64,000 nucleotides of DNA, taken from positions 1 through 64,000 of the forward strand of contig JAIRNR010000019.1 in assembly GCA_031257915.1 (NCBI GenBank), written 5' to 3'. The notes beneath the pieces are model-generated. The model had not been told where the DNA came from. It saw nothing but the letters and a program-made list of their open reading frames with translations, and made no database searches. Positions within the stretch are counted from its first letter, which is position 1, and the number at the start of each line of letters is the position of its first letter. The position numbers were made by a program, and so were the translations under genes. This DNA is from Bacteroidales bacterium (GTDB lineage Bacteria; Bacteroidota; Bacteroidia; Bacteroidales; P3). Positions 1-64,000 of the stretch are shown here, piece by piece.

Positions 1-2140
1 AACGAAATACGTTACTTCCGCTTTTTGCATTTTTTGTTCCGATATTGTAAATACCGAGCATATCTTTGTTGGATTGATTGACATTTTTGGCAGTGTCTTT
101 CCAGCAAGAGATTAACGGATATTCAAAATCTTCAACAAGATTATATCCGATATTAAGCGCAGAACCGCATGTGAAATTCATCAGAGAAAACTCTGCCGTA
201 TCGTTACTGCTGTTTGCATCATCGGCAATGTCCGTCCAGAAGCGGATTTTGTGAGCTCCGACAGCCGACAGGTCGGCTGTGACGGTAAAAGTGTAAATGG
301 AATCTTCTGCGTATGGCAAGTTCCAGCCGGTAACGGTTTCGGTGGCAACAACAATATTATCCACTTCAAGGGTGAGATTTGTGCCTGTTATGTTATTTAA
401 ACCGTTATTTGTAACACGAACTTTTACGGGCGTTGTTGCTGTAGCATCCTCCATAGACAGATACGGATAAACTAATGAGGACGCAACTGCATCAACCGGA
501 TCTATTTCGGAAATTGTTAAATTATCTATATAAGCATAAGACCGTGCACCAGGGTTAAAAAGAATAGCTATATATTTGACGTCCGTATCGATACCCGTTT
601 TAATATACCGTTTCCAACCATTATATGCTCCTTCATTAACAGGATTATCCCAAACAAAACTTGATAAATCATTTGTGGTTGTAGAATAACCCACATACAA
701 TAATCCATCTGTGTAATTTGGATGATTGGTGTAATAGAAACTCAAAACACGCGCTTTTGATGTTTGCGGAAGACCGGGAGTCATAATATACTGCCTGTGG
801 TCACGGGCAGAGGAATAAGAATTTGAACTAAATTCAAGACTGTTACTGCCGTCATTGGACTCCACATAAGATGCAGCATTCGATGCTCTAATTGAGATGG
901 CATTGTTCGTATTCATAGATACCACATTCCAGCAACTGTTAAGGGTGGTTAAGTTTTCAAAACTCTCACGATGCGGATATGCAATGCAGTCGGTTCCTGT
1001 TACACTGCCTGTTACAGTGTCGTCGCTGTTATCGGGGTCGCCGTCAAGAGTAAGCCACGCTTTAATATTGTACGTCTTTACTTCAGGAAAACTAACGTTA
1101 GCAGTAAAGGTGTAGGAAGATACTGTTAATGGAGCAACGTTTAAACCGGTCGCCTTTTCGGTAACAACTGCGCCGTCGTCTATCTGATATGAAAAATCCA
1201 TATCCGTAATTACATTCAGACCGGTATTTTTAAAAGATACAGAGATGTTTTCTACGGCAGTAAGTGTTATCCTGCCTTTCGGATTTACAGAACTTAATAT
1301 CTCTGCCCGTTGCGCCGGAGGATCATAATTTTCCACCACAAGAGAGTCCATATAAATATAAGTAGTGTAAGAAGAACCCACACTGAACCCTATTGCAATA
1401 TACGCCGCCTCAGCAGGAATTTGATCATACGTTCCTAATTGCCATGCGGTACTAATATCCGCGTCAGGAATTTCACCAACCCATATAAGGTCATCCGGAC
1501 TGTTTGCTGTTGTTGAGTAGCCTATTCTTAATCCTTTTGTTACACTTGCATCACTGCGTTTGTGGTAGAACCGTATTCTTTTATATTTACCTGCTTCCGT
1601 AGAAAGTTTGCGCGTAATCAAATATTGATCGGACAAATAACCACTGTTATAAAAGAAACCGAATACATTGCTCCCGCTTTTTGCATTTGCTCCAAGATTG
1701 TAAATGCCCACATTCGCCTCCGGATTAGTACTGTGCAAAACAACATTCCAGCACGGTATTAACGGAGTTTCAAAATCTTCAACAAGATTGCCTGCACTTA
1801 AATCAAACGGACACAGATAATTTATTAAAGACATCTCTACCGTGTCGCTGATTCTGGCTTCTTCGCCGGTAACGTCCACCCAAACGCGAATTTTGTGATT
1901 ACCTCCGGCAGACAGGTCGGCGGCGGCAGTAAAGGTATAAATGGAATCTTCGGTATAGGGCAAATTCCAGTTATTAACATTTTCGGTTGCAATAACAATA
2001 TTGTCCACTTCAAGAGTCAGTTTTATATCTGTTATATTGCCGCTTCTGCCGTTACTGGTAACACGTACCTGTACAGGAACCGCAGTAGAAGCGTCTGCCA
2101 AAACTGATAATGGAGAAACTATTGCGGACGCAATCGCATC
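1..2140. repeat. Intragenic long tandem repeat, period about 1647 bp
   Basis: The shared string ttcaaaatcttcaacaagat occurs at 122 and again at 1769. The flanking 300 bp (about 180-480 against 1830-2130) stay closely similar at DNA level, for example ttccacttcaag-type strings in both. The offset, 1647 bp or 549 codons, equals two domain pairs of the encoded protein. A half-period, more diverged copy is centred near 950. This indicates duplication of a CARDB/jelly-roll/CARDB/jelly-roll block within the gene. Confidence 0.75.
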
Positions 2141-3475
2141 AACACCGAAATAGACAGCTACTGTTTTTATAACAGTATCGTTATAGGGGTTTCTATCGTC
2201 CGTAAGGTTTGACCATACACGAATGGTGTGCGTGCCGGCAACAGGAAAGTTGCCCTTAGTTACAAAAGTGAAATCAGAATTGCCATCCTGTGCCAGATTT
2301 AAATCGCCGGCAGTTTCGGTTGTCATAATGTTACCGTCTATTTCAAGAGTGAAATTTGCAGAAGTTATATTATCCGTGCCGTTATTGGCAAAACTTACCG
2401 TTACGGGAACCTCTCCGGAAGTAATAATTGCGGTATCGGGAGACGTTATTGATTTCACAAGTATATCGTTGTCGGCAACGCCGTAAACAGACAGATTATC
2501 CACACTAATGCCCATGCCATCATTTGACTGTCCCTCAAAATAGAGAACGAGATTTGATACTTTGGCTCCCTCAGGCAGTTCTATTACCGTGCGTTTAAAG
2601 TCGCCTTTTTCGTTCGCAAAAGTGTCGAGCTTTACAGGCTCGCCATCAAATCCCACCTTATAACCTACTATCAGTCTTTCTGATACTCCCTCCTCGTAAT
2701 CTTCAACAAAATGGTCAAATTCCATAATCGCTTTGTGCCCTGCTATTGCCGAAAGGTCAAGCATGGGGGAAGTAACGTAAGATACGTCCGCATAATCTGC
2801 TCTGCCATTAGGCATGTAAAGACTGTTGCCCTGCGTTCTCCATACCAGACTGCCCGATACCGTATGATTTTCCCAGTTTGACGGAAGCGCATTGTTGAGG
2901 AGGCCGTCGAAATTTTCCGTGTAGGAATTGTTGAACGTTACAGGTATTGGTGCTATGCCGTGAACCGCTACGTTGTCAACATACGTGGCGTAAGTGCCAG
3001 TGCTTCCGATATTATGAAAAACAAGAATGAAGTTTGATATTTTCGCTTCTGCAGGAAGTTCTATAACCTGATGCACCATGCTGCTTGTCTGACTTTGATA
3101 TTCACCAAGTTTTACCCTCTCACTCCCGGCACTTGTTTGGTAATATACAACAAGTGTGTTTGTTCCGTTTCTATGCAGTTGCTCATAATGGTCAAATTCT
3201 AAAAGTACTTTGTATGAACCCAGTCCCGAAAGGTCGAGAACAGGCGCAGTAATATAGGAATTTCCGCTACCATACGGACAATAAAGCCTGTTGCTGCTCA
3301 TTGCCCATGTTTTACTGTTGCCGGAAACGTTTGCCCAGCCGTTGGGAAGTGAACTTCCGGTAAAACTCTCCATATAAGGGGTTTCGAGCGTTACCGCTGT
3401 CTGTCCCCATACTCCGGCGGGGACTATGCCTGCCATTATTGCAAGCATTACTAATAAACAAGTGAACTTTTTCAT
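1..3475 (-). CDS. Large secreted adhesin-like protein, tandem cleaved-adhesin and CARDB-type domains (C-terminus beyond the left edge)
   Basis: An uninterrupted minus-strand frame starts at the ATG at 3473-3475 and runs off the window, giving more than 1150 residues. Residues 1-25 are a signal peptide (lysines, hydrophobic core, cleavage near VWGQ). Two lectin-like jelly-roll domains of the cleaved-adhesin/MAM type follow (about 26-180 and 180-330; motifs such as ESFTG..LPNGW and ENFDG..LPSNW). Then CARDB-like beta-sandwiches (about 335, 445, 722 and 992; pattern PVxVxxxNNG) alternate with more jelly-roll domains (about 552, 828 and 1102; VEDFE..L..CW). This alternation is typical of large T9SS cargo that binds host or glycan surfaces. 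No sorting domain is visible because the C-terminus lies outside. Function is inferred from architecture only. Confidence 0.8.
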   Translation of the reverse strand, partial: MKKFTCLLVMLAIMAGIVPAGVWGQTAVTLETPYMESFTGSSLPNGWANVSGNSKTWAMSSNRLYCPYGSGNSYITAPVLDLSGLGSYKVLLEFDHYEQLHRNGTNTLVVYYQTSAGSERVKLGEYQSQTSSMVHQVIELPAEAKISNFILVFHNIGSTGTYATYVDNVAVHGIAPIPVTFNNSYTENFDGLLNNALPSNWENHTVSGSLVWRTQGNSLYMPNGRADYADVSYVTSPMLDLSAIAGHKAIMEFDHFVEDYEEGVSERLIVGYKVGFDGEPVKLDTFANEKGDFKRTVIELPEGAKVSNLVLYFEGQSNDGMGISVDNLSVYGVADNDILVKSITSPDTAIITSGEVPVTVSFANNGTDNITSANFTLEIDGNIMTTETAGDLNLAQDGNSDFTFVTKGNFPVAGTHTIRVWSNLTDDRNPYNDTVIKTVAVYFGVDAIASAIVSPLSVLADASTAVPVQVRVTSNGRSGNITDIKLTLEVDNIVIATENVNNWNLPYTEDSIYTFTAAADLSAGGNHKIRVWVDVTGEEARISDTVEMSLINYLCPFDLSAGNLVEDFETPLIPCWNVVLHSTNPEANVGIYNLGANAKSGSNVFGFFYNSGYLSDQYLITRKLSTEAGKYKRIRFYHKRSDASVTKGLRIGYSTTANSPDDLIWVGEIPDADISTAWQLGTYDQIPAEAAYIAIGFSVGSSYTTYIYMDSLVVENYDPPAQRAEILSSVNPKGRITLTAVENISVSFKNTGLNVITDMDFSYQIDDGAVVTEKATGLNVAPLTVSSYTFTANVSFPEVKTYNIKAWLTLDGDPDNSDDTVTGSVTGTDCIAYPHRESFENLTTLNSCWNVVSMNTNNAISIRASNAASYVESNDGSNSLEFSSNSYSSARDHRQYIMTPGLPQTSKARVLSFYYTNHPNYTDGLLYVGYSTTTNDLSSFVWDNPVNEGAYNGWKRYIKTGIDTDVKYIAILFNPGARSYAYIDNLTISEIDPVDAVASSLVYPYLSMEDATATTPVKVRVTNNGLNNITGTNLTLEVDNIVVATETVTGWNLPYAEDSIYTFTVTADLSAVGAHKIRFWTDIADDANSSNDTAEFSLMNFTCGSALNIGYNLVEDFEYPLISCWKDTAKNVNQSNKDMLGIYNIGTKNAKSGSNVFR

Positions 3476-3516
3476 TTTTTTTTATTTTTGAGGTTTGTAT
3501 TTCTTTTTTTGGGGGG

Positions 3517-3615
3517 CGCATTATATTTTACCGACTGTCGCTTACAACAACGAAAACTGCTGCCGGCAAGGTTATTACGGTCGCATTATATTTTACCGAC
3601 TGTTGCTTACAACAA
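3517..3615. repeat. Direct repeat of 34 bp (33 identical) spanning a stop codon
   Basis: The 34-bp strings at 3517-3550 and 3582-3615 differ at one base. On the minus strand each encodes the last residues of the neighbouring sorting domain (VVSNSR-stop, and VVSDSR-stop in the second copy). The offset is 65 bp. It looks like a small tandem duplication of the 3' end of the 586-aa gene. A six-G run lies at 3511-3516. Confidence 0.8.
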
Positions 3616-5353
3616 TCTTTAATGTTTTTATGTCAGAGCCGCTGCGCAGCGTTGCAAAGTATATTCCTTCAGGCAGCAACGCGGGAATATCCCAGACAAA
3701 TTCCTGTTCATCACTCACTGTTTCTCCGTTAAATACAGCGGCAACCTTTTTACCGGTTGCGCCGTAAACGGAAATATCTGCCCTCTTGCCCTGTAAGCCT
3801 TTTACGATAAAGGATGTGCCTCCGAAGACAGGATTGCGGGTAACATTAAAGGATATGTTTGACTGTGATTTTGCTGACGACGTTAATTCTTCGGATACGC
3901 TTATGCCTGAACTGCCGTCGAGGATATTTTGCGCACGAACACGGGCTACAGTGGTGCCGGAGCTCATAATCCACAGTGCTATCCATTGACCATTTGCGTA
4001 CGGAAGCGTTATCAAGTCTGCTCCTGTTTCGTTAAAAGTGGTGTTCCATAACATATTGCCGTCAGTGGAAAGCTTTTGAACATATCCCATGTTTCCACCG
4101 GTGTACTGCAAATAAAAAAAGCACGGATTGCCTGCGCTGTCTAACTGAACAGACTGATATTCTACGCGGCGTTCCAGCATCGGACCTACTGTTACTCCAT
4201 TCGCATCCCACATAAGCTCGCCGTCTAAATTTATTTTCTGACCCACTATGCCCGACCATGTTTGTCCGTTGCTCTGTTCGCTCCAAGTGTAATAAACATA
4301 TTCGTTCTCTTCATCATATATTCCTACAGGAGAAAACTGGCGAATGTTTGGCGCATATCCGAGTTTTGTTCCGGAGGTGCCGCCTGCAAAAGCAAGGTCA
4401 CCGCTACGGTTAACGTAAGAGCAGTAAACGTCTTCAAAATTATCGCCATCGGGATCGGCATACCAGCTTACAAAAACACCACGCTTTACAGGCAGCACTT
4501 TTATATTCAGGTGAGCCGCGCGGGGAGGCGTACCGCCTTTGTCGTAAATCATAATCGGTCCCCATATCAGGTCGCCTTTGGAATTTAATTTCTGAGCATA
4601 AATCGGAGTTACCGCACTTAACGATGTGCCTTGCATATAAACAATTATAAACTGATTGCTGCCGCCATTAACAAGAGTGGCTGAATGACCGCTCGGAGAT
4701 AAATCGTTTACCCAAAGAACATCGCCCGACGAAGATATACGGGCGATTTTTGTTGTCGTTACAGTGGAAGAACCGAATAAGTCTTCCTGCAACCAGGACA
4801 ATATAAGACCGCTGTCTTCGAGCATTATTGCGTTGCATAACGCTATCAGAACATGTCCGTCACGGTCTATCGGAATCCCGTTGCCGCCCCAAAGATGCTC
4901 GCCATCTTTGCTTATCTTATGAACGTTTAAGGTCATCTTCTCCCATTTGTAATAGCCGGCGGGCCATAAACTCTCAAAAGTATCGTAGCGGCAGTCCGGA
5001 ATATTCAGGAAAATATTGTCTTCATCGTCCACAAACAAATACTTGTTGTACATTGTATAACTTTTGTTGGGAGCGTTGGCTACGATTAACGGTTCACTCC
5101 ACGCAGATGTCCCGTCTGCATTGTAGCGCATTAAAATATGTTCCTGCGCGGAAACGGTATCTTCATAAATAATAAGTTGTGACGGACTGTTGTAATATAC
5201 TACAAAACTGCCGTCGGACAGCATGCGCGAATCCCAGTCATATACTGCTTCGGGCGTCTCTATAGACCATTGTACCTGTCCCATAGCGGGAATTACCACT
5301 GCGGTAAGAATACATATAAACAGTAATTTTACGCGGGAATAATTTGTTCTCAT
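3593..5353 (-). CDS. T9SS type A cargo protein with propeller-like repeats
   Basis: 586 residues. The N-terminus is a signal peptide (cleavage near AMGQ). The body has recurring units of the form K(I/L)..DG..(L/M)W (KISKDGEHLW, KLNSKGDLIW, KINLDGELMW, KLSTDGNMLW), spaced as in beta-propeller or delta-60-like repeat proteins. The last ~85 residues form a type A T9SS sorting domain: FIVKGLQG, ISVYGATGKKV, LPEGIYFATL, then a basic end. The protein is therefore predicted to cross the outer membrane by T9SS and be released or anchored at the surface. Its substrate is unknown. It lies downstream of nothing obvious and may be transcribed alone. The stop codon sits within a 34-bp duplication. Confidence 0.85.
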   Translation of the reverse strand: MRTNYSRVKLLFICILTAVVIPAMGQVQWSIETPEAVYDWDSRMLSDGSFVVYYNSPSQLIIYEDTVSAQEHILMRYNADGTSAWSEPLIVANAPNKSYTMYNKYLFVDDEDNIFLNIPDCRYDTFESLWPAGYYKWEKMTLNVHKISKDGEHLWGGNGIPIDRDGHVLIALCNAIMLEDSGLILSWLQEDLFGSSTVTTTKIARISSSGDVLWVNDLSPSGHSATLVNGGSNQFIIVYMQGTSLSAVTPIYAQKLNSKGDLIWGPIMIYDKGGTPPRAAHLNIKVLPVKRGVFVSWYADPDGDNFEDVYCSYVNRSGDLAFAGGTSGTKLGYAPNIRQFSPVGIYDEENEYVYYTWSEQSNGQTWSGIVGQKINLDGELMWDANGVTVGPMLERRVEYQSVQLDSAGNPCFFYLQYTGGNMGYVQKLSTDGNMLWNTTFNETGADLITLPYANGQWIALWIMSSGTTVARVRAQNILDGSSGISVSEELTSSAKSQSNISFNVTRNPVFGGTSFIVKGLQGKRADISVYGATGKKVAAVFNGETVSDEQEFVWDIPALLPEGIYFATLRSGSDIKTLKIVVSNSR

Positions 5354-5842
5354 TTGATTATAATTTTCTTGTGAATTTTAAGATTATACGGAATTGGAAA
5401 TTATTGATACCGTTTAAATATGAATCCGACTGTTGTATAAAAAAATCTTTAAGCACAAGTTTGAATATTGCGCTAAAGGGTGTGTAAGATATTTGAGATA
5501 ATATTTTCCGCGTATTCAGCGTAAGGTAAATATGCGCAAATTGTTGGGAATCAGACTGTGGGGGGGGGGGGGTAAAGAATTTGTTATCAGTGTGTTACGG
5601 GGTTTTAATACACTGCATAGACTACTGTTTACGTTCCGCTTTGGCGTACGTAAAAGTGCCGGTTGAAGACCTGTATTTTGTTTGGTATGTGGGAATGAAA
5701 GTATCACAATAACAATTATTTTAAATCGTGAAATCGCGCTAATTTACGAATTATTTTGGAATTTTGAATTTTTGCGGAGAATTGTCTATCGGAAAAATAC
5801 ATATACAGTATAAATTCGTATAAAAATGCGTAATTTTGAACA
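5354..5842. other. Divergent intergenic region with a 13-G homopolymer
   Basis: This 489-bp gap lies between two divergent secreted-protein genes. It contains no convincing gene. A run of 13 G occupies 5560-5572. A -7 element for the right-hand gene lies at 5831-5838. Nothing else recognisable was found. Confidence 0.6.
5831..5838 (+). promoter_or_regulatory. Putative -7 promoter element, TAATTTTG
   Basis: It matches the Bacteroidota consensus TAnnTTTG. It ends only 4 nt before the ATG at 5843, so the mRNA would be leaderless from that codon, or have a short leader if translation begins at the in-frame ATG at 5861. No TTG was found at the -33 distance. Confidence 0.4.
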
Positions 5843-8464
5843 ATGGGATACTTGCAGTTTATGAGACATTTGTTGTTGGTGCTGATGTTATTGTTTTTGG
5901 CGGAAGTAAACGCCAGCCATCAGAAAGCCGACGAAATAACTTATGTTCATCTTGGCGGCTATACCTATCGTGCCACGCTAATATCCTATACTTTTACAGG
6001 CACCGAAACCGACCGTCCGTATTTGGAAATAAATTGGGGTGACGGCAAGATAGATACCGTTGAGCGTAAGACGCAAACAATACTTGCCGACGCCGAACAG
6101 ACATTTTTAAATATCTACGAAGCCGAGCATACCTATTCCGGTACAGGCTCATATTACATTTCAATGACCGACCCTACGCGCAACGGCGGCGTAATAAATA
6201 TTCCAAACAGTATAGATATTCCAATGTACGTACAGACCTTGCTTGTAATAAGTCCGTTTTTTTCCGGCGGCAATAACAGCGCAGTTTTAACAAATCGCCC
6301 GATAGACAGGGCTTGCGTAGGGCGGATGTTTATACATAACCCCGGTGCATACGACCCGGACGGCGACAGTTTATCCTATAAACTCATTTCCTGCAAAACG
6401 GAGGAAGGGATGGACATACCCGGTTATACATTCCCTGCATCGTCAAACTCCTTCTCCATAGATGAAATAACGGGAGATGTTTTATGGGATGTGCCGGTTA
6501 GTCAGGGCGAATACAATATTGCAATTGTTGTTGAGGAATGGCGATATGGACGCAAAACAGGAGAAATAACCAGAGATATGCAGGTGAGAGTACAGCAGTG
6601 CGACAATACCCCGCCGATACTCAAAGTTCAAAATTACTGTGTTGCGGCAGGTGATACGTTTGCAGTGCCTGTTCAGGCGCACGACCCGGACGGCGACGCA
6701 ATTCGGATTACGGCAACAGGTGAGTTATTCATGTTACCGGAAGATGAGCAGCCGACGCTATTGCCGCTGAACGATACCGCAATACTTTTTTCATGGCGCG
6801 TGCCTTATTCGACACCGCGCAAAGCACCTTATACAGTCTATTGCAAGGCAACCGATTCAGGTATTCCCAATCTTTCCGACCTGAAAGAATTTACAATAAA
6901 TGTTGTTGCTCCCAGCCCTGTTATCGCACCATTGCAGATAACCGACAGCGGCAATCCGCAATTGCATTTCGGCACTATTCCTGTTCCGCACGTATCGGGG
7001 TATAATATTTACCGCTATAGCGGCATGTCTGATCCTGTGCAGGATTCCTGCAACGGCGGACTGCATGGCGAAAATTTCATACTTATTGCCGTAACACAGG
7101 ATACTTTTTATACCGACACATCACGATTGCAAAACGGAATGACATATTGCTACCGCGTAACGGCGTTGTTGAAAGACGGCAGTGAAAGTTTATTTTCAAA
7201 TGAAGAATGTTTTACTGTTAAGCGGAAAGGTGTGCCGATATTTACGCATACGTCAATAGAAAAAACACATCCGTATCAGGGTACTGTAAAAGTACGGTGG
7301 ATAATGTTGCCCGATGATACAGGCAGCGGATATAAAGGACAGCAGTTTGCCTTATATCGTGTAGAAACAGGTGAAGCCGGCGATACAGCCAAACTCATTC
7401 GCCTGTTTCCGTTCGATACAGCCGTAACGTTTTACGATTCGCTTCGCAATACGGAAAAAGATATTCAGCGGTACAATGTCGTTCTCAGCGATACGGCATT
7501 AACACAGGATACAGTCGCGAATGATATGCAGCAGACCGCCGTAAATTCCACTTTGTACCTGCAAGCGTTTTCATACTCCCGCAAGGTCGTCCTTCGCTGG
7601 CAGGACAATCAATTATGGCATAACCGTTATTACCGCGTTTACCGCGCGTCTGCTTCCGAAAATATCTTTATGCAAATTGCACGTACTTCCGATATTCTGT
7701 ATGCCGATACCGCCGTTATAAACGACAGTACTTACATTTATTACATTGAAGGCGAAGGCACATATTTTAACACGCAGATTGAAAGCCCTATGTTGAACAA
7801 AAGTAATGAAACGCAGGCAATGCCGCAGGTGCAACCACCATGTACGCCGAAACTTTTAAGTGTTGAAGGCGATTGCGGCGGGGCTTATAGCGAATTTAAA
7901 AATGTACTTGAATGGACAGTTGATTGCGATTTGGAAAACATAGAAGATATTGTTCAGTACAATATATACTCTGCGCCGGCAGGCGATACGAATTATGTTT
8001 TTACACTGTCGGCAGATGTTGGAATATTGCCCATTGCGGAAACTATTACCGACACGAGTATCCTTTATCCGTTGCGCAATATATGTTACACTGTAACTGC
8101 CGTCAACATCAAAGAGCAGGAGAGCGGGTACAGCAACGCTATATGTATAGACAATCGGGCATGTTTCATATTAAAATTGCCGAACGTATTTACTCCGAAT
8201 CAAGACAAGATAAATGACGTTTTTCGTCCGGATCCGGAAAAACCGCAACCGCAGCTGGAATATTTTATGATACAAATTTTTGACCGCTGGGGAAAACTTG
8301 TCTTTAAAGCAGATAAATTTTCTTTTATGTGGAACGGTTGTTATATGAATGGAAATAACGCCTGTCCTGACGGCGCATATTTTTATGTCGTTGAATTTTC
8401 CGCACCCAGCGAGGGTATCCCTCTAAAACAAACTCAATCGGGTAGTGTTGTTATTTTGCGGTAA
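5843..8464 (+). CDS. Gliding-motility-type (T9SS type B) secreted multidomain protein
   Basis: 873 residues. A hydrophobic signal peptide follows Met-1 or Met-7 (second ATG at 5861, MRHLLLVLMLLFL). Next come PKD/cadherin-like beta-sandwiches with DPDGD motifs near residues 170 and 280, then several fibronectin III-like modules (Y(N)IYR, YCYRVTA, YRVYRAS). The C-terminal ~95 residues form a gliding-motility-associated domain: LPNVFTPNQDKINDVF, IFDRWGKLVF, then W.G and DGAYFYVV. That domain is a type B T9SS signal, which attaches cargo without the usual type A cleavage pattern. Proteins of this type are surface or matrix adhesins; the ligand is not predictable. Confidence 0.88.
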   Translation: MGYLQFMRHLLLVLMLLFLAEVNASHQKADEITYVHLGGYTYRATLISYTFTGTETDRPYLEINWGDGKIDTVERKTQTILADAEQTFLNIYEAEHTYSGTGSYYISMTDPTRNGGVINIPNSIDIPMYVQTLLVISPFFSGGNNSAVLTNRPIDRACVGRMFIHNPGAYDPDGDSLSYKLISCKTEEGMDIPGYTFPASSNSFSIDEITGDVLWDVPVSQGEYNIAIVVEEWRYGRKTGEITRDMQVRVQQCDNTPPILKVQNYCVAAGDTFAVPVQAHDPDGDAIRITATGELFMLPEDEQPTLLPLNDTAILFSWRVPYSTPRKAPYTVYCKATDSGIPNLSDLKEFTINVVAPSPVIAPLQITDSGNPQLHFGTIPVPHVSGYNIYRYSGMSDPVQDSCNGGLHGENFILIAVTQDTFYTDTSRLQNGMTYCYRVTALLKDGSESLFSNEECFTVKRKGVPIFTHTSIEKTHPYQGTVKVRWIMLPDDTGSGYKGQQFALYRVETGEAGDTAKLIRLFPFDTAVTFYDSLRNTEKDIQRYNVVLSDTALTQDTVANDMQQTAVNSTLYLQAFSYSRKVVLRWQDNQLWHNRYYRVYRASASENIFMQIARTSDILYADTAVINDSTYIYYIEGEGTYFNTQIESPMLNKSNETQAMPQVQPPCTPKLLSVEGDCGGAYSEFKNVLEWTVDCDLENIEDIVQYNIYSAPAGDTNYVFTLSADVGILPIAETITDTSILYPLRNICYTVTAVNIKEQESGYSNAICIDNRACFILKLPNVFTPNQDKINDVFRPDPEKPQPQLEYFMIQIFDRWGKLVFKADKFSFMWNGCYMNGNNACPDGAYFYVVEFSAPSEGIPLKQTQSGSVVILR

Positions 8465-8487
8465 TGTGCCATACCTGAATATTTTAC

Positions 8488-8495
8488 TATCTTTG
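8488..8495 (+). promoter_or_regulatory. -7 promoter element TATCTTTG upstream of the glycogen gene
   Basis: It matches TAnnTTTG and lies 34 nt before the ATG at 8530. The upstream -33 position is not a clear TTG. Confidence 0.55.
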
Positions 8496-8529
8496 CAGTT
8501 TATAAAAACGTAAAACATAAAAAGAATAT

Positions 8530-11500
8530 ATGAGTAAAGAAACGAGTTATTTGTTTGAGACAAGTTGGGAAGTTTGTAACAAAGTCGGAGGCATTCATAC
8601 CGTGATTTCTTCAAAAGCATCGGAAATTCAAAAAATATTCGGCGAGAATTACTTCCTTATAGGACCGGATGTCTGGAAAGAAAAAAATAATACGGAATTT
8701 ATTGAGGATAAAAATCTTTATATTGACTGGAAACACTACGCCGAACAGGAAGGTGTTTCATTCAGGACAGGACACTGGAATATTAAAAGTTCGCCTACGG
8801 TTATTCTTGTTGATTTCGTCTCTTTCATTGCAAAGAAAGATGCAATTCTTACAGATTTTTGGAATGACTTTAAATTAGACTCCATATCAGGACAGTGGGA
8901 TTATATTGAACCAACTCTTTTTGGTTATGCTGCGGCAAAAGTTATAGAAACATTTTATAACCATGAGGTATATCCGCAGGAAAAAGTATATGCGCATTTT
9001 CACGAATGGATAACAGGTTCGGGAATTTTGTATTTGAAAAAACATGTTCCCGCCATTGCAACATGTTTCACAACTCATGCGACAGTTCTCGGGCGCAGCA
9101 TTGCAGGCAACGGCTTTCCTCTTTATGGCTATATTGAACAGTATAACGGCGATGAATGTTCGTACAGATTTAATGTACGCAGCAAATTTTCACTTGAAAA
9201 ATTATCGGTTTCGGAAGCGGACGCCGTTACTTCGGTCAGTGAAATTACAAATGCGGAGTGTAAACAATTTTTTGAAAAAGGTGCCGATATAATTACGACA
9301 AACGGTTTTGACGGAGAGTGGGTGCCGAAAGAGGATGAGTTTATTAAAAAACGTTCTGCAGCGAAAGAAAAATTACGGCACGTAACATCCGCACTGCTTA
9401 ATACTCCGATTCCGGATGATTCTGTATATGTTATAAACAGCGGCAGATATGAGTTCAGGAACAAAGGAATTGACCTGTATATTGACGCTTTGGCAGAATT
9501 GAGAACAAAAAATCCCGAAAAAACAATTGTTGCATACCTTACAATTCCTGCCGACCATGCAGGTGCGCGTCCCGAATTGCTTGAACGAATGAAATCATTA
9601 CCTAAAGACAGCAGTAATGCTATTTGTGGTGATTTTTGCACGCATTATCTTAATGGATATGAACGCGATCCGATTTTGCAACGTTTAAAATTTGCAGGTT
9701 TCAATAATGCACCGGACGAAAAAATAAAAATAGTTTTTGTGCCGTGCTATCTAAATGGCGCGGACGGTATTTTTAATCTCTCATATTACGATTTATTGAT
9801 TGGTTTTGATGTTTCGGTATTTCCGTCTTACTATGAGCCGTGGGGATATACACCGCTTGAAAGTATTTCGTTTTGTATTCCGACCGTTACGACATCTGTT
9901 GCAGGTTTCGGACGATGGGTAAGAGATACGTTTAAAAATCAGCGCGGCGTTTTTGTTGTGGAGCGTAACGATACTAACGATTCGGAAGTTGTAAGCAATA
10001 TTGCAAATTATCTGCACGAATTTATCAATGCGGATGATATTGAAGAATATCGTAAAAGTGCCTGCGAAGTATCGCGTGCCGCGCTGTGGAGTGAGTTTGT
10101 AAAGAACTATAAACAGACGTATGAATTTGCAAGTAAAAAATGGGAAGATGACATTAGCCTGCTGAATAAGGAAATGCCTCTTTCTCAAATTTATGTTACG
10201 CACTACAAACAGGATACTCCCGAGTGGAAAAAAATAATGGTAAAACCCAATACTCCGGGCAAACTTGTAAAACTTGAAAAACTTTCAAAAAATCTTTGGT
10301 GGAGTTGGGATAGCGATGCTACTGATTTATTTGCCGGTATTGACCCTGTGCTGTGGGAAGAGGTACAGCATAATCCGATAGAATTTCTTGCGCGTTTAAG
10401 CACTAAAACGCTTGATATTCTTGAAAAGGATAAAAAATTTCTTGCAAAAATGGATGATGTTTATGCGCGGTTTGAAGCGTATATGAATGAGGGCAAACAT
10501 CGTTCAAAACCGCTTGTTTCGTACTTTTCTATGGAATTTGGTTTACATGAAAGTTTAAAAATTTATTCGGGCGGTTTGGGTATTTTAGCGGGCGATTATT
10601 TAAAAGCGGCAAGTGATAAAAACGTAGATATGGTGGGTATCGGATTACTTTACCGCTACGGATATTTTAATCAGGTTATAGCAACAACAGGTGAACAGAT
10701 TTCGGAATATTTGCCGCAGCAATTCTCAAAACTTCCGGTAATCCCTGCAAGAGATGAGAAAGGAAACTGGATAACGGTAAATATTTCACTGCCCGGTCAT
10801 AAGATGGCTGCCAAAGCATGGAGAGTTGATGTGGGTCGTGTGCCGTTGTTTTTGCTTGATACCGATATTGAGGAAAACACCGACACCGATAAAAGCATAA
10901 CGCATCACCTTTACGGCGGCGACTGGGAAAATCGTTTTAAACAGGAACTTTTGCTTGGTGTGGGCGGTGTTCGCATGTTGCGCAAACTTGGTTACAAACC
11001 TGAAGTATTTCACTGTAACGAGGGACATGCTGCGTTTATGCTTCTTGAACGCTTAAAGGAATATATTGAAAACGAACATTTATCGTTTTATCAGGCAAGA
11101 GAACTTGTACGTGCGTCGTCTTTGTTTACAACGCATACGCCTGTTCCCGCAGGACATGATATGTTTACTGAGGATATTTTGCGTAAATACATTTCTCATT
11201 ACGCCTCCCGTTTGCGTTTGGAATGGGATGAATTTATGGGGCTTGGACGCTCCAATCATGAAGATACGAATGAAAAATTTTCAATGAGTTTTCTTGCCGC
11301 AAATCTGTCCTCACATATTAACGGTGTCAGCAGAATCCACGGCAGAGTATCAAGAAAAATTCTTGCTCCGCTTTATCCCGGATATTTCCCGCACGAACTG
11401 GAAAATATCGGCTATGTTACAAATGGTGTCCACTTTCCGACATGGACAAATAAATTGTGGAAAAATCTTTACGTTAAATATATGGGCGAGGAGATTATGA

Positions 11501-12753
11501 AAATGCCCGAAAATTTTGCTCTGTGGAAAAAGATTCACGAAGTACCGGACGGCGAAATTACTGCAATTCGTGACGAGTTGCGCAGAAAACTTATAGATTT
11601 CGTAAAGAAAAAAGTAAATCTCGACTTGCCTCACCGCGGCGACAGTCCTGAAGAAATGGGACAGATTCTTGATAAGTTAAATGATAAAGTACTTACAATC
11701 GGTTTTGCCCGCCGTTTTGCGACATATAAACGCGCTCAACTGCTGTTTAAAAATCTTGACCGTTTAAATAAAATTGTAAATAATCCCGAACGTCCCGTAC
11801 AATTCCTTTTTGCCGGCAAAGCACATCCGCACGATAAAGCAGGGCAAGATTTGATAAAGATGATTATTGATATTTCACGCAGAAAAGAATTTGTGGGTAA
11901 AATTCTTTTTATTGAAAATTATGATGTGGATATTGCACGTCATCTTGTACAGGGTGTTGATATTTGGCTCAACAATCCTACTCGTCCGCTTGAAGCATCG
12001 GGTACGAGCGGCGAAAAAGCAATTATGAATGGTGTGCTTAATTTAAGCGTACTTGACGGCTGGTGGGCTGAAGGATATATAAAAGATGCCGGATGGGCGC
12101 TGAAAGAGGAAAAAACGTATAATAATCAGCAACACCAGGACGAACTTGACGCCGATATAATTTACCGTATTATTGAAAATGAAATTGCGCCTGCATTTTA
12201 CGAAGACGGTGTCGCCGGTGCTTCTGCAATGTGGGTTAAATTTATAAAGAACAATATAGCGGAAATTGCACCGCACTTTACTATGCGCCGCCAGCTGAAT
12301 GATTATTACGGTCAATATTATCACAGCATATCGAAACGTTTTAATCGTTTAAAAGAAAATCATTACTCCGAAGCATTCTCACTCGGACGTTGGCGTTTGA
12401 AAGTATTGAATCGCTGGGAGCATATTAAACTGATTTCTTCTACTTATCACCAAAGTACAAATAACGAATTGCTGCTTGGCGAAAAAGCGCATTTTGAAAT
12501 CACGCTTGATCTTGCAGGATTGAGTAAAAACGATATAGGTGTTGAGGTTGTTTTTGGGCAAAAGCAAAATGATGAAATGAAAGAAATTCTTTTTGTATGT
12601 CCGCTTGTGGCTCAGAAAGAAAACGGCAGTGCCGTATATGCCGCCGATTTTGAAATACCGACATCGGGCGTATTTGATTTTGCTTTCCGCGTATATCCCT
12701 GCAATGAGTTATTACCTACGCGACAGGAGTTTCCTATTGTTAAGTGGTTTTGA
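8530..12753 (+). CDS. glgP: Fused glycogen synthase (GT3-like) / alpha-glucan phosphorylase (GT35)
   Basis: 1407 residues, two enzymes in one chain. Residues 1 to about 555 are a GT3-type glycogen synthase: N-terminal [28 protein letters not shown] near 180, [11 protein letters not shown] near 310, and [11 protein letters not shown] near 435. From about 580 a DUF3417 cap ([10 protein letters not shown]) leads into the phosphorylase: [12 protein letters not shown] near 665, [17 protein letters not shown], and the pyridoxal-phosphate segment [12 protein letters not shown] near 1155. The first half would extend alpha-1,4-glucan from nucleotide sugar; the second releases glucose-1-phosphate. The fusion is a known Bacteroidota arrangement and puts storage and mobilisation on one mRNA. 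The 3' end overlaps the convergent fumarase gene by 14 bp. Confidence 0.93.
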
Positions 12754-14371
12754 GTGTAGATAACTGCTTGAAGAAATCGTTGCCTTTATTATCAACAAGA
12801 ATAAAGGCAGGGAAATCAATAACTTCAATTTTCCAAATTGCTTCCATACCAAGTTCGGGATATTCCAAACATTCTAATTTTTTAATATTATTTTGCGCCA
12901 AAATTGCAGCAGGACCGCCAATAGAGCCGAGATAAAAGCCGCCGTATTTTTTACAAGCCTCAGTTACCACATCGCTGCGATTGCCTTTGGCAAGCATTAC
13001 TAACGAGCCGCCTTTGCTCTGGAATAAATCAACATAAGAATCCATTCTGCCTGCGGTAGTTGGTCCCATTGAGCCGCTGCACATTCCGCAGGGAGTTTTT
13101 GCCGGACCTGCGTAATAGATTGGATGATCTTTTAAATATTGCGGCATATCCTCGCCTGCATCCAAACGCTCTTTTATTTTTGCATGTGCAATATCGCGCC
13201 CTACAATTATAGTGCCGTTAAGTGAAAGGCGTGTTGCTACGGGATACTTATCAAGTTCTGCAAGTATTTCCCGCATTGGACGGTTAAGGTCTATTTTTAC
13301 CGCACCGCCTTCTCCCGCATTGCGCAACTCATCAGGAATAAATCGTCCCGGATTATCCTCTAACTTTTCAATCCATACCCCATCTTCGTTGATTTTTGCT
13401 TTAATGTTTCTGTCGGCAGAGCAGGATACCGCAAGCCCCACAGGACAGGACGCGCCGTGGCGCGGCAGGCGGATAATGCGGATATCGTGTGCGTAGTATT
13501 TGCCGCCGAATTGCGCACCAAGTCCTGTTTTGTATGCCATTTCAAGCACTTTTTTTTCAAGATCAAGGTCGCGAAATGCTTGTCCGTACTCGTTGCCTTC
13601 TGTTGGTAACTCATCGTAATAGTGAGTTGAAGCAAGTTTTACGGTTTTTAAACACTGGTCGGCGGAAGTCCCCCCTATGCAGAACGCTATGTGATAAGGC
13701 GGGCAGGCGGCTGTGCCGAGTGTACGGATTTTTTCCGCGAGAAATTTTTCAAGCGTTTCAGGGTTTAAAAGTGCTTTTGTTTCCTGATACAAATATGTTT
13801 TATTTGCAGAGCCGCCGCCTTTTGCTATGCAAAGAAATTTATATTCGCTGCCGTCCACCGCCTGTATATCTATTTGCGCGGGCAGATTTGTACCTGAATT
13901 TATTTCTTTGTACATTGTTAGCGGAATGGTTTGTGAATAGCGCAAATTTTCGTTTGTGTAAGTTTCATAAACACCTTTTGACAATGCTTCTTCGTCTTTA
14001 CCCTGCGTAAACACATTGCCGCCCTTTTTGGCAATAACAGTGGCTGTGCCTGTGTCCTGGCAAAACGGTAGTACGCCTTTTGCAGAAATTTCAGCGTTGC
14101 GCAGCATGGTTAATGCTACATATTTGTCGTTATCCGTTGCGTCAGGATCTTTTAATATTTCAGCGACCTGTTCTTGATGTGCGGTGCGGAGCATAAACGC
14201 CACATCTCTGAATGCGTGCCGCGCCATTGCGGTAAGTGCTTCGGGCTTGACTTTTAAAATAGTCGTTCCGTCAAAAGTTGTTGTTTCTACGCCCTCTTTT
14301 GTGAGAAAGTAATATTCTGTTTTGTCTTCACCCATTGGAAAAGGGGGTTGGTATTTGAATTTCGGTGTCAT
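12740..14371 (-). CDS. Class I (iron-sulfur) fumarate hydratase
   Basis: 543 residues, the full length of FumA/FumB-type enzymes, which interconvert fumarate and malate in the TCA or reductive succinate pathway. Three cysteines sit where the [4Fe-4S] ligands are expected: Cys104 ([10 protein letters not shown]), Cys223 (AACPPYHIA) and Cys317 ([10 protein letters not shown]), each one residue off the E. coli FumA numbering (105, 224, 318). The C-terminal half has [16 protein letters not shown] and the LAKGNRS loop of the swivelling beta domain. The cluster makes the enzyme oxygen-sensitive, which suits an anaerobe. It is transcribed toward the glycogen gene and overlaps it tail to tail. No -7 element was recognised upstream. 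Confidence 0.95.
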
Positions 14372-14453
14372 TGTGTTTTATTCTGTTTTATAAATTATTT
14401 TTTAATTCAGGTTGTGCATAAAGCCTGAAAGAGTGTCGTAAGATAAGCAAAAT

Positions 14454-15971
14454 TTACTGCAACCGTTCGGCAACAAACGCATTTAATTCTGCTATGGCAA
14501 TTCGTACCTGTGTCATATCGTCGCGCAGGCGGACAGTAACTGTGTTATCCTGTAGCGTTTGTGTGTCCACCGTTACGCAGAACGGCGTGCCGATGGCGTC
14601 CTGACGGCGGTAACGGCGGCCAATGGTATCTTTTTCATCGTATTGACACATGTAGCACTTTTGCAACGTTGAAAGAATCTCACGCGCCTTTTCGGGCATT
14701 CCGTCTTTTTTAACAAGAGGTAAAACGGCAACTTTGTAAGGTGCGAGGACAGGAGGGATTTTCATCACCGTGCGCTCACTGCCGTCGGGCAATGTTTCCT
14801 CGTTGTAGGCGTATGACATAACTGCGAGGCACATACGGTCTAATCCGATAGATGTTTCTACAACGTACGGTACATAACTTTCGTTACGTTCAATATCAAA
14901 ATATTGAATTTTTTTACCTGAAAATTCCTGATGTCTGCTTAAATCAAAATCGGTACGCGAATGAATCCCCTCTAATTCCTTAAAGCCAAACAAAAATTCG
15001 TATTCAATATCCGTTGCGGCATTAGCGTAATGCGCAAGTTTTTCATGGTCGTGGAAACGATATTTTTCAGCAGGAATACCAAGCGACAGATGCCATTTCA
15101 TGCGTTGTTCTTTCCAGTACTCAAACCATTGCAACTCTGTTCCCGGAGCCACAAAAAACTGCATTTCCATTTGCTCAAATTCTCTCATGCGGAAAATAAA
15201 TTGCCGTGCAACAATTTCGTTACGAAATGCCTTACCGGTTTGTGCAATACCGAACGGAATTTTCATACGTGATGTTTTTTGCACGTTGAGAAAATTCACA
15301 AAAATTCCCTGTGCCGTTTCAGGGCGCAGATAAACAGTGTTTGCTTCATCGCTCACAGAGCCGATTTGCGTTGCAAACATCAAATTAAACTGACGTATAT
15401 CTGTCCAGTTTCGCGTACCTGAAACAGGGTCGGCAATCTCCAATTCCTCAATCAATTTTTTTAAATCCGTCAAATCATTAACAGTCAAATCGTGCGCCAT
15501 ACGTGCGGAAATTTTTTTTATTTTGTTGCCGTACTCAAGCACACGCGGATTAGTAGTAACAAACTGTTCGCGATTAAAAGCGTCGCCAAAACGTTTTGCC
15601 GCTTTTTCTACTTCTTTATTTATTTTATCCTCAATTTTCGCAATATATTCCTCAATAAGAACATCGGCGCGGTAACGCTTTTTACTGTCGCGGTTATCAA
15701 TAAGCGGATCGTTAAATGCATCAACATGTCCCGACGCTTTCCATATAGTAGGGTGCATAAAAATACCGGAATCAACACCAACAATATTTTCACGCATCTG
15801 TACCATACTTTTCCACCAGTATTCGCGAATATTTTTTTTCAATTCAATCCCGCAGGGCGCATAGTCATAGACCGCTGCAAGTCCGTCATAAATTTCGCTT
15901 GACGGAAAAATAAATCCGTATTCTTTTGTGTGGGCAATAAGTTTCTTAAACTGCTCCTCGTGATTTGCCAT
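14454..15971 (-). CDS. glyS: Glycyl-tRNA synthetase, alpha2 type
   Basis: 505 residues, a class II synthetase of the homodimeric bacterial/eukaryotic type. It begins with FKKLIAHTKEYGFIFPSSEIYDG and YDYAPCGIELKKNI. Motif 2 appears as FRNEIVARQFIFRMREFEQMEMQFF-type sequence (only its core is quoted in findings), and motif 3 as GLDRMCLAVM. The last ~100 residues form the anticodon-binding domain (PPVLAPYKVAVLPLV, then IGRRYRRQDAIGTPFCVTVD). It charges tRNA-Gly with glycine. It lies 82 bp upstream of the fumarase gene on the same strand and may be co-transcribed with it. Confidence 0.95.
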   Translation of the reverse strand: MANHEEQFKKLIAHTKEYGFIFPSSEIYDGLAAVYDYAPCGIELKKNIREYWWKSMVQMRENIVGVDSGIFMHPTIWKASGHVDAFNDPLIDNRDSKKRYRADVLIEEYIAKIEDKINKEVEKAAKRFGDAFNREQFVTTNPRVLEYGNKIKKISARMAHDLTVNDLTDLKKLIEELEIADPVSGTRNWTDIRQFNLMFATQIGSVSDEANTVYLRPETAQGIFVNFLNVQKTSRMKIPFGIAQTGKAFRNEIVARQFIFRMREFEQMEMQFFVAPGTELQWFEYWKEQRMKWHLSLGIPAEKYRFHDHEKLAHYANAATDIEYEFLFGFKELEGIHSRTDFDLSRHQEFSGKKIQYFDIERNESYVPYVVETSIGLDRMCLAVMSYAYNEETLPDGSERTVMKIPPVLAPYKVAVLPLVKKDGMPEKAREILSTLQKCYMCQYDEKDTIGRRYRRQDAIGTPFCVTVDTQTLQDNTVTVRLRDDMTQVRIAIAELNAFVAERLQ

Positions 15972-16100
15972 AATCAGACGTTCTAATATATTTTAGCGAA
16001 TTTACGCATTTTTTATTGTTCTTGCTGCATGATGGAAGTACAATATAATGTCCCCTTAAGACCGGTGTTTAGGGTGATTATGCAATGCGGTCGTTAGTTT

Positions 16101-17177
16101 TTATTCCGTTTGTTGTTTGATTATATAAACCGTTCCCTTGCCTTGTCCTATTGTTGAGACAAATTGCTCATCGCGTAGATATTGCAAATCTTTTCTCAGT
16201 GTGTGGGGCGAAATATCAGGGAAAGCAACCACCAAATCGGCAACTTTAAAGATTTTTTGTTTGATAATAAATTTTTCGAGCATTTTTTGTCTTTCGTTCA
16301 AATAACCGCCTTTTTGTTTGAAAATATTGTACTTTTTGTCCAACTTTTCGGTCAGTGTTTTCAAACTTTCCAAAAAGAAAAGCAACCATTTGTCAATAAT
16401 ATCTTCCTGCATTATTCGTTTGCGCTGGGCTGTCATTAGAGCATTATAATACGCTTTTTTGTTTTTTTCAATGTGGTTTTCAAACGAAATATACTGCACA
16501 AATTTATATCCTTGTTGCAAAAGAAAAAGCGTTGTAAGTAAGCGGCTTAACCTTCCATTTCCGTCTTGAAAAGGGTGAATACTCAAAAATTCATATACAA
16601 AAATTGCCAGCACAATGAGCGGATGTATCGTCTTTTCTTCCCATTGCAAATTTGTCCATTTAATTAACTCAAACATTTCGTTCTCAACCAGAACGGGCTC
16701 GGTAGTGTTGAAAATAATTTTATGTTCGCCTGTGGGATAGGTTGCTGCAACTTTGTTCGGCATATTTTTGTACTTGCCGCGGTGACGCTCGTCTTTACTG
16801 CTATGTTTGAGTAAAAGTTGGTGCAGTTGCTTGATGTAACTTTCCGACAGTCTTATTTCCGAAAAATTATCAAAAATTAGTTCCAAAACTTCGTAATAAC
16901 CAACAACTTCTTGCTCGTCACGAGTTTTAAACTTCGTGATTTTTACATCTTTGAGCAACTGCTTTACTTCTTCGTCCGTCATTGAACTACCTTCAATGCG
17001 GGTAGAAGAACCTGTATTTTCAATTGTAGCAATTTTTCGCAACTCTTTCAAGTAACGATTTTCGCGTTTTTCAATAACGTTCCATTTGCCGCGGTACTCG
17101 TCGATTCCCGCAACAAGTTTCATTACACGTTGATTTGTGAGAAAATTCAAATTTAATTTTTGAAGATATTTATCCAT
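16101..17177 (-). CDS. Fic family protein with N-terminal inhibitory helix and C-terminal winged helix
   Basis: 358 residues. The core motif HPFQDGNGRLSR (201-212) is a complete HxFx(D/E)GNGRxxR active site, so AMP or other NMP transfer to target hydroxyls is expected. The inhibitory signature SxxxEG is present as S58-E62-G63 near the N-terminus, making this a class II, self-restrained Fic enzyme. The N-terminal part matches the Fic_N-type fold. Residues about 290-358 resemble a winged helix (VADLVVAF..ISPHTLRKDLQYLRDEQFV), so the protein may bind DNA and regulate itself; the promoter region carries repeats that fit this. It is divergent from the ATPase at 17486. Targets are not predictable. 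Confidence 0.92.
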   Translation of the reverse strand: MDKYLQKLNLNFLTNQRVMKLVAGIDEYRGKWNVIEKRENRYLKELRKIATIENTGSSTRIEGSSMTDEEVKQLLKDVKITKFKTRDEQEVVGYYEVLELIFDNFSEIRLSESYIKQLHQLLLKHSSKDERHRGKYKNMPNKVAATYPTGEHKIIFNTTEPVLVENEMFELIKWTNLQWEEKTIHPLIVLAIFVYEFLSIHPFQDGNGRLSRLLTTLFLLQQGYKFVQYISFENHIEKNKKAYYNALMTAQRKRIMQEDIIDKWLLFFLESLKTLTEKLDKKYNIFKQKGGYLNERQKMLEKFIIKQKIFKVADLVVAFPDISPHTLRKDLQYLRDEQFVSTIGQGKGTVYIIKQQTE

Positions 17178-17263
17178 ATTGTATCTGTATTTTGCCTGTA
17201 AATTCCCATATAAATTTAAAATGCAAAGATATGGAATATTTATATTATATCCATATTGTATCT
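17171..17263 (-). promoter_or_regulatory. fic promoter with 16-bp direct repeats and an inverted repeat
   Basis: On the minus strand TATCTTTG (complement of 17224-17231) fits the -7 consensus. The 16-mer AGATACAATATGGATA (minus strand) occurs twice, at 17248-17263 upstream of the -7 box and at 17171-17186 spanning the ATG start. A perfect 7-bp inverted repeat, ATATGGA/TCCATAT with a 14-bp spacer, lies at 17229-17256 and touches the -7 box. The layout suggests repressor binding, possibly by the gene product's own winged helix. Confidence 0.55.
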
Positions 17264-17447
17264 CTTTCCACTGTACGGATTAGTCGGGATTAGTAAGTTA
17301 GTATGTCGGGAAATGTGCTTTTTTTTAGCCCAGCTTTGCATGCAGGACTTTTTTGTTATCGCAAAACTCGTTGAGAAAAATGCATCGCAACAACATTTTA
17401 TCGTGAAGAAAGTGTGTTCGCAATACATTTTTTTCATGAATAAAGTG

Positions 17448-17455
17448 TATATTTG
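17448..17455 (+). promoter_or_regulatory. -7 promoter element TATATTTG for the ATPase gene
   Basis: It matches TAnnTTTG, 30 nt upstream of the ATG at 17486. No TTG at the expected -33 distance. Confidence 0.45.
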
Positions 17456-17485
17456 CAACAGTATTTACACCCACATCTACTTTTT

Positions 17486-18781
17486 ATGTACAGAGAAAAA
17501 ATAGAAGAACTGAAACAGTGGAAAGAAAGCGCACAGCGTAAACCATTGATAATAAGAGGTGCGCGTCAAGTTGGTAAAACTTGGTTACTTAAAGAATTTG
17601 GCAAAACCTGTTATCAGAATTTGGTTTATGTAAATTTTGAACGAATGAATGAGTTGCAGAACTTGTTTTTGCCCGATTTGAATCCGAAACGAATTTTGGA
17701 AACCCTGGAACTTGCTATGAGCGTTTCCATTCAATCCGAAAACACTTTGATTGTTTTTGACGAAATTCAGGCAGCGGAACGAGGATTGACTTCATTGAAA
17801 TATTTTTGCGAAGAAGTGCCTGAATATCACATTATTGCAGCAGACTCGCTACTCGGAGTTGCCATTAACAAAAACGTTTCTTTTCCTGTTGGAAAAGTTA
17901 ATTTTCTTAATTTGCATCCGCTTTCGTTCAACGAATTTCTGCTCGCTATGGGCAATGAGAAGCTGGCAAATGCAATGAAAAAACATCGTTTGGATTTGCT
18001 GCCGGGTGTTACGGGAAAGTTAAAAGAACTTTTGCGTATTTATTTTTATGTCGGCGGAATGCCCGAGGTGGTCTTTGAGTTTTCGCAAACACAAAATTGG
18101 GAAAATGTACGTGATATTCAACGCGAAATAATTTTAACTTATGAAAATGATTTTGCCAAGCACGCACCGCTTGAAACTGTTCCACGTATTCGTTTGGTTT
18201 GGCAAAATATTTCGGCGCAGTTGGCGAAAGAAAATAAAAAGTTTATTTACAGCGTTTTACGTGAAGGTGCAAGGGCAAAGGATTTTGAGGTAGCGATACA
18301 GTGGCTGCTTGATTGCGGACTTTTAGTAAAAGTTCCGCGAATTTCAAAACCTTCTTTACCGCTTACGGCGTACGCCGATTTTACAAATTTCAAACTCTAT
18401 ATGCACGACATAGGCATTTTAGGTGCGATGTCAGGATTGAATGCACAAACGATTGTTAAAGGCGATGATATTTTTACGGAATTTAAGGGCGCACTTACGG
18501 AACAGTTCGTATTACAGCAACTTCATACCGTGAAAGACATGTTTATTTCCTATTGGGCAAATGACCGCAGTACTGCCGAAGTTGATTTTGTAATACAGGC
18601 AAATGGCGAAATTACGCCGATAGAAGTAAAAGCAGCGGAAAATCTGCAATCCAAAAGTTTTAAATTCTTTTATGAAAAATATAAACCGAAAAATGCTGTA
18701 AGAACTTCATTGTCAGATTTCAGGCAGGAAAGCTGGATGACAAATGTGCCGCTGTATATTATTGGAAATTATTTTTGGTAA
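17486..18781 (+). CDS. AAA family ATPase with DUF4143 domain
   Basis: 431 residues from the ATG at 17486; a longer in-frame TTG start at 17453 would overlap the -7 element and was not used. Walker A is GARQVGKT (25-32) and Walker B is LIVFDEIQ (D92-E93). The middle carries HPLSFNEFL, and the C-terminal half is the DUF4143 module (YFYVGGMPEVV, then TEQFVLQQL, and a nuclease-like VDFVIQANGEITPIEVKA). That last segment resembles the restriction-endonuclease-like fold (D..E.K). Such proteins are abundant, patchily distributed accessory ATPases whose role is unsettled. It is transcribed away from the Fic gene; the two need not be functionally linked. Confidence 0.88.
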   Translation: MYREKIEELKQWKESAQRKPLIIRGARQVGKTWLLKEFGKTCYQNLVYVNFERMNELQNLFLPDLNPKRILETLELAMSVSIQSENTLIVFDEIQAAERGLTSLKYFCEEVPEYHIIAADSLLGVAINKNVSFPVGKVNFLNLHPLSFNEFLLAMGNEKLANAMKKHRLDLLPGVTGKLKELLRIYFYVGGMPEVVFEFSQTQNWENVRDIQREIILTYENDFAKHAPLETVPRIRLVWQNISAQLAKENKKFIYSVLREGARAKDFEVAIQWLLDCGLLVKVPRISKPSLPLTAYADFTNFKLYMHDIGILGAMSGLNAQTIVKGDDIFTEFKGALTEQFVLQQLHTVKDMFISYWANDRSTAEVDFVIQANGEITPIEVKAAENLQSKSFKFFYEKYKPKNAVRTSLSDFRQESWMTNVPLYIIGNYFW

Positions 18782-18867
18782 GAGTTTAATGAAAGAATAC
18801 ATCCGTCAGGTGTACGATTGTGCGTATTTTATCAGAAACGCAATAAGAGTTTAATGAAAGAATACAT
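18779..18867. repeat. 24-bp direct repeat starting at a stop codon, offset 65 bp
   Basis: The string taagagtttaatgaaagaat, continuing acat, occurs at 18779-18802 and 18844-18867. The first copy starts with the stop codon of the ATPase gene. Each copy contains an ATG that would start a peptide MKEYI, but the frames close after about 21 codons. Confidence 0.75.
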
Positions 18868-18869
18868 AA

Positions 18870-19163
18870 CGTCATCGTTTTTTACAAGGGATTTTTTATG
18901 TTTATGTGCGTATATCTAATGAGGATAAATCACACATATTATCTCCGGTAAACTTATACCCAAATCCGGTATCCGATATTTGCTACATAGAAAATGAAAA
19001 TAATGAAGTAATAAAGAATGTTTACGATATGTCGGGAAGACGCATTCTGTCCTTTAACGGTAATATAAATCAATTTTCCTGCAACACATTAAGAAAAAAT
19101 CCGTACTTCGTCCTGATAGAAACAGAAAACGGTATAAAAAAACATAAATTGATTAAGCGATAA
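18870..19163 (+). pseudogene. Orphan T9SS type A sorting domain (remnant of a cargo gene)
   Basis: The frame is open from 18870; a GTG at 18906 is the first usual start codon inside it. The roughly 85-residue product is nearly all sorting domain: NLYPNPVSDICYIE, VIKNVYDMSGRRIL, then YFVLIETENG and the basic end KKHKLIKR. No signal peptide or passenger domain is in frame, and T9SS tails have no known job without cargo. The segment just upstream is a 24-bp duplication. The simplest reading is the 3' remnant of a deleted cargo gene. It could still be expressed, but there is no good start or promoter. Confidence 0.7.
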
Positions 19164-19350
19164 AATACAACGTAAATAAAAAATTACTCCATACTGTTAC
19201 AAAAAATATTTTACTAAATAAATCTGTCAATTAAATATGTAAACTTATCAGACTTTGAATCAAGTTACGTAAAAATATCAATAAACACGGATTTTATCAG
19301 CATAAAGTAATATTATAGTTACAAATTTGAGCAAAAAAAGACATTATTGT

Positions 19351-19380
19351 TATTTTTGTAAACTAAAAGTGTTACTTTTG
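19351..19380 (+). promoter_or_regulatory. Two candidate -7 elements upstream of the Xre-ImmA gene
   Basis: TATTTTTG (19351-19358) and TACTTTTG (19373-19380) both fit TAnnTTTG. The second is 20 nt before the ATG at 19401. The preceding 19164-19350 stretch is highly AT-rich and shows no gene. Confidence 0.45.
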
Positions 19381-19400
19381 TATCATAATTCAAAATAATA

Positions 19401-20465
19401 ATGGAAATGAAAAAGGTTTTTTCAGAACGTTTTAAGTCAGCCCGTTTAATTAAAGGTTTTTCATTACAAGATTTGGCTAACGCCTTGGGAAATCAATTAT
19501 CTCGTCAAGCGTTACATCGTTACGAGAAGGGAGCGGTTATTCCTGATACCGAAAAAATCAACTTATTAAGTAAAGCATTAGATGTTAGCCCTGATTATTT
19601 TTTCAGAACGACCAAAGTGGAATTGGGTGAAATTGAATATCGTAAATTGAGCAAAATGCCACAAAAAGAAGCTTCTATAATCAAAGAAAAAACCAAAGGA
19701 TACCTCTCACGATATTTGGAATTGGAAGAAATTTTGGGGTTAAGAAATGAATTTGATAATCCTTTAAAAAACTTTGGTGTAATTACTTCTTACGACCAGG
19801 TAAATAAAGCATCTATTAAATTAAGAAATGCTTGGAACTTGGGCAACAATGCTATATTCAATGTTGTGGAGCTTTTAGAAGATAAAAACATTAAAGTTGT
19901 CAAACTAAATGTCGATGAAGCTTTTGACGGTTTGCAAACCTTTGTAAATGGAAACATTCCTGTTGTGGCTTACAATGTTAATAAAATCAATAAACCCGAC
20001 AGAATACGTTTTACCCTTTTACACGAGTTAGCTCACTTGCTTTTAAATTTTGGTGATGCAACCGAACGAGCAAAGGAAATTTTATGTCATCAATTTGCAG
20101 GTGCAATGTCATTGCCCGAAGAAACTCTCAGAGCAGAATTGGGTGATCATAGAAACAGACTTTCTTTTTTAGAGTTAGGCAACATCAAAAAGCAATACGG
20201 CATCTCAATGCAAGCCATTGTAATGCGAGCAAAAGATTGTGGAATAATCAACGAAAACTATACGAAACAATTCTTTTTTGTAATCAAGCAGATGAACTGG
20301 ACAGTAGATGAACCGTATGATTACTTTGGTATTGAACAGTCCAACCGATTTGAACAACTTTTATTCAGAGCATTGGTTGAAGACCAAATTTCAATGTCAA
20401 AAGCAGCCGCATTAGATAATAAATCTTTAGCGGATTTTAAAAAAGAACATCAAATGATACTCTAA
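19401..20465 (+). CDS. Xre-type HTH regulator fused to ImmA/IrrE metallopeptidase
   Basis: 354 residues. Residues about 8-65 are an Xre helix-turn-helix (FKSARLIKGFSLQDLANALG, then SRQALHRYEKG). Residues about 150-250 are an ImmA/IrrE-type zinc peptidase with HELAH at 208-212 and a downstream glutamate in KEILCHQFAGA (E226) as likely third ligand. In known members the peptidase cleaves a repressor or antitoxin after a signal; the HTH binds DNA. The gene is followed 38 bp later by a PIN-domain gene on the same strand, the layout of a toxin-antitoxin module. Both genes look more AT-rich than the flanking T9SS and metabolic genes, consistent with transfer. A second ATG (19407) is possible. Confidence 0.9.
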   Translation: MEMKKVFSERFKSARLIKGFSLQDLANALGNQLSRQALHRYEKGAVIPDTEKINLLSKALDVSPDYFFRTTKVELGEIEYRKLSKMPQKEASIIKEKTKGYLSRYLELEEILGLRNEFDNPLKNFGVITSYDQVNKASIKLRNAWNLGNNAIFNVVELLEDKNIKVVKLNVDEAFDGLQTFVNGNIPVVAYNVNKINKPDRIRFTLLHELAHLLLNFGDATERAKEILCHQFAGAMSLPEETLRAELGDHRNRLSFLELGNIKKQYGISMQAIVMRAKDCGIINENYTKQFFFVIKQMNWTVDEPYDYFGIEQSNRFEQLLFRALVEDQISMSKAAALDNKSLADFKKEHQMIL

Positions 20466-20503
20466 TAATCAAATCTTAATTTATACTTAATTATATCCGA
20501 GAG

Positions 20504-21055
20504 ATGAAAATGAAAGTTGCTGTCACAGATGCCTGTATTTTTATTGACTTACACGATTTAGAATTAGTAACTTCGTTTTTTGCTCTTGATATAGAGATAC
20601 ATACAACTTCCGCAATTCTATATGAATTGTACTCCGAACAACAACAGATTCTTAAAGCCTATCAATCTGTTAACAAGCTTATTGTGCATAATTTACAGGA
20701 ACAGGATTTCATAGAAATTTATTCGGAAGAATACCCAAAGTCATTATCCGAAACCGACAAGTCTGTTTTATACATCGCCAATAAAATAAATGCTTGTGTA
20801 TTGAGTAGCGATAAAACGCTTCGGAATTGTGCTAAAAACAAGGACATTGAATGTCACGGAATGATTTGGATTTTTGACAAATTGGTTGAAACATCTAATT
20901 TAACTACGAAAGAAGCTGCAAACAAATTAAAGCAACTTGTAGATACAAATTTTGTTTTTAAAAACAATCAAAAATTGGTTGAAGAAATTGAAAAACGGTT
21001 GAAACGTTGGAAGCAGTTATCAATAACTAAGGTGTCAGATAACGTTTTTTTATAA
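20504..21055 (+). CDS. PIN-domain protein, probable toxin partner of the Xre-ImmA gene
   Basis: 183 residues. The first 110 show the PIN nuclease pattern: D9 in VTDACIFIDL, E41 in ILYELYSEQ, D85 in SETDKSVLYIA, and D103 in SSDKTLRNCA. These four acidic residues would hold the metal for RNA cleavage. The C-terminal ~70 residues are helical and lysine-rich. PIN proteins of this size are commonly VapC-like ribonuclease toxins or DUF3368-type relatives. Here the neighbour is not a classic small VapB antitoxin but an Xre-ImmA protein, so the regulatory logic may differ. Spacing suggests one transcript. Confidence 0.78.
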   Translation: MKMKVAVTDACIFIDLHDLELVTSFFALDIEIHTTSAILYELYSEQQQILKAYQSVNKLIVHNLQEQDFIEIYSEEYPKSLSETDKSVLYIANKINACVLSSDKTLRNCAKNKDIECHGMIWIFDKLVETSNLTTKEAANKLKQLVDTNFVFKNNQKLVEEIEKRLKRWKQLSITKVSDNVFL

Positions 21056-21125
21056 TTAAGCCTAATAATCAAATATCAGGATAGATCATCCATAAACAGC
21101 TAATTCCTCTTTTGTTAAGTAAAAA

Positions 21126-22103
21126 CTAATCCCCACGATAAACTCTCACAAAATCAACATACATTTTCGCGCTGCCGCCCGACAGGGCAGTTACACCGTT
21201 TATATCCCATATTTGCGGGAAGTTGCCTCCTACTGCGAGATTGAACAGGATAAAAAAATCTTTGTGAAAGTAATTACCCGGCGAATTGTCGCCGCTACGG
21301 TCGGATATATTCATTTCATAGTATGGGTCTGCGGAAGGATATTTGTCCCTGTCAAGGTACATCCTTATATAGTTTTCATCCCATATAAGCGTGTATAGAT
21401 GGAACGTATCCTGCAAAGAATAGGAACTTGTGAACGCGTTGGCATAGTTGGGATATGCGCCGCCATTCCACGATAACCCCCAGTGACAGGCACCGTTAAA
21501 ATATCTGTCGGATGTACCCGCCTTTATACCGTTCGCGTGTCCCATTTCAAGAATATCTATTTCGCCGCAGTGGGGCCAGCCGACACTTTCGTAATCATTG
21601 CCCATCATCCAAAAGGCTGGCCATAAGCCATTTGCTGTTCGCGGCAGTTTTATGGATGCTTCTATTCTGCCATGCTCAAATACTTTTTTCCCCTTGCTGT
21701 TTATCCTGCCCGATGTTGCCGTTCTTTCATTATAATTTTCTTTTCTTGCTGTTAAAACAAGGCAGTGACGCCCGCTTTGAGGCTCTGTTTCTACCGACAC
21801 ATTATTCCTGCTGTAATATTGCAGTTCGTTATTGCCGCCTCCATCGCCATTAACTTCTATATTCCAGTACGAAGTGTTAAGAATACTGTCACTGAAATTG
21901 TCTGCCCACGCAAGAGTATAACCTTCATATTGGGGATGTACGGTTATTTCCTCAACAAGTGAAGTGTCGGGAGTTTTGGGGTCGTCCCCGCCCGGATTAT
22001 CATTATTATTGTTGTTATTATTGATACCCTTTTCGCAGCACATTAAAAACGTTATTGCTGCAATAAAGAATAAAACAGTGAAATAAAATCGTCTGTTTGC
22101 CAT
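21126..22103 (-). CDS. GH16 beta-glucanase lipoprotein
   Basis: 325 residues. The N-terminus is a lipoprotein-type signal (hydrophobic run then CC at 22-23), followed by a low-complexity linker with seven Asn and an acidic/Pro stretch. The catalytic motif EIDILE is at 181-186, with E181 as nucleophile, D183 and E186 as acid/base. WPAFWMMG before it and the FNLAVGGNFP and VDFVRVY strands near the end are typical of GH16. Likely action: endo-hydrolysis of beta-1,3 or mixed-linkage beta-glucan at the cell surface. It is the last gene of the PUL, 22 bp after the 1456-aa gene, and also has its own -7 element. Confidence 0.93.
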   Translation of the reverse strand: MANRRFYFTVLFFIAAITFLMCCEKGINNNNNNNDNPGGDDPKTPDTSLVEEITVHPQYEGYTLAWADNFSDSILNTSYWNIEVNGDGGGNNELQYYSRNNVSVETEPQSGRHCLVLTARKENYNERTATSGRINSKGKKVFEHGRIEASIKLPRTANGLWPAFWMMGNDYESVGWPHCGEIDILEMGHANGIKAGTSDRYFNGACHWGLSWNGGAYPNYANAFTSSYSLQDTFHLYTLIWDENYIRMYLDRDKYPSADPYYEMNISDRSGDNSPGNYFHKDFFILFNLAVGGNFPQIWDINGVTALSGGSAKMYVDFVRVYRGD

Positions 22104-22125
22104 AAAATCAGAATTTAAACAATTT

Positions 22126-25100
22126 TCAAATATACGTTTTTAAAACTTTTACGGTCTCATTTTTTTGCCAAATGCCGCGCCCGCTACGCTCAAAAACGAC
22201 AATATAAATCCCCGGCGGTAAAGATGGCAAATTATAGCACTCTTTCCACGCTTTTGAAGTATATACTTTTGTTCCGGTTACGTTATAGAGCGACACGGAG
22301 TTGTATCTTTCCGATGTTTTTACAAAAAGAACTCCATCGGAAATATATGCCGCTGTTTTGTTATTGCCGCCGTTTTGCAGCGGGTCAATAGAATTTGTTT
22401 TCATGATTGCAACAATTTCTACTGTAGTGTCTTGCATAATCGCGGGAAATGTTGTTTCTGCTACTTCATAAACATCTTCATATCCGGCTGCAAAAGCATT
22501 TACTGTTATTTGTGAGCCGTGCACAACGTTTTCAAACACAGCCTTGCCGCCTGTGGTAACAACGCTGTCGTTTAGAATAAAACCTGTGGCAACAACTGTG
22601 AATGCAGGTGAAAGCATTAAAAACATTTTTTCATTTACAACGCGCACTGTTACATTATGTGTTTTTGATATAAGAACACTGTCTAATACAATATCGTCTT
22701 CCGTTGCAAAGAAATTGCTGCCTTCCGTAACACTTACGGATAGCAGATAACGCCCCGCCTCTGTGGGCGGCGAAACATTACCGTTATATTTCACAGTTAT
22801 AATTCCCGCACCTGTATATGGAGTTGCAAGTGTTACCGGAACTTCCGTTGAGCCCTCATCCTGCAATGGAGTCATTAGCGGAAAAGAAAAATGCTCTGCC
22901 GCAAGAACTGCTTTGTTTATTATTATTGTTACAGGCAAAACAAAATTATTCGCGGCATTGTAGTTTAATCCCTGTGCTACGCTTGCGGTAACAGTATATT
23001 CGCCGACATTTATTGCCTGCGCAACGCCGTTATATTTCAGCGTTATATCACCAAGCCCAATCACGCCCGGCGACGGTGCGGCAATAACTGTGTGCGGTTG
23101 CGCGTTATAGGTATAAAAAGTATCTGTCTCAAACGCAATAAGTTCTATTGTCGGTTCGGCACGCAAAATAACAAGCGTGTCTATTACAAGGTTTGATGTA
23201 ACATTAAAACTCTCACCTTCCGAAGCATCTACCGATACGGCATAAATACCGGCATTAACAGGCAGAGATGTATCGCCGTTGTATTTTATAGCGGTAATGC
23301 TACCCGCACCGATAACATCTTCCTTAATGCTAACGCTCGCACTGTGCGGCAAGCCGTCGTAAACAGCAGTGTCGGCACTGTGATAAAACATTCTTTCCGT
23401 CATGCTTCCCCTGACAATGTGCATTGTGCCGATAAAAAGTTCTGTCGTTTTTTGATATTTTAAACCTTCGTTTATGCTCACTGTTATATCGTAAGCACCT
23501 GTTTGTACAGGCAAATCAAGAATACCGTTGTAAAAAACCGTAATGCTGTCGCCGACGCCATCAGGAAAAACGAGTTGCGCAGAATGCGGTTGTCCGTCAA
23601 AGATAACAGTATCCGCAAGCGACACACTGTCGGCAGAAAGAACGCCGAGATTTTTTACTGTAAATTTTTTAATTGTTGAGCCGTATCCTTTTTCGTCCGC
23701 TGCCTGCACCGAAAAGATATATGTGTTATATGGCTGTAACCCCGTTACGGCGTAAATGCTGTTTTGAGAAAGAGTGTGTTGAACAAAAGGCACTCTATCT
23801 TCACTTTCCCAAATACGCACTGCTGCTGCGGGATATGTTCCACTCTGAACAGTAATTTTAACTGTTCCGTCATTAAAAGACTGTCCATTGTAAACAACAT
23901 CTTTTATTTCTGTAAGTACAGGAGGATGCTCATTATGCAGGGAACACGTTTTGCCGACGATATATGTTTGAACCGCATCAATAAAACAGTTATAATGCAC
24001 AGCCCCGTTTTCGTTCGCTGCTTCCCATACGAAAGCGGGATTTGGTCCTATTTTTATGGTATCGTTTTCAAGCAATGCTTCACTGAATGTTAATGTAATT
24101 ATATTTTCATTTTGCTGACGGCTCGTTACTGTTAATCCCACCCTGCTTGTGTTTACTTTTTCTACCTGAATAGAGTTGTTGCTTGCAGACCATCTTGCAA
24201 CAGTATCATAAACAGGATGGAGTTCAAACTGCATTACATTAGCATCGGGATGGCTTATGGAAAGATAGACAGGACATGAACCGAGCCCTTCCGCCTGGAA
24301 GTTAAGAACCTTGTTGCAGTAATCGGAAAATCCGTCCGACACTATATCTATCTCCTTTGCAAACGGCATCCCCCCACCCTGTATGCGGATTTTTCCATCG
24401 GCAGAGGAACCCTCATACCAGCGAACTTCTATAAGAGTTGTCGGCAAAACGCCGCTTGAGAACGGATAAAGAGTATCGGTGCGTGTCGGTTCAACGGAAC
24501 TTTCGCGGGGACGCTGCACCGTTAAACCGTAGGGGGCAGTAACAACTATCGGCTCTGTAAAATTATAACCCGAAACGGTAAATGTTCTAACGCCTGTGTC
24601 GGGCGTAAAGAACAGTCGTTTTGTGCTTACATTTACCGATGAAGCGTTTTCACATGTACTTCCGTAAAGATATGTGCCGTAATTGCCGAAATTTACGGTG
24701 GACCACAACCCGACAGGATTACTGTCGGCATCTAACACCTGCTCGGTATAGTATTCAATGATACCGTTATACACAATGCGGTCGCCGACATGAAGCGTTA
24801 TATTGGGAGTGAGAATTACTTTTGTGTTATTGTCGGAAAGTTGAGAAATAAAAAAGTCGCTGTTATGTTGACCATTCACATATAAATTTTCGGCAAAAAG
24901 TCCGTTTGCACGAAAAAATGTGCCGCTATTGCCCTCTGCATTGCCAATAGTTGCAACGATATTTCCATTTATGGTTTCCCATGAAAAAGCGACACGGTCA
25001 TTGTTGCCATTGCTGTTCGGAAGGGGGTCAAATTCAAAACCGCAGAATGTTGATACACCCGGCTGTACTTCCCTGTACAGGGGGTTCGTATATTCAAAAG

Positions 25101-26496
25101 CGTAACGCGGTGATTCGTCGCTGCTCATATAATCAATGTTATCGCCAATTGAGCGAAGCGTAAGAGTATAATTGTCGGGAACATTAAGCAAAAGCGTGTC
25201 AGTAGTAGAGTTCAGCATTGCTTCGTATTCTTTAAGTTGCGACTGTCCGCGATAGACAACAAGTCTGTAAGAGAGTGCGTTTTCCACTGCTGAAAACGTA
25301 AGAACACCATTGTTTACTGCGATGTTCGACGGCGGCGAAAGCACTTCTGCCTGCGGACAGCGGCTACCCCAAATATATCCGTCAAAATTTATATTCGGAT
25401 ACAGATTTCCGTTGCCTGCGGTAGCGTACTCTACCATTGCGTTATAATGAATCGTATCGCCGTTAAGAAGTGGCACAAGCGGATTATACGTTATTACGGT
25501 ATTACCCTCACTTAATATGCCATTTTCAAACCATGTTCCCCGAAAGCCGTTAACGGTAAAATTTGCCACACCCATTGCGGCACGAAAATTCGTGCCGTCG
25601 GCACCAATTTCTACAGGTGCGATTTTTATTACAAGCTTGCCGTCTAAAGTTTCCCAAGTGAAAAGTGCTTCTGCATCTCCCGCACCTTTTGATGTATTGC
25701 AAAACACCGTTTCGCCGACATTCACCACAGGCGCAGTGCCGTTAATAACCCACAGCACTCTTTCGGATACGGCAGAATTAAGATAGAGCAGAGAATTGGA
25801 AAATGACTGTAACGCAACAGTATAATCACCCGCAAGGGAAAAAAGTACAACATCGCTACTGTTAACATCCTGTATATGGACGGGTAACATTGAGTTGCCG
25901 CGATACACTGTCAGTGTTGTTCTTGCTGCGTTTATATCAGCAGTAAATGTTATTACATTTTCGCCTGTAATGGAAATGTCCGACGGGGTTGCGAGCGGCT
26001 GCGGCTCCGGCGGAACGCAGGTATAACCGAAAGTATGAGTGAAAGAAAGAGTCGGCCAAAGGTCTTGCAGAGCAAACCCTCTTGCGGGCGCATTTGCCGT
26101 CTTGTATTCTACAAGAGCGTTGTAGGTTAATACGTCGCCCTCTGCCAGATTTTGGTTTGGAGTGAAAATAATTTTTGTTTTGCTGTCATTTGTGAATGCA
26201 CCTGCAAAGGTGATATTATCTTTACCTGTAACTTTCAAATTGACTGCATTCATACCCGTACCGCCGCGAAATGCTGTTTCGGTATTGCCGGGAAGTCCTG
26301 TTATTTCCACACTGACGGTGCCATCAGCTTCCGTATTCCATGAAAAAATTGCCGCACTCAAGTCGTCTCCGCTGCAATTATTACCTGATGGCGGCGTTAC
26401 TTTTGTTTGACAAAATTCCGATTCCTGCGCCTGCAATGCACCTGCTGCGGCGAGTATAACTACTGCCGCAAAAATAATAGACAATAAATGTTTCAT
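22126..26496 (-). CDS. Giant T9SS cargo protein with beta-sandwich modules and MBG repeats (1456 aa)
   Basis: Signal peptide at 1-24 (ALQAQ). Residues about 25-620 hold three copies of a ~190-residue module (FRANGLF..NFxVNG, TP.I.L..GD.I.YNG.VEY.T, YPNINFG...WGS.C, then a strand-rich linker with V(T)FxxD.NA..). About 620-940 hold less regular sandwiches and one fibronectin III-like unit. About 949-1280 is a run of four MBG-type repeats (YDG.PHxxxV, GxITxxYNG, P..AGxYxVxVxxxEG.N), the last degenerate. After a short domain the last ~75 residues are a type A sorting domain (VSLYNVTGTKVYT, LPPGIYIVVFE). MBG repeats form extended stalks in adhesins. Its start overlaps the stop of the 1823-aa gene (TAATG), implying coupled translation. 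Confidence 0.85.
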   Translation of the reverse strand: MKHLLSIIFAAVVILAAAGALQAQESEFCQTKVTPPSGNNCSGDDLSAAIFSWNTEADGTVSVEITGLPGNTETAFRGGTGMNAVNLKVTGKDNITFAGAFTNDSKTKIIFTPNQNLAEGDVLTYNALVEYKTANAPARGFALQDLWPTLSFTHTFGYTCVPPEPQPLATPSDISITGENVITFTADINAARTTLTVYRGNSMLPVHIQDVNSSDVVLFSLAGDYTVALQSFSNSLLYLNSAVSERVLWVINGTAPVVNVGETVFCNTSKGAGDAEALFTWETLDGKLVIKIAPVEIGADGTNFRAAMGVANFTVNGFRGTWFENGILSEGNTVITYNPLVPLLNGDTIHYNAMVEYATAGNGNLYPNINFDGYIWGSRCPQAEVLSPPSNIAVNNGVLTFSAVENALSYRLVVYRGQSQLKEYEAMLNSTTDTLLLNVPDNYTLTLRSIGDNIDYMSSDESPRYAFEYTNPLYREVQPGVSTFCGFEFDPLPNSNGNNDRVAFSWETINGNIVATIGNAEGNSGTFFRANGLFAENLYVNGQHNSDFFISQLSDNNTKVILTPNITLHVGDRIVYNGIIEYYTEQVLDADSNPVGLWSTVNFGNYGTYLYGSTCENASSVNVSTKRLFFTPDTGVRTFTVSGYNFTEPIVVTAPYGLTVQRPRESSVEPTRTDTLYPFSSGVLPTTLIEVRWYEGSSADGKIRIQGGGMPFAKEIDIVSDGFSDYCNKVLNFQAEGLGSCPVYLSISHPDANVMQFELHPVYDTVARWSASNNSIQVEKVNTSRVGLTVTSRQQNENIITLTFSEALLENDTIKIGPNPAFVWEAANENGAVHYNCFIDAVQTYIVGKTCSLHNEHPPVLTEIKDVVYNGQSFNDGTVKITVQSGTYPAAAVRIWESEDRVPFVQHTLSQNSIYAVTGLQPYNTYIFSVQAADEKGYGSTIKKFTVKNLGVLSADSVSLADTVIFDGQPHSAQLVFPDGVGDSITVFYNGILDLPVQTGAYDITVSINEGLKYQKTTELFIGTMHIVRGSMTERMFYHSADTAVYDGLPHSASVSIKEDVIGAGSITAIKYNGDTSLPVNAGIYAVSVDASEGESFNVTSNLVIDTLVILRAEPTIELIAFETDTFYTYNAQPHTVIAAPSPGVIGLGDITLKYNGVAQAINVGEYTVTASVAQGLNYNAANNFVLPVTIIINKAVLAAEHFSFPLMTPLQDEGSTEVPVTLATPYTGAGIITVKYNGNVSPPTEAGRYLLSVSVTEGSNFFATEDDIVLDSVLISKTHNVTVRVVNEKMFLMLSPAFTVVATGFILNDSVVTTGGKAVFENVVHGSQITVNAFAAGYEDVYEVAETTFPAIMQDTTVEIVAIMKTNSIDPLQNGGNNKTAAYISDGVLFVKTSERYNSVSLYNVTGTKVYTSKAWKECYNLPSLPPGIYIVVFERSGRGIWQKNETVKVLKTYI
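22127..22134 (-). promoter_or_regulatory. -7 element TATATTTG in front of the GH16 gene
   Basis: The complement reads TATATTTG, matching TAnnTTTG. It overlaps the stop codon of the preceding gene and lies 23 nt before the GH16 start, so GH16 could also be transcribed independently. Confidence 0.4.
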
Positions 26497-29400
26497 TATT
26501 TCATAATTTTTACAGTTTTTATACTACCATTCGCGCCTTTAAGAACAGCAATGTAAAGTCCCCGTGGTAAACGGGATACCGACACCGCCCTGCCTTTTGC
26601 ATGACTTTCAAGCACGTTTACGCCATTAACATTAAACATTTGCAAACTCTCTACCTGCGGAGTTATATACAACATATCTCCACGTATAATATATGCATTA
26701 AGTTCCGTCTTTGCTGCCTGTTCAATACCTACAACCATGTTTGCATATATTTTTAATGTGCCGAGCGCAAGGTTTTCTATGGAAAGGAAATTTTTGCCCT
26801 CTGCCGCATTAAGCGTTACTTCATAAACGTTTGCCTCTGCGGGGGCAGCAATATTGCCGTTATAATATACCGTAAATACACTTGTATCACTGTATGGTGC
26901 CGCAAGTGATACTTCTACCGCGTGGGTATTGCCGTCATATTCAATACTGTCGGGTATGCTGTAAACGAGATAATCTGCAGACAGAACAGCCTTATTTATT
27001 ATGAGTGTACCAAGCAACAGGTCGAGTGTTTCGTCAAACGTTTCTGTTCCCGATATATTTACGGACACTCTGTATTCGCCTGCGTCTATGGGAGTTTCAC
27101 TGCTGCCGTTATAAAGAACTGCAATGTCGCCGACGTCCGGCGTCAAAGATGTCACACTTACACCGTGAGCAAGCCCTGTGTAAACGGTATCCGTAATTTC
27201 AAAAGACAGGTCGGCTGCTGTTACAAGCGGCTTTTCGTTTATGACGAAATTTCCAAGAACAATATCTGTAGCAGAGGCAAGAAAATTTTTACCCTCTGTA
27301 ACGCTTATGCTTATTTGATATGTGTTTGCCGCTGACGGAGGTGTTGTTTCACCATTATATTTTACGGTTATCGTACCTGTACCTGTGTAAGGATTTTTTA
27401 AAGATACTATTACCGTATGCGGATTATTATCAAACTGTATGTTCTTTGGAGTATATTCAAAATGTGAAGATAAAGGTGTTGCCTTGTTGATTGTAAACGT
27501 GCCGACACTGATTGCCGAAATTGCTTCATAATTTGCGCCTTCTGCTACATTTACAGTTACGTGATAAGCACCGGCTGTGTCGGGTGCGTCCGCAACGCCA
27601 TTATAAAAAGTATCGGTAATGGCACCAAGCCCGACAACAGTATGGCTGATAATTATACCTGCCTTTTGCGGAGCGGCGTCATAAACGGTATTCCCCGCTG
27701 CAAGAGAAAATTTATCTGCGGATATTGCTGTCGCCCTGTTAACAATAAGAGTACCGAGAACAAGTTCCGGTATGGCATTGTGATTTATCCCCTCGCTAAT
27801 ACTTACGCTTACAGTATAGTTGCCTGCATTTACCGGTTTTGCAGTGTTGCCGTTATAGAACACACTGTCTATATTTTCAAAACCCGCAATATTGCCAAGC
27901 GGTGTAACTTCAACTTCAAACGGAGTTCCATTGTACACTACTTCCGTTGTGTCGTAAATAAGATCCGTTACCGTTATATCTCTTTTTGCGATAGTAAATG
28001 TTCCCATAATAAGTGTATCGGCAATATAACCCGTTCCCTGCTCCACTGCAATTTTAACCTCATATTCACCTGCATTTATCGGTGCTGTGGTAATGCTGTC
28101 GTTATAGATAACGGTAATAGCACCTGTGCTACTTTGAATGTCAGTATTTGCACGAACATCAACACCATGCGCAGTACCGTCATAAACGGTATCTCTTATA
28201 TCCGCCGTAAAATAACTTTGCTGCAAAACATCTCTTGTTGTCAGTGTTACCGTTGCAATTGCCGAGGGATAACCGAGGGTATCAAGTGCGACAATTTCAA
28301 AATTATAATCAGTCTTAGGTGTAACTCCCTCTATAAGATACATGCTGTCCTCCGCTATGGCAAAGGTTGTGAGCGGTAACAATCCGTTTATTTCACGAAT
28401 GCGGATTGCCTCTAATTCATAAGTGCCGCCGCCGGCTGCGATTTTAAGCACTGTTGAAATTGCTTTGCGATTGACATCAACAACCTCAACTGTTGCTTCT
28501 GTGCGAACTGCCGGTGACGGATATTCGAGCAGACAGCCGCCCTGCCCAACGATGTAGGTCTGTGATGCGTTAACGTATGCGTTACCGTTTGTGCTTCCGT
28601 CCGCCTTTGATGCTGTCCATACCGTTGGACTGCCAAATGTAATTACATTGTTTGCAACAAGAGCCGTGCCGAACGTTGCTGTAATAACAGGACCGTTCGT
28701 GTATTTATTATCAAGTCCCTGCCCGCCGTCAGATGTTATATTTGTAATATTATTCCAGTTAGCAGTATTGCCGTAAACAGGTGAAATCTTAAATTCAAGA
28801 ACAGTTTCACTCTGTTCGGTAATGGTGAGATATACCGGTGCAAGGTCTGTCGCCCCTCCCTGATTTTCAAAATATTTGTTGCAATATTCCGAAAAACGGT
28901 TTGTTCTTACTTTCACGTCTTTTGGAAACGCAAGTCCGCCGCCGGCTATTTGAACAAAACCGTTAGACGAACCTTCAGCCCATTCAACGTAAATATCTAC
29001 CGGATGAACAACGCCGTTTGTGTCGGGAATAAGGGTTTGCGGATATACCGACAGTCCTCTGGAAGCAGTAACGGTAAGTGGTGAGGTAAGTTTTTCCGCC
29101 GACAGGACGAATGTTTGAATACCTGTATCGGGACTGAATGTCAGTACATGTTTATCCGTTTCAACTTCGGGATAATAATCGCAGGTTGTTCCGTATGTGA
29201 AATAGCCGAACCGTGTGGCGAAATTTACGGTAGGCCAAAGTCCGAGCGGTGCTTGTCTTTCGTCCACCGCGAGTGCTGTCCGATATTCAAGATAGCCGTT
29301 ATAACTTATCTGGTCGCCGGGATTTATTGTTACGGTTGGGGTAAGTGTTACGGTTTTCATATCGGGACTCATCTGTATGGTAAAATAAGTTCCAGTTATT

Positions 29401-31967
29401 CCGTTTATTGAAAAATTATTTGCATTAAAACCAGTGTTGCGGAAATACGTTTCGGAGTTGCCGTTCTCCTCGTCTGCTGCAATACTGATTACAATATTCC
29501 CATCTTTTGTTTCCCATGTTATAACACAACGATCGTTGTCGCCATGTTGGGTGAGATCGGGGTCAAAAGCTAATCCGCAGAAAATAGAAGGATACTTTGG
29601 CGCATTATCGTTAGTATAAGTATAATGGAATGTATCGGAAACAGACGAGGCGAAATAGTTTTTATCTTTCGGAAGTGCCTGCATAAGGATATAGTAATTG
29701 CCCGAAACATCATACGTTATTGTTTCACCGCTTGCTGCGACTGTTTGCGTTGCAACGGGAAAATTTGAATCGGTGTAGATATTCACAAGATAACTGCCCG
29801 CATTCTCATCGCCCTCAAAAGTAAGTACACGGTTTTCATCAACATTTATCTGTTCGGGTTTCCACAGTGTCGGTCCTTTTGTCCCCCAAACGTAGGTGCC
29901 GAAGTTGGCAAAGTTAATATTCGGATACAGGTCGTAAATATTGCCGCAGCCGCCTGAATTGTAAGTGGACGTTCTGTAAAGCACCTGTCCGTTATAACTG
30001 ACAACATCGCCATCGAGAATTTCTACCTTTGGGGTCAGTATTATTTGATTTGCCGTATATGTTCTATCAAAATAATCGCCCTGAACTCCGCCGTTTATAC
30101 TGTATCCTGCTTGACTGGAAAATCCTTCATTTCTGAAATTGGCAAACCCTGCGGGACCGGGAAGTATTGTTATAATAAGTTGTCCGTTAATTGTTTCAAA
30201 TGTGTAGTTTGCAACATCAAGATCGCTTCCGGGAGCGCTCGTATAAGTTCCACATGTATTGCCGGCACCGCTACCGCCATCAACAGGAGTATTCCAAAAC
30301 CCTGTCGGATATAAGATTCTGTTTGTGTTTGTATATTCCCATTCGTAATTTGCGGGGTCGCTGCTGCTGATGTCGGGATTGTTTGATATTGCCTGCAACG
30401 TAACCGTACCGCCTGCAACATCGTAAGCAAGAATATCTCCCGAATTAACCGCTTGCACTGCAACTGCAATATTTGCTCTGTTATATACTGTTGCCCGATA
30501 TTCTGCGATATTTTCGGTGTTGTTAGTGTCGTCAAATGTAACGCTGCGGCTGCCGTCTATAGAAAAATTATATGGCTGAGTAAGACGTGAACAGCGGCTT
30601 CCCCATGTATAGGCACCACCTATTTTATTGAAATTAAAGCCAAGGTCGTAGGCATTGTTATTTTCAGGCTCAATCCATTCAGCCGTTCCATCATAGTCTA
30701 TTACATCGCCTGCCCTTAATTCAATTGTCGGCTTAAATATTTGCGGATTAGCTGCATTGCCGCTCTCTTTTGTAAACCATGTGCCTGTATATCCATTAAC
30801 TTTGAACTTTTCTGCTTGAAAGCCGTTATTTCTAAATGCGGGTTTATATGTGCCTTCAGTACCGCTAATTGTTATAACAAGCTTATCATTTTCGGTTTCT
30901 ACAGTAAAGAAAACACCACCGTTGGCGACCCTGCAAATATTAGAAGTGCTTGTGTTTGACGGAGTATAGTTGTCGTTTGTAAAATTCCATTCATAAGCAG
31001 TTGAAATACCGGAACTGAAAATATTTACTTCGTTACCTACTGCCTGCACTTTTACGGTATATCTGCCTGTCGGCAAATTTGAACAGTGCAGATAGCCGCC
31101 GCTTTCGTTGTCTATATCCTGAGTAAATTCAAGTAAAGGTAAATTTCCTCTGTAAACACTTACTTTATGTGTAATGGCATTTGCGTCGCCTGTGTATGAA
31201 ATGGTGCTGTCTGTTATGCTTATATCGGTTGGAGTTGTAAGATATATTGCACTCGGTGTTTCAAAACGAATAATACCTGCTACACCCCTGTTGCCGCTGA
31301 AATCTACGGGAACAATGCGGTACGAATACGACGAGCCGGGAGTAAGTCCTGTCAATGGCAGAGAATCGGACCATACAACCTGACTTTTGCCGCTTGCGCT
31401 GTCTGTAACAATATAGAAAAAGTCGTGTTCATCCGCTGCGGAAAATTTAAGTGTTGCGGAAATCTGTACGAGATTATCGTAATCGTAACTGTTCAAAACA
31501 GGCGCGGTAACATCGTCTGCTTCGGGTGTATTAGCGACTGCCGCATTGTAGTAAAAACACGGCGTTTCGGAAATACCGGCACCTGTAATATTTTGATATA
31601 TGGTTATACTGTCTTTATCGGCAGCCGAAACAAGCGTATATCCCCATGTTTCCACAGCATTATAACGGTTTACAAGATAGTTTTCATGCTGTTTTTGATC
31701 TCCTTTCCAAAAACAAAAATGACTTACCCAGTCAAAAGCGCCATCAATAGTACCACCTTTAAGAAACGTATATACATACGTTGTATCATTAAGGGTTACT
31801 ACCTTGAAATCAATTGTTTTTCCGCTTACCATTTCGGTTTTATTATCCCTTAGATGCAACGGTACATCTTTTGCAATAAGAGAACCGACAACAATATTCT
31901 GCGCAGAAATAATTCCGCAAAACAGAAAGCAAATAATGCCTGATAAAAAAATCTTAGCCTGTTTCAT
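26496..31967 (-). CDS. Giant T9SS cargo protein with shared PUL head domain and six MBG repeats (1823 aa)
   Basis: Signal peptide to about residue 22 (IISAQ). The first ~140 residues match the head domain of the two proteins encoded just upstream (DFKVVTLNDTTYVYTFLKG against DYKIVTVGTKTWVWTKLNG). A fibronectin III-like unit ending VDFSGNRG follows. Residues about 250-1130 carry four ~190-residue sandwich modules of the kind seen in the 1456-aa neighbour (NTCGTY.., FRNEGF, DGDVVSYNG, YPNINFANFGTYVWG). Another Fn3 unit leads into six MBG repeats (about 1249-1742), then a type A sorting domain (LQMFNVNGVNVLES, LPRGLYIAVLKG). Likely a long surface stalk that presents glycan-binding modules; no catalytic motif was recognised. 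Confidence 0.85.
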   Translation of the reverse strand: MKQAKIFLSGIICFLFCGIISAQNIVVGSLIAKDVPLHLRDNKTEMVSGKTIDFKVVTLNDTTYVYTFLKGGTIDGAFDWVSHFCFWKGDQKQHENYLVNRYNAVETWGYTLVSAADKDSITIYQNITGAGISETPCFYYNAAVANTPEADDVTAPVLNSYDYDNLVQISATLKFSAADEHDFFYIVTDSASGKSQVVWSDSLPLTGLTPGSSYSYRIVPVDFSGNRGVAGIIRFETPSAIYLTTPTDISITDSTISYTGDANAITHKVSVYRGNLPLLEFTQDIDNESGGYLHCSNLPTGRYTVKVQAVGNEVNIFSSGISTAYEWNFTNDNYTPSNTSTSNICRVANGGVFFTVETENDKLVITISGTEGTYKPAFRNNGFQAEKFKVNGYTGTWFTKESGNAANPQIFKPTIELRAGDVIDYDGTAEWIEPENNNAYDLGFNFNKIGGAYTWGSRCSRLTQPYNFSIDGSRSVTFDDTNNTENIAEYRATVYNRANIAVAVQAVNSGDILAYDVAGGTVTLQAISNNPDISSSDPANYEWEYTNTNRILYPTGFWNTPVDGGSGAGNTCGTYTSAPGSDLDVANYTFETINGQLIITILPGPAGFANFRNEGFSSQAGYSINGGVQGDYFDRTYTANQIILTPKVEILDGDVVSYNGQVLYRTSTYNSGGCGNIYDLYPNINFANFGTYVWGTKGPTLWKPEQINVDENRVLTFEGDENAGSYLVNIYTDSNFPVATQTVAASGETITYDVSGNYYILMQALPKDKNYFASSVSDTFHYTYTNDNAPKYPSIFCGLAFDPDLTQHGDNDRCVITWETKDGNIVISIAADEENGNSETYFRNTGFNANNFSINGITGTYFTIQMSPDMKTVTLTPTVTINPGDQISYNGYLEYRTALAVDERQAPLGLWPTVNFATRFGYFTYGTTCDYYPEVETDKHVLTFSPDTGIQTFVLSAEKLTSPLTVTASRGLSVYPQTLIPDTNGVVHPVDIYVEWAEGSSNGFVQIAGGGLAFPKDVKVRTNRFSEYCNKYFENQGGATDLAPVYLTITEQSETVLEFKISPVYGNTANWNNITNITSDGGQGLDNKYTNGPVITATFGTALVANNVITFGSPTVWTASKADGSTNGNAYVNASQTYIVGQGGCLLEYPSPAVRTEATVEVVDVNRKAISTVLKIAAGGGTYELEAIRIREINGLLPLTTFAIAEDSMYLIEGVTPKTDYNFEIVALDTLGYPSAIATVTLTTRDVLQQSYFTADIRDTVYDGTAHGVDVRANTDIQSSTGAITVIYNDSITTAPINAGEYEVKIAVEQGTGYIADTLIMGTFTIAKRDITVTDLIYDTTEVVYNGTPFEVEVTPLGNIAGFENIDSVFYNGNTAKPVNAGNYTVSVSISEGINHNAIPELVLGTLIVNRATAISADKFSLAAGNTVYDAAPQKAGIIISHTVVGLGAITDTFYNGVADAPDTAGAYHVTVNVAEGANYEAISAISVGTFTINKATPLSSHFEYTPKNIQFDNNPHTVIVSLKNPYTGTGTITVKYNGETTPPSAANTYQISISVTEGKNFLASATDIVLGNFVINEKPLVTAADLSFEITDTVYTGLAHGVSVTSLTPDVGDIAVLYNGSSETPIDAGEYRVSVNISGTETFDETLDLLLGTLIINKAVLSADYLVYSIPDSIEYDGNTHAVEVSLAAPYSDTSVFTVYYNGNIAAPAEANVYEVTLNAAEGKNFLSIENLALGTLKIYANMVVGIEQAAKTELNAYIIRGDMLYITPQVESLQMFNVNGVNVLESHAKGRAVSVSRLPRGLYIAVLKGANGSIKTVKIMK

Positions 31968-31998
31968 AATTTTAATTTTTTAAATTCATATTTTACGG

Positions 31999-32019
31999 AT
32001 TGCGGGTCAGGTCCGCAAT
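31999..32019 (-). other. Intergenic hairpin between two PUL genes
   Basis: On the minus strand ATTGCGG and CCGCAAT form a perfect 7-bp stem around a 7-nt loop. No T-run follows, so it is not a classical terminator; it may stabilise mRNA ends or mark a processing site. Confidence 0.45.
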
Positions 32020-32046
32020 GACCGTTGCACATTTATACGTTTATAC

Positions 32047-33336
32047 TTACTTTGGGGGAATATCAACTATTTCTTCTTCAACTATGGTATTCCCTTTTCT
32101 TAACACATACTTTATGCTTTGTCCGGGAATTGTTTCGCCGCAAATTTGCAAGTGTATTTTATAATCTACATCGGCAGGATTATACGACAGATTATATAAA
32201 ATGCCGTTAATACGTGTAAGATTTTGAGGGCAAGTTATATCATGAACACTTATTATTGTCTCGCCTGCAAGAATATTTTGCAGAGGAATTTCTAAGGCTG
32301 TTTCATCACCAACAGCAGTGTCATACACTTTTACCCCTATTGTAGTGTTTTTAGAGGCAGTCACTTTTGTTATTAGAGAGTATTTTTTTCCGGGTATGAG
32401 GATAGCAGGTCTTTTTGAAAACACCCTGAACTGTGACTGCCAGTTCTCAGAAGTTTGATTGCCAAGATAAATATTTACGACAGTGTCATCTTTTATTGTA
32501 AATGTATAGTTACTGCTTGGATTCCAACCGGGTGCATAAAACACTGTGTACGGCGAAAGTTTTCTGCCTTTCATTATATCGTTACACACAAATACTTCAC
32601 CGGAAATTGCTACTTTTTCCGCACTGCCTGCATTGCCGCTAAAATCTACCGGAATTATTGTAAACTCGTAATCGGTACCATCAGTTAATGCTATGCTAAC
32701 AGTATCGTCAAAGAAAATTTCTTCATAATTATTTGCCGCATCTGCAACATAATAGAACCAGTTGCCCGATGCCTCTGTCGCAGGCATTGCGATAGTAACA
32801 GATGTTAGTGTTTTGTCGACAATATTCGGCTTTTCAGTAAAAACAGGGGCTGTAGCATCCTCATTGTCTTTGCTGTTTGGCAATGTTTTGTCATAAGAAA
32901 CAAACGCTGTTGAACGATATGTCCACGCGCCTGTTGTCGTTGGATATACAAAAACATTTATCTGTACAGAATTTTCCGTCGGCGTATTTGCAAACGAGCC
33001 ATAACTTATATTATTACCTGTACGTCCCGCTATGTTACCGGGTTTTGTAAGTGCTCCTGTGGATTGTTTATACATAATTTGTGAAGCCCACCCTTCACCA
33101 CTTATATTGCTGCCATTAAGTTTTGTCCAAACCCAAGTTTTTGTACCAACCGTTACGATTTTATAGTCGGTTGTAATTGTTCCATCCGCACCACTTTCAA
33201 TATTTGCGGTGTCATTTGCTGTTGGATACAAAACGGCATTATTTTCAACTATAGACCCCACCTGTGAAAAATCAGGTATTTGTGAATATCCTGCAAGCAT
33301 TGCAGAAACCAAAACTGTAAATAAAAATTTTTTCAT
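32047..33336 (-). CDS. PUL secreted protein, CBM4/9-like domain, no sorting signal (429 aa)
   Basis: Signal peptide, then the shared head domain (about 40-160: TDYKIVTVGTKTWVWTKLNG, GEGWASQIMY, GNNISYGSF), an Fn3-like unit (ATAPVF, DYEFTIIPVDFSGNAG) and a jelly-roll domain at about 255-405 (VCNDIMKGRKL, APGWNPSSNYTF, NWQSQFRVF) resembling CBM4/9-type carbohydrate-binding modules. It is closely similar to the 507-aa neighbour across these three domains but stops at residue 429 with no T9SS tail. It would reach the periplasm by Sec and not be exported further, unless another signal exists. It follows a strong terminator hairpin, so its expression may differ from the upstream PUL genes. Confidence 0.75.
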   Translation of the reverse strand: MKKFLFTVLVSAMLAGYSQIPDFSQVGSIVENNAVLYPTANDTANIESGADGTITTDYKIVTVGTKTWVWTKLNGSNISGEGWASQIMYKQSTGALTKPGNIAGRTGNNISYGSFANTPTENSVQINVFVYPTTTGAWTYRSTAFVSYDKTLPNSKDNEDATAPVFTEKPNIVDKTLTSVTIAMPATEASGNWFYYVADAANNYEEIFFDDTVSIALTDGTDYEFTIIPVDFSGNAGSAEKVAISGEVFVCNDIMKGRKLSPYTVFYAPGWNPSSNYTFTIKDDTVVNIYLGNQTSENWQSQFRVFSKRPAILIPGKKYSLITKVTASKNTTIGVKVYDTAVGDETALEIPLQNILAGETIISVHDITCPQNLTRINGILYNLSYNPADVDYKIHLQICGETIPGQSIKYVLRKGNTIVEEEIVDIPPK

Positions 33337-33350
33337 ATAATTATAAATTA

Positions 33351-33370
33351 TTACATAAAGTTATATGTAA
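33351..33370. promoter_or_regulatory. 20-bp palindrome upstream of the 429-aa gene
   Basis: TTACATA and TATGTAA form a perfect 7-bp inverted repeat around 6 nt, 14 bp before the start codon. It may be an operator or a 5' hairpin; no matching regulator is in the locus. Confidence 0.35.
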
Positions 33371-33428
33371 CTCACAATTGAAAACCGCGTCCGCTTTTTA
33401 CATGTTCGTTTCATATCTTTCGTTTATA

Positions 33429-33469
33429 CTAAAAACGGCAACACAGAAAGGACGTTCTGTATCGCCGTT
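33429..33469 (-). terminator. Strong rho-independent terminator-like hairpin inside the PUL
   Basis: On the minus strand, 15 base pairs (including G-U pairs) form between AACGGCGATACAGAA and TTCTGTGTTGCCGTT, with a loop of about 6 nt, followed by a short T-run. It lies directly after the 507-aa gene and before the 429-aa gene. It should end or strongly reduce transcription from the SusC side. Confidence 0.75.
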
Positions 33470-33483
33470 TAACTATTATAAAA

Positions 33484-35007
33484 TTATCGTCCCGCTACAA
33501 CCTGCTTAAACTGTTTCTGTACGCCGGCGGCATCTGTAACTTTAATAATGTACAGACCGCTTGCGAGAGAACTCATATCCACCGTATTTCCGTTTTGTTT
33601 TACCGAAATTTTATGTCCGCCGGCGGAAAATACATCAACTCGCTTTATTGCGTTTTCGGATATAACAGTAAGTGTTCTGCCTTGCATATATACAGCCATT
33701 GAACTGTTGTCTGCTTTCTTAAAATCTCTTACGGCAACAGGCGGCACAGTTTCACCGCCGCAAATTTGCACAGAAATAAGATAGTCAATATCGGCGGGAT
33801 TCCACGATAAGTTAAAAAGAAATCCGTTTATCTTTGTTAATCCTCCCGGACAAACTACGTCATAAACGGCAATCTTGTTATCTCCGGCTGTAATGTCTCG
33901 CTGGGTAATTTCCATTGCAACGCCATCACCACCGGCAGTATCATACATTTTTAAGTGGAATGGAGCGTTTTTGGAAATATTTACATTTGCTATTAAAGAA
34001 TATGTTTCGCCGGGTGTAAGAAGAACAGGACTTGTAGTAAATGCTCTGAGTTGTGCTTGCCAATTGTCGGATGTAGCGTCTCCGAGGTGTATGCTTGCAA
34101 CTGTGTCATCTTCTATCACAAATGTATAGTTGCTGCTTGGAGTCCAGCCGGGTGCATAATAAATTTCGCCGACAACAAGTGTTTTTCCTGCCATAAGATT
34201 ATTGCACACAAACATTTCGCCCGAAACGATTACTTTTTCGGAATCACCTGTATTGCCGCTGAAATCAACAGGAGTTATAATAAATTCATAGTCCGTACCT
34301 TCTGCAAGTGTAATACTTACAGTATCTGTAAAAAACACTTCATAATAACCGTTTGCCGTATCTGTAACATAATAAAACATATCGCCGGATTCATCCGAAG
34401 CAGACAGTTTCAATGTTAAATTAGTTGCTGTCTTGTTCATCTCTTCCGCAAAGGAAGCCCAAACAGGTGCGGTAACATCGTTTACATTTTTACTGTTTTG
34501 TTCATTGACATTATACAATAATCCGACAGATGCCGTAGCACCGTATTGCCATGAACCGAAGTTTGTTAAATATCCGAATAAACTCAGATTGGTTGGATTG
34601 GTTCCGGGCATTTCCGATGCTGTCATTTTTCCGTATGCAACAGTATTGCCTGTACGCTGCGTTAGATTATAATGTCCCGAATTTCCATTAACATCAAGAG
34701 TGGTGTCTGCTTTTCTGTAAAAAACCTGTGCCGCCCACTCTTCGCCCGAAAGATTTGCATTTGCACCGTTAAACTTTACATACGCCCACGTTAGAGAATT
34801 GATTGTTACTATTTTGTAATCGGCTGTATATCCCTCACGTAGAACAGAATGATCTGCTCCTCCCGCATCGCCTTTCCATCCTCCGTACAATTGCAATCCG
34901 GTTCCTTTCATAGAGCCGTGATTAAAGGCTGCGTTTGCCTGACTTGCAAGACTCATGAAAAATATTGCTGCGAAAAAGCAACATACTGTAAATAAATTTT
35001 TTTTCAT
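33484..35007 (-). CDS. PUL secreted protein, CBM4/9-like domain with T9SS type A tail (507 aa)
   Basis: Signal peptide (cleavage near ASQANA), head domain (ADYKIVTINSLTWAYVKFNG, GEEWAAQVFY), Fn3-like unit (VDFSGNTG), then a jelly-roll domain at about 270-415 with APGWTPSSNYTFVIEDD and NWQAQLRAF, resembling CBM4/9 modules. The last ~80 residues are a type A sorting domain (IKRVDVFSAGGHKISV, MSSLASGLYIIKVTD). The product is predicted to sit on the cell surface and bind the target glycan or aid the GH128 and GH16 enzymes. It is 29 bp downstream of the GH128-like gene and is followed by the terminator hairpin. Binding specificity is inferred from PUL context only. Confidence 0.8.
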   Translation of the reverse strand: MKKNLFTVCCFFAAIFFMSLASQANAAFNHGSMKGTGLQLYGGWKGDAGGADHSVLREGYTADYKIVTINSLTWAYVKFNGANANLSGEEWAAQVFYRKADTTLDVNGNSGHYNLTQRTGNTVAYGKMTASEMPGTNPTNLSLFGYLTNFGSWQYGATASVGLLYNVNEQNSKNVNDVTAPVWASFAEEMNKTATNLTLKLSASDESGDMFYYVTDTANGYYEVFFTDTVSITLAEGTDYEFIITPVDFSGNTGDSEKVIVSGEMFVCNNLMAGKTLVVGEIYYAPGWTPSSNYTFVIEDDTVASIHLGDATSDNWQAQLRAFTTSPVLLTPGETYSLIANVNISKNAPFHLKMYDTAGGDGVAMEITQRDITAGDNKIAVYDVVCPGGLTKINGFLFNLSWNPADIDYLISVQICGGETVPPVAVRDFKKADNSSMAVYMQGRTLTVISENAIKRVDVFSAGGHKISVKQNGNTVDMSSLASGLYIIKVTDAAGVQKQFKQVVAGR

Positions 35008-35036
35008 ATACTTTATTTTTTATTGTTAATAATCCT

Positions 35037-36347
35037 TTACACTCCCTCACGTTTGTAACGCCACCAATTAAGGGAAATCATGCCTTTGCTCGGCACAATA
35101 CGAATTGTATGCTTGCCGGATGTAAGCGGCAGAGTTGGCGTTGTGACGGTCTCCCATTTAGTATAGCCGCCTGTTTTCGGCAATTCTATTTCACCTGCTT
35201 CGTTACCGTCTAAAAGAATTTTGCATTTGGAATCGCCGTTTGCGGCATAGCGGACTATAAAATGATAGTCGCCGCTTACAGACGGTTCAATTTGATATTC
35301 CAACCATTTCGGAAGTCCGAATTCCGTAACTTCCAAAATACCTGTTTCGTCGGAAGAAATCTTCAACTGAACACTTGTCACCCACTTATCGTGTGCCGCC
35401 TCGCTCATATTTGTATTGCAGTAGTGTTCTGCCGGTATAACCTGATTATGTCCGTAGTGATATTCTTTATCGTAAGACGACATATTCACATAAATCTTGC
35501 CCAAATCGGACAGCGCACCCTGAGAATTACCTGTGGGGCGAAGTGCGTACTGCGGATTTGCAGTCGTACTGCCGTCATATTTAAACCACGCATAACGTTC
35601 TATCATTGGTTCGCTTTCAAGGTAATTTATGATGTTGCTCATATATGCCCGTTGCTGTTCGGATGTGCGTGTGCCTTCCCATGCGCAAAATTCGGTGAGC
35701 CATATCGGTTTTCCGTATTTGCGAAATCTTTCCATAAAACTTTTTACTGCCCCCGGCTCATTCATATAGCAATGCAAAGCAAGTGCGCTTACATCATCTA
35801 TTGAAACACCGTTTTGTGCAAAAAATTCATCATACCATTTTACAGGGTCGCTGTATCCTGCGAGAGTACCGTAGTTCATGGCAGGAGCAACAATTTTCAT
35901 GTTCAATTCCTGTGCAAGTTGCTTTATCGGCAACCATTTTTCCGCCGCCTGCGCAGGGGTCATATTTGCCTGATCGGTAAGATTCGGCTCGTTAAAAGCA
36001 AGGATATACTCACATTCCGGATACTTGTTTTTCAAATTACGGATGGCGGTAGCCCAATCGCCACCGCCATTCCATATCATTGGGAAAAATGCAACATCAG
36101 CATTTTTTGCAGCACTTTCAACAGTGCTGTTATATCCGCTTGCGCCCCAGTTATACGTCCAGCTTACACCCTTTTTTATCGCGTCAAAGTCGGCAGTATA
36201 TATGTTGTTAAAGCTAATTCCGCGCTTTTCGCTACGCGCCTGTTTTATGCTGTATTTATTGGAGTCTGCATAAACCGTATCCTTCGGTTTCTGACAGAAA
36301 CAGCATAACAATGCAAGAAGCACTATTGATAAATATCGAATATTCAT
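35037..36347 (-). CDS. GH128-like endo-beta-1,3-glucanase lipoprotein with C-terminal CBM6-like domain
   Basis: 436 residues. A lipoprotein-type leader with cysteines at 15, 16 and 18 starts the protein. Residues about 42-300 match the Asl1-like glycosyl hydrolase catalytic family (GH128): KRGISFN, VSWTYNWGA, FFPMIWNG, AFNEPN with E120 as likely acid/base, and WLTEFCAWEG with E219 as likely nucleophile. Residues about 318-436 form a beta-sandwich like CBM6 (GDYHFIVRYAANG, KCKILLDG, GKHTIRIV, SLNWWR). GH128 members characterised so far cleave beta-1,3-glucan, which agrees with the GH16 gene in the same locus. It lies between the surface lipoprotein gene and the CBM-like genes. Confidence 0.82.
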   Translation of the reverse strand: MNIRYLSIVLLALLCCFCQKPKDTVYADSNKYSIKQARSEKRGISFNNIYTADFDAIKKGVSWTYNWGASGYNSTVESAAKNADVAFFPMIWNGGGDWATAIRNLKNKYPECEYILAFNEPNLTDQANMTPAQAAEKWLPIKQLAQELNMKIVAPAMNYGTLAGYSDPVKWYDEFFAQNGVSIDDVSALALHCYMNEPGAVKSFMERFRKYGKPIWLTEFCAWEGTRTSEQQRAYMSNIINYLESEPMIERYAWFKYDGSTTANPQYALRPTGNSQGALSDLGKIYVNMSSYDKEYHYGHNQVIPAEHYCNTNMSEAAHDKWVTSVQLKISSDETGILEVTEFGLPKWLEYQIEPSVSGDYHFIVRYAANGDSKCKILLDGNEAGEIELPKTGGYTKWETVTTPTLPLTSGKHTIRIVPSKGMISLNWWRYKREGV

Positions 36348-36365
36348 ACGATTATTTTATAGTGC

Positions 36366-37172
36366 TTACTTTTTATAGAAAAAGAGAGCGTCAAGATTAA
36401 GTTCTGTTCCCGGAATAAAGGGTAAGCCTTCAAAGGCAGGTGCTAAATACCCGAGAATATATTTCCTGTCCTCTCCTGCACTCGGCGGACCTTCCAATGT
36501 AAGAGGTCCCGTCCAAAGATAACCCTGATTTATAAGTTCCGATATGGGAATTTCAAAATGCTGCCACTCGCCGTTATGAGCGTAGTTATTGTCTGTTCCC
36601 GCACCAAAATCAAAATATGCTTCGCTACCCTCGCTGTAAAAAAAGAATCTCCATGCTGCCTGTTCTTGATTTGAAGGGGATTTAACTGCGAAATGGAAAT
36701 AGTACTCGCCATCCATAAGCGGCGAAAGGTCGGGAGCGGTTTCAAACTGACTCAGAATGGATATTATTGCACCGCCTGCCCATCCTTCGTTAGTCGTTCT
36801 AAAGGCGGTATATGCCTCGGGCTGTCCCCACGCATTAACACCTGTAGGGGTAACGCCTTCAAGTGTTTCGCCGGCATTCCATACATCATAGTCGCGTAGC
36901 ATTGTCGGCTGTTTAACTTTATTGCCAAGTTGTGCCGTGCTTACCGGATCCATAAAAATAATGTAGAAGTCGCTACCGTTAAGAATACTGTCCGGCAGTG
37001 AAACTTCAGGATCATCAGGATCATCAGGATCGTCAGGATCATCGGGATCATTCGGATCGTCAGGGTCAATAACTTCTTTATTTTTGTCGTCACATCCGGT
37101 AACAGATACTGCAACAAACGAAATTGCTCCCAGCATAAGAAGCAGCCAGAAAATTGATTTCAATGTCTTCAT
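36366..37172 (-). CDS. PUL surface lipoprotein (SusE/F-position glycan-binding protein)
   Basis: 268 residues. Lipobox ends at Cys27 (SVTGCDD). An acidic linker of repeated Asp-Pro-Asp units follows (about 38-57) and then one beta-sandwich domain of about 200 residues (DFYIIFMDPVSTAQLG, GEYYFHFAVKSPS, WQHFEIPISEL, LNLDALFFYKK). Being directly after SusD, it occupies the position of SusE/SusF-type surface glycan-binding proteins. The domain looks like the jelly-roll fold of carbohydrate-binding modules; ligand is inferred to be the beta-glucan of the PUL. The linker DNA is a short tandem repeat and may vary in length. Confidence 0.75.
   Translation of the reverse strand: MKTLKSIFWLLLMLGAISFVAVSVTGCDDKNKEVIDPDDPNDPDDPDDPDDPDDPEVSLPDSILNGSDFYIIFMDPVSTAQLGNKVKQPTMLRDYDVWNAGETLEGVTPTGVNAWGQPEAYTAFRTTNEGWAGGAIISILSQFETAPDLSPLMDGEYYFHFAVKSPSNQEQAAWRFFFYSEGSEAYFDFGAGTDNNYAHNGEWQHFEIPISELINQGYLWTGPLTLEGPPSAGEDRKYILGYLAPAFEGLPFIPGTELNLDALFFYKK
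37006..37070. repeat. 9-bp imperfect tandem repeat encoding the Asp/Pro linker
   Basis: Variants of tcaggatca recur about seven times with 9-bp spacing. Gain or loss of units would keep the frame and change the distance between lipid anchor and binding domain. Confidence 0.7.
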
Positions 37173-37227
37173 AATTTTATGATTTTAGTTGTTAATTGAT
37201 TTTTATCTTTTCGGTTTAATATGCTAA

Positions 37228-38850
37228 TTATTTAAATCTGTTGTTCTGTTCAAGTCCGGAAAGGTCAAGTTCGTACTGCGGCAACGGGAAATATTCGTTT
37301 TTACCTTTGACAAATGTTCCCATTTCCGCCTGCACTGCTGCCGTTTCATTCTGTTTATAATCATCCATAACCTGCTTCGCTATGCCCCAGCGCACAATAT
37401 CAAACCAGCGATGTCCTTCCATAGCAAGTTCTACTCTGCGCTCATGGCGCAGGGCAAGCCGCATATCATTCTGATTGCTGCCGTATGAGCCATAAGGAAA
37501 ATCGGGTAACTGCGTTGCAGGATTTGCACATTCACTCCTGCGCACGGAACGCAGATAATTCAGCGTTGCCGTGGCACCTGCAATATCGCCAAGTTCGTTA
37601 CACGCTTCCGCATACATTAGCAGAACATCAGCATAACGAATAAGTTTTATATTTATCGGCGAACGTGTCTCGTGTCCGTTCCAAAGGGCGTTGTTATTAT
37701 CGTCCATAAGTGCGTACTTTCGTGACAGATAACGGCAACCAAGATATATTTCCTCATTAGTATTGCTCATCATGGAGTCGGGCAAATTGAGTATTGACGC
37801 ATCTCTGCGTATATCGCCATCTTCAAACTCATTGTACAAACTCTGCGTAGGCTTGTTAAAGCCCCAGCCTTTGGCAGCACCGCCGCTTGCCAGCTTTGGC
37901 ATTTTTGTAGAGCGCGAGCGTGTCAAAACAGTTGTAAACGTTCCTCTTGTGCCGCCGAAATGCGGATTGAAAGAACCGTAATCACTGCTTGCTTCCTCGC
38001 TGTACTGTGCTTCAAACACACTTTCTATACCGTTTTCGTTATAGATACTGAAATTGTCGGAATAGCGCGGCTCTAAACCGTACTGTCCGCTGTTTATTAT
38101 AGAGTCGCCCCATTGCTTTGCCTGCGCATACTGCCCCTGATAGAGATATGCTTTTAAAAGAAGTGCCTGCGCCGCGCCCTTTGTTGCACGACCAATTTCG
38201 GACGGATTAGCACGTATTTGCGACAGGGTCCAGAGTTTGCTGTTTGCGTCCAGTAAATCGGCAACTATCCGTTCATATATCTTTTCTGCCGTTGCCTTTG
38301 GCTGCTTCCATTCGGAGGATGATTTTATAGTTACTGTTACTAATGGCAACTCCTGAAATATTCTTACGAGGCGAAAATAGTAAAACGCACGTAAAAATTT
38401 TGCCTCACCGATAAGACGCTGCTTTACACTTTCGGTCATTATGGAGTCGGGAGCAATAAGCGGTATTTGTTCTATTGCGAGATTGCAGCGTGCAACGCCC
38501 TGATAGTTCATTTGATACATATCAAGAAGAATAGCGTTATTGTCGGACACTCTGAAATTGTCAAGTTCAAATCCGGCAGACATATCGCTAACATTTTGTC
38601 CGCCTTTAAGCGCGTCGTCGGACGCCACATCACCAATCCACCATTCGCTGCTGTATGTTGAGCCGTACTCCCATTGCACAGGTACGTATGCGCCGTTTAC
38701 CACCTGAATGGCTGCCGCACCTCCGCTTGCAAAGAACTCTTCCAGACCCGGACGTGCCGGCTGCGGCTCGCTTAACCATTTATTGCATCCCGAAAATGCA
38801 ATTAAACAAGCCAAAACTCCGATAGTATAAAAATATCTTTTCATTTTCAT
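37228..38850 (-). CDS. susD: SusD/RagB family starch-binding-type outer membrane lipoprotein
   Basis: 540 residues. Lipobox at Cys22 (IAFSGCNKW). The N-terminal half has the TPR-like helices of the family (RCNLAIEQIPLI, IGEAKFLRAFYYFRLVRIF, LLKAYLYQGQYAQAKQW). The C-terminal part has IRYADVLLMYAEACNELG, LRHERRVELAMEGHRWFDIVRWG and the closing YFPLPQYELDLS. SusD proteins cap the SusC channel and hand over oligosaccharides. It lies 6 bp downstream of the SusC gene, so translation is probably coupled. The substrate is inferred as beta-1,3-glucan from the hydrolases downstream. The symbol denotes the family, not the starch gene itself. Confidence 0.96.
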   Translation of the reverse strand: MKMKRYFYTIGVLACLIAFSGCNKWLSEPQPARPGLEEFFASGGAAAIQVVNGAYVPVQWEYGSTYSSEWWIGDVASDDALKGGQNVSDMSAGFELDNFRVSDNNAILLDMYQMNYQGVARCNLAIEQIPLIAPDSIMTESVKQRLIGEAKFLRAFYYFRLVRIFQELPLVTVTIKSSSEWKQPKATAEKIYERIVADLLDANSKLWTLSQIRANPSEIGRATKGAAQALLLKAYLYQGQYAQAKQWGDSIINSGQYGLEPRYSDNFSIYNENGIESVFEAQYSEEASSDYGSFNPHFGGTRGTFTTVLTRSRSTKMPKLASGGAAKGWGFNKPTQSLYNEFEDGDIRRDASILNLPDSMMSNTNEEIYLGCRYLSRKYALMDDNNNALWNGHETRSPINIKLIRYADVLLMYAEACNELGDIAGATATLNYLRSVRRSECANPATQLPDFPYGSYGSNQNDMRLALRHERRVELAMEGHRWFDIVRWGIAKQVMDDYKQNETAAVQAEMGTFVKGKNEYFPLPQYELDLSGLEQNNRFK

Positions 38851-38856
38851 CTTTCA

Positions 38857-41800
38857 TTAAAATTCAAGATTGACGCCAAACAAAACCGTTCTCGCTTGCG
38901 GATAGTTGCCATAGTCAACACCACTGCCGACCTCAGGGTCGTAACCGCTGTATTTTGTCAATGTAAGAAGGTTGCTTGCCGCGACATATACCCTAAACTT
39001 GTCTATATATAATTTCCGCGTTATCTTTTGCGGCAAAGTATAACCAAGTTGCAAGTTTTTCAGACGCAGGTAAGCACCACTTTCCAAAAATCTGCTTGAA
39101 GGGTAGAAATTAACAGCATTGCGCGGATTTGGTATTGAACCGTCTGTGTTTGACGGCGTCCAGGCATCGCGCATTGCGGTACTCATTACCGTTTTATTGC
39201 CAGGACCTTCCAAATCTTCGCGCTGTGCATTATAAAGTTTATTACCATAAATTCCCTGAAAAAAGAATGTAAAATCAAAACCGAAATATTCAAACGATGC
39301 GTTAATACCGTAAGTGAGCCATGGAAACGGATTGCCGAGCTCCATACGGTCGTCATCGTTTATTTTACCGTCATTGTTACGGTCAAAATATTTTGCGTCC
39401 CCTGCCCGATATGTTCCTGCAACGGTATTATATAAATGCTCGTTTGCTTCCTTATCTGTCCTGTATATACCGAGATATTCATATCCGTAATAAGTATAAA
39501 GCCCAAGCCCTACATCGCTTATAACGCGGTCGCCATAAACAGGATAACCGCCATTAAGAGCAGCAAGTTCGTTTTTTATAAAACTTATATTTCCGCTAAC
39601 GGAATAACTGAATTTACCTTTTCTTTCCTGCCATAAAAGCGACATTTCAATACCGTCATTCCTGACAGTACCTACGTTCGCTTTCGGACTGAAAAGATTG
39701 CCTGTATATGCAGGTGCCGACACAAACAGAAACATCTCTTTTGTTGTTCTCCTGAAAAGGTCCACTGTTCCCGAAAGGCGGTTTTGCAAAATACCCCAGT
39801 CAACGGCAACATTCCACTGCTCCGTAACTTCCCACTTGCCGTCTTCATTAACCCATGTGTTTATTGACGCGCCCTGTGCCGCGCTTTGTCCGTCATTAAC
39901 AAAACCATTTGGTTGTATATATGCGCCGCCCTGTCCGAGAATATATGACGAAAAATACATGCCTGAATTTATGCCCTGCAAAAAGTCGCCCGAACCGACG
40001 CTGCTCTGGTTGCCGAGTTGTCCCCATCCGAAACGGAGTTTAAGTTCGTCAAGACCTGTCAGGTTCTGCATAAATTTTTCCTCACTTATACGCCAGCCGA
40101 TTGCTGTTGACGGGAAATATCCCCAGCGGTGCTGTGGAAACTTGCTTGAACCGTCTGCTCGAAAATTAACTGTTATCAAATAACGGTTATCATACGCATA
40201 ATGTAATCTGCCGAGAAATGAAATCATACGCGATCTGTCAACACCATCACCCGCAGGATTTGTATTATTCTCCGTGGTTTGCGACAGGTACCAGTTTTCG
40301 GGCTTGGGAACGAGAATTGTTGATCCCGAATTGCCGAGATTGTAGTAGTTATATTCCTCAGCAGTATGTCCCGCCATAACGGAAAAATTGTGGTTTCCTA
40401 TATTTTTAGCGTATGTTATTATATTTTGATTTGTGAGTGTATAATAGCGCGACAGGGAACTTGACAGAAAATTTTCAGTGCGCCCGTCATAGGCGGAAAA
40501 TTCGTATGCATCGCCGAATGAACGATTCCGAAGCAACGAAAAATCCAAACTTACCGAAGAACGTATTGACAGACCATCTATCGGAGTAAGGTTTAGATAA
40601 ACATCACCTACAACGCGGTCGGTATAGTCCATAGGGTGATTCATTTCTACCGTTGAAAACGGATTTGTAACGTCCTTGAAGTTTGACGCAGCAGACGGTC
40701 GTCCGCTAATATCCTCGCCCTGATTGTTTACCGAGCCTTCGGGGTAGTGGGTCGGGTCCCACGGTGCCATGGCAAGGGCTGCTGTGAGTACAGACGCACC
40801 TGCACTGCCGCTGTTATTCGGTGCGTTGCGATAGGTAGAAGTCATATAGGTCATGTTTTCACCCACCGTAAGCCACTTTCTTATTTTATAGGATGTATTT
40901 GCACGAACCGTAAGACGTTTATAATACGAGCCGATAATTGTACCTTGCTGGTCGTAATAGCCTGCGCTTAAAGCGTACTGCTTCGTTTCATCACCGCCCT
41001 CAAATGACAAGTTATAATTTTGAATTGCAGCATTACTTACAAACACTTCGTCCTGCCAGTCGGTTTCCTGTTTTGAGTAATCAAAATTTGTCGGATAATA
41101 AGGACTGCTACCTAGCCGGAGTTTAATCCATTTGTTAAATCCTTTTCCGTTATTAAACAGTGCTGTTTCTGATGGCACGTCGGCAAGCATTACAAGAGTT
41201 TTTGCAAACTCATCCCTTTGCATAACATCAAGTTTTTTCCATCTGTTTTGAACACCTGCATAAACATCAACGGAAATTTTTCCCTTTTGCTGTTTCCCCT
41301 GTTTTGTTGTTATAATTACAACGCCGTTTGCACCGCGAGAACCGTAGATTGCAGCCGCCGAAGCATCTTTAAGAATTTCGCTGCTTTCTATATCGTTAGC
41401 GTTTATAAAAGAAATATCACTCACTATAATGCCATCTACGACATATACGGGATCGCTGTTGTTAAGTGTGCCTATACCGCGAATACGCACCGTTGCAGCG
41501 GAACCTGGCTGCCCCGAATTGGAATTTACGGTAACGCCGGCAACGCGTCCCTGCAACGCCTGCGTTAGGTTTGCACTTGGCGATCTTTTAAGAGCATCGC
41601 CCTTAATAGAAGCAACAGCACCTGTAACATCGCTTTTTTTCATTGTGCCGTATCCGACAACAACAACTTCGTCCATTATTCTTGCATCCTGCACCATAGA
41701 AACGTTTATTGTGCCGCCTCCGTCAACAGGTCTTTCAACGGACCCCATCCCTATAAACGAAAAAACAAGTACCCCATTTGAAGATACTTGTATTTTATAG

Positions 41801-42006
41801 TTTCCGTCAGCGTCGGTTGTAGTTCCTACTGCAGTGCCTTTAATAAAGACATTAGCACCGGCTACAGGTTCACCTGTTTTATCAGTTACGGTACCCTGAA
41901 CATTTACTTGTGTTATATTTTGTGAATACAACACCGAAACATTCAAAGTACAAAACAGCATCACAAAGGTAAAAATCACTTTTGTCTCACGTCGTTTAGT
42001 CCGCAT
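38857..42006 (-). CDS. susC: SusC/RagA family TonB-dependent outer membrane transporter
   Basis: 1049 residues from the ATG at 42004-42006 (a longer frame begins 22 codons upstream but would precede the signal peptide). After the signal peptide (cleavage near LYSQN) comes the carboxypeptidase-regulatory-like domain (VQGTVTDKTGEPVAGANVFI), the linker DEVVVVGYGTMKKSDVTGA, the plug (about 120-230, IRGIGTLNNSDPVYVVDGI, IYGSRGANGVVIITTK) and a ~22-strand barrel ending in the aromatic LFGVNLEF. It imports oligosaccharides energised by TonB. It is the first gene of the locus, with a -7 element 64 nt upstream. No SusR, hybrid two-component or ECF regulator gene is seen nearby. Confidence 0.97.
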   Translation of the reverse strand: MRTKRRETKVIFTFVMLFCTLNVSVLYSQNITQVNVQGTVTDKTGEPVAGANVFIKGTAVGTTTDADGNYKIQVSSNGVLVFSFIGMGSVERPVDGGGTINVSMVQDARIMDEVVVVGYGTMKKSDVTGAVASIKGDALKRSPSANLTQALQGRVAGVTVNSNSGQPGSAATVRIRGIGTLNNSDPVYVVDGIIVSDISFINANDIESSEILKDASAAAIYGSRGANGVVIITTKQGKQQKGKISVDVYAGVQNRWKKLDVMQRDEFAKTLVMLADVPSETALFNNGKGFNKWIKLRLGSSPYYPTNFDYSKQETDWQDEVFVSNAAIQNYNLSFEGGDETKQYALSAGYYDQQGTIIGSYYKRLTVRANTSYKIRKWLTVGENMTYMTSTYRNAPNNSGSAGASVLTAALAMAPWDPTHYPEGSVNNQGEDISGRPSAASNFKDVTNPFSTVEMNHPMDYTDRVVGDVYLNLTPIDGLSIRSSVSLDFSLLRNRSFGDAYEFSAYDGRTENFLSSSLSRYYTLTNQNIITYAKNIGNHNFSVMAGHTAEEYNYYNLGNSGSTILVPKPENWYLSQTTENNTNPAGDGVDRSRMISFLGRLHYAYDNRYLITVNFRADGSSKFPQHRWGYFPSTAIGWRISEEKFMQNLTGLDELKLRFGWGQLGNQSSVGSGDFLQGINSGMYFSSYILGQGGAYIQPNGFVNDGQSAAQGASINTWVNEDGKWEVTEQWNVAVDWGILQNRLSGTVDLFRRTTKEMFLFVSAPAYTGNLFSPKANVGTVRNDGIEMSLLWQERKGKFSYSVSGNISFIKNELAALNGGYPVYGDRVISDVGLGLYTYYGYEYLGIYRTDKEANEHLYNTVAGTYRAGDAKYFDRNNDGKINDDDRMELGNPFPWLTYGINASFEYFGFDFTFFFQGIYGNKLYNAQREDLEGPGNKTVMSTAMRDAWTPSNTDGSIPNPRNAVNFYPSSRFLESGAYLRLKNLQLGYTLPQKITRKLYIDKFRVYVAASNLLTLTKYSGYDPEVGSGVDYGNYPQARTVLFGVNLEF

Positions 42007-42069
42007 AATTGGCTGTTTATTAAATGAATGAGTATATTTTTGGTTAAATTTGCCCAAAAAATGAAAAGT

Positions 42070-42077
42070 CAAATGTA
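42070..42077 (-). promoter_or_regulatory. -7 element TACATTTG for the PUL operon
   Basis: The complement matches TAnnTTTG, giving a leader of about 60 nt before the SusC start. No TTG at the -33 distance, which would fit an activator-dependent promoter. Confidence 0.45.
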
Positions 42078-42182
42078 AATAAAATTTTTGAATTTATGCA
42101 CGGATTTTAAAAAAAATTGAAAAAAATGTGTATGGTGGGAATTTACTGTTTTTTTTGAAATATGGATATTTTGTCGGAACTG

Positions 42183-42461
42183 TTATTTCTTTTTTGAGGT
42201 GCTATGAGAAATATTTTGCGACACGATAGAGAAAAAATCTAAAAAACGTTTATTTTTCAATAGTTTTGTAATATCAAAAATATCTCTTATACAACTTGAT
42301 ATTTCTGTTATATAATCATCTGCAAAGCCAAGTTGGGCAAGGCGAATAATTTTATCCGACAGAGTGTATTGCGGTTTTACTACCTGTAGTTTTTCAGGTG
42401 TTAAATCAAATTTTCTAATCAAATCATTTCTATTTATTTTATGCAAATATTCTGCCATCAT
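42183..42461 (-). CDS. Hypothetical protein (92 aa)
   Basis: Not recognised. It is helical in appearance, with LTPEKLQVV, IIRLAQLGFADDYITEIS and a lysine-rich end. The start overlaps the stop of the upstream 84-aa frame as ATGA, the usual sign of coupled translation, which supports both being real. No signal peptide, membrane segment or catalytic motif. Confidence 0.5.
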   Translation of the reverse strand: MMAEYLHKINRNDLIRKFDLTPEKLQVVKPQYTLSDKIIRLAQLGFADDYITEISSCIRDIFDITKLLKNKRFLDFFSIVSQNISHSTSKKK

Positions 42462-42712
42462 TGAATAACAGGTTTTAATTCTGTTTTATCCGATATGTAA
42501 CGTTGTGGAGTTATCAATACCTCAATTTCCAAATGTTGTTTTAAATAATTCAATCTATCCGATATTTTACTGTAATTTACCCCCATAATACAATGGGCTT
42601 TTGTCTTTTTATATTGAGCTTCATCTATATTTAATTCTTCTGTAGTCTCCACTATTTCTCGTAATGTATCAAATGCTTTAAAACAATCTTTTTGTTTTTG
42701 AGTTGATGACAC
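42458..42712 (-). CDS. Hypothetical protein (84 aa)
   Basis: Not recognised. Mostly helical and charged (KDCFKAFDTLREIVETTEEL, DRLNYLKQHLEIEVL). It precedes and overlaps the 92-aa gene by 4 bp. The two could be one small operon, or pieces of a former larger gene. The divergent nuclease-like remnant begins 57 bp away. Confidence 0.5.
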   Translation of the reverse strand: MSSTQKQKDCFKAFDTLREIVETTEELNIDEAQYKKTKAHCIMGVNYSKISDRLNYLKQHLEIEVLITPQRYISDKTELKPVIQ

Positions 42713-42733
42713 GTCATTATTTTAATTGCGCAA

Positions 42734-42741
42734 TATTTTTG
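42734..42741 (+). promoter_or_regulatory. -7 element TATTTTTG before the nuclease-like gene
   Basis: It matches TAnnTTTG, 28 nt before the GTG at 42770. No -33 TTG at standard spacing. Confidence 0.4.
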
Positions 42742-42769
42742 CCGATTTTTATGTACAGTTGTTTCCAAA

Positions 42770-43183
42770 GTGGAAACGCAACTGAAAAAACTCCCTGCCG
42801 GAACTCAAACATTTGAAATTATTCGTAATGGTGACTACGTATATGTTGATAAGACAAAGTATTTTGTTGAGTTAATAGAAAGCGGAGCAGGGCTTGTAGT
42901 GCAGGCGGAAATGCACACTGATAAAGGACGTGCCGATTTGATAATAAATTACAGGGGACAGATTTTTATAATAGAAATAAAAGTTGCATACAAAGGCGAA
43001 AGTGCCGCAGATAAAGCCGAAGAAGCATATAAACAAATCTTTGAAAAGAATTACAACGCGCCTTATCCGAAGGCAATCTGCATTGGTCTTGCTATTGACA
43101 ACGAGCAGCGGCAGATAACAAAAATACGGGTTAGAGACGGCTTAATTGTAGAACACGAAGCATCTGTTCAATCCTGTCCATAA
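42770..43183 (+). CDS. Internally deleted AAA-ATPase-like / PD-(D/E)XK nuclease family protein
   Basis: 137 residues from a GTG start. Residues 6-38 (KLPAGTQTFEIIRNGDYVYV, then DKTKYFVELI) match the extreme N-terminus of the widespread Bacteroidota AAA-ATPase_like/PD-(D/E)XK family, whose members are usually 500 or more residues. Residues 45-90 jump directly to its C-terminal nuclease: EMHTDKGRADLII, then FIIEIKV, giving E-x14-D-x-E-x-K-like spacing. The whole ATPase core is missing, with no Walker motifs. The join keeps the frame. It is either a decayed gene that has kept an open frame or a functional minimal nuclease. No neighbour suggests a partner. Confidence 0.72.
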   Translation: METQLKKLPAGTQTFEIIRNGDYVYVDKTKYFVELIESGAGLVVQAEMHTDKGRADLIINYRGQIFIIEIKVAYKGESAADKAEEAYKQIFEKNYNAPYPKAICIGLAIDNEQRQITKIRVRDGLIVEHEASVQSCP

Positions 43184-43200
43184 TTCTTGATAGCACTTCA

Positions 43201-43337
43201 TCACCTCTTAATCATAACGGCATAATGGGTGCCGACTCTTACAACATAAGTTCCCTTATGCCCCCTACAACAGCTAACCTTTCTATGGGTTTTATATATA
43301 CTTTACCGCCTAAACCGCCAAAATCCACACCATATCC
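43201..43337 (-). pseudogene. Degraded T9SS sorting-domain remnant
   Basis: On the minus strand one frame reads GGLGGKVYIKPIERLAVVGG (from about 43337) and then stops; another reads GTYVVRVGTHYAVMIKR and stops at 43201-43203. Together they resemble the two ends of a type A sorting domain split by a small deletion or frameshift. No passenger is left. The 196-bp gap holds nothing else. Confidence 0.4.
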
Positions 43338-43379
43338 GGCTCCATATTAAATTCCAACAAAATAATATTCGCATCGGAA

Positions 43380-44030
43380 TTACTCTATAGTTCCGTCTTT
43401 CATTATAATTTTTCTGTCGGACATCTCTGCAAGATGTTCGTTATGCGTTACAATAATATATGTTTGTCCGTATTTTTCTCTTAACACAAAAAAGAGTTTA
43501 TGCAACTGCTCTGCATTTGCCGTATCCAAGTTTCCGCTCGGCTCATCGGCAAAAACAACAGGCGGATTATTTATTATTGCACGCGCGACTGCTACCCTTT
43601 GACTTTCCCCACCCGATATTTCGGACGGACGATGGTTTTCTCTGTCGGATAATCCGAGAAACTTTAGCAATTCCCGCGCTTTTTCCGCTGCATTTTTTTT
43701 TGATACTCCGCCTATAAGCGCGGGCATCATTACGTTTTCAAGAACGGAAAATTCGGGCAGCAGGTAATGAAACTGAAAAACAAATCCTGTTTGACTGTTA
43801 CGGAATTTTGCCATATTGTATGGCGACAGTTTGGATATATCATTTCCATTGATATAAATACCGCCGCTGTCGGGCTTTTCAAGACCACTCATTATTTGCA
43901 GCAAAGTTGTTTTTCCTGCGCCGGACGCACCCGTAACTGCGACTATCTCGCCTTTCGCTATCTCAAGCGTTATGCCTTTAAGGACTTCTACATTACCGTA
44001 GGATTTATGAATATTTATTGCTTTTATCAT
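43380..44030 (-). CDS. lolD: LolD-like ABC transporter ATP-binding protein
   Basis: 216 residues from the ATG at 44028-44030; the frame extends further upstream but the family start MIKAINIHKSYG fixes this codon. Walker A is GASGAGKTT, the Q-loop FQFHYLLPEFSVLENVMMP is characteristic of the LolD/MacB group, the signature is ISGGESQRVAVARA, Walker B is VVFADEPSGNLD, and the switch His is in VTHNE. It would power lipoprotein release from the inner membrane or another MacB-like extrusion. No permease (LolC/E) gene is adjacent. It is the last gene of a four-gene overlapping operon and shares ATGA with queH. Confidence 0.88.
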   Translation of the reverse strand: MIKAINIHKSYGNVEVLKGITLEIAKGEIVAVTGASGAGKTTLLQIMSGLEKPDSGGIYINGNDISKLSPYNMAKFRNSQTGFVFQFHYLLPEFSVLENVMMPALIGGVSKKNAAEKARELLKFLGLSDRENHRPSEISGGESQRVAVARAIINNPPVVFADEPSGNLDTANAEQLHKLFFVLREKYGQTYIIVTHNEHLAEMSDRKIIMKDGTIE

Positions 44031-44602
44031 ATTATTACTGCTTTGCCTGCGTCCCGCAATACCCGCGTACTGTACTCGCAACCGCAGTACTGCTGATTAT
44101 AAAAATTATTCTCTTTTATAAGATCGTTTCTACGTTGCTGCAAGCCGTCTTTACGCCAATTTTTATTTAGAAATGTTAATCCTGCGTATTTCATAGCGGC
44201 TTCACTGCCCGCTTCATCTATCCGGTTCAAGTCTTTCCATCGCGATGACGAAAGTGTTGTTGCGAAAAGCGATATTCCAAGCGTATTTGCAAGTTCCGCC
44301 GTTTTATTAAGCCGCATTTTAAAACATCTTAAACAACGTGCGCCGCGCTCCGGTTCATTTTCAAATCCTTCTACTGTTTGCTTCCACCTGTTATAATTAT
44401 AATCGCCATCTATCACTTTTATTCTTTTTTTCGCAGCGTATTTTGTGAGTTCGTTTTTTCGCTTTTCATATTCCTCCTGAGGGTAGATATTCGGATTGTA
44501 ATAAAACAATACCGTTTCATAGCCGTTCCGTATTAACCATTCTAAAACAGCGGCAGAACAAGGGGCGCAGCAACTGTGGAGTAGTATTTTTTGTCCGTTC
44601 AT
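44027..44602 (-). CDS. queH: Epoxyqueuosine reductase QueH
   Basis: 191 residues, the usual length. The cysteine motifs of QueH (DUF208) are all present: HSCCAPCS (C11, C12, C15), RCLRCF (C90, C93) and YCGCEYS (C173, C175). QueH carries out the last step of queuosine formation in tRNA, reducing epoxyqueuosine, as the non-homologous replacement of QueG. It overlaps the P-type ATPase gene upstream (ATGA) and the LolD gene downstream (ATGA). No other queuosine gene is in the window, so the operon membership looks incidental. Confidence 0.93.
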   Translation of the reverse strand: MNGQKILLHSCCAPCSAAVLEWLIRNGYETVLFYYNPNIYPQEEYEKRKNELTKYAAKKRIKVIDGDYNYNRWKQTVEGFENEPERGARCLRCFKMRLNKTAELANTLGISLFATTLSSSRWKDLNRIDEAGSEAAMKYAGLTFLNKNWRKDGLQQRRNDLIKENNFYNQQYCGCEYSTRVLRDAGKAVII

Positions 44603-46281
44603 ACTTTTTTACCAAGTATCCGCGAAGCGTTAAATATCGCTAAAAAGGCAACGCCTACATCGGCAATTACGGCTGCCCATAACGTAGCAAGTCCTAATAC
44701 ACCAAGCAAAAGGACTATAAATTTTACTCCAAGCGACAGAGTAATATTTTGCCAAACGACCTTTCCTGTTGTACGTCCGATTTTTATCGCCTGAACAACT
44801 TTAAACGGATTGTCGGTTTGAATAACAACGTCTGCCGTTTCTATTGCAATATCACTACCCATACCGCCCATTGCAATACCTATATCGCTTATCGCTATTA
44901 CCGGCGCGTCATTTATACCATCGCCGACGAATGCAATTTTTCCTGTTTCCGCATTTTTTAATGATGTAAGTTTTTCTACTTTTCCATCGGGCATAAGCTC
45001 GCCGAACCATTTGTCAATACCTGTTTCACGTGCTGTTTTTTCTACTATCGCATTTTTGTCGCCCGATAACATTACCGTATTTATGCCTGCGTTTTTCAAT
45101 TCGCTTATTGTTTCTTTTACACCGTTCTTTATTTCGTCGGCAACGGTTATGTATCCTGCGTATTTACCATTGCAGGCGCATACGGCTATTGTTTCTACAA
45201 TGCTTTTGATTTCTTGCGGATATGCAATTCCGTTTATTTCTAATAAGTGTGTGTTACCTACTAACCATCGTGTGCCGTCAATTGTTGCGGATAAACCCAA
45301 TCCGCCCTGCTCCTTGATGTCTGCCGCTTCAAGCATATATATACCATGCTTTAAAGCATATTCTACAATTGATTTTGCTATCGGGTGATTGCTGTATTTT
45401 TCTATTGATGCTGCTGCCTGCAATACATCTCCCTCTACATTCTGAACTTCAAAAACACCTTTTGTCAATGTTCCTGTTTTATCAAAAACGACAGTACGAA
45501 GATGTGTTATTGCGTCAAGATAATTGCCGCCTTTAAATAAAATTCCATTACGTGAAGCAAGACCTACTCCGCCAAAAAAGCCAAGCGGAATACTTATTAC
45601 AAGCGCACATGGACAAGATGCAACAAGAAATATAAGTGCGCGATACAGCCACGTATCAAAATCCGCACCTGCAAGCGTTGGTATTGCAACAACAAGAGCT
45701 GCGGAAAATATTACAAGCGGAGTGTAAATACGTGCAAATTTTCTGATAAATTTTTCGCTCCCTGCTTTGCGTTCGGTAGCATTTTGCACCATCTCAATAA
45801 TACGCGAGAACGCACTGTTTTCGTATGTTTTGTCTGCTGTTATCCGCACTGCACAATCGGAAGCAATCATCCCCGAAAGAACTTTGCCGCCTTTGTGCAT
45901 TATACGGGGGACGCTTTCACCTGTGAGAACGGCTGTGTTGAACAGAGCAACATCAACATCAAGAATACCGTCAACAGGAACGCTTTCACCTGCGCGTATT
46001 TCTAAAATATCACCAATTATAACATGTTCCGGCGGAATTTCCTCTATTGCGTTATTTCTTAAAACCCTTGCCGTATTTGGTCTTGCATCTATTAAATTCC
46101 GAATATTTTTCTTCGCTCTCTTTACTGCTCTTTCCTGAAAAAATTCACCCACCAAAAAGAATACAACTATTGCGATACCTTCTATATACTCACCGAGATA
46201 AAACGCGCCGAGCATTGATAAGCCCATTAGCACGTACTCGTTAAAAAGTATGCCTGTAATCTTTAAAAATTTATTTGACAT
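44599..46281 (-). CDS. Short P1B-type heavy-metal ATPase (Zn/Cd-type CPC motif)
   Basis: 560 residues. Phosphatase-domain TGES at 120-123, membrane metal-site motif SCPCALV (C223-P-C225), phosphorylation site DKTGT (D267), the HP dipeptide in SNHPIAKS, and GDGINDAPV near 490. The CPC site with LGFFGG following suits Zn2+/Cd2+/Pb2+ export (ZntA-like). Relative to usual P1B ATPases the N-terminus is short: there is no heavy-metal-associated domain and apparently no first two helices, so only about two membrane segments precede the actuator domain. It starts within the stop codon of the upstream gene (TAATG), so the short form is fixed by operon structure and is not a start-site error. Confidence 0.88.
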   Translation of the reverse strand: MSNKFLKITGILFNEYVLMGLSMLGAFYLGEYIEGIAIVVFFLVGEFFQERAVKRAKKNIRNLIDARPNTARVLRNNAIEEIPPEHVIIGDILEIRAGESVPVDGILDVDVALFNTAVLTGESVPRIMHKGGKVLSGMIASDCAVRITADKTYENSAFSRIIEMVQNATERKAGSEKFIRKFARIYTPLVIFSAALVVAIPTLAGADFDTWLYRALIFLVASCPCALVISIPLGFFGGVGLASRNGILFKGGNYLDAITHLRTVVFDKTGTLTKGVFEVQNVEGDVLQAAASIEKYSNHPIAKSIVEYALKHGIYMLEAADIKEQGGLGLSATIDGTRWLVGNTHLLEINGIAYPQEIKSIVETIAVCACNGKYAGYITVADEIKNGVKETISELKNAGINTVMLSGDKNAIVEKTARETGIDKWFGELMPDGKVEKLTSLKNAETGKIAFVGDGINDAPVIAISDIGIAMGGMGSDIAIETADVVIQTDNPFKVVQAIKIGRTTGKVVWQNITLSLGVKFIVLLLGVLGLATLWAAVIADVGVAFLAIFNASRILGKKV

Positions 46282-47378
46282 TATCGTAATTTTCTAAAAG
46301 CGTTCCACCATCTGTCGGGCATTTTGTTTTGCAATGCCTCCTGATAATCGTTAATTGTGCATGGAACAAAATATATAGGACCATAAGGTATTGTACGCTC
46401 TGCGCTATAAGGCAATTCTATCCACCATCTGTTTGTCTGGTCGCATTTAAAAAATGTCAGTTCATTATCCTGTGCCAAAACAATAAATTTTTTAAATGTG
46501 ATGCCTGTACGAGGCTCAAAAGGACTGTCGTACATGCGGCTGCTAACGCCGTTTACAAAGCACCAAAGCATTTCCGCCTGCAAGAACGAACCTTGCAAAC
46601 GGACATCTTTTGCTATATTATAATCAAAAATTCCAAGCGATGTTACTTGATTACTTATGCCTGCATAGTGCATAAGCTGACATATTTCTTCGGCAGAAAG
46701 TCCCGTCGGTATATTGTTATCACTTCCGAAATTATCGGTGGAACGTACTGCCGATATATCTACACTTACGCAATCGGCATTGCGAAAATACGGTTCCATC
46801 TGTGCCAAATTACTGCGGACTTCGCCTACACGCTCTACGTCAAAATAAAGTTTGTGCATAAGTGCGATTGCATCTTCCTCTACTAAATATGTTTGATATG
46901 CAAGGTGGGAATAATTAAAAAGATAGTTTGGTTTATCTACAATTATATTGCTTAAATATGAGCGGGAATTTATTTCGCCATCCATCTCGCCAATATCAAA
47001 AATCGGATCAAGCGACACTAAATTTATAACCCTGCCTGTTGCCGAATATGCTTTATACAGCGAATACGTAAGGTCTTGATTTCCGCCGATAACAATAAGA
47101 ATAATGTTTTTTTCTATCAAAAATTTAGCAATCTCCATAAACGCAAAGCGCGTATCGCTGTCTGTCTGCCCTGTTTTGATATTGCCCAAATCAATTATTT
47201 TTACAAATGTTGATTGAGGATACAGAGAATAAAAATTTTCTCTTATCTTATTTGAAGCAATGCTCATGCCGAGAAGTGCGATTTTTGCTTCCGCAATATC
47301 TTCCGTTATTTTATCTTTCCAACGCTTTCTGTCGCCTTTTACAGGTTCAATGTAAATACTGATGTCTTGATATGTCAT
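46281..47378 (-). CDS. Arginase/formimidoylglutamase-like protein with altered metal site
   Basis: 365 residues with the arginase alpha/beta fold signatures, but the manganese ligands are replaced. The usual GGDHS reads GGNQDLT (98-104), the usual DAHxD reads SLDPIFD (122-128), and the usual SxDxDxxDP reads SVDISAVRSTD (205-215). Bacteroidota genomes carry a family annotated formimidoylglutamase with, from memory, GGSQDLT at the first motif, and this protein fits it. Arginase-type hydrolysis is therefore doubtful; a structural or regulatory role is possible. First gene of the operon, with a -7 element 23 nt upstream. Confidence 0.8.
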   Translation of the reverse strand: MTYQDISIYIEPVKGDRKRWKDKITEDIAEAKIALLGMSIASNKIRENFYSLYPQSTFVKIIDLGNIKTGQTDSDTRFAFMEIAKFLIEKNIILIVIGGNQDLTYSLYKAYSATGRVINLVSLDPIFDIGEMDGEINSRSYLSNIIVDKPNYLFNYSHLAYQTYLVEEDAIALMHKLYFDVERVGEVRSNLAQMEPYFRNADCVSVDISAVRSTDNFGSDNNIPTGLSAEEICQLMHYAGISNQVTSLGIFDYNIAKDVRLQGSFLQAEMLWCFVNGVSSRMYDSPFEPRTGITFKKFIVLAQDNELTFFKCDQTNRWWIELPYSAERTIPYGPIYFVPCTINDYQEALQNKMPDRWWNAFRKLR

Positions 47379-47400
47379 AATTGTTCTTTTGGTATTATGG

Positions 47401-47408
47401 CAAATTTA
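47401..47408 (-). promoter_or_regulatory. -7 element TAAATTTG for the arginase-like operon
   Basis: The complement matches TAnnTTTG. A TTG lies 22 nt upstream (complement of 47431-47433), slightly longer than the usual spacing. It is divergent from the trpS promoter. Confidence 0.5.
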
Positions 47409-47458
47409 CGGAAAAAAATCTTATTACCTGCAAATTCAGCGCAGGTTTAAATTCTTTT

Positions 47459-47466
47459 TATCTTTG
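47459..47466 (+). promoter_or_regulatory. -7 element TATCTTTG for trpS
   Basis: It matches TAnnTTTG, 15 nt before the ATG at 47482, which supports that start over a longer frame beginning at 47389. Confidence 0.55.
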
Positions 47467-47481
47467 CAAAAAAATAAATAT

Positions 47482-48468
47482 ATGAAAACTGTTGTTAGCG
47501 GAGTTCGTCCCACAGGAAATTTACATCTTGGCAATTACTTTGGAGCATTGCGTAATTTTGTTAAAATGCAGGATGAATACAAATGTTATTTTTTTATTGC
47601 CGATTTACACTCTTTAACCACACATCCCACACCAGCCGATTTAAAGCGCAATGTACATAATATACTTGCAAATTATCTCGCCTGCGGCATAAACCCTGCC
47701 CACGCAATTGTTTATGCGCAAAGTGATTTGCCTGAAACAACGGAACTTTATTTGTACCTGAATATGCTTGCCTCGCTTGGGGAGTTAAGCCGCTGCACAT
47801 CGTTTAAAGATAAGGCACGCGAAAATCCTTCAAATATCAACGCGGGACTTCTTACCTACCCTACACTTATGGCGGCAGATATTCTTATTCATAAAGCCGA
47901 TTATGTGCCTGTCGGAAAGGACCAGTTGCAGCATTTGGAAATGACGCGCACATTTGCAGGCAGGTTTAACACTATGTATAAAGTATCGTTTTTCAAAGAG
48001 CCGCAGGCGTTTAATTTCGGCGAAGCACCTGTTAAAGTTCCCGGACTTGACGGTAAAAGTAAAATGGGTAAGAGTGAGGGAGAAATGAATGCCATTTATC
48101 TTTCGGATACGGACGAAGCAATTCGTAAAAAAGTTATGCGTGCCGTTACCGACAGCGGTCCTGCTGCTGTGGGGCAACAGAAATCCGAAGTGATAGAAAA
48201 TCTTTTTTCGCTTGTTCGTTTGATTAGCGGAGATGAGGTTTACGAGCATTACAATAATTTGTATAACAATATGCAAATCCGCTACGGCGATATGAAAAAA
48301 CAACTTGCCGAAGATGCAATAAAATTTGTTGCACCTTTCCGTTCGCGCATTACCGAACTGCTCGCTAATCCTGCACTGCTTGACAAAGTCCTTGCCGATG
48401 GTGCGGAACATGCTCACGAGAGCGCGAGTAAAACAATTTCGGAAGTCAGGAATATTATTGGGCTTTAA
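47482..48468 (+). CDS. trpS: Tryptophanyl-tRNA synthetase
   Basis: 328 residues, typical for bacterial TrpRS. The class I signature is PTGNLHLGNYFGAL (HLGN in place of HIGH) at 10-23 and the second signature is KMGKS near residue 193. Other landmarks are YKCYFFIADLHSLT and GKDQLQHLEMTR. It joins tryptophan to tRNA-Trp. The start at 47482 is fixed by the -7 element just upstream and by family length. It is followed after 17 bp by hflX and probably shares its transcript. Confidence 0.96.
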   Translation: MKTVVSGVRPTGNLHLGNYFGALRNFVKMQDEYKCYFFIADLHSLTTHPTPADLKRNVHNILANYLACGINPAHAIVYAQSDLPETTELYLYLNMLASLGELSRCTSFKDKARENPSNINAGLLTYPTLMAADILIHKADYVPVGKDQLQHLEMTRTFAGRFNTMYKVSFFKEPQAFNFGEAPVKVPGLDGKSKMGKSEGEMNAIYLSDTDEAIRKKVMRAVTDSGPAAVGQQKSEVIENLFSLVRLISGDEVYEHYNNLYNNMQIRYGDMKKQLAEDAIKFVAPFRSRITELLANPALLDKVLADGAEHAHESASKTISEVRNIIGL

Positions 48469-48485
48469 GGAATTTGAATTTTTAC

Positions 48486-49733
48486 ATGATAGAAACAAAA
48501 AAAATTGCGGAACGTGCTGTTCTTGTCGGCGTCGCTGATGAAAATACTTCGGAGGAAAAGGCACGTGAATATTTGGAAGAACTTGCATTTCTTGTACAAA
48601 CATCGGGTGCGGTTGCTGTTAAACGTTTTTTACAAAATTTACCCAAACCCGACAGCAGAACGTATGTCGGCAGCGGAAAATTGGAAGAAATACGTCAATA
48701 TGTTGAAACGGAAAATATAGATATTGTTGTTTTTGACGACGAACTTTCACCTGCACAAACACGCAATATTGAAAAAGTGCTTTCAGCATTCAGTGCGGAT
48801 GCAAGCAGCGATGCAAGTGCCAAACACCGAAGCGGCGTAAAAGTTCTGGACCGTACACGTCTTATACTTGATATTTTCGCCCTTCACGCTCAAACGGCAC
48901 ATTCGCGCACGCAGGTAGAACTTGCGCAATACCAATATATGCTGCCGCGCCTTACACGAATGTGGTCGCATCTAAGCCGCCAAAAAGCAGGAGTCGGCGC
49001 ACGCGGACCCGGCGAAAAAGAAATTGAAACCGATAAACGTGTTATCAATTCCCGCATTTCACTTTTAAAAGAACGGCTGCGCGAAATAGACAGACAAAAA
49101 ATCACGCAACGTAAAAACCGTGAAAAAATGGTACGTGTTGCGCTTGTCGGATATACAAACGCAGGTAAGTCCACCTTAATGAATTTAATTAGCAAGAGCG
49201 ATATTCTTGCCGAAAATAAATTATTTGCAACGCTCGACACAACTGTTCGTAAAGTTGTTATAGGCAATTTACCGTTTTTAATGAGCGATACTGTCGGTTT
49301 TATCCGCAAACTGCCGCACAATTTGGTAGAGAGTTTTAAAAGTACGCTTGATGAAGTACGCGAAAGCGATATTTTGCTGCACGTTGTTGATTTATCGCAC
49401 CCTGAATTTGAAGAACAAATACAGATTGTAGAGCAAACACTTTTAGAGATAGGCGTTATGGACAAACGCCGTATTACTGTTTTCAACAAGATTGATGCTT
49501 ATCGTGAAAAAATTGATGCCGCGATAAAATATGAACCGGTTAATGATGATGTTTCTGATATTGAAAAATTATGGGTAAAAAAATTGCATGCTCCGGCATT
49601 TTTTATCTCTGCCCGCACGAAAGAAAACCTGCATGTATTCCGTGATTTTTTGTACGAACAGGTACGCAAAGTACATATAACACGCTATCCTTACGATAAG
49701 TTTTTATATCAAGATTTTACAGCGTCTTCTTGA
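48486..49733 (+). CDS. hflX: GTPase HflX
   Basis: 415 residues from the ATG at 48486. The N-terminal HflX domain has [12 protein letters not shown] and [15 protein letters not shown], then [20 protein letters not shown] and the glycine-rich [17 protein letters not shown]. The GTPase domain (about 215-380) has G1 [10 protein letters not shown]3 DTVGFI and G4 NKID. HflX binds the 50S subunit and splits stalled ribosomes under stress. Its last 17 bp overlap infB, which is read convergently. Confidence 0.96.
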
Positions 49734-52704
49734 TCTCGATTATCTCGTACCCCTCAAATACGTCTCCGATTTTGACATCGTCAAAATTCTCAATGCCGAC
49801 ACCGCAATCCTGACCTGAAAGCACTTCTTTTACATCATCTTTAAAGCGGCGCAAAGAGGATATTTTCCGATTTTCTTTTACGACAATACCATCTCTCAGA
49901 ATGCGAATTTTTTGCTGACGTGTAAGTTTACCATCCATAACAAAACATCCTGCGATAGTAATGTTACCCTCCTTTGTCTTGACTTTAAATACTTCGCGAA
50001 CTTCAAGATTTGACAGTACTTTTTCCTGCAGTTCGGGCGAAAGCATTCCCTCAATGGCATCTTTGATTTCGTCTTTTGCTTCGTAAATAACCGAATATGT
50101 GCGAATATCTATTTGCTCTGCTTCGGCAAGTTTGCGTGCCGATAATGACGGACGTACCTGAAAACCGACTATAATAGCATTTGAAGCTGAGGCAAGCATA
50201 ACATCGCTCTCTGAAATCTGCCCCACCGATTTATGAATTACATTTACCTGAACTTCGCTTGTGGACAGTTTGATAAGTTCGTCGGACAACGCTTCAATAG
50301 AGCCATCCACATCACCCTTCACAATAATATTCAATTCCTTGAAGTCGCCGATTGCAATTCTGCGCCCGATTTCATCAAGGGTAATATGCTTTTGTGTACG
50401 CATACCCTGTTCGCGATGTAATTGTGCGCGTTTTGTTGCAATTTCGCGTGCTTCCTTTTCATTCATTGCGACATTGAATATATCACCTGCCTGCGGTGCA
50501 CCCGTAAGTCCGAGCAACAATACCGGAGTTGAGGGACCGGCTACTTTTACGGGTTGATTGCGCTCGTTGTACATCGCCTTAATTCTGCCCGAAACAGCAC
50601 CTGCAATAATCGGGTCGCCGATTTTCGCACTACCGTCCTGCACAAGAACTTTCGCTACATAACCACGACCTTTGTCAAGCGACGCTTCAAGAATTGTTCC
50701 TTTCGCTTTACGGTCCGGATGTGCTTTCAGGTCGAGTATTTCCGCTTCAAGCATAACCTTTTCCAACAGTTCTTCTACATTAGTACCCTGTTTCGCCGAT
50801 ATATCCTGACTTTGATATTTACCGCCCCATTCCTCAACAAGAAAATTCATTTGAGAAAGTTCGGTTTTTATTTTTTCCGCATCGGCACCCGGTTTATCTA
50901 TTTTGTTTATCGCAAAAATAATCGGAACGCCTGCTGCCTGAGCATGGTTTATCGCTTCAATTGTTTGAGGCATCACTTTGTCGTCTGCCGCAACAACAAT
51001 AATTGCAATATCGGTAATTTTCGCTCCACGCGCACGCATAGCAGTAAATGCTTCATGACCCGGAGTATCAAGAAAAGTTATGCGCTTTCCCGATTCAAGT
51101 AAAACCTCATAAGCACCGATGTGCTGGGTGATTCCGCCGGCTTCACCTGCGATAATGTTTGTTTTGCGAATGTAATCGAGCAACGATGTTTTACCATGGT
51201 CCACATGTCCCATAACGGTAACTATCGGAATACGGGGTACTAACTCGTCATTGGCATCGTCTTCCTGCCCTATCTGCTCAAGTTCACTAAGAACTTCCGC
51301 ATCTACAAATGAAACGTCAAAGCCGCGATCTTCTACAAGGATACGGATGAGTTCGGCGTCAAGACGCTGGTTTATTGAAACAAAATAGCCGAGCTCCATA
51401 CTTGTTTTGATGATTTCCGTTACAGGAATATTCATCATCATTGCAAGTTCATTAGCCGTAACAAATTCCGTAAGTTTAAGTGTTTTTTGCTCCTGCTTGA
51501 TTTGTTCCTGCTCTTTACCTATTTTGTTGATTATCTCAATACGCTTGTCCCTGCTCCGTTTTGCACGTGCCGACTTTCCTGTTGTCGCCATTTTGGAAAG
51601 CGTTTCTTTTATTTGATGTGCAATATCCTCAGTTGTGAACGTGTTTTGCTGTTTCTTTTTGCCTCTGCTGCGTTTTTCGCGTTTGTCCTTGTTTCTGTTT
51701 TGACCGCCGCCGCCTGCATTTTTTGTAACGCCGGCTTTATTTGCCGATGTCTCTGCCGAATGTTTGTTAATGCGCTTCCGCTTGCCCTTTTTCTCGCCTG
51801 CCGTTTGCTTTTTATGATGATCTGACTTTTCTTCAAATTTTGACAAATCAATTTTTCCACCCGCAACAACTTTGGGACCTGTTAATGTCGGAGCATGAAC
51901 TTTGATAAGTTCTTTCTCTACAGGTTGCGGCGGTTGTGATGGTTGCGGCGGTTCAGGCTGTGGTACCGGTGCGGGCTGCTGCTGCGATTTACTGTCCGCA
52001 TTTTCTTTTTTTGAAATTTCTTTTTTTTCTACTTTTTCTACTTTCTCTATTTTCTCTGTTTTCTCAATCTTTTCTACCTTTTCTGTTTTTTTTATTTTTT
52101 CTGTTTTTTTTGAAGATGATTTTTTAGATTTCTTGCTTCTACTCTCTAATTCAATATGACCTAAAACCTTTAATCCTTTATGCTGCTCGGATTCTTCCGC
52201 ATGTATTTCCTGCTTTTGGTCCACTGTGGGAGGCTCACTCTCTTGCGGTATTTCTTCGACAACTTCATGCACAGTAACCTCTTCCTCTACAATTTTCTTC
52301 TCTATAATCTCTTCTTTTTTCTTTTTCGTTTGTTGCTTTTTTTGCACAGACAAAACTTCCGTATTTTCAAGGGTATTGGTTTTTATCGTTATATCTTCCT
52401 CAATCTCGACAATATGTGACGACTCTTGTCCTTTTTCTATAATATCAACAGTAACGGGAATACGCTTTGGTTCCATTCCGATTTCAAGCGTTTGCGCTTT
52501 TTCAAGAACGCTCTTATCTTTTTGAAATTCTTTTTGCAGTACCAGATATTCCTCTTCCGATAGCTTGGTATTAGGATTCGGATTGGCATCTGCAAATACA
52601 TAACCTTTCTTTATAAGAAAGTCAATAGCAGTAGAAACCGCAATATTAAATTCTTTTGCCGCTTTAGAGAGCCGCACCGACACATTGTTTATTTGTTCTG
52701 CCAT
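49717..52704 (-). CDS. infB: Translation initiation factor IF-2
   Basis: 995 residues. Residues 1-60 are an IF2 N-terminal domain ([20 protein letters not shown]). Residues about 80-380 form a long low-complexity linker rich in Lys/Glu with repeats such as [18 protein letters not shown], plus Pro/Gln and basic stretches. The G domain begins near 495: [34 protein letters not shown]. Domains II-IV follow to the end ([37 protein letters not shown]). IF-2 places initiator tRNA on the 30S subunit. It lies 37 bp downstream of nusA, as in the conserved nusA-infB operon. Confidence 0.97.
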
Positions 52705-52741
52705 AGATTATCCTTTTAACTTCCCTCTATTTTATATATTA

Positions 52742-53995
52742 CTACTCAAACTCGGCACGCAGGATGTTCAATACATTATCAATCGTTTCTTCTTCCAAAT
52801 CCGTTCGTTTAATAAGTTCATCGCGCTCAATTTTCAGAACATCTTTTGCAGTGTCAAGACCTACCTTTTGGAGTTCTTTAATTACCCATTCTTCTATTTC
52901 GTCGTTAAATTCAATTAAATCAACATCTTCATCATCTTCATTATTTATATCATCACGAAATACATCTATTTCATAACCTGAAATTCTACTTGCAAGTTTT
53001 ATGTTGCAACCGTTTTTACCAATTGCCAGCGACAACTGGTCGGACTTCATAAAAACTTCTGCTTTCTTTTCATCTTCATTAAGTTTTATTGAAGTAACTT
53101 TTGCAGGATTTAATGCGCGGGTAATAAAAAGTTCAACATTTGTCGTGTATGGTATAACGTCAATATTTTCGTTCTTGAGTTCGCGAACAATGCTGTGAAT
53201 TCTTGACCCTTTTACGCCGACACATGCACCCACCGGATCAATTCTTTCATCGTACGATTCCACTGCAACCTTTGCTCTTTCACCCGGTTCTCTCTCTATC
53301 TGTTTAATTGTGATAAGTCCGTCAAAAATTTCAGGAACTTCCTGCTCTAAAAGACGTTCTAAAAATACGGGAGATGTACGCGAAAGCACAATGATAGGGG
53401 TGTCGTTCCTGACATCTACCTTAATAATAACTGCTCTTACAACATCTCCTTTATGAAAAAAGTCAGTGGAAATTTGTTCGCTTTTCGGCAAAATAAGTTC
53501 TACGCTATTTTCAGTGAGAAGTGTTTCTCTTTTCCATGTCTGATATACTTCACCTGTGATTATTTGACCTACTCTGTCGGTATAGCGTTTGTAGATAATA
53601 TTGTTTTCGTATTCCTGAATTTTTGAAACAAGTCCCTGACGGATGTTTAAAATTTCTCTGCGTCCGAAATCTTTTAAGAAAATTTCTTCCGATACTTCTT
53701 CTCCTACTTCAAAATCGGGTTCTATTTTTATTGCTTCGGAGTATGATATAAAAAGGGCTGCTTCTTCCGGCGTTTTTTCCGCATAATCGGCATCTTCTAT
53801 AATCTCTCTTGTCCTCCATATTTCAAAGTCGCCACGGTCCACGTTTACCGTAATACTTATATTTTTATCCGTACCGTATTTTCTGATAAGAATACTCCTG
53901 AATACATCTTCGAGAATACGCATCATCGTTTCTCTGTCAATACTCTTTGCTTCTTTAAATTCCGAAAAACTTTCTATTAAATTTACATTTTCCAT
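52742..53995 (-). CDS. nusA: Transcription termination/antitermination factor NusA
   Basis: 417 residues. The N-terminal RNA-polymerase-binding domain is residues 1-125 (LIESFSEFKEAKSIDRETMM). The S1 domain is about 130-200 (VGQIITGEVYQTWKRETLL), and KH domains are about 200-345 with EVPEIFDGLITIKQIEREPG, RIDPVGACVGVKGSRI and LAIGKNGCNIKLASRI. A short C-terminal acidic tail ends in a helical repeat. NusA controls pausing, termination and antitermination. The upstream rimP gene of the usual rimP-nusA-infB operon is absent; the next gene is rpsF, divergent. The leader has a terminator-like hairpin directly after the promoter. Confidence 0.97.
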   Translation of the reverse strand: MENVNLIESFSEFKEAKSIDRETMMRILEDVFRSILIRKYGTDKNISITVNVDRGDFEIWRTREIIEDADYAEKTPEEAALFISYSEAIKIEPDFEVGEEVSEEIFLKDFGRREILNIRQGLVSKIQEYENNIIYKRYTDRVGQIITGEVYQTWKRETLLTENSVELILPKSEQISTDFFHKGDVVRAVIIKVDVRNDTPIIVLSRTSPVFLERLLEQEVPEIFDGLITIKQIEREPGERAKVAVESYDERIDPVGACVGVKGSRIHSIVRELKNENIDVIPYTTNVELFITRALNPAKVTSIKLNEDEKKAEVFMKSDQLSLAIGKNGCNIKLASRISGYEIDVFRDDINNEDDEDVDLIEFNDEIEEWVIKELQKVGLDTAKDVLKIERDELIKRTDLEEETIDNVLNILRAEFE

Positions 53996-54027
53996 AATAT
54001 AGTAATTAAGGTTATTTTCTACCCAAC

Positions 54028-54057
54028 AAAAAAAGGAAGCATCCTGCTCCCCTTTCC
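54028..54057 (-). terminator. Terminator-like hairpin in the nusA leader (putative attenuator)
   Basis: In minus-strand RNA, GGGAGCA and UGCUUCC pair (7 bp with one G-U) around the loop GGA, extended by A/G-U pairs and followed by seven U. On the plus strand an A-C mismatch breaks the stem, so it is strand-specific. It lies within the first ~30 nt of the predicted nusA transcript. Confidence 0.6.
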
Positions 54058-54066
54058 AAATTTCTG

Positions 54067-54097
54067 CAAAGATAGTGTTTTATAATGTAAAATACAA
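54067..54097 (-). promoter_or_regulatory. nusA promoter: TTG-N20-TATCTTTG
   Basis: On the minus strand a TTG (complement of 54095-54097) is followed after exactly 20 nt by TATCTTTG (complement of 54067-54074). This is a full match to the Bacteroidota -33/-7 consensus. Confidence 0.75.
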
Positions 54098-54114
54098 CTG
54101 TGGTTTTCGGATTA

Positions 54115-54145
54115 TTGCATTTGTCGCAAAAAAATCTTATCTTTG
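54115..54145 (+). promoter_or_regulatory. rpsF operon promoter: TTG-N20-TATCTTTG
   Basis: TTG at 54115-54117 is followed after 20 nt by TATCTTTG at 54138-54145. The leader before rpsF would be about 155 nt, unusually long. Confidence 0.75.
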
Positions 54146-54202
54146 CGCCCCTTTGCCGCATTGTGCTGCACAGGACAGTACCATGAAACAAACATGCAAA
54201 AA

Positions 54203-54254
54203 GCCTGACACCCAAGATAATGATTGCCTGAAATACTCAGGCTCAACTTTGGGT
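54203..54254 (+). ncRNA. Structured rpsF leader, possible ribosomal-protein autoregulatory element
   Basis: Two nested helices can form: ACCCAAG (54210-54216) with UUUGGGU (54248-54254), and inside it a perfect GCCUGA (54226-54231) / UCAGGC (54237-54242) with a 5-nt loop. A second GCCUGA at 54203-54208 could pair with the same UCAGGC, giving an alternative fold. Many bacteria have an S6:S18-binding RNA before rpsF; whether this is that motif is not shown. Confidence 0.5.
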
Positions 54255-54306
54255 AAAGACTTCGCTGTGAGTTTCATATAACATTTTAAAAACAAATTAT
54301 AAACGT

Positions 54307-54666
54307 ATGAATCATTACGAAACCGTTTTCATCATGACTCCCGTTTTATCTGACGACCAGGTAAAGGAAGCGGTAAAAAAGTATCTCGCCTTTCTCAAGG
54401 AGAATGGTGCGGAGATCATTTTTGAAGAGAGTTGGGGTTTAAAAAAACTCGCTTATCCCATTCAAAAAAAGAACAATGGATTCTATCATCTGGTAGAATT
54501 TACCGCCGAAGGGAATGTTGTTAATCTCTTAGAAACCGCTTTCAGACGGGATGAAAAACTTATCCGTTTTCTCACCGTAAAACTTGACAAATTTGCCGTA
54601 GCGTACAACGAAAAAAAGCACGCTCAAAAGAAAGCAGAAAAAACAGAAACCTCTAAAACCCTTTAA
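54307..54666 (+). CDS. rpsF: Small ribosomal subunit protein S6
   Basis: 119 residues. It opens with [20 protein letters not shown] and has [20 protein letters not shown], the core ferredoxin-like fold of S6. The end is a lysine-rich tail ([17 protein letters not shown]). S6 binds the 30S platform with S18. It is first in rpsF-rpsR-rplI, 5 bp before rpsR, and the long structured leader may mediate feedback by the S6:S18 pair. Confidence 0.97.
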
Positions 54667-54671
54667 TCAGT

Positions 54672-54944
54672 ATGGCAACAGAAATAGCGAACAGCGTTAC
54701 ATATCTAACCCCTATCGCGGTAGATACAAAAAAGAAAAAATATTGCCGTTTTAAAAAATTCGGCATTAAATATGTTGACTATAAAGACGCTCAATTTCTT
54801 TTGAGATTCGTTAATGAGCAGGGAAGAATTTATCCCCGCCGTCTTACCGGTACATCTCAGAAATTCCAAAAAAAAGTAGCGCAGGCAATTAAACGCGCAC
54901 GTCATTTGGCTCTTATGCCTTACGTAGCCGACTTGCTTAAATAA
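54672..54944 (+). CDS. rpsR: Small ribosomal subunit protein S18
   Basis: 90 residues. Family landmarks are [39 protein letters not shown] and [14 protein letters not shown]. It partners S6 in the 30S platform. It starts 5 bp after rpsF and 17 bp before rplI, so the three are one transcript. Confidence 0.97.
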
Positions 54945-54961
54945 TTTAAAAAGTTACAACT

Positions 54962-55414
54962 ATGGAAATTATTTTAACACAGGACGTAGCAAAACTTGGC
55001 TACAAAAACGATATTGTTACGGTTAAAAACGGCTACGCAAACAATTTTCTTATTCCGAAAGGAATGGCTGTAATGGCTACTGAAAGTTTGAAAAAGGTGC
55101 TTGCCGAAAACATTAAACAACAATCGTTTAAAGAGGAAAAAACACGCAAAGATGCCGAAATGAAAGCATCTAAAATTGAAGGCTTAACAGTTAGAGTTGC
55201 CGCAAAAGCAGGTACAAGCGGCAAGATTTTCGGTTCTGTTAATTCAATTCAGGTTGCGGAAGCACTGAAAAATCAACACAGTGTGGAAGTTGACAGAAAG
55301 AGCATTGTTATTGATGGTGATTCCATAAAGGAAATCGGTATATACAAGGCAGTAGTTACGCTCTACCGCGACATCAAGGCAAATATTTCGCTCGACGTGT
55401 ACGCGGAACAATAG
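54962..55414 (+). CDS. rplI: Large ribosomal subunit protein L9
   Basis: 150 residues. The N-terminal domain has EIILTQDVAKLGYKNDIV and VKNGYANNFLIPKGMA; a long connecting helix (KKVLAENIKQQSFKEEKTRK) leads to the C-terminal domain (GKIFGSVNSIQVAEAL). It binds 23S rRNA near L1. Last of the three ribosomal genes; the RNA methyltransferase gene starts 59 bp later. Confidence 0.97.
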   Translation: MEIILTQDVAKLGYKNDIVTVKNGYANNFLIPKGMAVMATESLKKVLAENIKQQSFKEEKTRKDAEMKASKIEGLTVRVAAKAGTSGKIFGSVNSIQVAEALKNQHSVEVDRKSIVIDGDSIKEIGIYKAVVTLYRDIKANISLDVYAEQ

Positions 55415-55473
55415 TAATTCTGAGCGAGTACGGTGCCTGTACAAACATTGTCGGGCGAAGCCGCATTACAAAT

Positions 55474-56262
55474 ATGCTCTCAGCTACTAAAATAAAAGAA
55501 CTCAGGTCTTATCAGCAGAAGAAATTCCGCGATAAGACTTGTTTTTTTATTGCCGAAACACCCAAAGTAATTGACACATTACTTGCAGCGGGAGTAAAGG
55601 CTGTTGAAATTTACGCGTTGCCCTCATGGATTGCAGACTGCCGCACCCGCTTGTGTCTGCCCTCTACCGCCGTTGTTGAGATTTCCGAAAAGGAACTTGG
55701 GCGGATAAGCGGGCTTGTTACGCCAAATGAAGTGTTTGCCGTGTTTGAAGTGCCTCAAAGGAATGGCGGCTTTGCGGGCGAAGCAGCAAACAGCGATACA
55801 GCGAAAGGCATATCTCTTGTGCTTGACGATATTCGCGACCCCGGTAATATGGGAACAATCATACGTCTTGCGGACTGGTTTGGTATTGACAGAATTATTA
55901 CTTCGGAAAACAGTGCTGATGTTTTTCAGCCTAAATGCGTACAGGCATCTATGGGCTCAGTAGGCAATGTGCCTGTATATTGCGGTGATTTATCCGCATT
56001 GTCAGCAAAATTGCCGAAAAATTTTCCTGTTTACGGAACTTTTATGAATGGTGCCTCTATCTATAAGACGCCGCTTGAGCGCAGTAATGCATGGTTTGTT
56101 GTCGGCAATGAAGCGCACGGAATAAGTGCCGACCTTGCAAAGCGTGTAACACACAAAATTTCCATTCCGTCCTTTGTTGCCGCCGACAGGCGTTCTACGG
56201 TTGCGGAAAGTTTAAACGCCGCAATGGCAACTGCCGTAATCTGCTCGGAAGTGAGGCGGTGA
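55474..56262 (+). CDS. TrmH/SpoU family rRNA or tRNA 2'-O-methyltransferase
   Basis: 262 residues. The N-terminal substrate-binding domain (LSATKIKELRSYQQKKFRDK, FIAETPKVIDTLL) resembles RlmB-type proteins. The SPOUT domain has the three family motifs: LDDIRDPGNMGTIIRLADWFG, VVGNEAHGIS, and SIPSFV...ESLNAAMA. It transfers a methyl group from S-adenosylmethionine to a ribose 2'-OH. It follows rplI on the same strand and may be co-transcribed. Exact target nucleotide cannot be told; the symbol is left empty because RlmB and other TrmH relatives look alike. Confidence 0.88.
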   Translation: MLSATKIKELRSYQQKKFRDKTCFFIAETPKVIDTLLAAGVKAVEIYALPSWIADCRTRLCLPSTAVVEISEKELGRISGLVTPNEVFAVFEVPQRNGGFAGEAANSDTAKGISLVLDDIRDPGNMGTIIRLADWFGIDRIITSENSADVFQPKCVQASMGSVGNVPVYCGDLSALSAKLPKNFPVYGTFMNGASIYKTPLERSNAWFVVGNEAHGISADLAKRVTHKISIPSFVAADRRSTVAESLNAAMATAVICSEVRR

Positions 56263-56290
56263 GTTTTATGATTATCCGCAATTTTTCAGG

Positions 56291-56401
56291 GCTAACCTTA
56301 AGTTTGTAGTGAAATAAAACTGGGGCTTAATGGTCAAATATTAGGATGATTTGCGTTTAGATTGTAGTATAGATAAGGGTTTCAGGCAGAGCTAACCTTA
56401 A
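56291..56401. repeat. 11-bp direct repeat in the convergent intergenic region
   Basis: GCTAACCTTAA occurs at 56291-56301 and 56391-56401, exactly 100 bp apart, between two convergent genes. Nothing else was seen in this 142-bp gap. Confidence 0.35.
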
Positions 56402-56404
56402 AAA

Positions 56405-57193
56405 CTAAAATAGTGATTTTAATGTATCAGCAAGTCGGGCGGCAACGAAAAGATAATCGGAAAGGCGGTTAATGTATTTTTGGGCAAGAGAAGCGTTTTC
56501 CATGCCGTTTTCAGTGTTTTTTCTGTTTTCCGAATGCTCAATTTCAAACGAAACAATAAGACGCTCTAACCGTCTGCAAACTGTTCTGCACACATGTAGT
56601 TGAGACGCTGCTACATTGCCGTTCGGCAATATAAATTCTTTTAGCGGGGGCAGTGTTGCTTCTATACTGTTTATCTCCTGCTCTAATTTATCTACATTTT
56701 TTTCCGCTATGAATGTCAATGAAAACTGCTTGCCTGCACTCATATCCGACGCATAAAAGTTACCGAGCAAGAAAAGATCCTTTTGTATTCCTTCCAGAAA
56801 AGCCGCCATACGCGCCACCCCGCTTAAACTCTCCGCGCCTGCCGTAACCACATCTGCGCCATCCGTCACATCTACGCCGTTTGCACTGCTCACCGCACCC
56901 ACACCACAACTGTCAGTCACACCACAACTGTCAGTCACACCCACACTACAACTGTCAGTCACACCCACACCACAACTGTCAGTCACACCCGCACCACAAC
57001 TGTCAGTCACACCCGCACCACAACTGTCAGTCACACCCGCATCGCCGAGCCGCAAAAATGCCGCCGCAAGTCCAATATGCGAATTAAGTTCGTCTATCGT
57101 ACCATAAACTTCAACCTGCATATCTGCTTTTGAAACAGAACGACCACCCACAAGAGTAGTCGTTCCTTTATCACCTTTTTTTGTGTATATCAT
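56405..57193 (-). CDS. PduO-type cob(I)alamin adenosyltransferase with repeat insertion
   Basis: 262 residues from the ATG at 57191-57193 (the frame extends to a TTG four codons upstream). Conserved parts are MIYTKKGDKGTTTLVGG, VYGTIDELNSHIGLA, IQKDLFLLGNFYA, FILPNG, VCRTVCRRLERLIV and YINRLSDYLFVAAR, all typical of PduO-type enzymes, which make adenosylcobalamin from ATP and cob(I)alamin. Between helix 1 and helix 2, residues about 52-125 are an insertion containing six copies of GVTDSC. Normal PduO proteins have only a short loop there and are about 180-200 residues, so the insertion explains most of the extra length. Active-site segments are intact, so activity may persist. It is convergent with the methyltransferase. 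Confidence 0.9.
   Translation of the reverse strand: MIYTKKGDKGTTTLVGGRSVSKADMQVEVYGTIDELNSHIGLAAAFLRLGDAGVTDSCGAGVTDSCGAGVTDSCGVGVTDSCSVGVTDSCGVTDSCGVGAVSSANGVDVTDGADVVTAGAESLSGVARMAAFLEGIQKDLFLLGNFYASDMSAGKQFSLTFIAEKNVDKLEQEINSIEATLPPLKEFILPNGNVAASQLHVCRTVCRRLERLIVSFEIEHSENRKNTENGMENASLAQKYINRLSDYLFVAARLADTLKSLF
56906..57043. repeat. 24-bp minisatellite inside the adenosyltransferase gene
   Basis: ACAACTGTCAGTCACACC recurs at 56906, 56924, 56948, 56972, 56996 and 57020, with spacings of 18, 24, 24, 24 and 24. All are multiples of 3, so length changes would keep the frame. Each unit encodes GVTDSC. Confidence 0.9.
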
Positions 57194-57216
57194 CTGTTTA
57201 AACAAAAACCGTATTT

Positions 57217-59517
57217 TTAATTACCGGGTTTTGCAACTTCAATTTCCAATTTAGCGTCATTGCCCACAATCTTAAATTCCGTACGACGGTTAAGTGCGCG
57301 TTGTTCGGTAGTTGAATTAAGGGTTTTTATCTTATCGGGAGTCATTGTTTTAAGACAGTCGGGGTCGTCGTCGGGGCAAACAGGCTGTTCGGGACCATAA
57401 CCCGCATACGTTATGCGGTCTAAGGAAATACCATGTTCAACAAGGTAATTAACAACCGCATGCGCACGATTTAATGAAAGCGTTTTATTATGAGCAAGCG
57501 AACCCGTAACATCTGTGTGTCCCGATACCTCAATTTGCAACGAAGGCGCATCCGTCATAAGTTTAACAAGACGGTCAAGTTCTATAAACGAGGCAGGCAA
57601 CAGCACATACTTATCAACCTCAAAGAATACGTTGCGCAAAACAACCTTGCTGCCAACCGTTACATTCTTTAATGGAAATTCCTTATAGACTTCCATATAT
57701 TCGGCGTCTGCAAGCGGAATATCAAAATTTTCAGAGTGGAATAAGTAACCCTCTTTCTTAACTGTAATACCGTAGTTATGACCTGCAGGCAAAGCAATCG
57801 TAAAACGTCCTGTTTTTAAATTTGATTCAAATACGGCAATTTCAACACCAAGATCGTTATCAACCATTGAAATAGGCGCACCGAGCGGAACTTTTGTCTG
57901 GTCATCGTAAACAAAGCCTTTCAGTAACGTTATCGGTGTAACTTCAATAGTAGCCGCCGCTTCAACAACTGTTTCGCCGACCGGCTCTGTTATGTAAGCA
58001 ATAAGCTGGTCCTCACTCTGCGTTATAACGCCCTTTTCCTCGCCAAGATAAGTTACTTTGTAGATGTCGTAACCACCGTAGTTATCAGCAGTCTTATCTA
58101 TATGCCGACTGCCGCCCAACCTTTCGGAAGAAAAATATGCCGCCTTGCCGCTCAAGGTACGTGTAAAAAACATTTCGTTTTCTACCGTATTTACGGGCCA
58201 GCCCACATTTGTCGGCTTTGACCAGTTGCCTGCAGAATCCTGCATTGTAAAGAATATATCCAAACCACCCATTGTAGGATGTCCGTCCGAAGCAAAATAC
58301 ATGCTCTTTCCATCCGGCATAATAGACGCACACATATCGTTGCCGGCAGTATTTATTACAGGTCCTATATTCTTAGGTTCAGTCCAGTTATTATTGCTGT
58401 CCTTTTTGCAATACCAAATATCGTAACCGCCGTAACCACCCTCACGGTCGGAAACAAAGTAAACCGTACGCTCATCAAAGGTATAGGATATAGTCTTGTC
58501 GTGATTTTTTTTCGTCATGACGAGTTTACCTTCATTGCCGAGAGCAGGCTTATCCCATGTAGTATCGTCTGACTTTGAAGTGTAAATAAGACCTTCTCTT
58601 TTTATACCCCTGTGAATAAATATACGATTTCCATCCATTGAAAGTCCCGAAGTTCCATCGTGTCCGTCCGTGTTAACTACCGACAGATTTCTCACTATCC
58701 AGTTTGTATCCTCATTTGTACTGCGGGTCGCTTTATAGACATCTTCAAAAAAATATCCGGACGACGGGTCTATTTTTCCACCTGTGGAGCCGGGACGGAT
58801 GGACGTAAAATACATTGTAAGTTCGTCGGAAGAAAGTACGGAAGCATAATCGCCGGAAGTAGTATTTACCACCGTTCCGAGATTGTCAATAAAAACACGC
58901 TCCGGCTTTTTAAGACGTGCCTTTGTATATTGCGCCGCTTTAAGCCATTTTGTTACATACTCCGTATCATTAGTATCCATTGCAGGCAATGTAAGGCAGT
59001 GTGTAAACGTATTTATCGCAGAATCGACAAGATACTTTGAAAGCAAAACTCTGCCAAGGTACATCATTGCGTCCTTATTCTGCGAATCTATTTGCAACGC
59101 TTTAACCAAATATGGCTCGGATTGCAACCTTGTAGATGTAGAGATACAAAGTGTCTTGCCAAGCAAAACGTTTAAAAGTAAATTGTTCGGAAGCATTTCC
59201 TGCGCCTGCATAAGGTACGGAATGGCTTGAACACGCATACCCTGTTCATAGTAATAAAGTCCCGATTTGTAATAATCGTTGAACTGTTTGTACGACTTAC
59301 TGCCATCAAAACTTTGTTTTGATATGGGAGTACCTTTCCCTGCATATCCTTTTTGCGTTTCCGTTAGTATCCATGCAGGATTTTTAGCTTTCTTCAAACT
59401 TTTAGGACCTATAGCACTGTTTAATCTGTCGGCTGTTGTCTGTGCCGAAATTATTGTTGATACTGAAAAAACAGACAACATACACAAAAAAACAATTCTC
59501 AAAATATTATTCTTCAT
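57217..59517 (-). CDS. PorE-like TPR/beta-propeller/OmpA outer membrane protein
   Basis: 766 residues from the ATG at 59515-59517. Signal peptide (cleavage near IISAQ). Residues about 70-200 are TPR-like helices (YYKSGLYYYEQGMRVQAIPYLMQAQEMLP). About 210-510 are WD40-like PD40 propeller units (SDELTMYFTS, YTFDERTVYFVSDREGGYGGYDIWY, PDGKSMYFASDG). About 540-620 are a carboxypeptidase-regulatory-like domain (LLKGFVYDDQTKVPLGAPIS). The last ~130 residues are an OmpA domain (FFEVDKYVLLPASF, EVSGHTDVTGS, NRAHAVVNYLVEHGI). This order matches PorE of the T9SS, which links the secretion machinery to peptidoglycan; it is also the pattern of a broader family, so identity as PorE is likely but not certain. 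Confidence 0.85.
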   Translation of the reverse strand: MKNNILRIVFLCMLSVFSVSTIISAQTTADRLNSAIGPKSLKKAKNPAWILTETQKGYAGKGTPISKQSFDGSKSYKQFNDYYKSGLYYYEQGMRVQAIPYLMQAQEMLPNNLLLNVLLGKTLCISTSTRLQSEPYLVKALQIDSQNKDAMMYLGRVLLSKYLVDSAINTFTHCLTLPAMDTNDTEYVTKWLKAAQYTKARLKKPERVFIDNLGTVVNTTSGDYASVLSSDELTMYFTSIRPGSTGGKIDPSSGYFFEDVYKATRSTNEDTNWIVRNLSVVNTDGHDGTSGLSMDGNRIFIHRGIKREGLIYTSKSDDTTWDKPALGNEGKLVMTKKNHDKTISYTFDERTVYFVSDREGGYGGYDIWYCKKDSNNNWTEPKNIGPVINTAGNDMCASIMPDGKSMYFASDGHPTMGGLDIFFTMQDSAGNWSKPTNVGWPVNTVENEMFFTRTLSGKAAYFSSERLGGSRHIDKTADNYGGYDIYKVTYLGEEKGVITQSEDQLIAYITEPVGETVVEAAATIEVTPITLLKGFVYDDQTKVPLGAPISMVDNDLGVEIAVFESNLKTGRFTIALPAGHNYGITVKKEGYLFHSENFDIPLADAEYMEVYKEFPLKNVTVGSKVVLRNVFFEVDKYVLLPASFIELDRLVKLMTDAPSLQIEVSGHTDVTGSLAHNKTLSLNRAHAVVNYLVEHGISLDRITYAGYGPEQPVCPDDDPDCLKTMTPDKIKTLNSTTEQRALNRRTEFKIVGNDAKLEIEVAKPGN

Positions 59518-59532
59518 TTTGTACACTTCTTA

Positions 59533-60630
59533 TTACTTACACTGACGAATATATGGCTTTGCAGCCTCAATTCCCATTTCTACTGCCTTTTTCCAGTCGG
59601 CGCAGGCACCCGCTTTGTCACGAGTCATTTCTCTAAAATTGCCGCGATTAAGATAAGCATTTCCATTATTCGGCATAAGTTCAACGGCACGGTTGCCGTT
59701 AACAAGTGCGTTTTGATAATCGAATAATTTGTAATACGCATCACCTCTGTTCATATAAGCAAAACCGTACTGTGCATTTATTTCAAGACAACTTGTGAAA
59801 TCTTCTATTGCCTTTTCAAACTCCATCATTTCGTAGTACGTGAGACCACGCAGATTATAGGTAAAATAATTTTTGTTATCAAGTTCCAACGATTTGTTGT
59901 ATGCCGCAAGCGACTTGTCGAACTCCCCTGCTTTACGGTATGCACTGCCGAGATTATTGAAAAAAAACACTTTTGACGAATCATACATACATGCTTTTTC
60001 GTAATCCGCAGCAGCTTTTGAATACTCGTCAAGTTGTCTGTACGAACTGCCCCTGTCATTATAGGCATAAACATAATCGGGCTTAAAACGAATTGCACGG
60101 TCATAATCCTCTATCGCTTTTCGATATTCGCCTTTTTCAAAGTTCAACCCCCCATGATAATACGAAGCATAAGCGTTTGTGCTGTCGACTTTTACAGCAC
60201 TTCCGTAATCGTTAAATGCATCATCTTTCCTGTTTTGCAGATAATATACCTGCGCACGACCGAAAAAAGCATTTGAAGAATTCGGATTTATCTCTATTGC
60301 TTTTGAAAAATCCTCTATTGCACCGTCAAGATTCTTTAACTCTTTTTTTGCAGAAGCGCGATTTATGTATGCTTTTTCATAATCGGGATTCAGTTTAATT
60401 GCTTCATCAAACTTAATTATTGCTTCTTTAAAATTATTTGCGCTTAAAAGATTTACCCCCTCATTATACGCCTTTTCGTCAAGATGTTCGTCAATCGTTG
60501 ATGCCTTTATGACTTCTTCTTCAGGCTCCGCTTCTGCTGCCGGCGGATTATCAGAGGGTTGCTGTGCGAAAATAAATCCACCCAAGAAAAAACTTGCCGT
60601 AAAAATAGCAATTTCTTTTATTTTTATCAT
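59533..60630 (-). CDS. Secreted TPR-repeat protein
   Basis: 365 residues. Signal peptide, an acidic Pro/Glu spacer, then about eight tandem tetratricopeptide repeats covering residues 55-360 (FKEAIIKFDEAIKLNPDYEK, AIEDFSKAIEINPNSSNA, AIEDYDRAIRFKPDYVYA and similar). No other domain. TPR proteins scaffold partner proteins. Its gene lies 15 bp upstream of the PorE-like gene on the same strand, so both are probably made together and may work together in the envelope. A -7 element lies 28 nt before the start. Confidence 0.85.
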   Translation of the reverse strand: MIKIKEIAIFTASFFLGGFIFAQQPSDNPPAAEAEPEEEVIKASTIDEHLDEKAYNEGVNLLSANNFKEAIIKFDEAIKLNPDYEKAYINRASAKKELKNLDGAIEDFSKAIEINPNSSNAFFGRAQVYYLQNRKDDAFNDYGSAVKVDSTNAYASYYHGGLNFEKGEYRKAIEDYDRAIRFKPDYVYAYNDRGSSYRQLDEYSKAAADYEKACMYDSSKVFFFNNLGSAYRKAGEFDKSLAAYNKSLELDNKNYFTYNLRGLTYYEMMEFEKAIEDFTSCLEINAQYGFAYMNRGDAYYKLFDYQNALVNGNRAVELMPNNGNAYLNRGNFREMTRDKAGACADWKKAVEMGIEAAKPYIRQCK

Positions 60631-60657
60631 AATGCTAATCAGTTTCTATTCTTCTGA

Positions 60658-60665
60658 CAAATATA
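60658..60665 (-). promoter_or_regulatory. -7 element TATATTTG for the TPR / PorE-like operon
   Basis: The complement matches TAnnTTTG, 28 nt upstream of the TPR gene start. No TTG at the -33 distance. Confidence 0.45.
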
Positions 60666-60769
60666 CGAATTCTCAATGTTAATTTTTGTTAAAAACTCCT
60701 TCTGACTTTGGGCAATCGAGCAAGTTTATTTACTTTGCCGAATGTTGGCGACTTCATTGCGAAGCAATT

Positions 60770-61780
60770 TTAATGCGTTGACCATTTCTTCTGATTTTGC
60801 CATTTACCTACTACTTCCGCCATATCCTGAGGTAATTCGCTATCAAAAGTCATTCTTTCTTTTTTAGCCGGATGGATAAAGCCGAGCGTTTTTGCGTGTA
60901 ATGCCTGACGCGGCATTATGGAAAAGCAATTTTCAACAAACTGTTTGTATCGTGTAAAAACAGTGCCCTTAACTATTTCCATTCCGCCATATACTTCATC
61001 GGCAAAAAGCGGATGCTTTATATATCTGAAATGTGCGCGGATTTGATGGGTACGCCCTGTTTCAAGCCGACATTCAACAAGTGTAACATAGTCAAAACGC
61101 TCTATTACTTTGTAATGGGTGACTGCGTGTTTGCCTTTATCGCCGTCAGGATATACTGCCATTATTTTACGATCTTTCGCAGAACGGTCTATATTGCCTG
61201 TAATTGTGCCTTCGGGTTCTTCAATATCGCCCCAGACAAGGGCATAGTACGTTCGGTCAGCCGTGTGTTCATAAAATTGCTTTGCAAGAAATGTTTGCGC
61301 GATTTCGTTTTTCGCAACAAGGAGTAATCCCGATGTATTTTTGTCTATCCGATGTACAAGCAACGGAGCCGCATTAAGATAATAATACAACGCATGTACG
61401 AGCGTTCCCGTAAAATTGCCGAACCCCGGATGAACAACCATACCTGCGGCTTTATTTACAACTAATAAATCATCATCTTCATAAACAATATCAAGCGGAA
61501 TATTTTCAGGATATATTTCCTTATCACGCGGCGGATGCGGAAGAACAATGCTGATTACATCGTTCGGACGAACTTTGTAATTTGATTTTACAGGACTGTC
61601 ATTTACAATGATACTTCCAGCCGCAGCCGCATTTTGAATACGATTGCGGGATGTACCGGACATTCTGTCAAACAGAAATTTATCTATACGTAACGGCGTC
61701 TGTCCTTTGTCGGCAGTAAAATGAAAATGTTCGTACAGTTCCTGCTCGTCGGCAATATCAATATCTTCTTCTGTTACCAT
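60770..61780 (-). CDS. rluD: RluD-type pseudouridine synthase
   Basis: 336 residues. The N-terminal S4 RNA-binding domain is about 28-80 (RIDKFLFDRMSGTSRNRIQN). The catalytic domain has DDLLVVNKAAGMVVHPG and HRIDKNTSGLLLVAKN, with D146 as catalytic aspartate. ETGRTHQIRAHF is present near 245. The family forms pseudouridines in 23S rRNA helix 69 or similar sites. The start overlaps the stop of the upstream T9SS gene by 7 bp. In Bacteroidales an rluD gene commonly sits near a PASTA-domain gene, which is also seen here. Confidence 0.92.
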   Translation of the reverse strand: MVTEEDIDIADEQELYEHFHFTADKGQTPLRIDKFLFDRMSGTSRNRIQNAAAAGSIIVNDSPVKSNYKVRPNDVISIVLPHPPRDKEIYPENIPLDIVYEDDDLLVVNKAAGMVVHPGFGNFTGTLVHALYYYLNAAPLLVHRIDKNTSGLLLVAKNEIAQTFLAKQFYEHTADRTYYALVWGDIEEPEGTITGNIDRSAKDRKIMAVYPDGDKGKHAVTHYKVIERFDYVTLVECRLETGRTHQIRAHFRYIKHPLFADEVYGGMEIVKGTVFTRYKQFVENCFSIMPRQALHAKTLGFIHPAKKERMTFDSELPQDMAEVVGKWQNQKKWSTH

Positions 61781-63822
61781 ACGATAATTTTTGTGCTGTA
61801 AATACCAGCCTTGACGAAGTACATTCCCCGCGGCAGTGTTTTAACTGATATTGACAACTGCCCGCTTTCTACTTTTACAGTTGCAGAAAGTACCGTTCTG
61901 CCGCTAATATCCGATATGTACAATGGCATTGTTGCCGTTATCTGTTGAGGAAATTTTAATGTTATATTATCTGTTGCAGGATTCGGAAACACCTGTATTT
62001 TTAACTGTTCCCTTGCTGTATTTTGCACTGTTTCGTTATTTGTTTTCTGCGGTGCGCCAAAAAACGGACGAACCATTGCTGTTCCGAAATAATAGGGAGT
62101 TTGCCATTCCCAATCCATTATATCGGAATTATAATAATAGTATTTTGAGTATTCGGAGGAATTATTGTTTTGGTCAAAACCGATATTTAAAAATTGCGAA
62201 GTTTTTTGTTTTATACCCCAAAAGTAAGTTGCCGGCGGTAAAATAAGCGTATCTGCAAAATAATATTTCACGAAACCATTATTTTCATCCGAATACCGCA
62301 CTGTCACATTTATAATACTGTCTATTAGATTTTCCGGTGTTCTGTTTTGTTCGGATGCCGTCCAAATATAAATATTAAAAGATACTTCGTTATAATTATT
62401 ATGTGATTTATTAAAACAGATATTTAATCCCGACAAAGTGTCCTGTCTGACTAATGTGAATGCACCTGCAACAATACTGTTTGCTGATGTAAATCCTAAT
62501 CCCTGTTCGGAAGTACCGTCGTCAAAAGCAAATTCGCGCCCGAAGATTTGCCTTGTGCGGACAGTGTCATTTGCAGGAATAAGGTCTGTCAGTATTCCTG
62601 ATTTCAGAACATGCGTTATCTCGTATTCTTTTTCTCCATTGGCTACATCGGGGAAAGAATATTGTTGCGACCGTGTTGAAATATCGGGATTCATATAAAA
62701 ACCGTTAACATTGTAAGGATAAATATTTGCGTTTGCTTCACCTGTTTGCGGCTCCCGCGACACTTCCTGTCCTGTTGCAACATCAACTATCGTGTTATAA
62801 TAACGGCAACTAAGCGTATTTGCGCTTAAATTTGCTGCTTTGAACGAAATAACATCTTTTATTATGGTTGAATCAAATTGATTGTACGGAATGGCGGTGT
62901 AACCATTTAAAAGCGTTTGCGGCACACTGACAAAAGCAACGTCACCGACTGTTGTTTCGGTTTGTGTTCTGCCTGCACTTAAATAAACATAATCTATATG
63001 CCACTGCCCCCCGCCCGTTCTCAAAGAAGAGTTTACCGATGAATATGCTTTGAAACGAAATTTAAAATCACTTGAATAAAAATATTGTTGATTCATTGGA
63101 ATTACAACCTTTGTGAAAAAATTTTTTTGCTGCTGCGGATATTGCGCACTGTCGCATATCGGACACATTTCTTTCAGAGACATTCCTGCCGTTTCCCATA
63201 CAGGCGACCATATACCAAAGGTGTCGTATTTAGTGTAAAATTCCAATACTAATCGGTCCTCAAAAGCGGGACGATAACCAATTTGTTCACCACTCCACGA
63301 TGAACCGATACCGCCGCCGGGCTGAAAATAAAAACTCAGTACTATGGAATCACTTACCGAAACCGCCTTTGGATACGGCGTAAATATTGAGTCTAAGCGA
63401 ATTGTTTGAGATGTTAAAATATCGGCTTCAAAAACAGAGCCGCTTTCAGGAGCGGATTTGTAAATTTCGCCGTTTTCGTCTAAAGCATCAAATGTCGCAA
63501 CGCCTGTTGTCGGCGGGAAAATACCGAATGTACGATTTATAAAAACAACTGATTCTTTCCACTTTGTCGGGTCGGGGAAAGGGTCTGAATTTGAAAAATC
63601 ATCTATAAACGGAAGTGTGAGAACCGTATCCTGCTTTGTTTTTTGAGCAGCAATTCTCTTTTTTAGTTGGGCTTTTACATCTGCCGTACCGAGCTGCGCA
63701 TTGTGCGACAGTGTACGGAGTTCGGGAATCGACTGTTGCGCTACCTGTGTTGCCTCCACCTGTTGTATTAACACACTTTGTAAGAATATTGCGAACAGTA
63801 TTGCTAATATTTTTTTTGTCAT
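61774..63822 (-). CDS. T9SS type A cargo protein (682 aa)
   Basis: Signal peptide, then about 600 residues of beta-rich sequence, with jelly-roll-like regions (FIDDFSNSDPFPDPTKWKES, RLVLEFYTKYDTFGIW) and a C-terminal type A sorting domain (IQVFPNPATDNITLKFP, LYISDISGRTVLSA, LPRGMYFVKAGI). It is predicted to be exported by T9SS. The N-terminal jelly-roll (SNSDPFPDPTKW..) is like choice-of-anchor or cleaved-adhesin domains. It sits between the PASTA gene (15 bp upstream) and rluD (7-bp overlap), so it has been inserted into, or is a regular member of, an otherwise conserved gene order. Function unknown. Confidence 0.85.
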   Translation of the reverse strand: MTKKILAILFAIFLQSVLIQQVEATQVAQQSIPELRTLSHNAQLGTADVKAQLKKRIAAQKTKQDTVLTLPFIDDFSNSDPFPDPTKWKESVVFINRTFGIFPPTTGVATFDALDENGEIYKSAPESGSVFEADILTSQTIRLDSIFTPYPKAVSVSDSIVLSFYFQPGGGIGSSWSGEQIGYRPAFEDRLVLEFYTKYDTFGIWSPVWETAGMSLKEMCPICDSAQYPQQQKNFFTKVVIPMNQQYFYSSDFKFRFKAYSSVNSSLRTGGGQWHIDYVYLSAGRTQTETTVGDVAFVSVPQTLLNGYTAIPYNQFDSTIIKDVISFKAANLSANTLSCRYYNTIVDVATGQEVSREPQTGEANANIYPYNVNGFYMNPDISTRSQQYSFPDVANGEKEYEITHVLKSGILTDLIPANDTVRTRQIFGREFAFDDGTSEQGLGFTSANSIVAGAFTLVRQDTLSGLNICFNKSHNNYNEVSFNIYIWTASEQNRTPENLIDSIINVTVRYSDENNGFVKYYFADTLILPPATYFWGIKQKTSQFLNIGFDQNNNSSEYSKYYYYNSDIMDWEWQTPYYFGTAMVRPFFGAPQKTNNETVQNTAREQLKIQVFPNPATDNITLKFPQQITATMPLYISDISGRTVLSATVKVESGQLSISVKTLPRGMYFVKAGIYSTKIIVW

Positions 63823-63837
63823 TATCTGCTGTTTTAA

Positions 63838-64000
63838 TTATCGCTGTCACCACCCATATTATTATCCTCATCACTTATATCGTCGCTGCTGTCGCCACCG
63901 CCGTCACCGACTTCAAGCGTTACAGTTGACCATTGTGGAATTTTTTCACCGGGAGCAATTATACGCCCTTTGTAATACTGCTCAACAACTGCTTTTCCCA
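63838..64000 (-). CDS. PASTA-domain protein, C-terminal fragment (continues beyond the right edge)
   Basis: Only the last 54 codons are in the window. They read as the end of a PASTA domain (VVEQYYKGRIIAPGEKIPQW, then STVTLEVGDG) followed by an acidic, Gly/Ser-rich tail (SSDDISDEDNNMGGDSDN). PASTA domains bind cell-wall muropeptides or beta-lactam-like groups. The stop codon is at 63838-63840, and the T9SS cargo gene starts 15 bp later on the same strand. Confidence 0.75.

Follow-up and report, generated by a model that had tools for sequence, protein, structure and literature searches.

Results

The window analysed here, a 64,000-nucleotide stretch of Bacteroidales DNA, carries on its minus strand (16101-17177) a fic gene encoding a solitary Fic enzyme of 358 amino acids with a C-terminal winged helix. 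Pfam recognizes the Fic domain with 66.9 bits (cut-off 24), and the AlphaFold2 model of the protein has a mean pLDDT of 88.2. The C-terminal winged helix of SoFic-like Fic proteins is present, as judged from an HTH_DeoR match of 20.2 bits at residues 296-337, just below the Pfam cut-off of 21, and from the AlphaFold2 model, in which it consists of helices 295-307, 312-318 and 324-336 and strands 340-343 and 350-353. An N-terminal DUF4172 domain was not found, Fic and HTH_DeoR being the only Pfam matches at E ≤ 0.001. Class II Fic AMP transferases are characterized by the catalytic motif HxFx(D/E)GNGRxxR and by the N-terminal inhibitory motif (S/T)xxxE(G/N). The protein contains the former as HPFQDGNGRLSR at residues 201-212 and the latter as S58-TRI-E62-G63; among 18 Fic proteins, H201, P202, N207 and G63 are invariant, and F203, D205, G206, R209, S58 and E62 are nearly so. 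Both motifs place the protein in class II, and AMP transferase activity is predicted for it. The PADLOC model for SoFic covers residues 47-354 of the protein (E 2.3e-46), and the score against the NCBIfam SoFic equivalog NF046030 is 65.5, below the curated cut-off of 550.

Upstream of fic lies a divergent gene (17453-18781) for an AAA_14/DUF4143 ATPase (Pfam), and a related frame also precedes fic at L043 and L073 (3 of 82 loci). The region 19401-21055 holds two genes which, read by eye, encode a helix-turn-helix protein with a metallopeptidase-like domain and, after it, a small PIN-like protein; the pair is possibly toxin-antitoxin-like. When the flanks of the 82 fic loci were compared (median flank 1482 bp, frames of at least 60 codons, E ≤ 1e-6), no gene family was common to more than three of them. 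The same comparison gave no indication of a toxin-antitoxin operon, as no flanking family is linked to fic at more than three of the 82 loci, although antitoxins shorter than 60 codons would escape it.

The original prediction for this promoter described two 16-bp direct repeats bracketing the -7 box, one of them covering the start codon, and a perfect inverted repeat touching the -7 element. The direct repeats are real: TATCCATATTGTATCT occurs as an exact match at 17171-17186, where it spans the start codon (CAT, 17175-17177), and again at 17248-17263. These are its only exact copies in the 2.49-Mb genome, the next best match having two mismatches. The two copies flank TATCTTTG (minus strand, 17231-17224), which we call the -7 box on the basis of TAnnTTTG, taken here to be the Bacteroidota -7 consensus. 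ATATGGA (17229-17235) and TCCATAT (17250-17256) form perfect 7-bp inverted arms, the first of which overlaps the -7 box. While these elements are exact, the design is an 11-bp phased array rather than a 16-bp pair with a palindrome, and the 16-mers are slices of this larger ordered array of 11-bp units (RGATAnAATAY), in which two units precede the -7 box and a further two or three span the start codon.

On the minus strand, the first upstream unit, U1 (AGATACAATAT, 17253-17263; PWM 15.0 bits at -86), is followed 11 bp later by U2 (GGATATAATAT, 17242-17252; 14.5 bits at -75), and 32 nt separate the start of U1 from the -7 box further downstream. Of the downstream units, D1 (AGGCAAAATAC, 17187-17197) is weak in the window (5.4 bits at -20) but strong in orthologues, most of which read AGATAAAATAY; D2 repeats AGATACAATAT (17176-17186; 15.0 bits at -9) and ends in the start codon. 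A partial third unit, GGATAAATATC (17165-17175, minus strand), lies within the coding sequence in the 11-bp register, with three mismatches to the tandem pattern. The ATATGGA arm belongs to a degenerate inverted unit on the plus strand (17228-17241) that overlaps the -7 box and pairs with TCCATAT; in orthologues, this element is a fuller inverted unit, TTTTGTATC, and inverted PWM matches of 7.3 bits lie at -46 to -49 in L040, L041, L043, L045, L046 and L048. Taken alone, the 11-bp phasing of the window promoter is moderately significant (p = 0.017 against dinucleotide shuffles), and the strong evidence for the array is comparative.

A scan of one genome collection gave 11 loci that encode close relatives of the fic protein (76-88% identity), labelled Bacteroidales, Bacteroidia, Prevotellaceae, Tannerella or Symbiothrix. 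The array is present in all 11, and the flanking DNA is unrelated. Ten of them were aligned with the window, L049, which has a decayed start, being omitted although the array is present there as well. The 16-mer over the start codon is exact in six of the ten aligned orthologues and has 1, 1, 2 and 3 mismatches in the other four; it is thus found before orthologous genes, where its absence had been named as an outcome that would count against autoregulation. In 15-base bins of this alignment of 11 sequences, pairwise identity is 85-92% over the array, 23% in the spacer bin and 12-29% further upstream, and fourfold-degenerate sites of seven full-length fic genes have an average identity of 51%. 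Because the array is more similar than fourfold sites and the flanks are dissimilar, it is evidently under selection and travels with fic. Genes for Fic decay while the array promoter persists, as seen at L168 (G385 contig 98), L049 (JAITHZ010000147.1) and the relic L178 (G028 contig 11), where fic is lost or truncated.

Relatives of fic were sampled from the window's family (149 genomes), order (393), class (395) and phylum (395) by keeping no more than 30 top matches per search and adding 13 further stretches; since the loci are top matches, distant relatives are under-sampled. The 139 loci with a tblastn match included 128 with a usable start and 126 with enough upstream DNA, which gave 102 non-redundant promoters after those more than 80% alike were dropped. 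In 82 of these the protein identity is at least 35% (32 at 49% or above, 50 at 35-49%), and in 20 it is below 35%. Summed over -120 to +15, autocorrelation peaks at lag 11 in the 32 closer promoters (z 16.1) and at lag 10 in the 50 others (z 15.2), and both peaks are missing from control windows 300, 500 and 800 bp upstream. Windows within fic, which have strong lags of their own, were rejected as controls in favour of these upstream windows; as homologous sequences, they are not a valid null. Promoter by promoter (dinucleotide shuffles, lags 9-12), p ≤ 0.05 is reached in 59 of 82 cases and p ≤ 0.01 in 38, compared with 20 and 7 of 367 upstream control windows. Among the 59 significant promoters, the period is 11 in 24 of 25 of the close group and 10 in 33 of 34 of the remoter group. 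A phased array is not significant in 23 of the 82 promoters at or above 35% identity, and among the 20 relatives below 35%, 17 have no significant phasing and three do. At L013, L014, L150, L151 and L197, remoter fic genes are preceded by other short repeats (TGATGCAG, TACTGCATATT, TTCTGCATATT) in which phasing of 10-11 bp was not found; these are possibly separate operator types.

The unit matrix gave 109 matches in 4,860 positions before fic, 46 of them starting a tandem, as against 70 matches and a single tandem in 247,730 strand-positions from other parts of these loci, a contrast that is partly circular because the matrix was trained on these fic promoters. Two good blocks are present in 24 loci; their downstream pair stands at -20/-9 everywhere except in L090, where it is at -32 (23/24), and the -7 box follows the start of the upstream pair by 32-34 nt in 17. 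The blocks are 52-56 apart in 20 loci and 63, 63, 66 and 73 apart in the other four. Helical phasing between the blocks is not claimed, because the Rayleigh p of about 1e-6 owes most to a single compact group of related promoters, and L042 and L050 seem to be one and the same locus.

Outside the Bacteroidota, fic relatives with 27-50% identity occur on 70 plasmid records of other phyla. From these and three matching phage records, 14 plasmid loci and one phage locus were examined, L208 and L209 being left out, and ten of the 15 have a phased promoter (p ≤ 0.05). Examples are Chroococcidiopsis (L199), Paraburkholderia (L194), Methylocystis (L200) and Megaera (L201); the Wolbachia, Lactobacillus, Thioflavicoccus, Agrobacterium and phage loci did not reach p ≤ 0.05. 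The value for L198 is unsafe, because its start was guessed and gives a 31-residue frame.

The repeat sequence co-varies with the winged helix of Fic, not with its catalytic core. Among 93 Fic proteins, the unit is GATAnAATAY (type A) in 19, CGTATCA (type B) in 23, CGGATA in nine, GGGTG(T/A) in 15 and CGAACC in three, and it is unlabelled in 24. The recognition helix paired with type A is T(L/I)(K/R)KD; type B is paired with T(V/I)KR (22/23), CGGATA with T(V/I)KK (8/8 without L115), GGGTG(T/A) with NTLKxHF (15/15) and CGAACC with TVKK (3/3). The motif label 'C' of L115 was discarded as an artefact of overlapping signatures, as both its array and its helix are of type A, and L076 and L132 are exceptions in having K where most type B proteins have R. 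On plasmids, L194, L203 and L204 combine an NTLKxHF helix with GGGTG units, which matches the prediction from the Bacteroidota rule. Across 75 loci, pairwise distances of the promoters in 6-mer profile correlate at 0.71 with those of the winged helices and at 0.63 with those of the cores. Partial Mantel tests on these loci gave 0.41 for the helix given the core, with 0 of 1000 permutations as high, and 0.03 for the core given the helix; unit types form strong clusters on the tree, and a test of this type corrects for shared ancestry incompletely. In control DNA 309-420 bp upstream, the partial Mantel value for the helix is 0.008 (73 loci).

Arrays are nearly absent from other promoters in the pattern-searched genomes. 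In 20 genomes, the type A pattern has 19 matches, of which 14 are before fic, two at one truncated fic (G385) and three elsewhere; in 23 genomes, the type B pattern has 28 matches, 27 before fic and one at a fic-promoter relic. Two fic genes with two unit types occur together in G385 (L050 type A, L143 type B) and in G236 (L051 type A, L144 type B), the latter genome being listed as 98% complete with 1% contamination. From the coexistence of two unit types in one genome, the lack of a recurring neighbour and the near-confinement of the patterns to fic, it follows that the binder travels with fic and differs between co-resident fic genes; no candidate binder other than the Fic winged helix is in view. 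The idea of a regulon was rejected, as the window's genome has a good array match at the fic promoter only. A one-mismatch match in contig 68 (L080) was taken as chance because it lies inside an open frame. Beyond the window, a CRISPR region adjoins this match, with genes that by eye are presumably cas4, cas1 and a Cas12a-like gene.

Discussion

On sequence comparison, the array is very probably a Fic operator, with autorepression as its most likely use. That it serves Fic's own winged helix, and that Fic thereby shuts its own gene by negative feedback, is a reading which we hold with good confidence. Each 10-11 bp unit would serve as a single binding point of the C-terminal winged helix, and the helical-turn spacing would align multiple Fic molecules along the same side of the double helix. 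Occupied upstream units, which immediately precede the -7 box, would keep the sigma factor from the -33 region, and occupied downstream units over the gene start would block initiation or elongation. As Fic accumulates, the array would fill and transcription would fall, a feedback that may keep a potentially toxic AMP transferase scarce. Autorepression through the winged helix had been put forward in the original prediction. Its autoregulatory part is strongly supported by the covariation and the CccR precedent, whereas the repressive sign, like the binding of Fic to the array, its cooperativity and the transcription start, is what we infer.

It is improbable that Fic occupies the array and yet activates its own promoter, or switches sign with its catalytic or oligomeric state. 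The co-evolution of array and winged helix says nothing on the sign of the effect, and the upstream pair keeps a fixed distance from the -7 box (17/24 loci), as activator sites do. However, the downstream pair is fixed over the start codon, a position typical of repression, and CccR represses, according to the part of its description used here (PMC9755527). Slightly less probable still is the binding of another protein, be it a transcription factor of the host or a protein of a phage that the array would serve to sense. Binding by Fic is itself predicted, and relatives with a role in phage defence exist, as the PADLOC SoFic match indicates; yet the unit sequence tracks the Fic winged helix, individual genomes can hold two unit types, fic has no recurring neighbour and other promoters almost lack arrays. 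We give very little credence to a role of the repeats in the transcript, whether as a translational element or another RNA element of the mRNA leader. The downstream units do lie in the leader and start codon with fixed spacing to the ATG, but half of the array is outside the transcript because it is upstream of the -7 box, the type B core is oriented opposite to the gene, and the window has no Rfam match. The least credible explanation is that the repeats lack function and arose by chance, or by a minor duplication, in AT-rich sequence; this would suit the p value of the window promoter by itself but is already contradicted by conservation above fourfold sites, by the phased promoters and by the winged-helix covariation.

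Solitary Fic-winged-helix enzymes are widespread, with phage-defence proteins among them, and the specific binding sequence of such proteins is named as an open matter in the portion of the CbFic2 paper used here (PMC10628234). Apart from CccR, we found no specific DNA target for these enzymes in open papers; nor did we find there the phased tandem operator design or its co-evolution with subfamilies, in a search that covered subscription journals and preprints to a small extent. The arrays provide explicit candidate operators for about a hundred Fic enzymes and a natural code between recognition helix and repeat unit, and they make coupling between promoter occupancy and AMPylation state testable. 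Such coupling, which the original prediction had also raised, is a reasonable extension because CbFic2 reportedly dimerizes on DNA and then removes AMP. More speculatively, and on balance doubtfully, the array could be a scaffold as well as an operator, on which aligned Fic molecules would be forced into a dimeric or higher form that is deAMPylating or inactive, while free monomers AMPylate. In that case a single DNA element would gauge the amount of Fic, turn off the fic gene and decide whether AMP is added or removed. As array and winged helix change together, each fic subfamily would form its own insulated circuit, and several such circuits could coexist in one cell.

Several known systems resemble the arrangement described here. 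Plasmid iterons are direct repeats spaced by about one helical turn, or a multiple of it, that are bound by autoregulating winged-helix proteins; in contrast to these, no replication initiator gene recurs at the fic loci, and the linked protein is an AMP transferase. SoFic/EcSofic is likewise a solitary class II, single-protein Fic with a wHTH, but the fic protein scores far below the SoFic equivalog cut-off (65.5 vs 550). The CbFic2 paper states that SoFic had not been demonstrated to bind DNA, and it ascribes a DUF4172 N-terminal domain to SoFic, CccR and CbFic2 (PMC10628234). CbFic2, compared here by description and not by sequence, is a Fic protein with a wHTH that binds DNA, and DNA reportedly induces its dimerization and deAMPylation; the trials described there used random DNA only, and no operator is known for it (PMC10628234).

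The autoregulation of a Fic enzyme through its own HTH is of a known kind. CccR of Yersinia pseudotuberculosis, a distant relative that also combines a Fic enzyme with a C-terminal HTH, was shown experimentally to be an autorepressor that represses its own promoter 3.3-fold and binds it near -35 and -10, as stated in the part of the report used here (PMC9755527). PDB 7xux, which matches the fic protein by sequence (6.8e-8) and fold (6.9e-13), is putatively CccR, judging from its matching length and title. The same part of the report describes CccR as a secreted effector with independent regulatory and toxic activities, which argues against general coupling (PMC9755527). Its operator, AGATAATCAT-N26-ATGATAATCT, is one inverted repeat bound as a dimer (PMC9755527, same part). 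Two 10-bp inverted arms 26 bp apart are not what the fic promoters show; in contrast to the one widely spaced inverted repeat of CccR, the fic promoter of the window has tandem units of 10-11 bp arranged in two blocks.

Follow-up and report, generated by a model that had tools for sequence, protein, structure and literature searches.

The locus and its enzymes

The window analysed here, a 64,000-nucleotide stretch of contig JAIRNR010000019.1 from a Bacteroidales bacterium that is probably a termite-gut inhabitant, contains a cluster of nine minus-strand open reading frames (ORFs) at positions 21126–42072, running from SusC to GH16 and comprising SusC, SusD, a lipoprotein, a GH128 enzyme with carbohydrate-binding modules (CBMs), two SGBP-B-like proteins, two giant T9SS proteins and GH16 (Table 1). 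Read in this order, the intergenic gaps are 6, 55, 18, 29, 147, 79, −1 and 22 bp, in agreement with a preliminary description that reported nine same-strand genes with short gaps. SusC adjoins SusD, and two glycan-degrading enzymes, GH128 and GH16, are co-directional within the same gene run, as in a Sus-type PUL. SusC, SusD, GH128 (PF11790) and GH16 (PF00722) all score over their family cut-offs; GH128 carries both its NEPN and TEF motifs, and the GH16 ExDxxE motif is present as EIDILE at residue 181. SusC probably starts at an ATG near 42007 rather than at the TTG (42072) of the ORF call.

A regulator search found no intact gene at 42.1–43.3 kb of the window. The preliminary description held that its reading would fall if transcripts ended before the giants; the intergenic gaps there contain no terminator-like site. 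Its TAATG overlap of the two giant genes is also present (the −1 bp gap). The idea that this coupling signals fixed stoichiometry was abandoned, as a 378-bp gap separates the two genes in a sister species and the coupling is not conserved.

Table 1 Features of the gene cluster, all on the minus strand (positions in the window).
Feature	Position	Strand	Evidence or layout
SusC-type TonB-dependent transporter	38857..42072	-	TIGR04056 914.8 bits
SusD-type lipoprotein	37228..38850	-	PF07980, PF14322; PDB SusD homologues
Lipoprotein, Asp/Pro-rich linker, without Pfam family	36366..37172	-	No Pfam match above cut-off
GH128 with CBM6/35	35037..36347	-	PF11790 E 3e-49, PF18099, PF03422; PDB GH128-type chains
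SGBP-B-like: N-module, FN3-like, C-terminal CBM-like domain, T9SS tail	33484..35007	-	phmmer 7kwb BtSGBP-B E 5.8e-10; TIGR04183 over cut-off
SGBP-B-like paralogue without T9SS tail	32047..33336	-	45% identity over 438 aa to neighbour 33484..35007; no sorting domain
Giant B, 1823 aa	26496..31967	-	SGBP-B-type N-module-FN3, FN3, CX-FN3, CX-FN3, CX-Ig, CX-FN3, six MBG, T9SS tail
Giant B N-module and FN3, common to both SGBP-B-like proteins	31254..31898	-	BLASTP E 2e-21 to 507-aa SGBP-B-like protein
CX module B1	30588..30947	-	HMM match
CX module B2	29871..30266	-	HMM match
CX module B3	29178..29591	-	HMM match
CX module B4, divergent copy	28530..28895	-	hhalign, CX vs CX4 profiles, E 5e-9
Giant B array, six MBG repeats	26742..28217	-	PF18887, six stretches
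Giant B T9SS type A sorting domain	26499..26741	-	TIGR04183 28.8 bits (genome scan)
Giant A, 1456 aa	22126..26496	-	CX-FN3, CX-FN3, CX-Ig, CX-FN3, four MBG, short extra domain, T9SS tail
CX module A1	26014..26424	-	HMM match
CX module A2	25354..25713	-	HMM match
CX module A3	24649..25056	-	HMM match; AlphaFold2 model pLDDT 87.7, pTM 0.82
CX module A4, divergent copy	23941..24330	-	hhalign
Giant A array, four MBG repeats	22663..23640	-	PF18887, four stretches
Giant A T9SS sorting domain	22129..22386	-	TIGR04183, 23 bits with neighbours, cut-off 23
GH16 beta-glucanase, lipoprotein-type signal	21126..22103	-	PF00722; PDB GH16 5nbo/7kr6 and laminarinases

The cluster resembles the Bacteroides 1,3GUL (Dejean et al. 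2020, PMC7157763) in its SusC/D pair, its GH16 and an SGBP-B-like protein whose C-terminal domain is homologous to BtSGBP-B (PDB 7kwb), which binds laminarin and yeast beta-glucan (PMC7157763). It departs from that system in having GH128 in place of GH3 or GH158 and in adding the two giants; three members of the 1,3GUL core set (TBDT, SGBP-A and SGBP-B) are present and GH3 is absent from the cluster. Furthermore, where the Bacteroides SGBP-B has a lipid anchor, the homologous protein at 33484–35007 carries a T9SS tail, as do both giants, with the paralogue at 32047–33336 having none; no lipobox was seen in the N-termini of these four proteins.

Giant proteins built from CX modules and MBG arrays

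The lengths of the giants (1823 and 1456 aa) and their MBG arrays of six and four repeats are as given in the preliminary description, the latter corresponding to separate MBG_3 matches. The repeated units it proposed are likewise present, although its three to four modules of ~190 aa become four copies per giant of an undescribed ~130-aa beta-sandwich, here called CX, each with an FN3 or Ig linker domain of ~95 aa after it, giving a repeat unit of ~225 aa. Three copies per giant are clear and the fourth is linked to them by profile comparison, and all six CX matches of the hidden Markov model in the source genome fall in the two giants. In both proteins CX lies toward the N-terminus and the MBG array adjoins the C-terminal T9SS tail, a layout that fits a stalk presenting binding heads.

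Both giants have the features of T9SS cargo: a signal peptide (by reading), a sorting domain and a genome in which the secretion system is present, as indicated by SprA (2426 bits). Their T9SS tails, the only parts of the giants named by NCBIfam, are weak in a single-protein scan and pass the cut-off in a whole-genome TIGR04183 scan, which yields 73 sorting domains in all (71 besides those of the giants), many of them in frames longer than 1000 aa. A surface anchor normally replaces such a tail. An MBG array also occurs on an unrelated T9SS protein of the GDSL family in the same genome.

CX showed no consistent similarity, by sequence or by fold, to known carbohydrate-binding modules. Searching the PDB by sequence with the CX profile gave nothing at E<=1, a PHROGs search gave no match, and when 16 CX modules were scanned against Pfam, none of the families matched more than two of them, and none did so convincingly. 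AlphaFold2 models suggest an Ig-like sandwich that matches only non-glycan domains, and those weakly. With CX alone, Foldseek returned nothing from the PDB at E<=0.001, and the best VIA-align score (Z 6.8, the DsbD N-domain, 99 aligned residues, 3.0 A) is no higher than would be expected if there were no real relative; with CX-FN3, Foldseek listed only FN3-type domains, found through the linker. When A2 was modelled together with the FN3 linker that follows it (as far as 25057), pLDDT was 85, the linker FN3 scoring Z 11. CBM39 (PF15886), which gave a single match in giant A (E 0.013), was rejected as an identity for CX, since it matched 0/16 modules scanned alone; its structure is absent among the matches listed for the CX sandwich.

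Conservation of the cluster and of CX in other genomes

A second species of the same genus, represented by a metagenome-assembled genome (MAG) from the termite Kalotermes flavicollis (JAISPZ010000080.1), has a syntenic cluster, with identities to the window of 77% for SusC, 72% for SusD, 76% for GH128, 72–75% for GH16 and 52–57% for the giants, which diverge faster than the enzymes. No SGBP-B-like gene was found within this PUL. One of its giants has eight MBG repeats and still four CX modules, so that the MBG number varies (6 and 8) while the CX number is constant. Between the two species, CX modules share 51–79% identity against 44–69% for the MBG/FN3 parts and are not clearly better conserved, the highest value (79%) belonging to the pair A1/D1.

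The third genome belongs to another family; its CX protein, which lacks MBG, is placed between GH16/GH2 and SGBP-B/GH3/GH81 in a beta-1,3-glucan PUL that is fuller than the cluster in the window, with two GH128, GH16, GH3, GH81 and an SGBP-B matching BtSGBP-B at 1e-21. The lipoprotein without Pfam family is kept in all three PULs, at 57% identity in the sister species and 28% over 192 aa (E 5e-9) in the third genome. By reading only, a regulator-like gene lies upstream of the sister-species PUL, and the third PUL has a large sensor-like gene. The CX protein of a fourth genome is distant, and the 19 kb seen there contain no PUL. CX is rare, being found in four genomes of the samples searched, and repeated samples of the phylum gave none outside the order.

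In a tree of CX modules, slots pair between species (window giants A and B with sister giants D and C: A1/D1, A2/D2, A3/D3 and B2/C2), and slot 1 groups also with CX1 of the third genome (80/89 support), indicating that the slots are old. Together, synteny and the stalkless protein of the third genome indicate that the CX protein belongs to the PUL, whereas the MBG stalk looks, from these sequences, like a genus-level addition. The proposal of a beta-1,3-glucan PUL that includes the giants is therefore borne out by a repeated gene order and by a CX protein in a fuller PUL of another family, and the contrary outcome named beforehand, homologues mostly outside PULs, did not appear (CX lies in a beta-1,3-glucan PUL in three of four genomes). 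The stalk part of that proposal does not generalise, given the third PUL and the MBG array on the unrelated protein.

Proposed capture of glucan at the cell surface

We consider it probable that the locus is a beta-1,3-glucan PUL in which the components that bind glycan at the surface have expanded into two fibre-like, multivalent proteins exported by T9SS. Like SGBP-B (BtSGBP-B), the giants would be multi-domain, all-beta surface binders; they differ from it in being 3–4 times longer, in having CX modules that show no sequence relationship to it, and in their MBG stalk and T9SS tail. They would most likely catch glucan and hold it beside the uptake machinery; glucan binding and an insoluble preference are what we infer. 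The T9SS tail would be exchanged for a surface anchor at the C-terminus, and, because MBG adjoins this tail, the array would stand at the membrane as a stalk with the CX string outward, lifting the heads off the membrane. Singly, the CX modules would most likely have low affinity for beta-1,3-glucan, and together high avidity; GH128 and GH16, both of lipoprotein type, would cut the held chain, and SusC/D would import the pieces. Weighing against this reading are the absence of any consistent match between CX and a known carbohydrate-binding module, the fourth CX protein with no PUL in the stretch seen, the faster divergence of the giants, in which CX is not clearly better kept than MBG or FN3, and the rarity of CX. 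More tentatively, CX may found a new CBM family for insoluble beta-1,3-glucan (callose, or fungal or flagellate wall glucan), with stalks of 4–8 MBG repeats carrying four-module strings far past the SusCD layer and allowing a Sus-type system to harvest particulate glucan; this stronger version is a possibility to which we give well under even weight.

It is rather unlikely that the giants are instead adhesins fixing the cell to the gut wall, a flagellate or fungal cell wall or a wood particle, with any glucan binding serving attachment and the PUL supplying only regulation or a shared niche. The giants do share the layout of fibrillar adhesin-like proteins of Bacteroidetes (PMC8286594), with distal modules away from the anchor, a tandem-repeat stalk and a C-terminal Por_Secre_tail anchor; the MBG array on another T9SS protein of the genome and the CX protein outside a PUL in the fourth genome point the same way. 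Unlike such adhesins, however, they have no known adhesive domain, CX matching no Pfam family, and are encoded inside a glucan PUL, a place conserved in two species and occupied by a stalkless CX protein in a third, and giant B bears the N-module of the PUL's own SGBP-B-like proteins.

That CX modules are only structural spacers or protein-docking sites, for instance in an enzyme-gathering scaffold, with glycan held solely by the SGBP-B-like proteins and CBM6/35, seems less likely again. Here the Ig-like fold with its weak, non-glycan matches has a precedent in the two PF13004 beta-sandwich domains of BuGH16, which failed to bind glycans and are regarded as spacers (PMC7157763); yet in the sister-species PUL, which lacks an SGBP-B-like gene, the giants would be the main binders besides SusD, and the slot-specific conservation of A1/D1, higher than in the MBG or linker parts, hints at a constrained surface. 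We reject on synteny, as very improbable, a passenger status for the giants, in which repeat-rich T9SS genes would have fallen into the operon by chance and have no role in glucan use: large T9SS proteins are indeed common in this genome, but the gene order is kept in two species and CX co-occurs with beta-1,3-glucan enzymes in another family.

On the favoured reading, that of an enlarged surface glycan-binding part, two export routes serve one PUL, the giants leaving via T9SS and the enzymes and SusD being apparently lipid-anchored. A parallel in kind is an SGBP-B-like outer-membrane protein in a PUL-type cluster for insoluble cellulose, unlike the giants in having two modules only, no stalk and a cluster without SusD. 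As a candidate for a new carbohydrate-binding module, CX is clear-cut and expressible, and its defined genomic context predicts a putative ligand. Most of the characterisation of Sus-type uptake concerns soluble or semi-soluble glycans and binding proteins that stay near the membrane. Curdlan supported growth in none of the three Bacteroides species with a 1,3GUL that were tested (PMC7157763); if the more tentative reading above holds, a Sus-type system could, unlike these, harvest particulate glucan.

Gene cluster and surrounding genes

Nine minus-strand genes, running from 42072 down to 21126, form a compact cluster in which every intergenic gap is at most 147 bp, no terminator-like sites were found in these gaps, and the genes of the two giant T9SS proteins overlap by TAATG. 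Catalytic motifs are intact in both the GH16 and GH128 enzymes; comparison with the PDB places the former nearest to GH16 entries 5nbo and 7kr6 and to laminarinases, and the latter nearest to 'Glyco_hydro_cc' entries.

Features of the window and related genes on other contigs
Feature	Position	Strand	Remarks
SusC		-	TIGR04056, 914.8 bits
SusD		-	
268-aa lipoprotein	36366-37172	-	Without Pfam family
GH128-type enzyme		-	With CBM6/35
SGBP-B-like protein	33484-35007	-	
SGBP-B-like paralogue	32047-33336	-	79 bp from giant B
Giant B	26496-31967	-	1823 aa
Giant A	22126-26496	-	1456 aa
GH16 enzyme		-	
Fragments upstream of SusC	42100-43350		
Orphan T9SS sorting domain	18954-19160	+	E 2e-8, 97-aa frame
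Glycogen-enzyme fusion	8530-12753	+	Single 1407-aa ORF; PF05693 with DUF3417/glycogen phosphorylase
Tandem repeat	56896-57038		24-bp unit, six copies
GDSL-lipase-type T9SS protein	L009 (own contig C91), 1-4008	+	Own MBG repeats
Distant CX protein, G279	L041, 7147-11817	+	1556 aa

Between SusC and 43350 the window holds no intact gene, only fragments resembling, by reading, an AAA-ATPase/nuclease-type gene; upstream of SusC in a sister species of the genus lie a DUF4143-type ATPase relative and a regulator-like gene. The orphan sorting domain close to the far end of the cluster is perhaps the leftover of a lost T9SS gene. Elsewhere in the window, glycogen synthase is fused to the phosphorylase, combining glycogen synthesis and breakdown in one chain.

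Anatomy and export of the giants

In each giant a module of ~130 aa, termed CX, occurs four times (CX1–CX4, in N-to-C order); three copies are close and one is divergent, the latter tied to CX by profile comparison (E 5e-9). FN3 domains of ~95 aa (predicted structure, Z 11 to FN3) lie between the copies, one Ig-like domain follows CX3, and MBG repeats come after this region, six in giant B and four in giant A, with the T9SS sorting domain last. Giant B has an additional N-terminal module and FN3 domain, homologous to the N-terminal half of both SGBP-B-like proteins (E 2e-21), a sign of domain exchange within the PUL.

CX has no family in a Pfam scan and no sequence match in the PDB. AlphaFold2 predicts a confident beta sandwich (pLDDT 87.7, pTM 0.82), for which a fold search returned no PDB chain at E<=0.001, the best Z of 6.8 being at background level for the comparison tool. 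As modelled, CX is a beta-sandwich module without a name, for which we claim no new fold; it is a candidate new binding module.

The genome encodes SprA and 73 T9SS sorting domains, showing that a T9SS is present. By reading, lipobox-type signals are found at the start of SusD, the 268-aa protein, GH128 and GH16, and are absent from the starts of the giants and the SGBP-B-like proteins, so that, judged from these signals, enzymes and binders appear to be exported by two routes. The SGBP-B-like paralogue next to giant B has neither lipobox nor T9SS tail, the tail having been either lost or never acquired. The C-terminal domain of the other paralogue matches BtSGBP-B (7kwb, E 5.8e-10), a binder of laminarin and yeast beta-glucan (PMC7157763).

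Relatives of the locus

Within the genus, comparison was made with one further genome, the sister-species MAG Kf353_bin105 (JAISPZ010000080.1); the termite Kalotermes flavicollis is the source of the Kf353 samples (PMC11707648, stated there for bin77). Gene order is kept (SusC, SusD, lipoprotein, GH128, giant B, giant A, GH16, GH16), with identities of 52-57% for the giants and 72-77% for SusC, SusD and the enzymes. In the sister giant B, eight MBG repeats were counted by reading, of which the last two are a duplication, and the CX number is still four. In a CX tree, copies of giants A and B pair with those of their sister counterparts D and C as A1/D1, A2/D2, A3/D3 and B2/C2, and slot 1 of giant A clusters with CX1 of G179, a genome from another family (support 80/89).

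In G179 the PUL is larger. It encodes SusC and SusD, enzymes of families GH128 (two), GH16, GH2, GH3 and GH81, a relative of the 268-aa protein, an SGBP-B matching BtSGBP-B (E 1e-21), and a 796-aa CX protein that has a T9SS tail and no MBG. Its presence there indicates that the CX protein is part of beta-1,3-glucan PULs and older than the genus; most simply, the MBG stalk is an addition within the genus. As the GDSL-lipase-type T9SS protein of the window's genome bears an MBG array of this kind too, MBG seems to serve as a general stalk across the genus. The 268-aa lipoprotein, which carries a (DDP)n linker, is kept in all three PULs (identity 57% in the sister species, 28% in G179) and is a candidate further glycan-binding protein.

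CX is rare in the samples searched, occurring in 2 of 190 family genomes and 3 of 393 order genomes (the window's genome counted in both), with none found outside the order. A distant fourth CX protein, in G279 from another family, has InlB-like and FN3 domains; no PUL or SusCD locus was found within the 19 kb read around its gene. A GH28-like gene lies nearby.

Proposed mode of action

The locus would work in like manner to a PUL with SGBPs. It differs from the standard 1,3GUL in having no GH3 in the cluster; the giants fall outside SGBP-B by the lipoprotein criterion, and resemble fibrillar adhesins in layout but are without a known adhesive domain. T9SS cargo generally has its tail removed and is then anchored by the C-terminus. 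If the giants are anchored in this way, the MBG array would adjoin the membrane and the CX string would face outward, and with 11 (giant B) or 8 (giant A) domains ahead of the array their reach could, as a rough inference, be some tens of nanometres. The CX modules would hold beta-1,3-glucan, which may be soluble, callose, or wall glucan of fungi or flagellates; GH128 and GH16 would cleave it, and SusC/D would import the fragments. On the gene content of these PULs (GH16, GH128, GH81 and GH3, together with SGBP-B homologues), glucan is the best-supported ligand.
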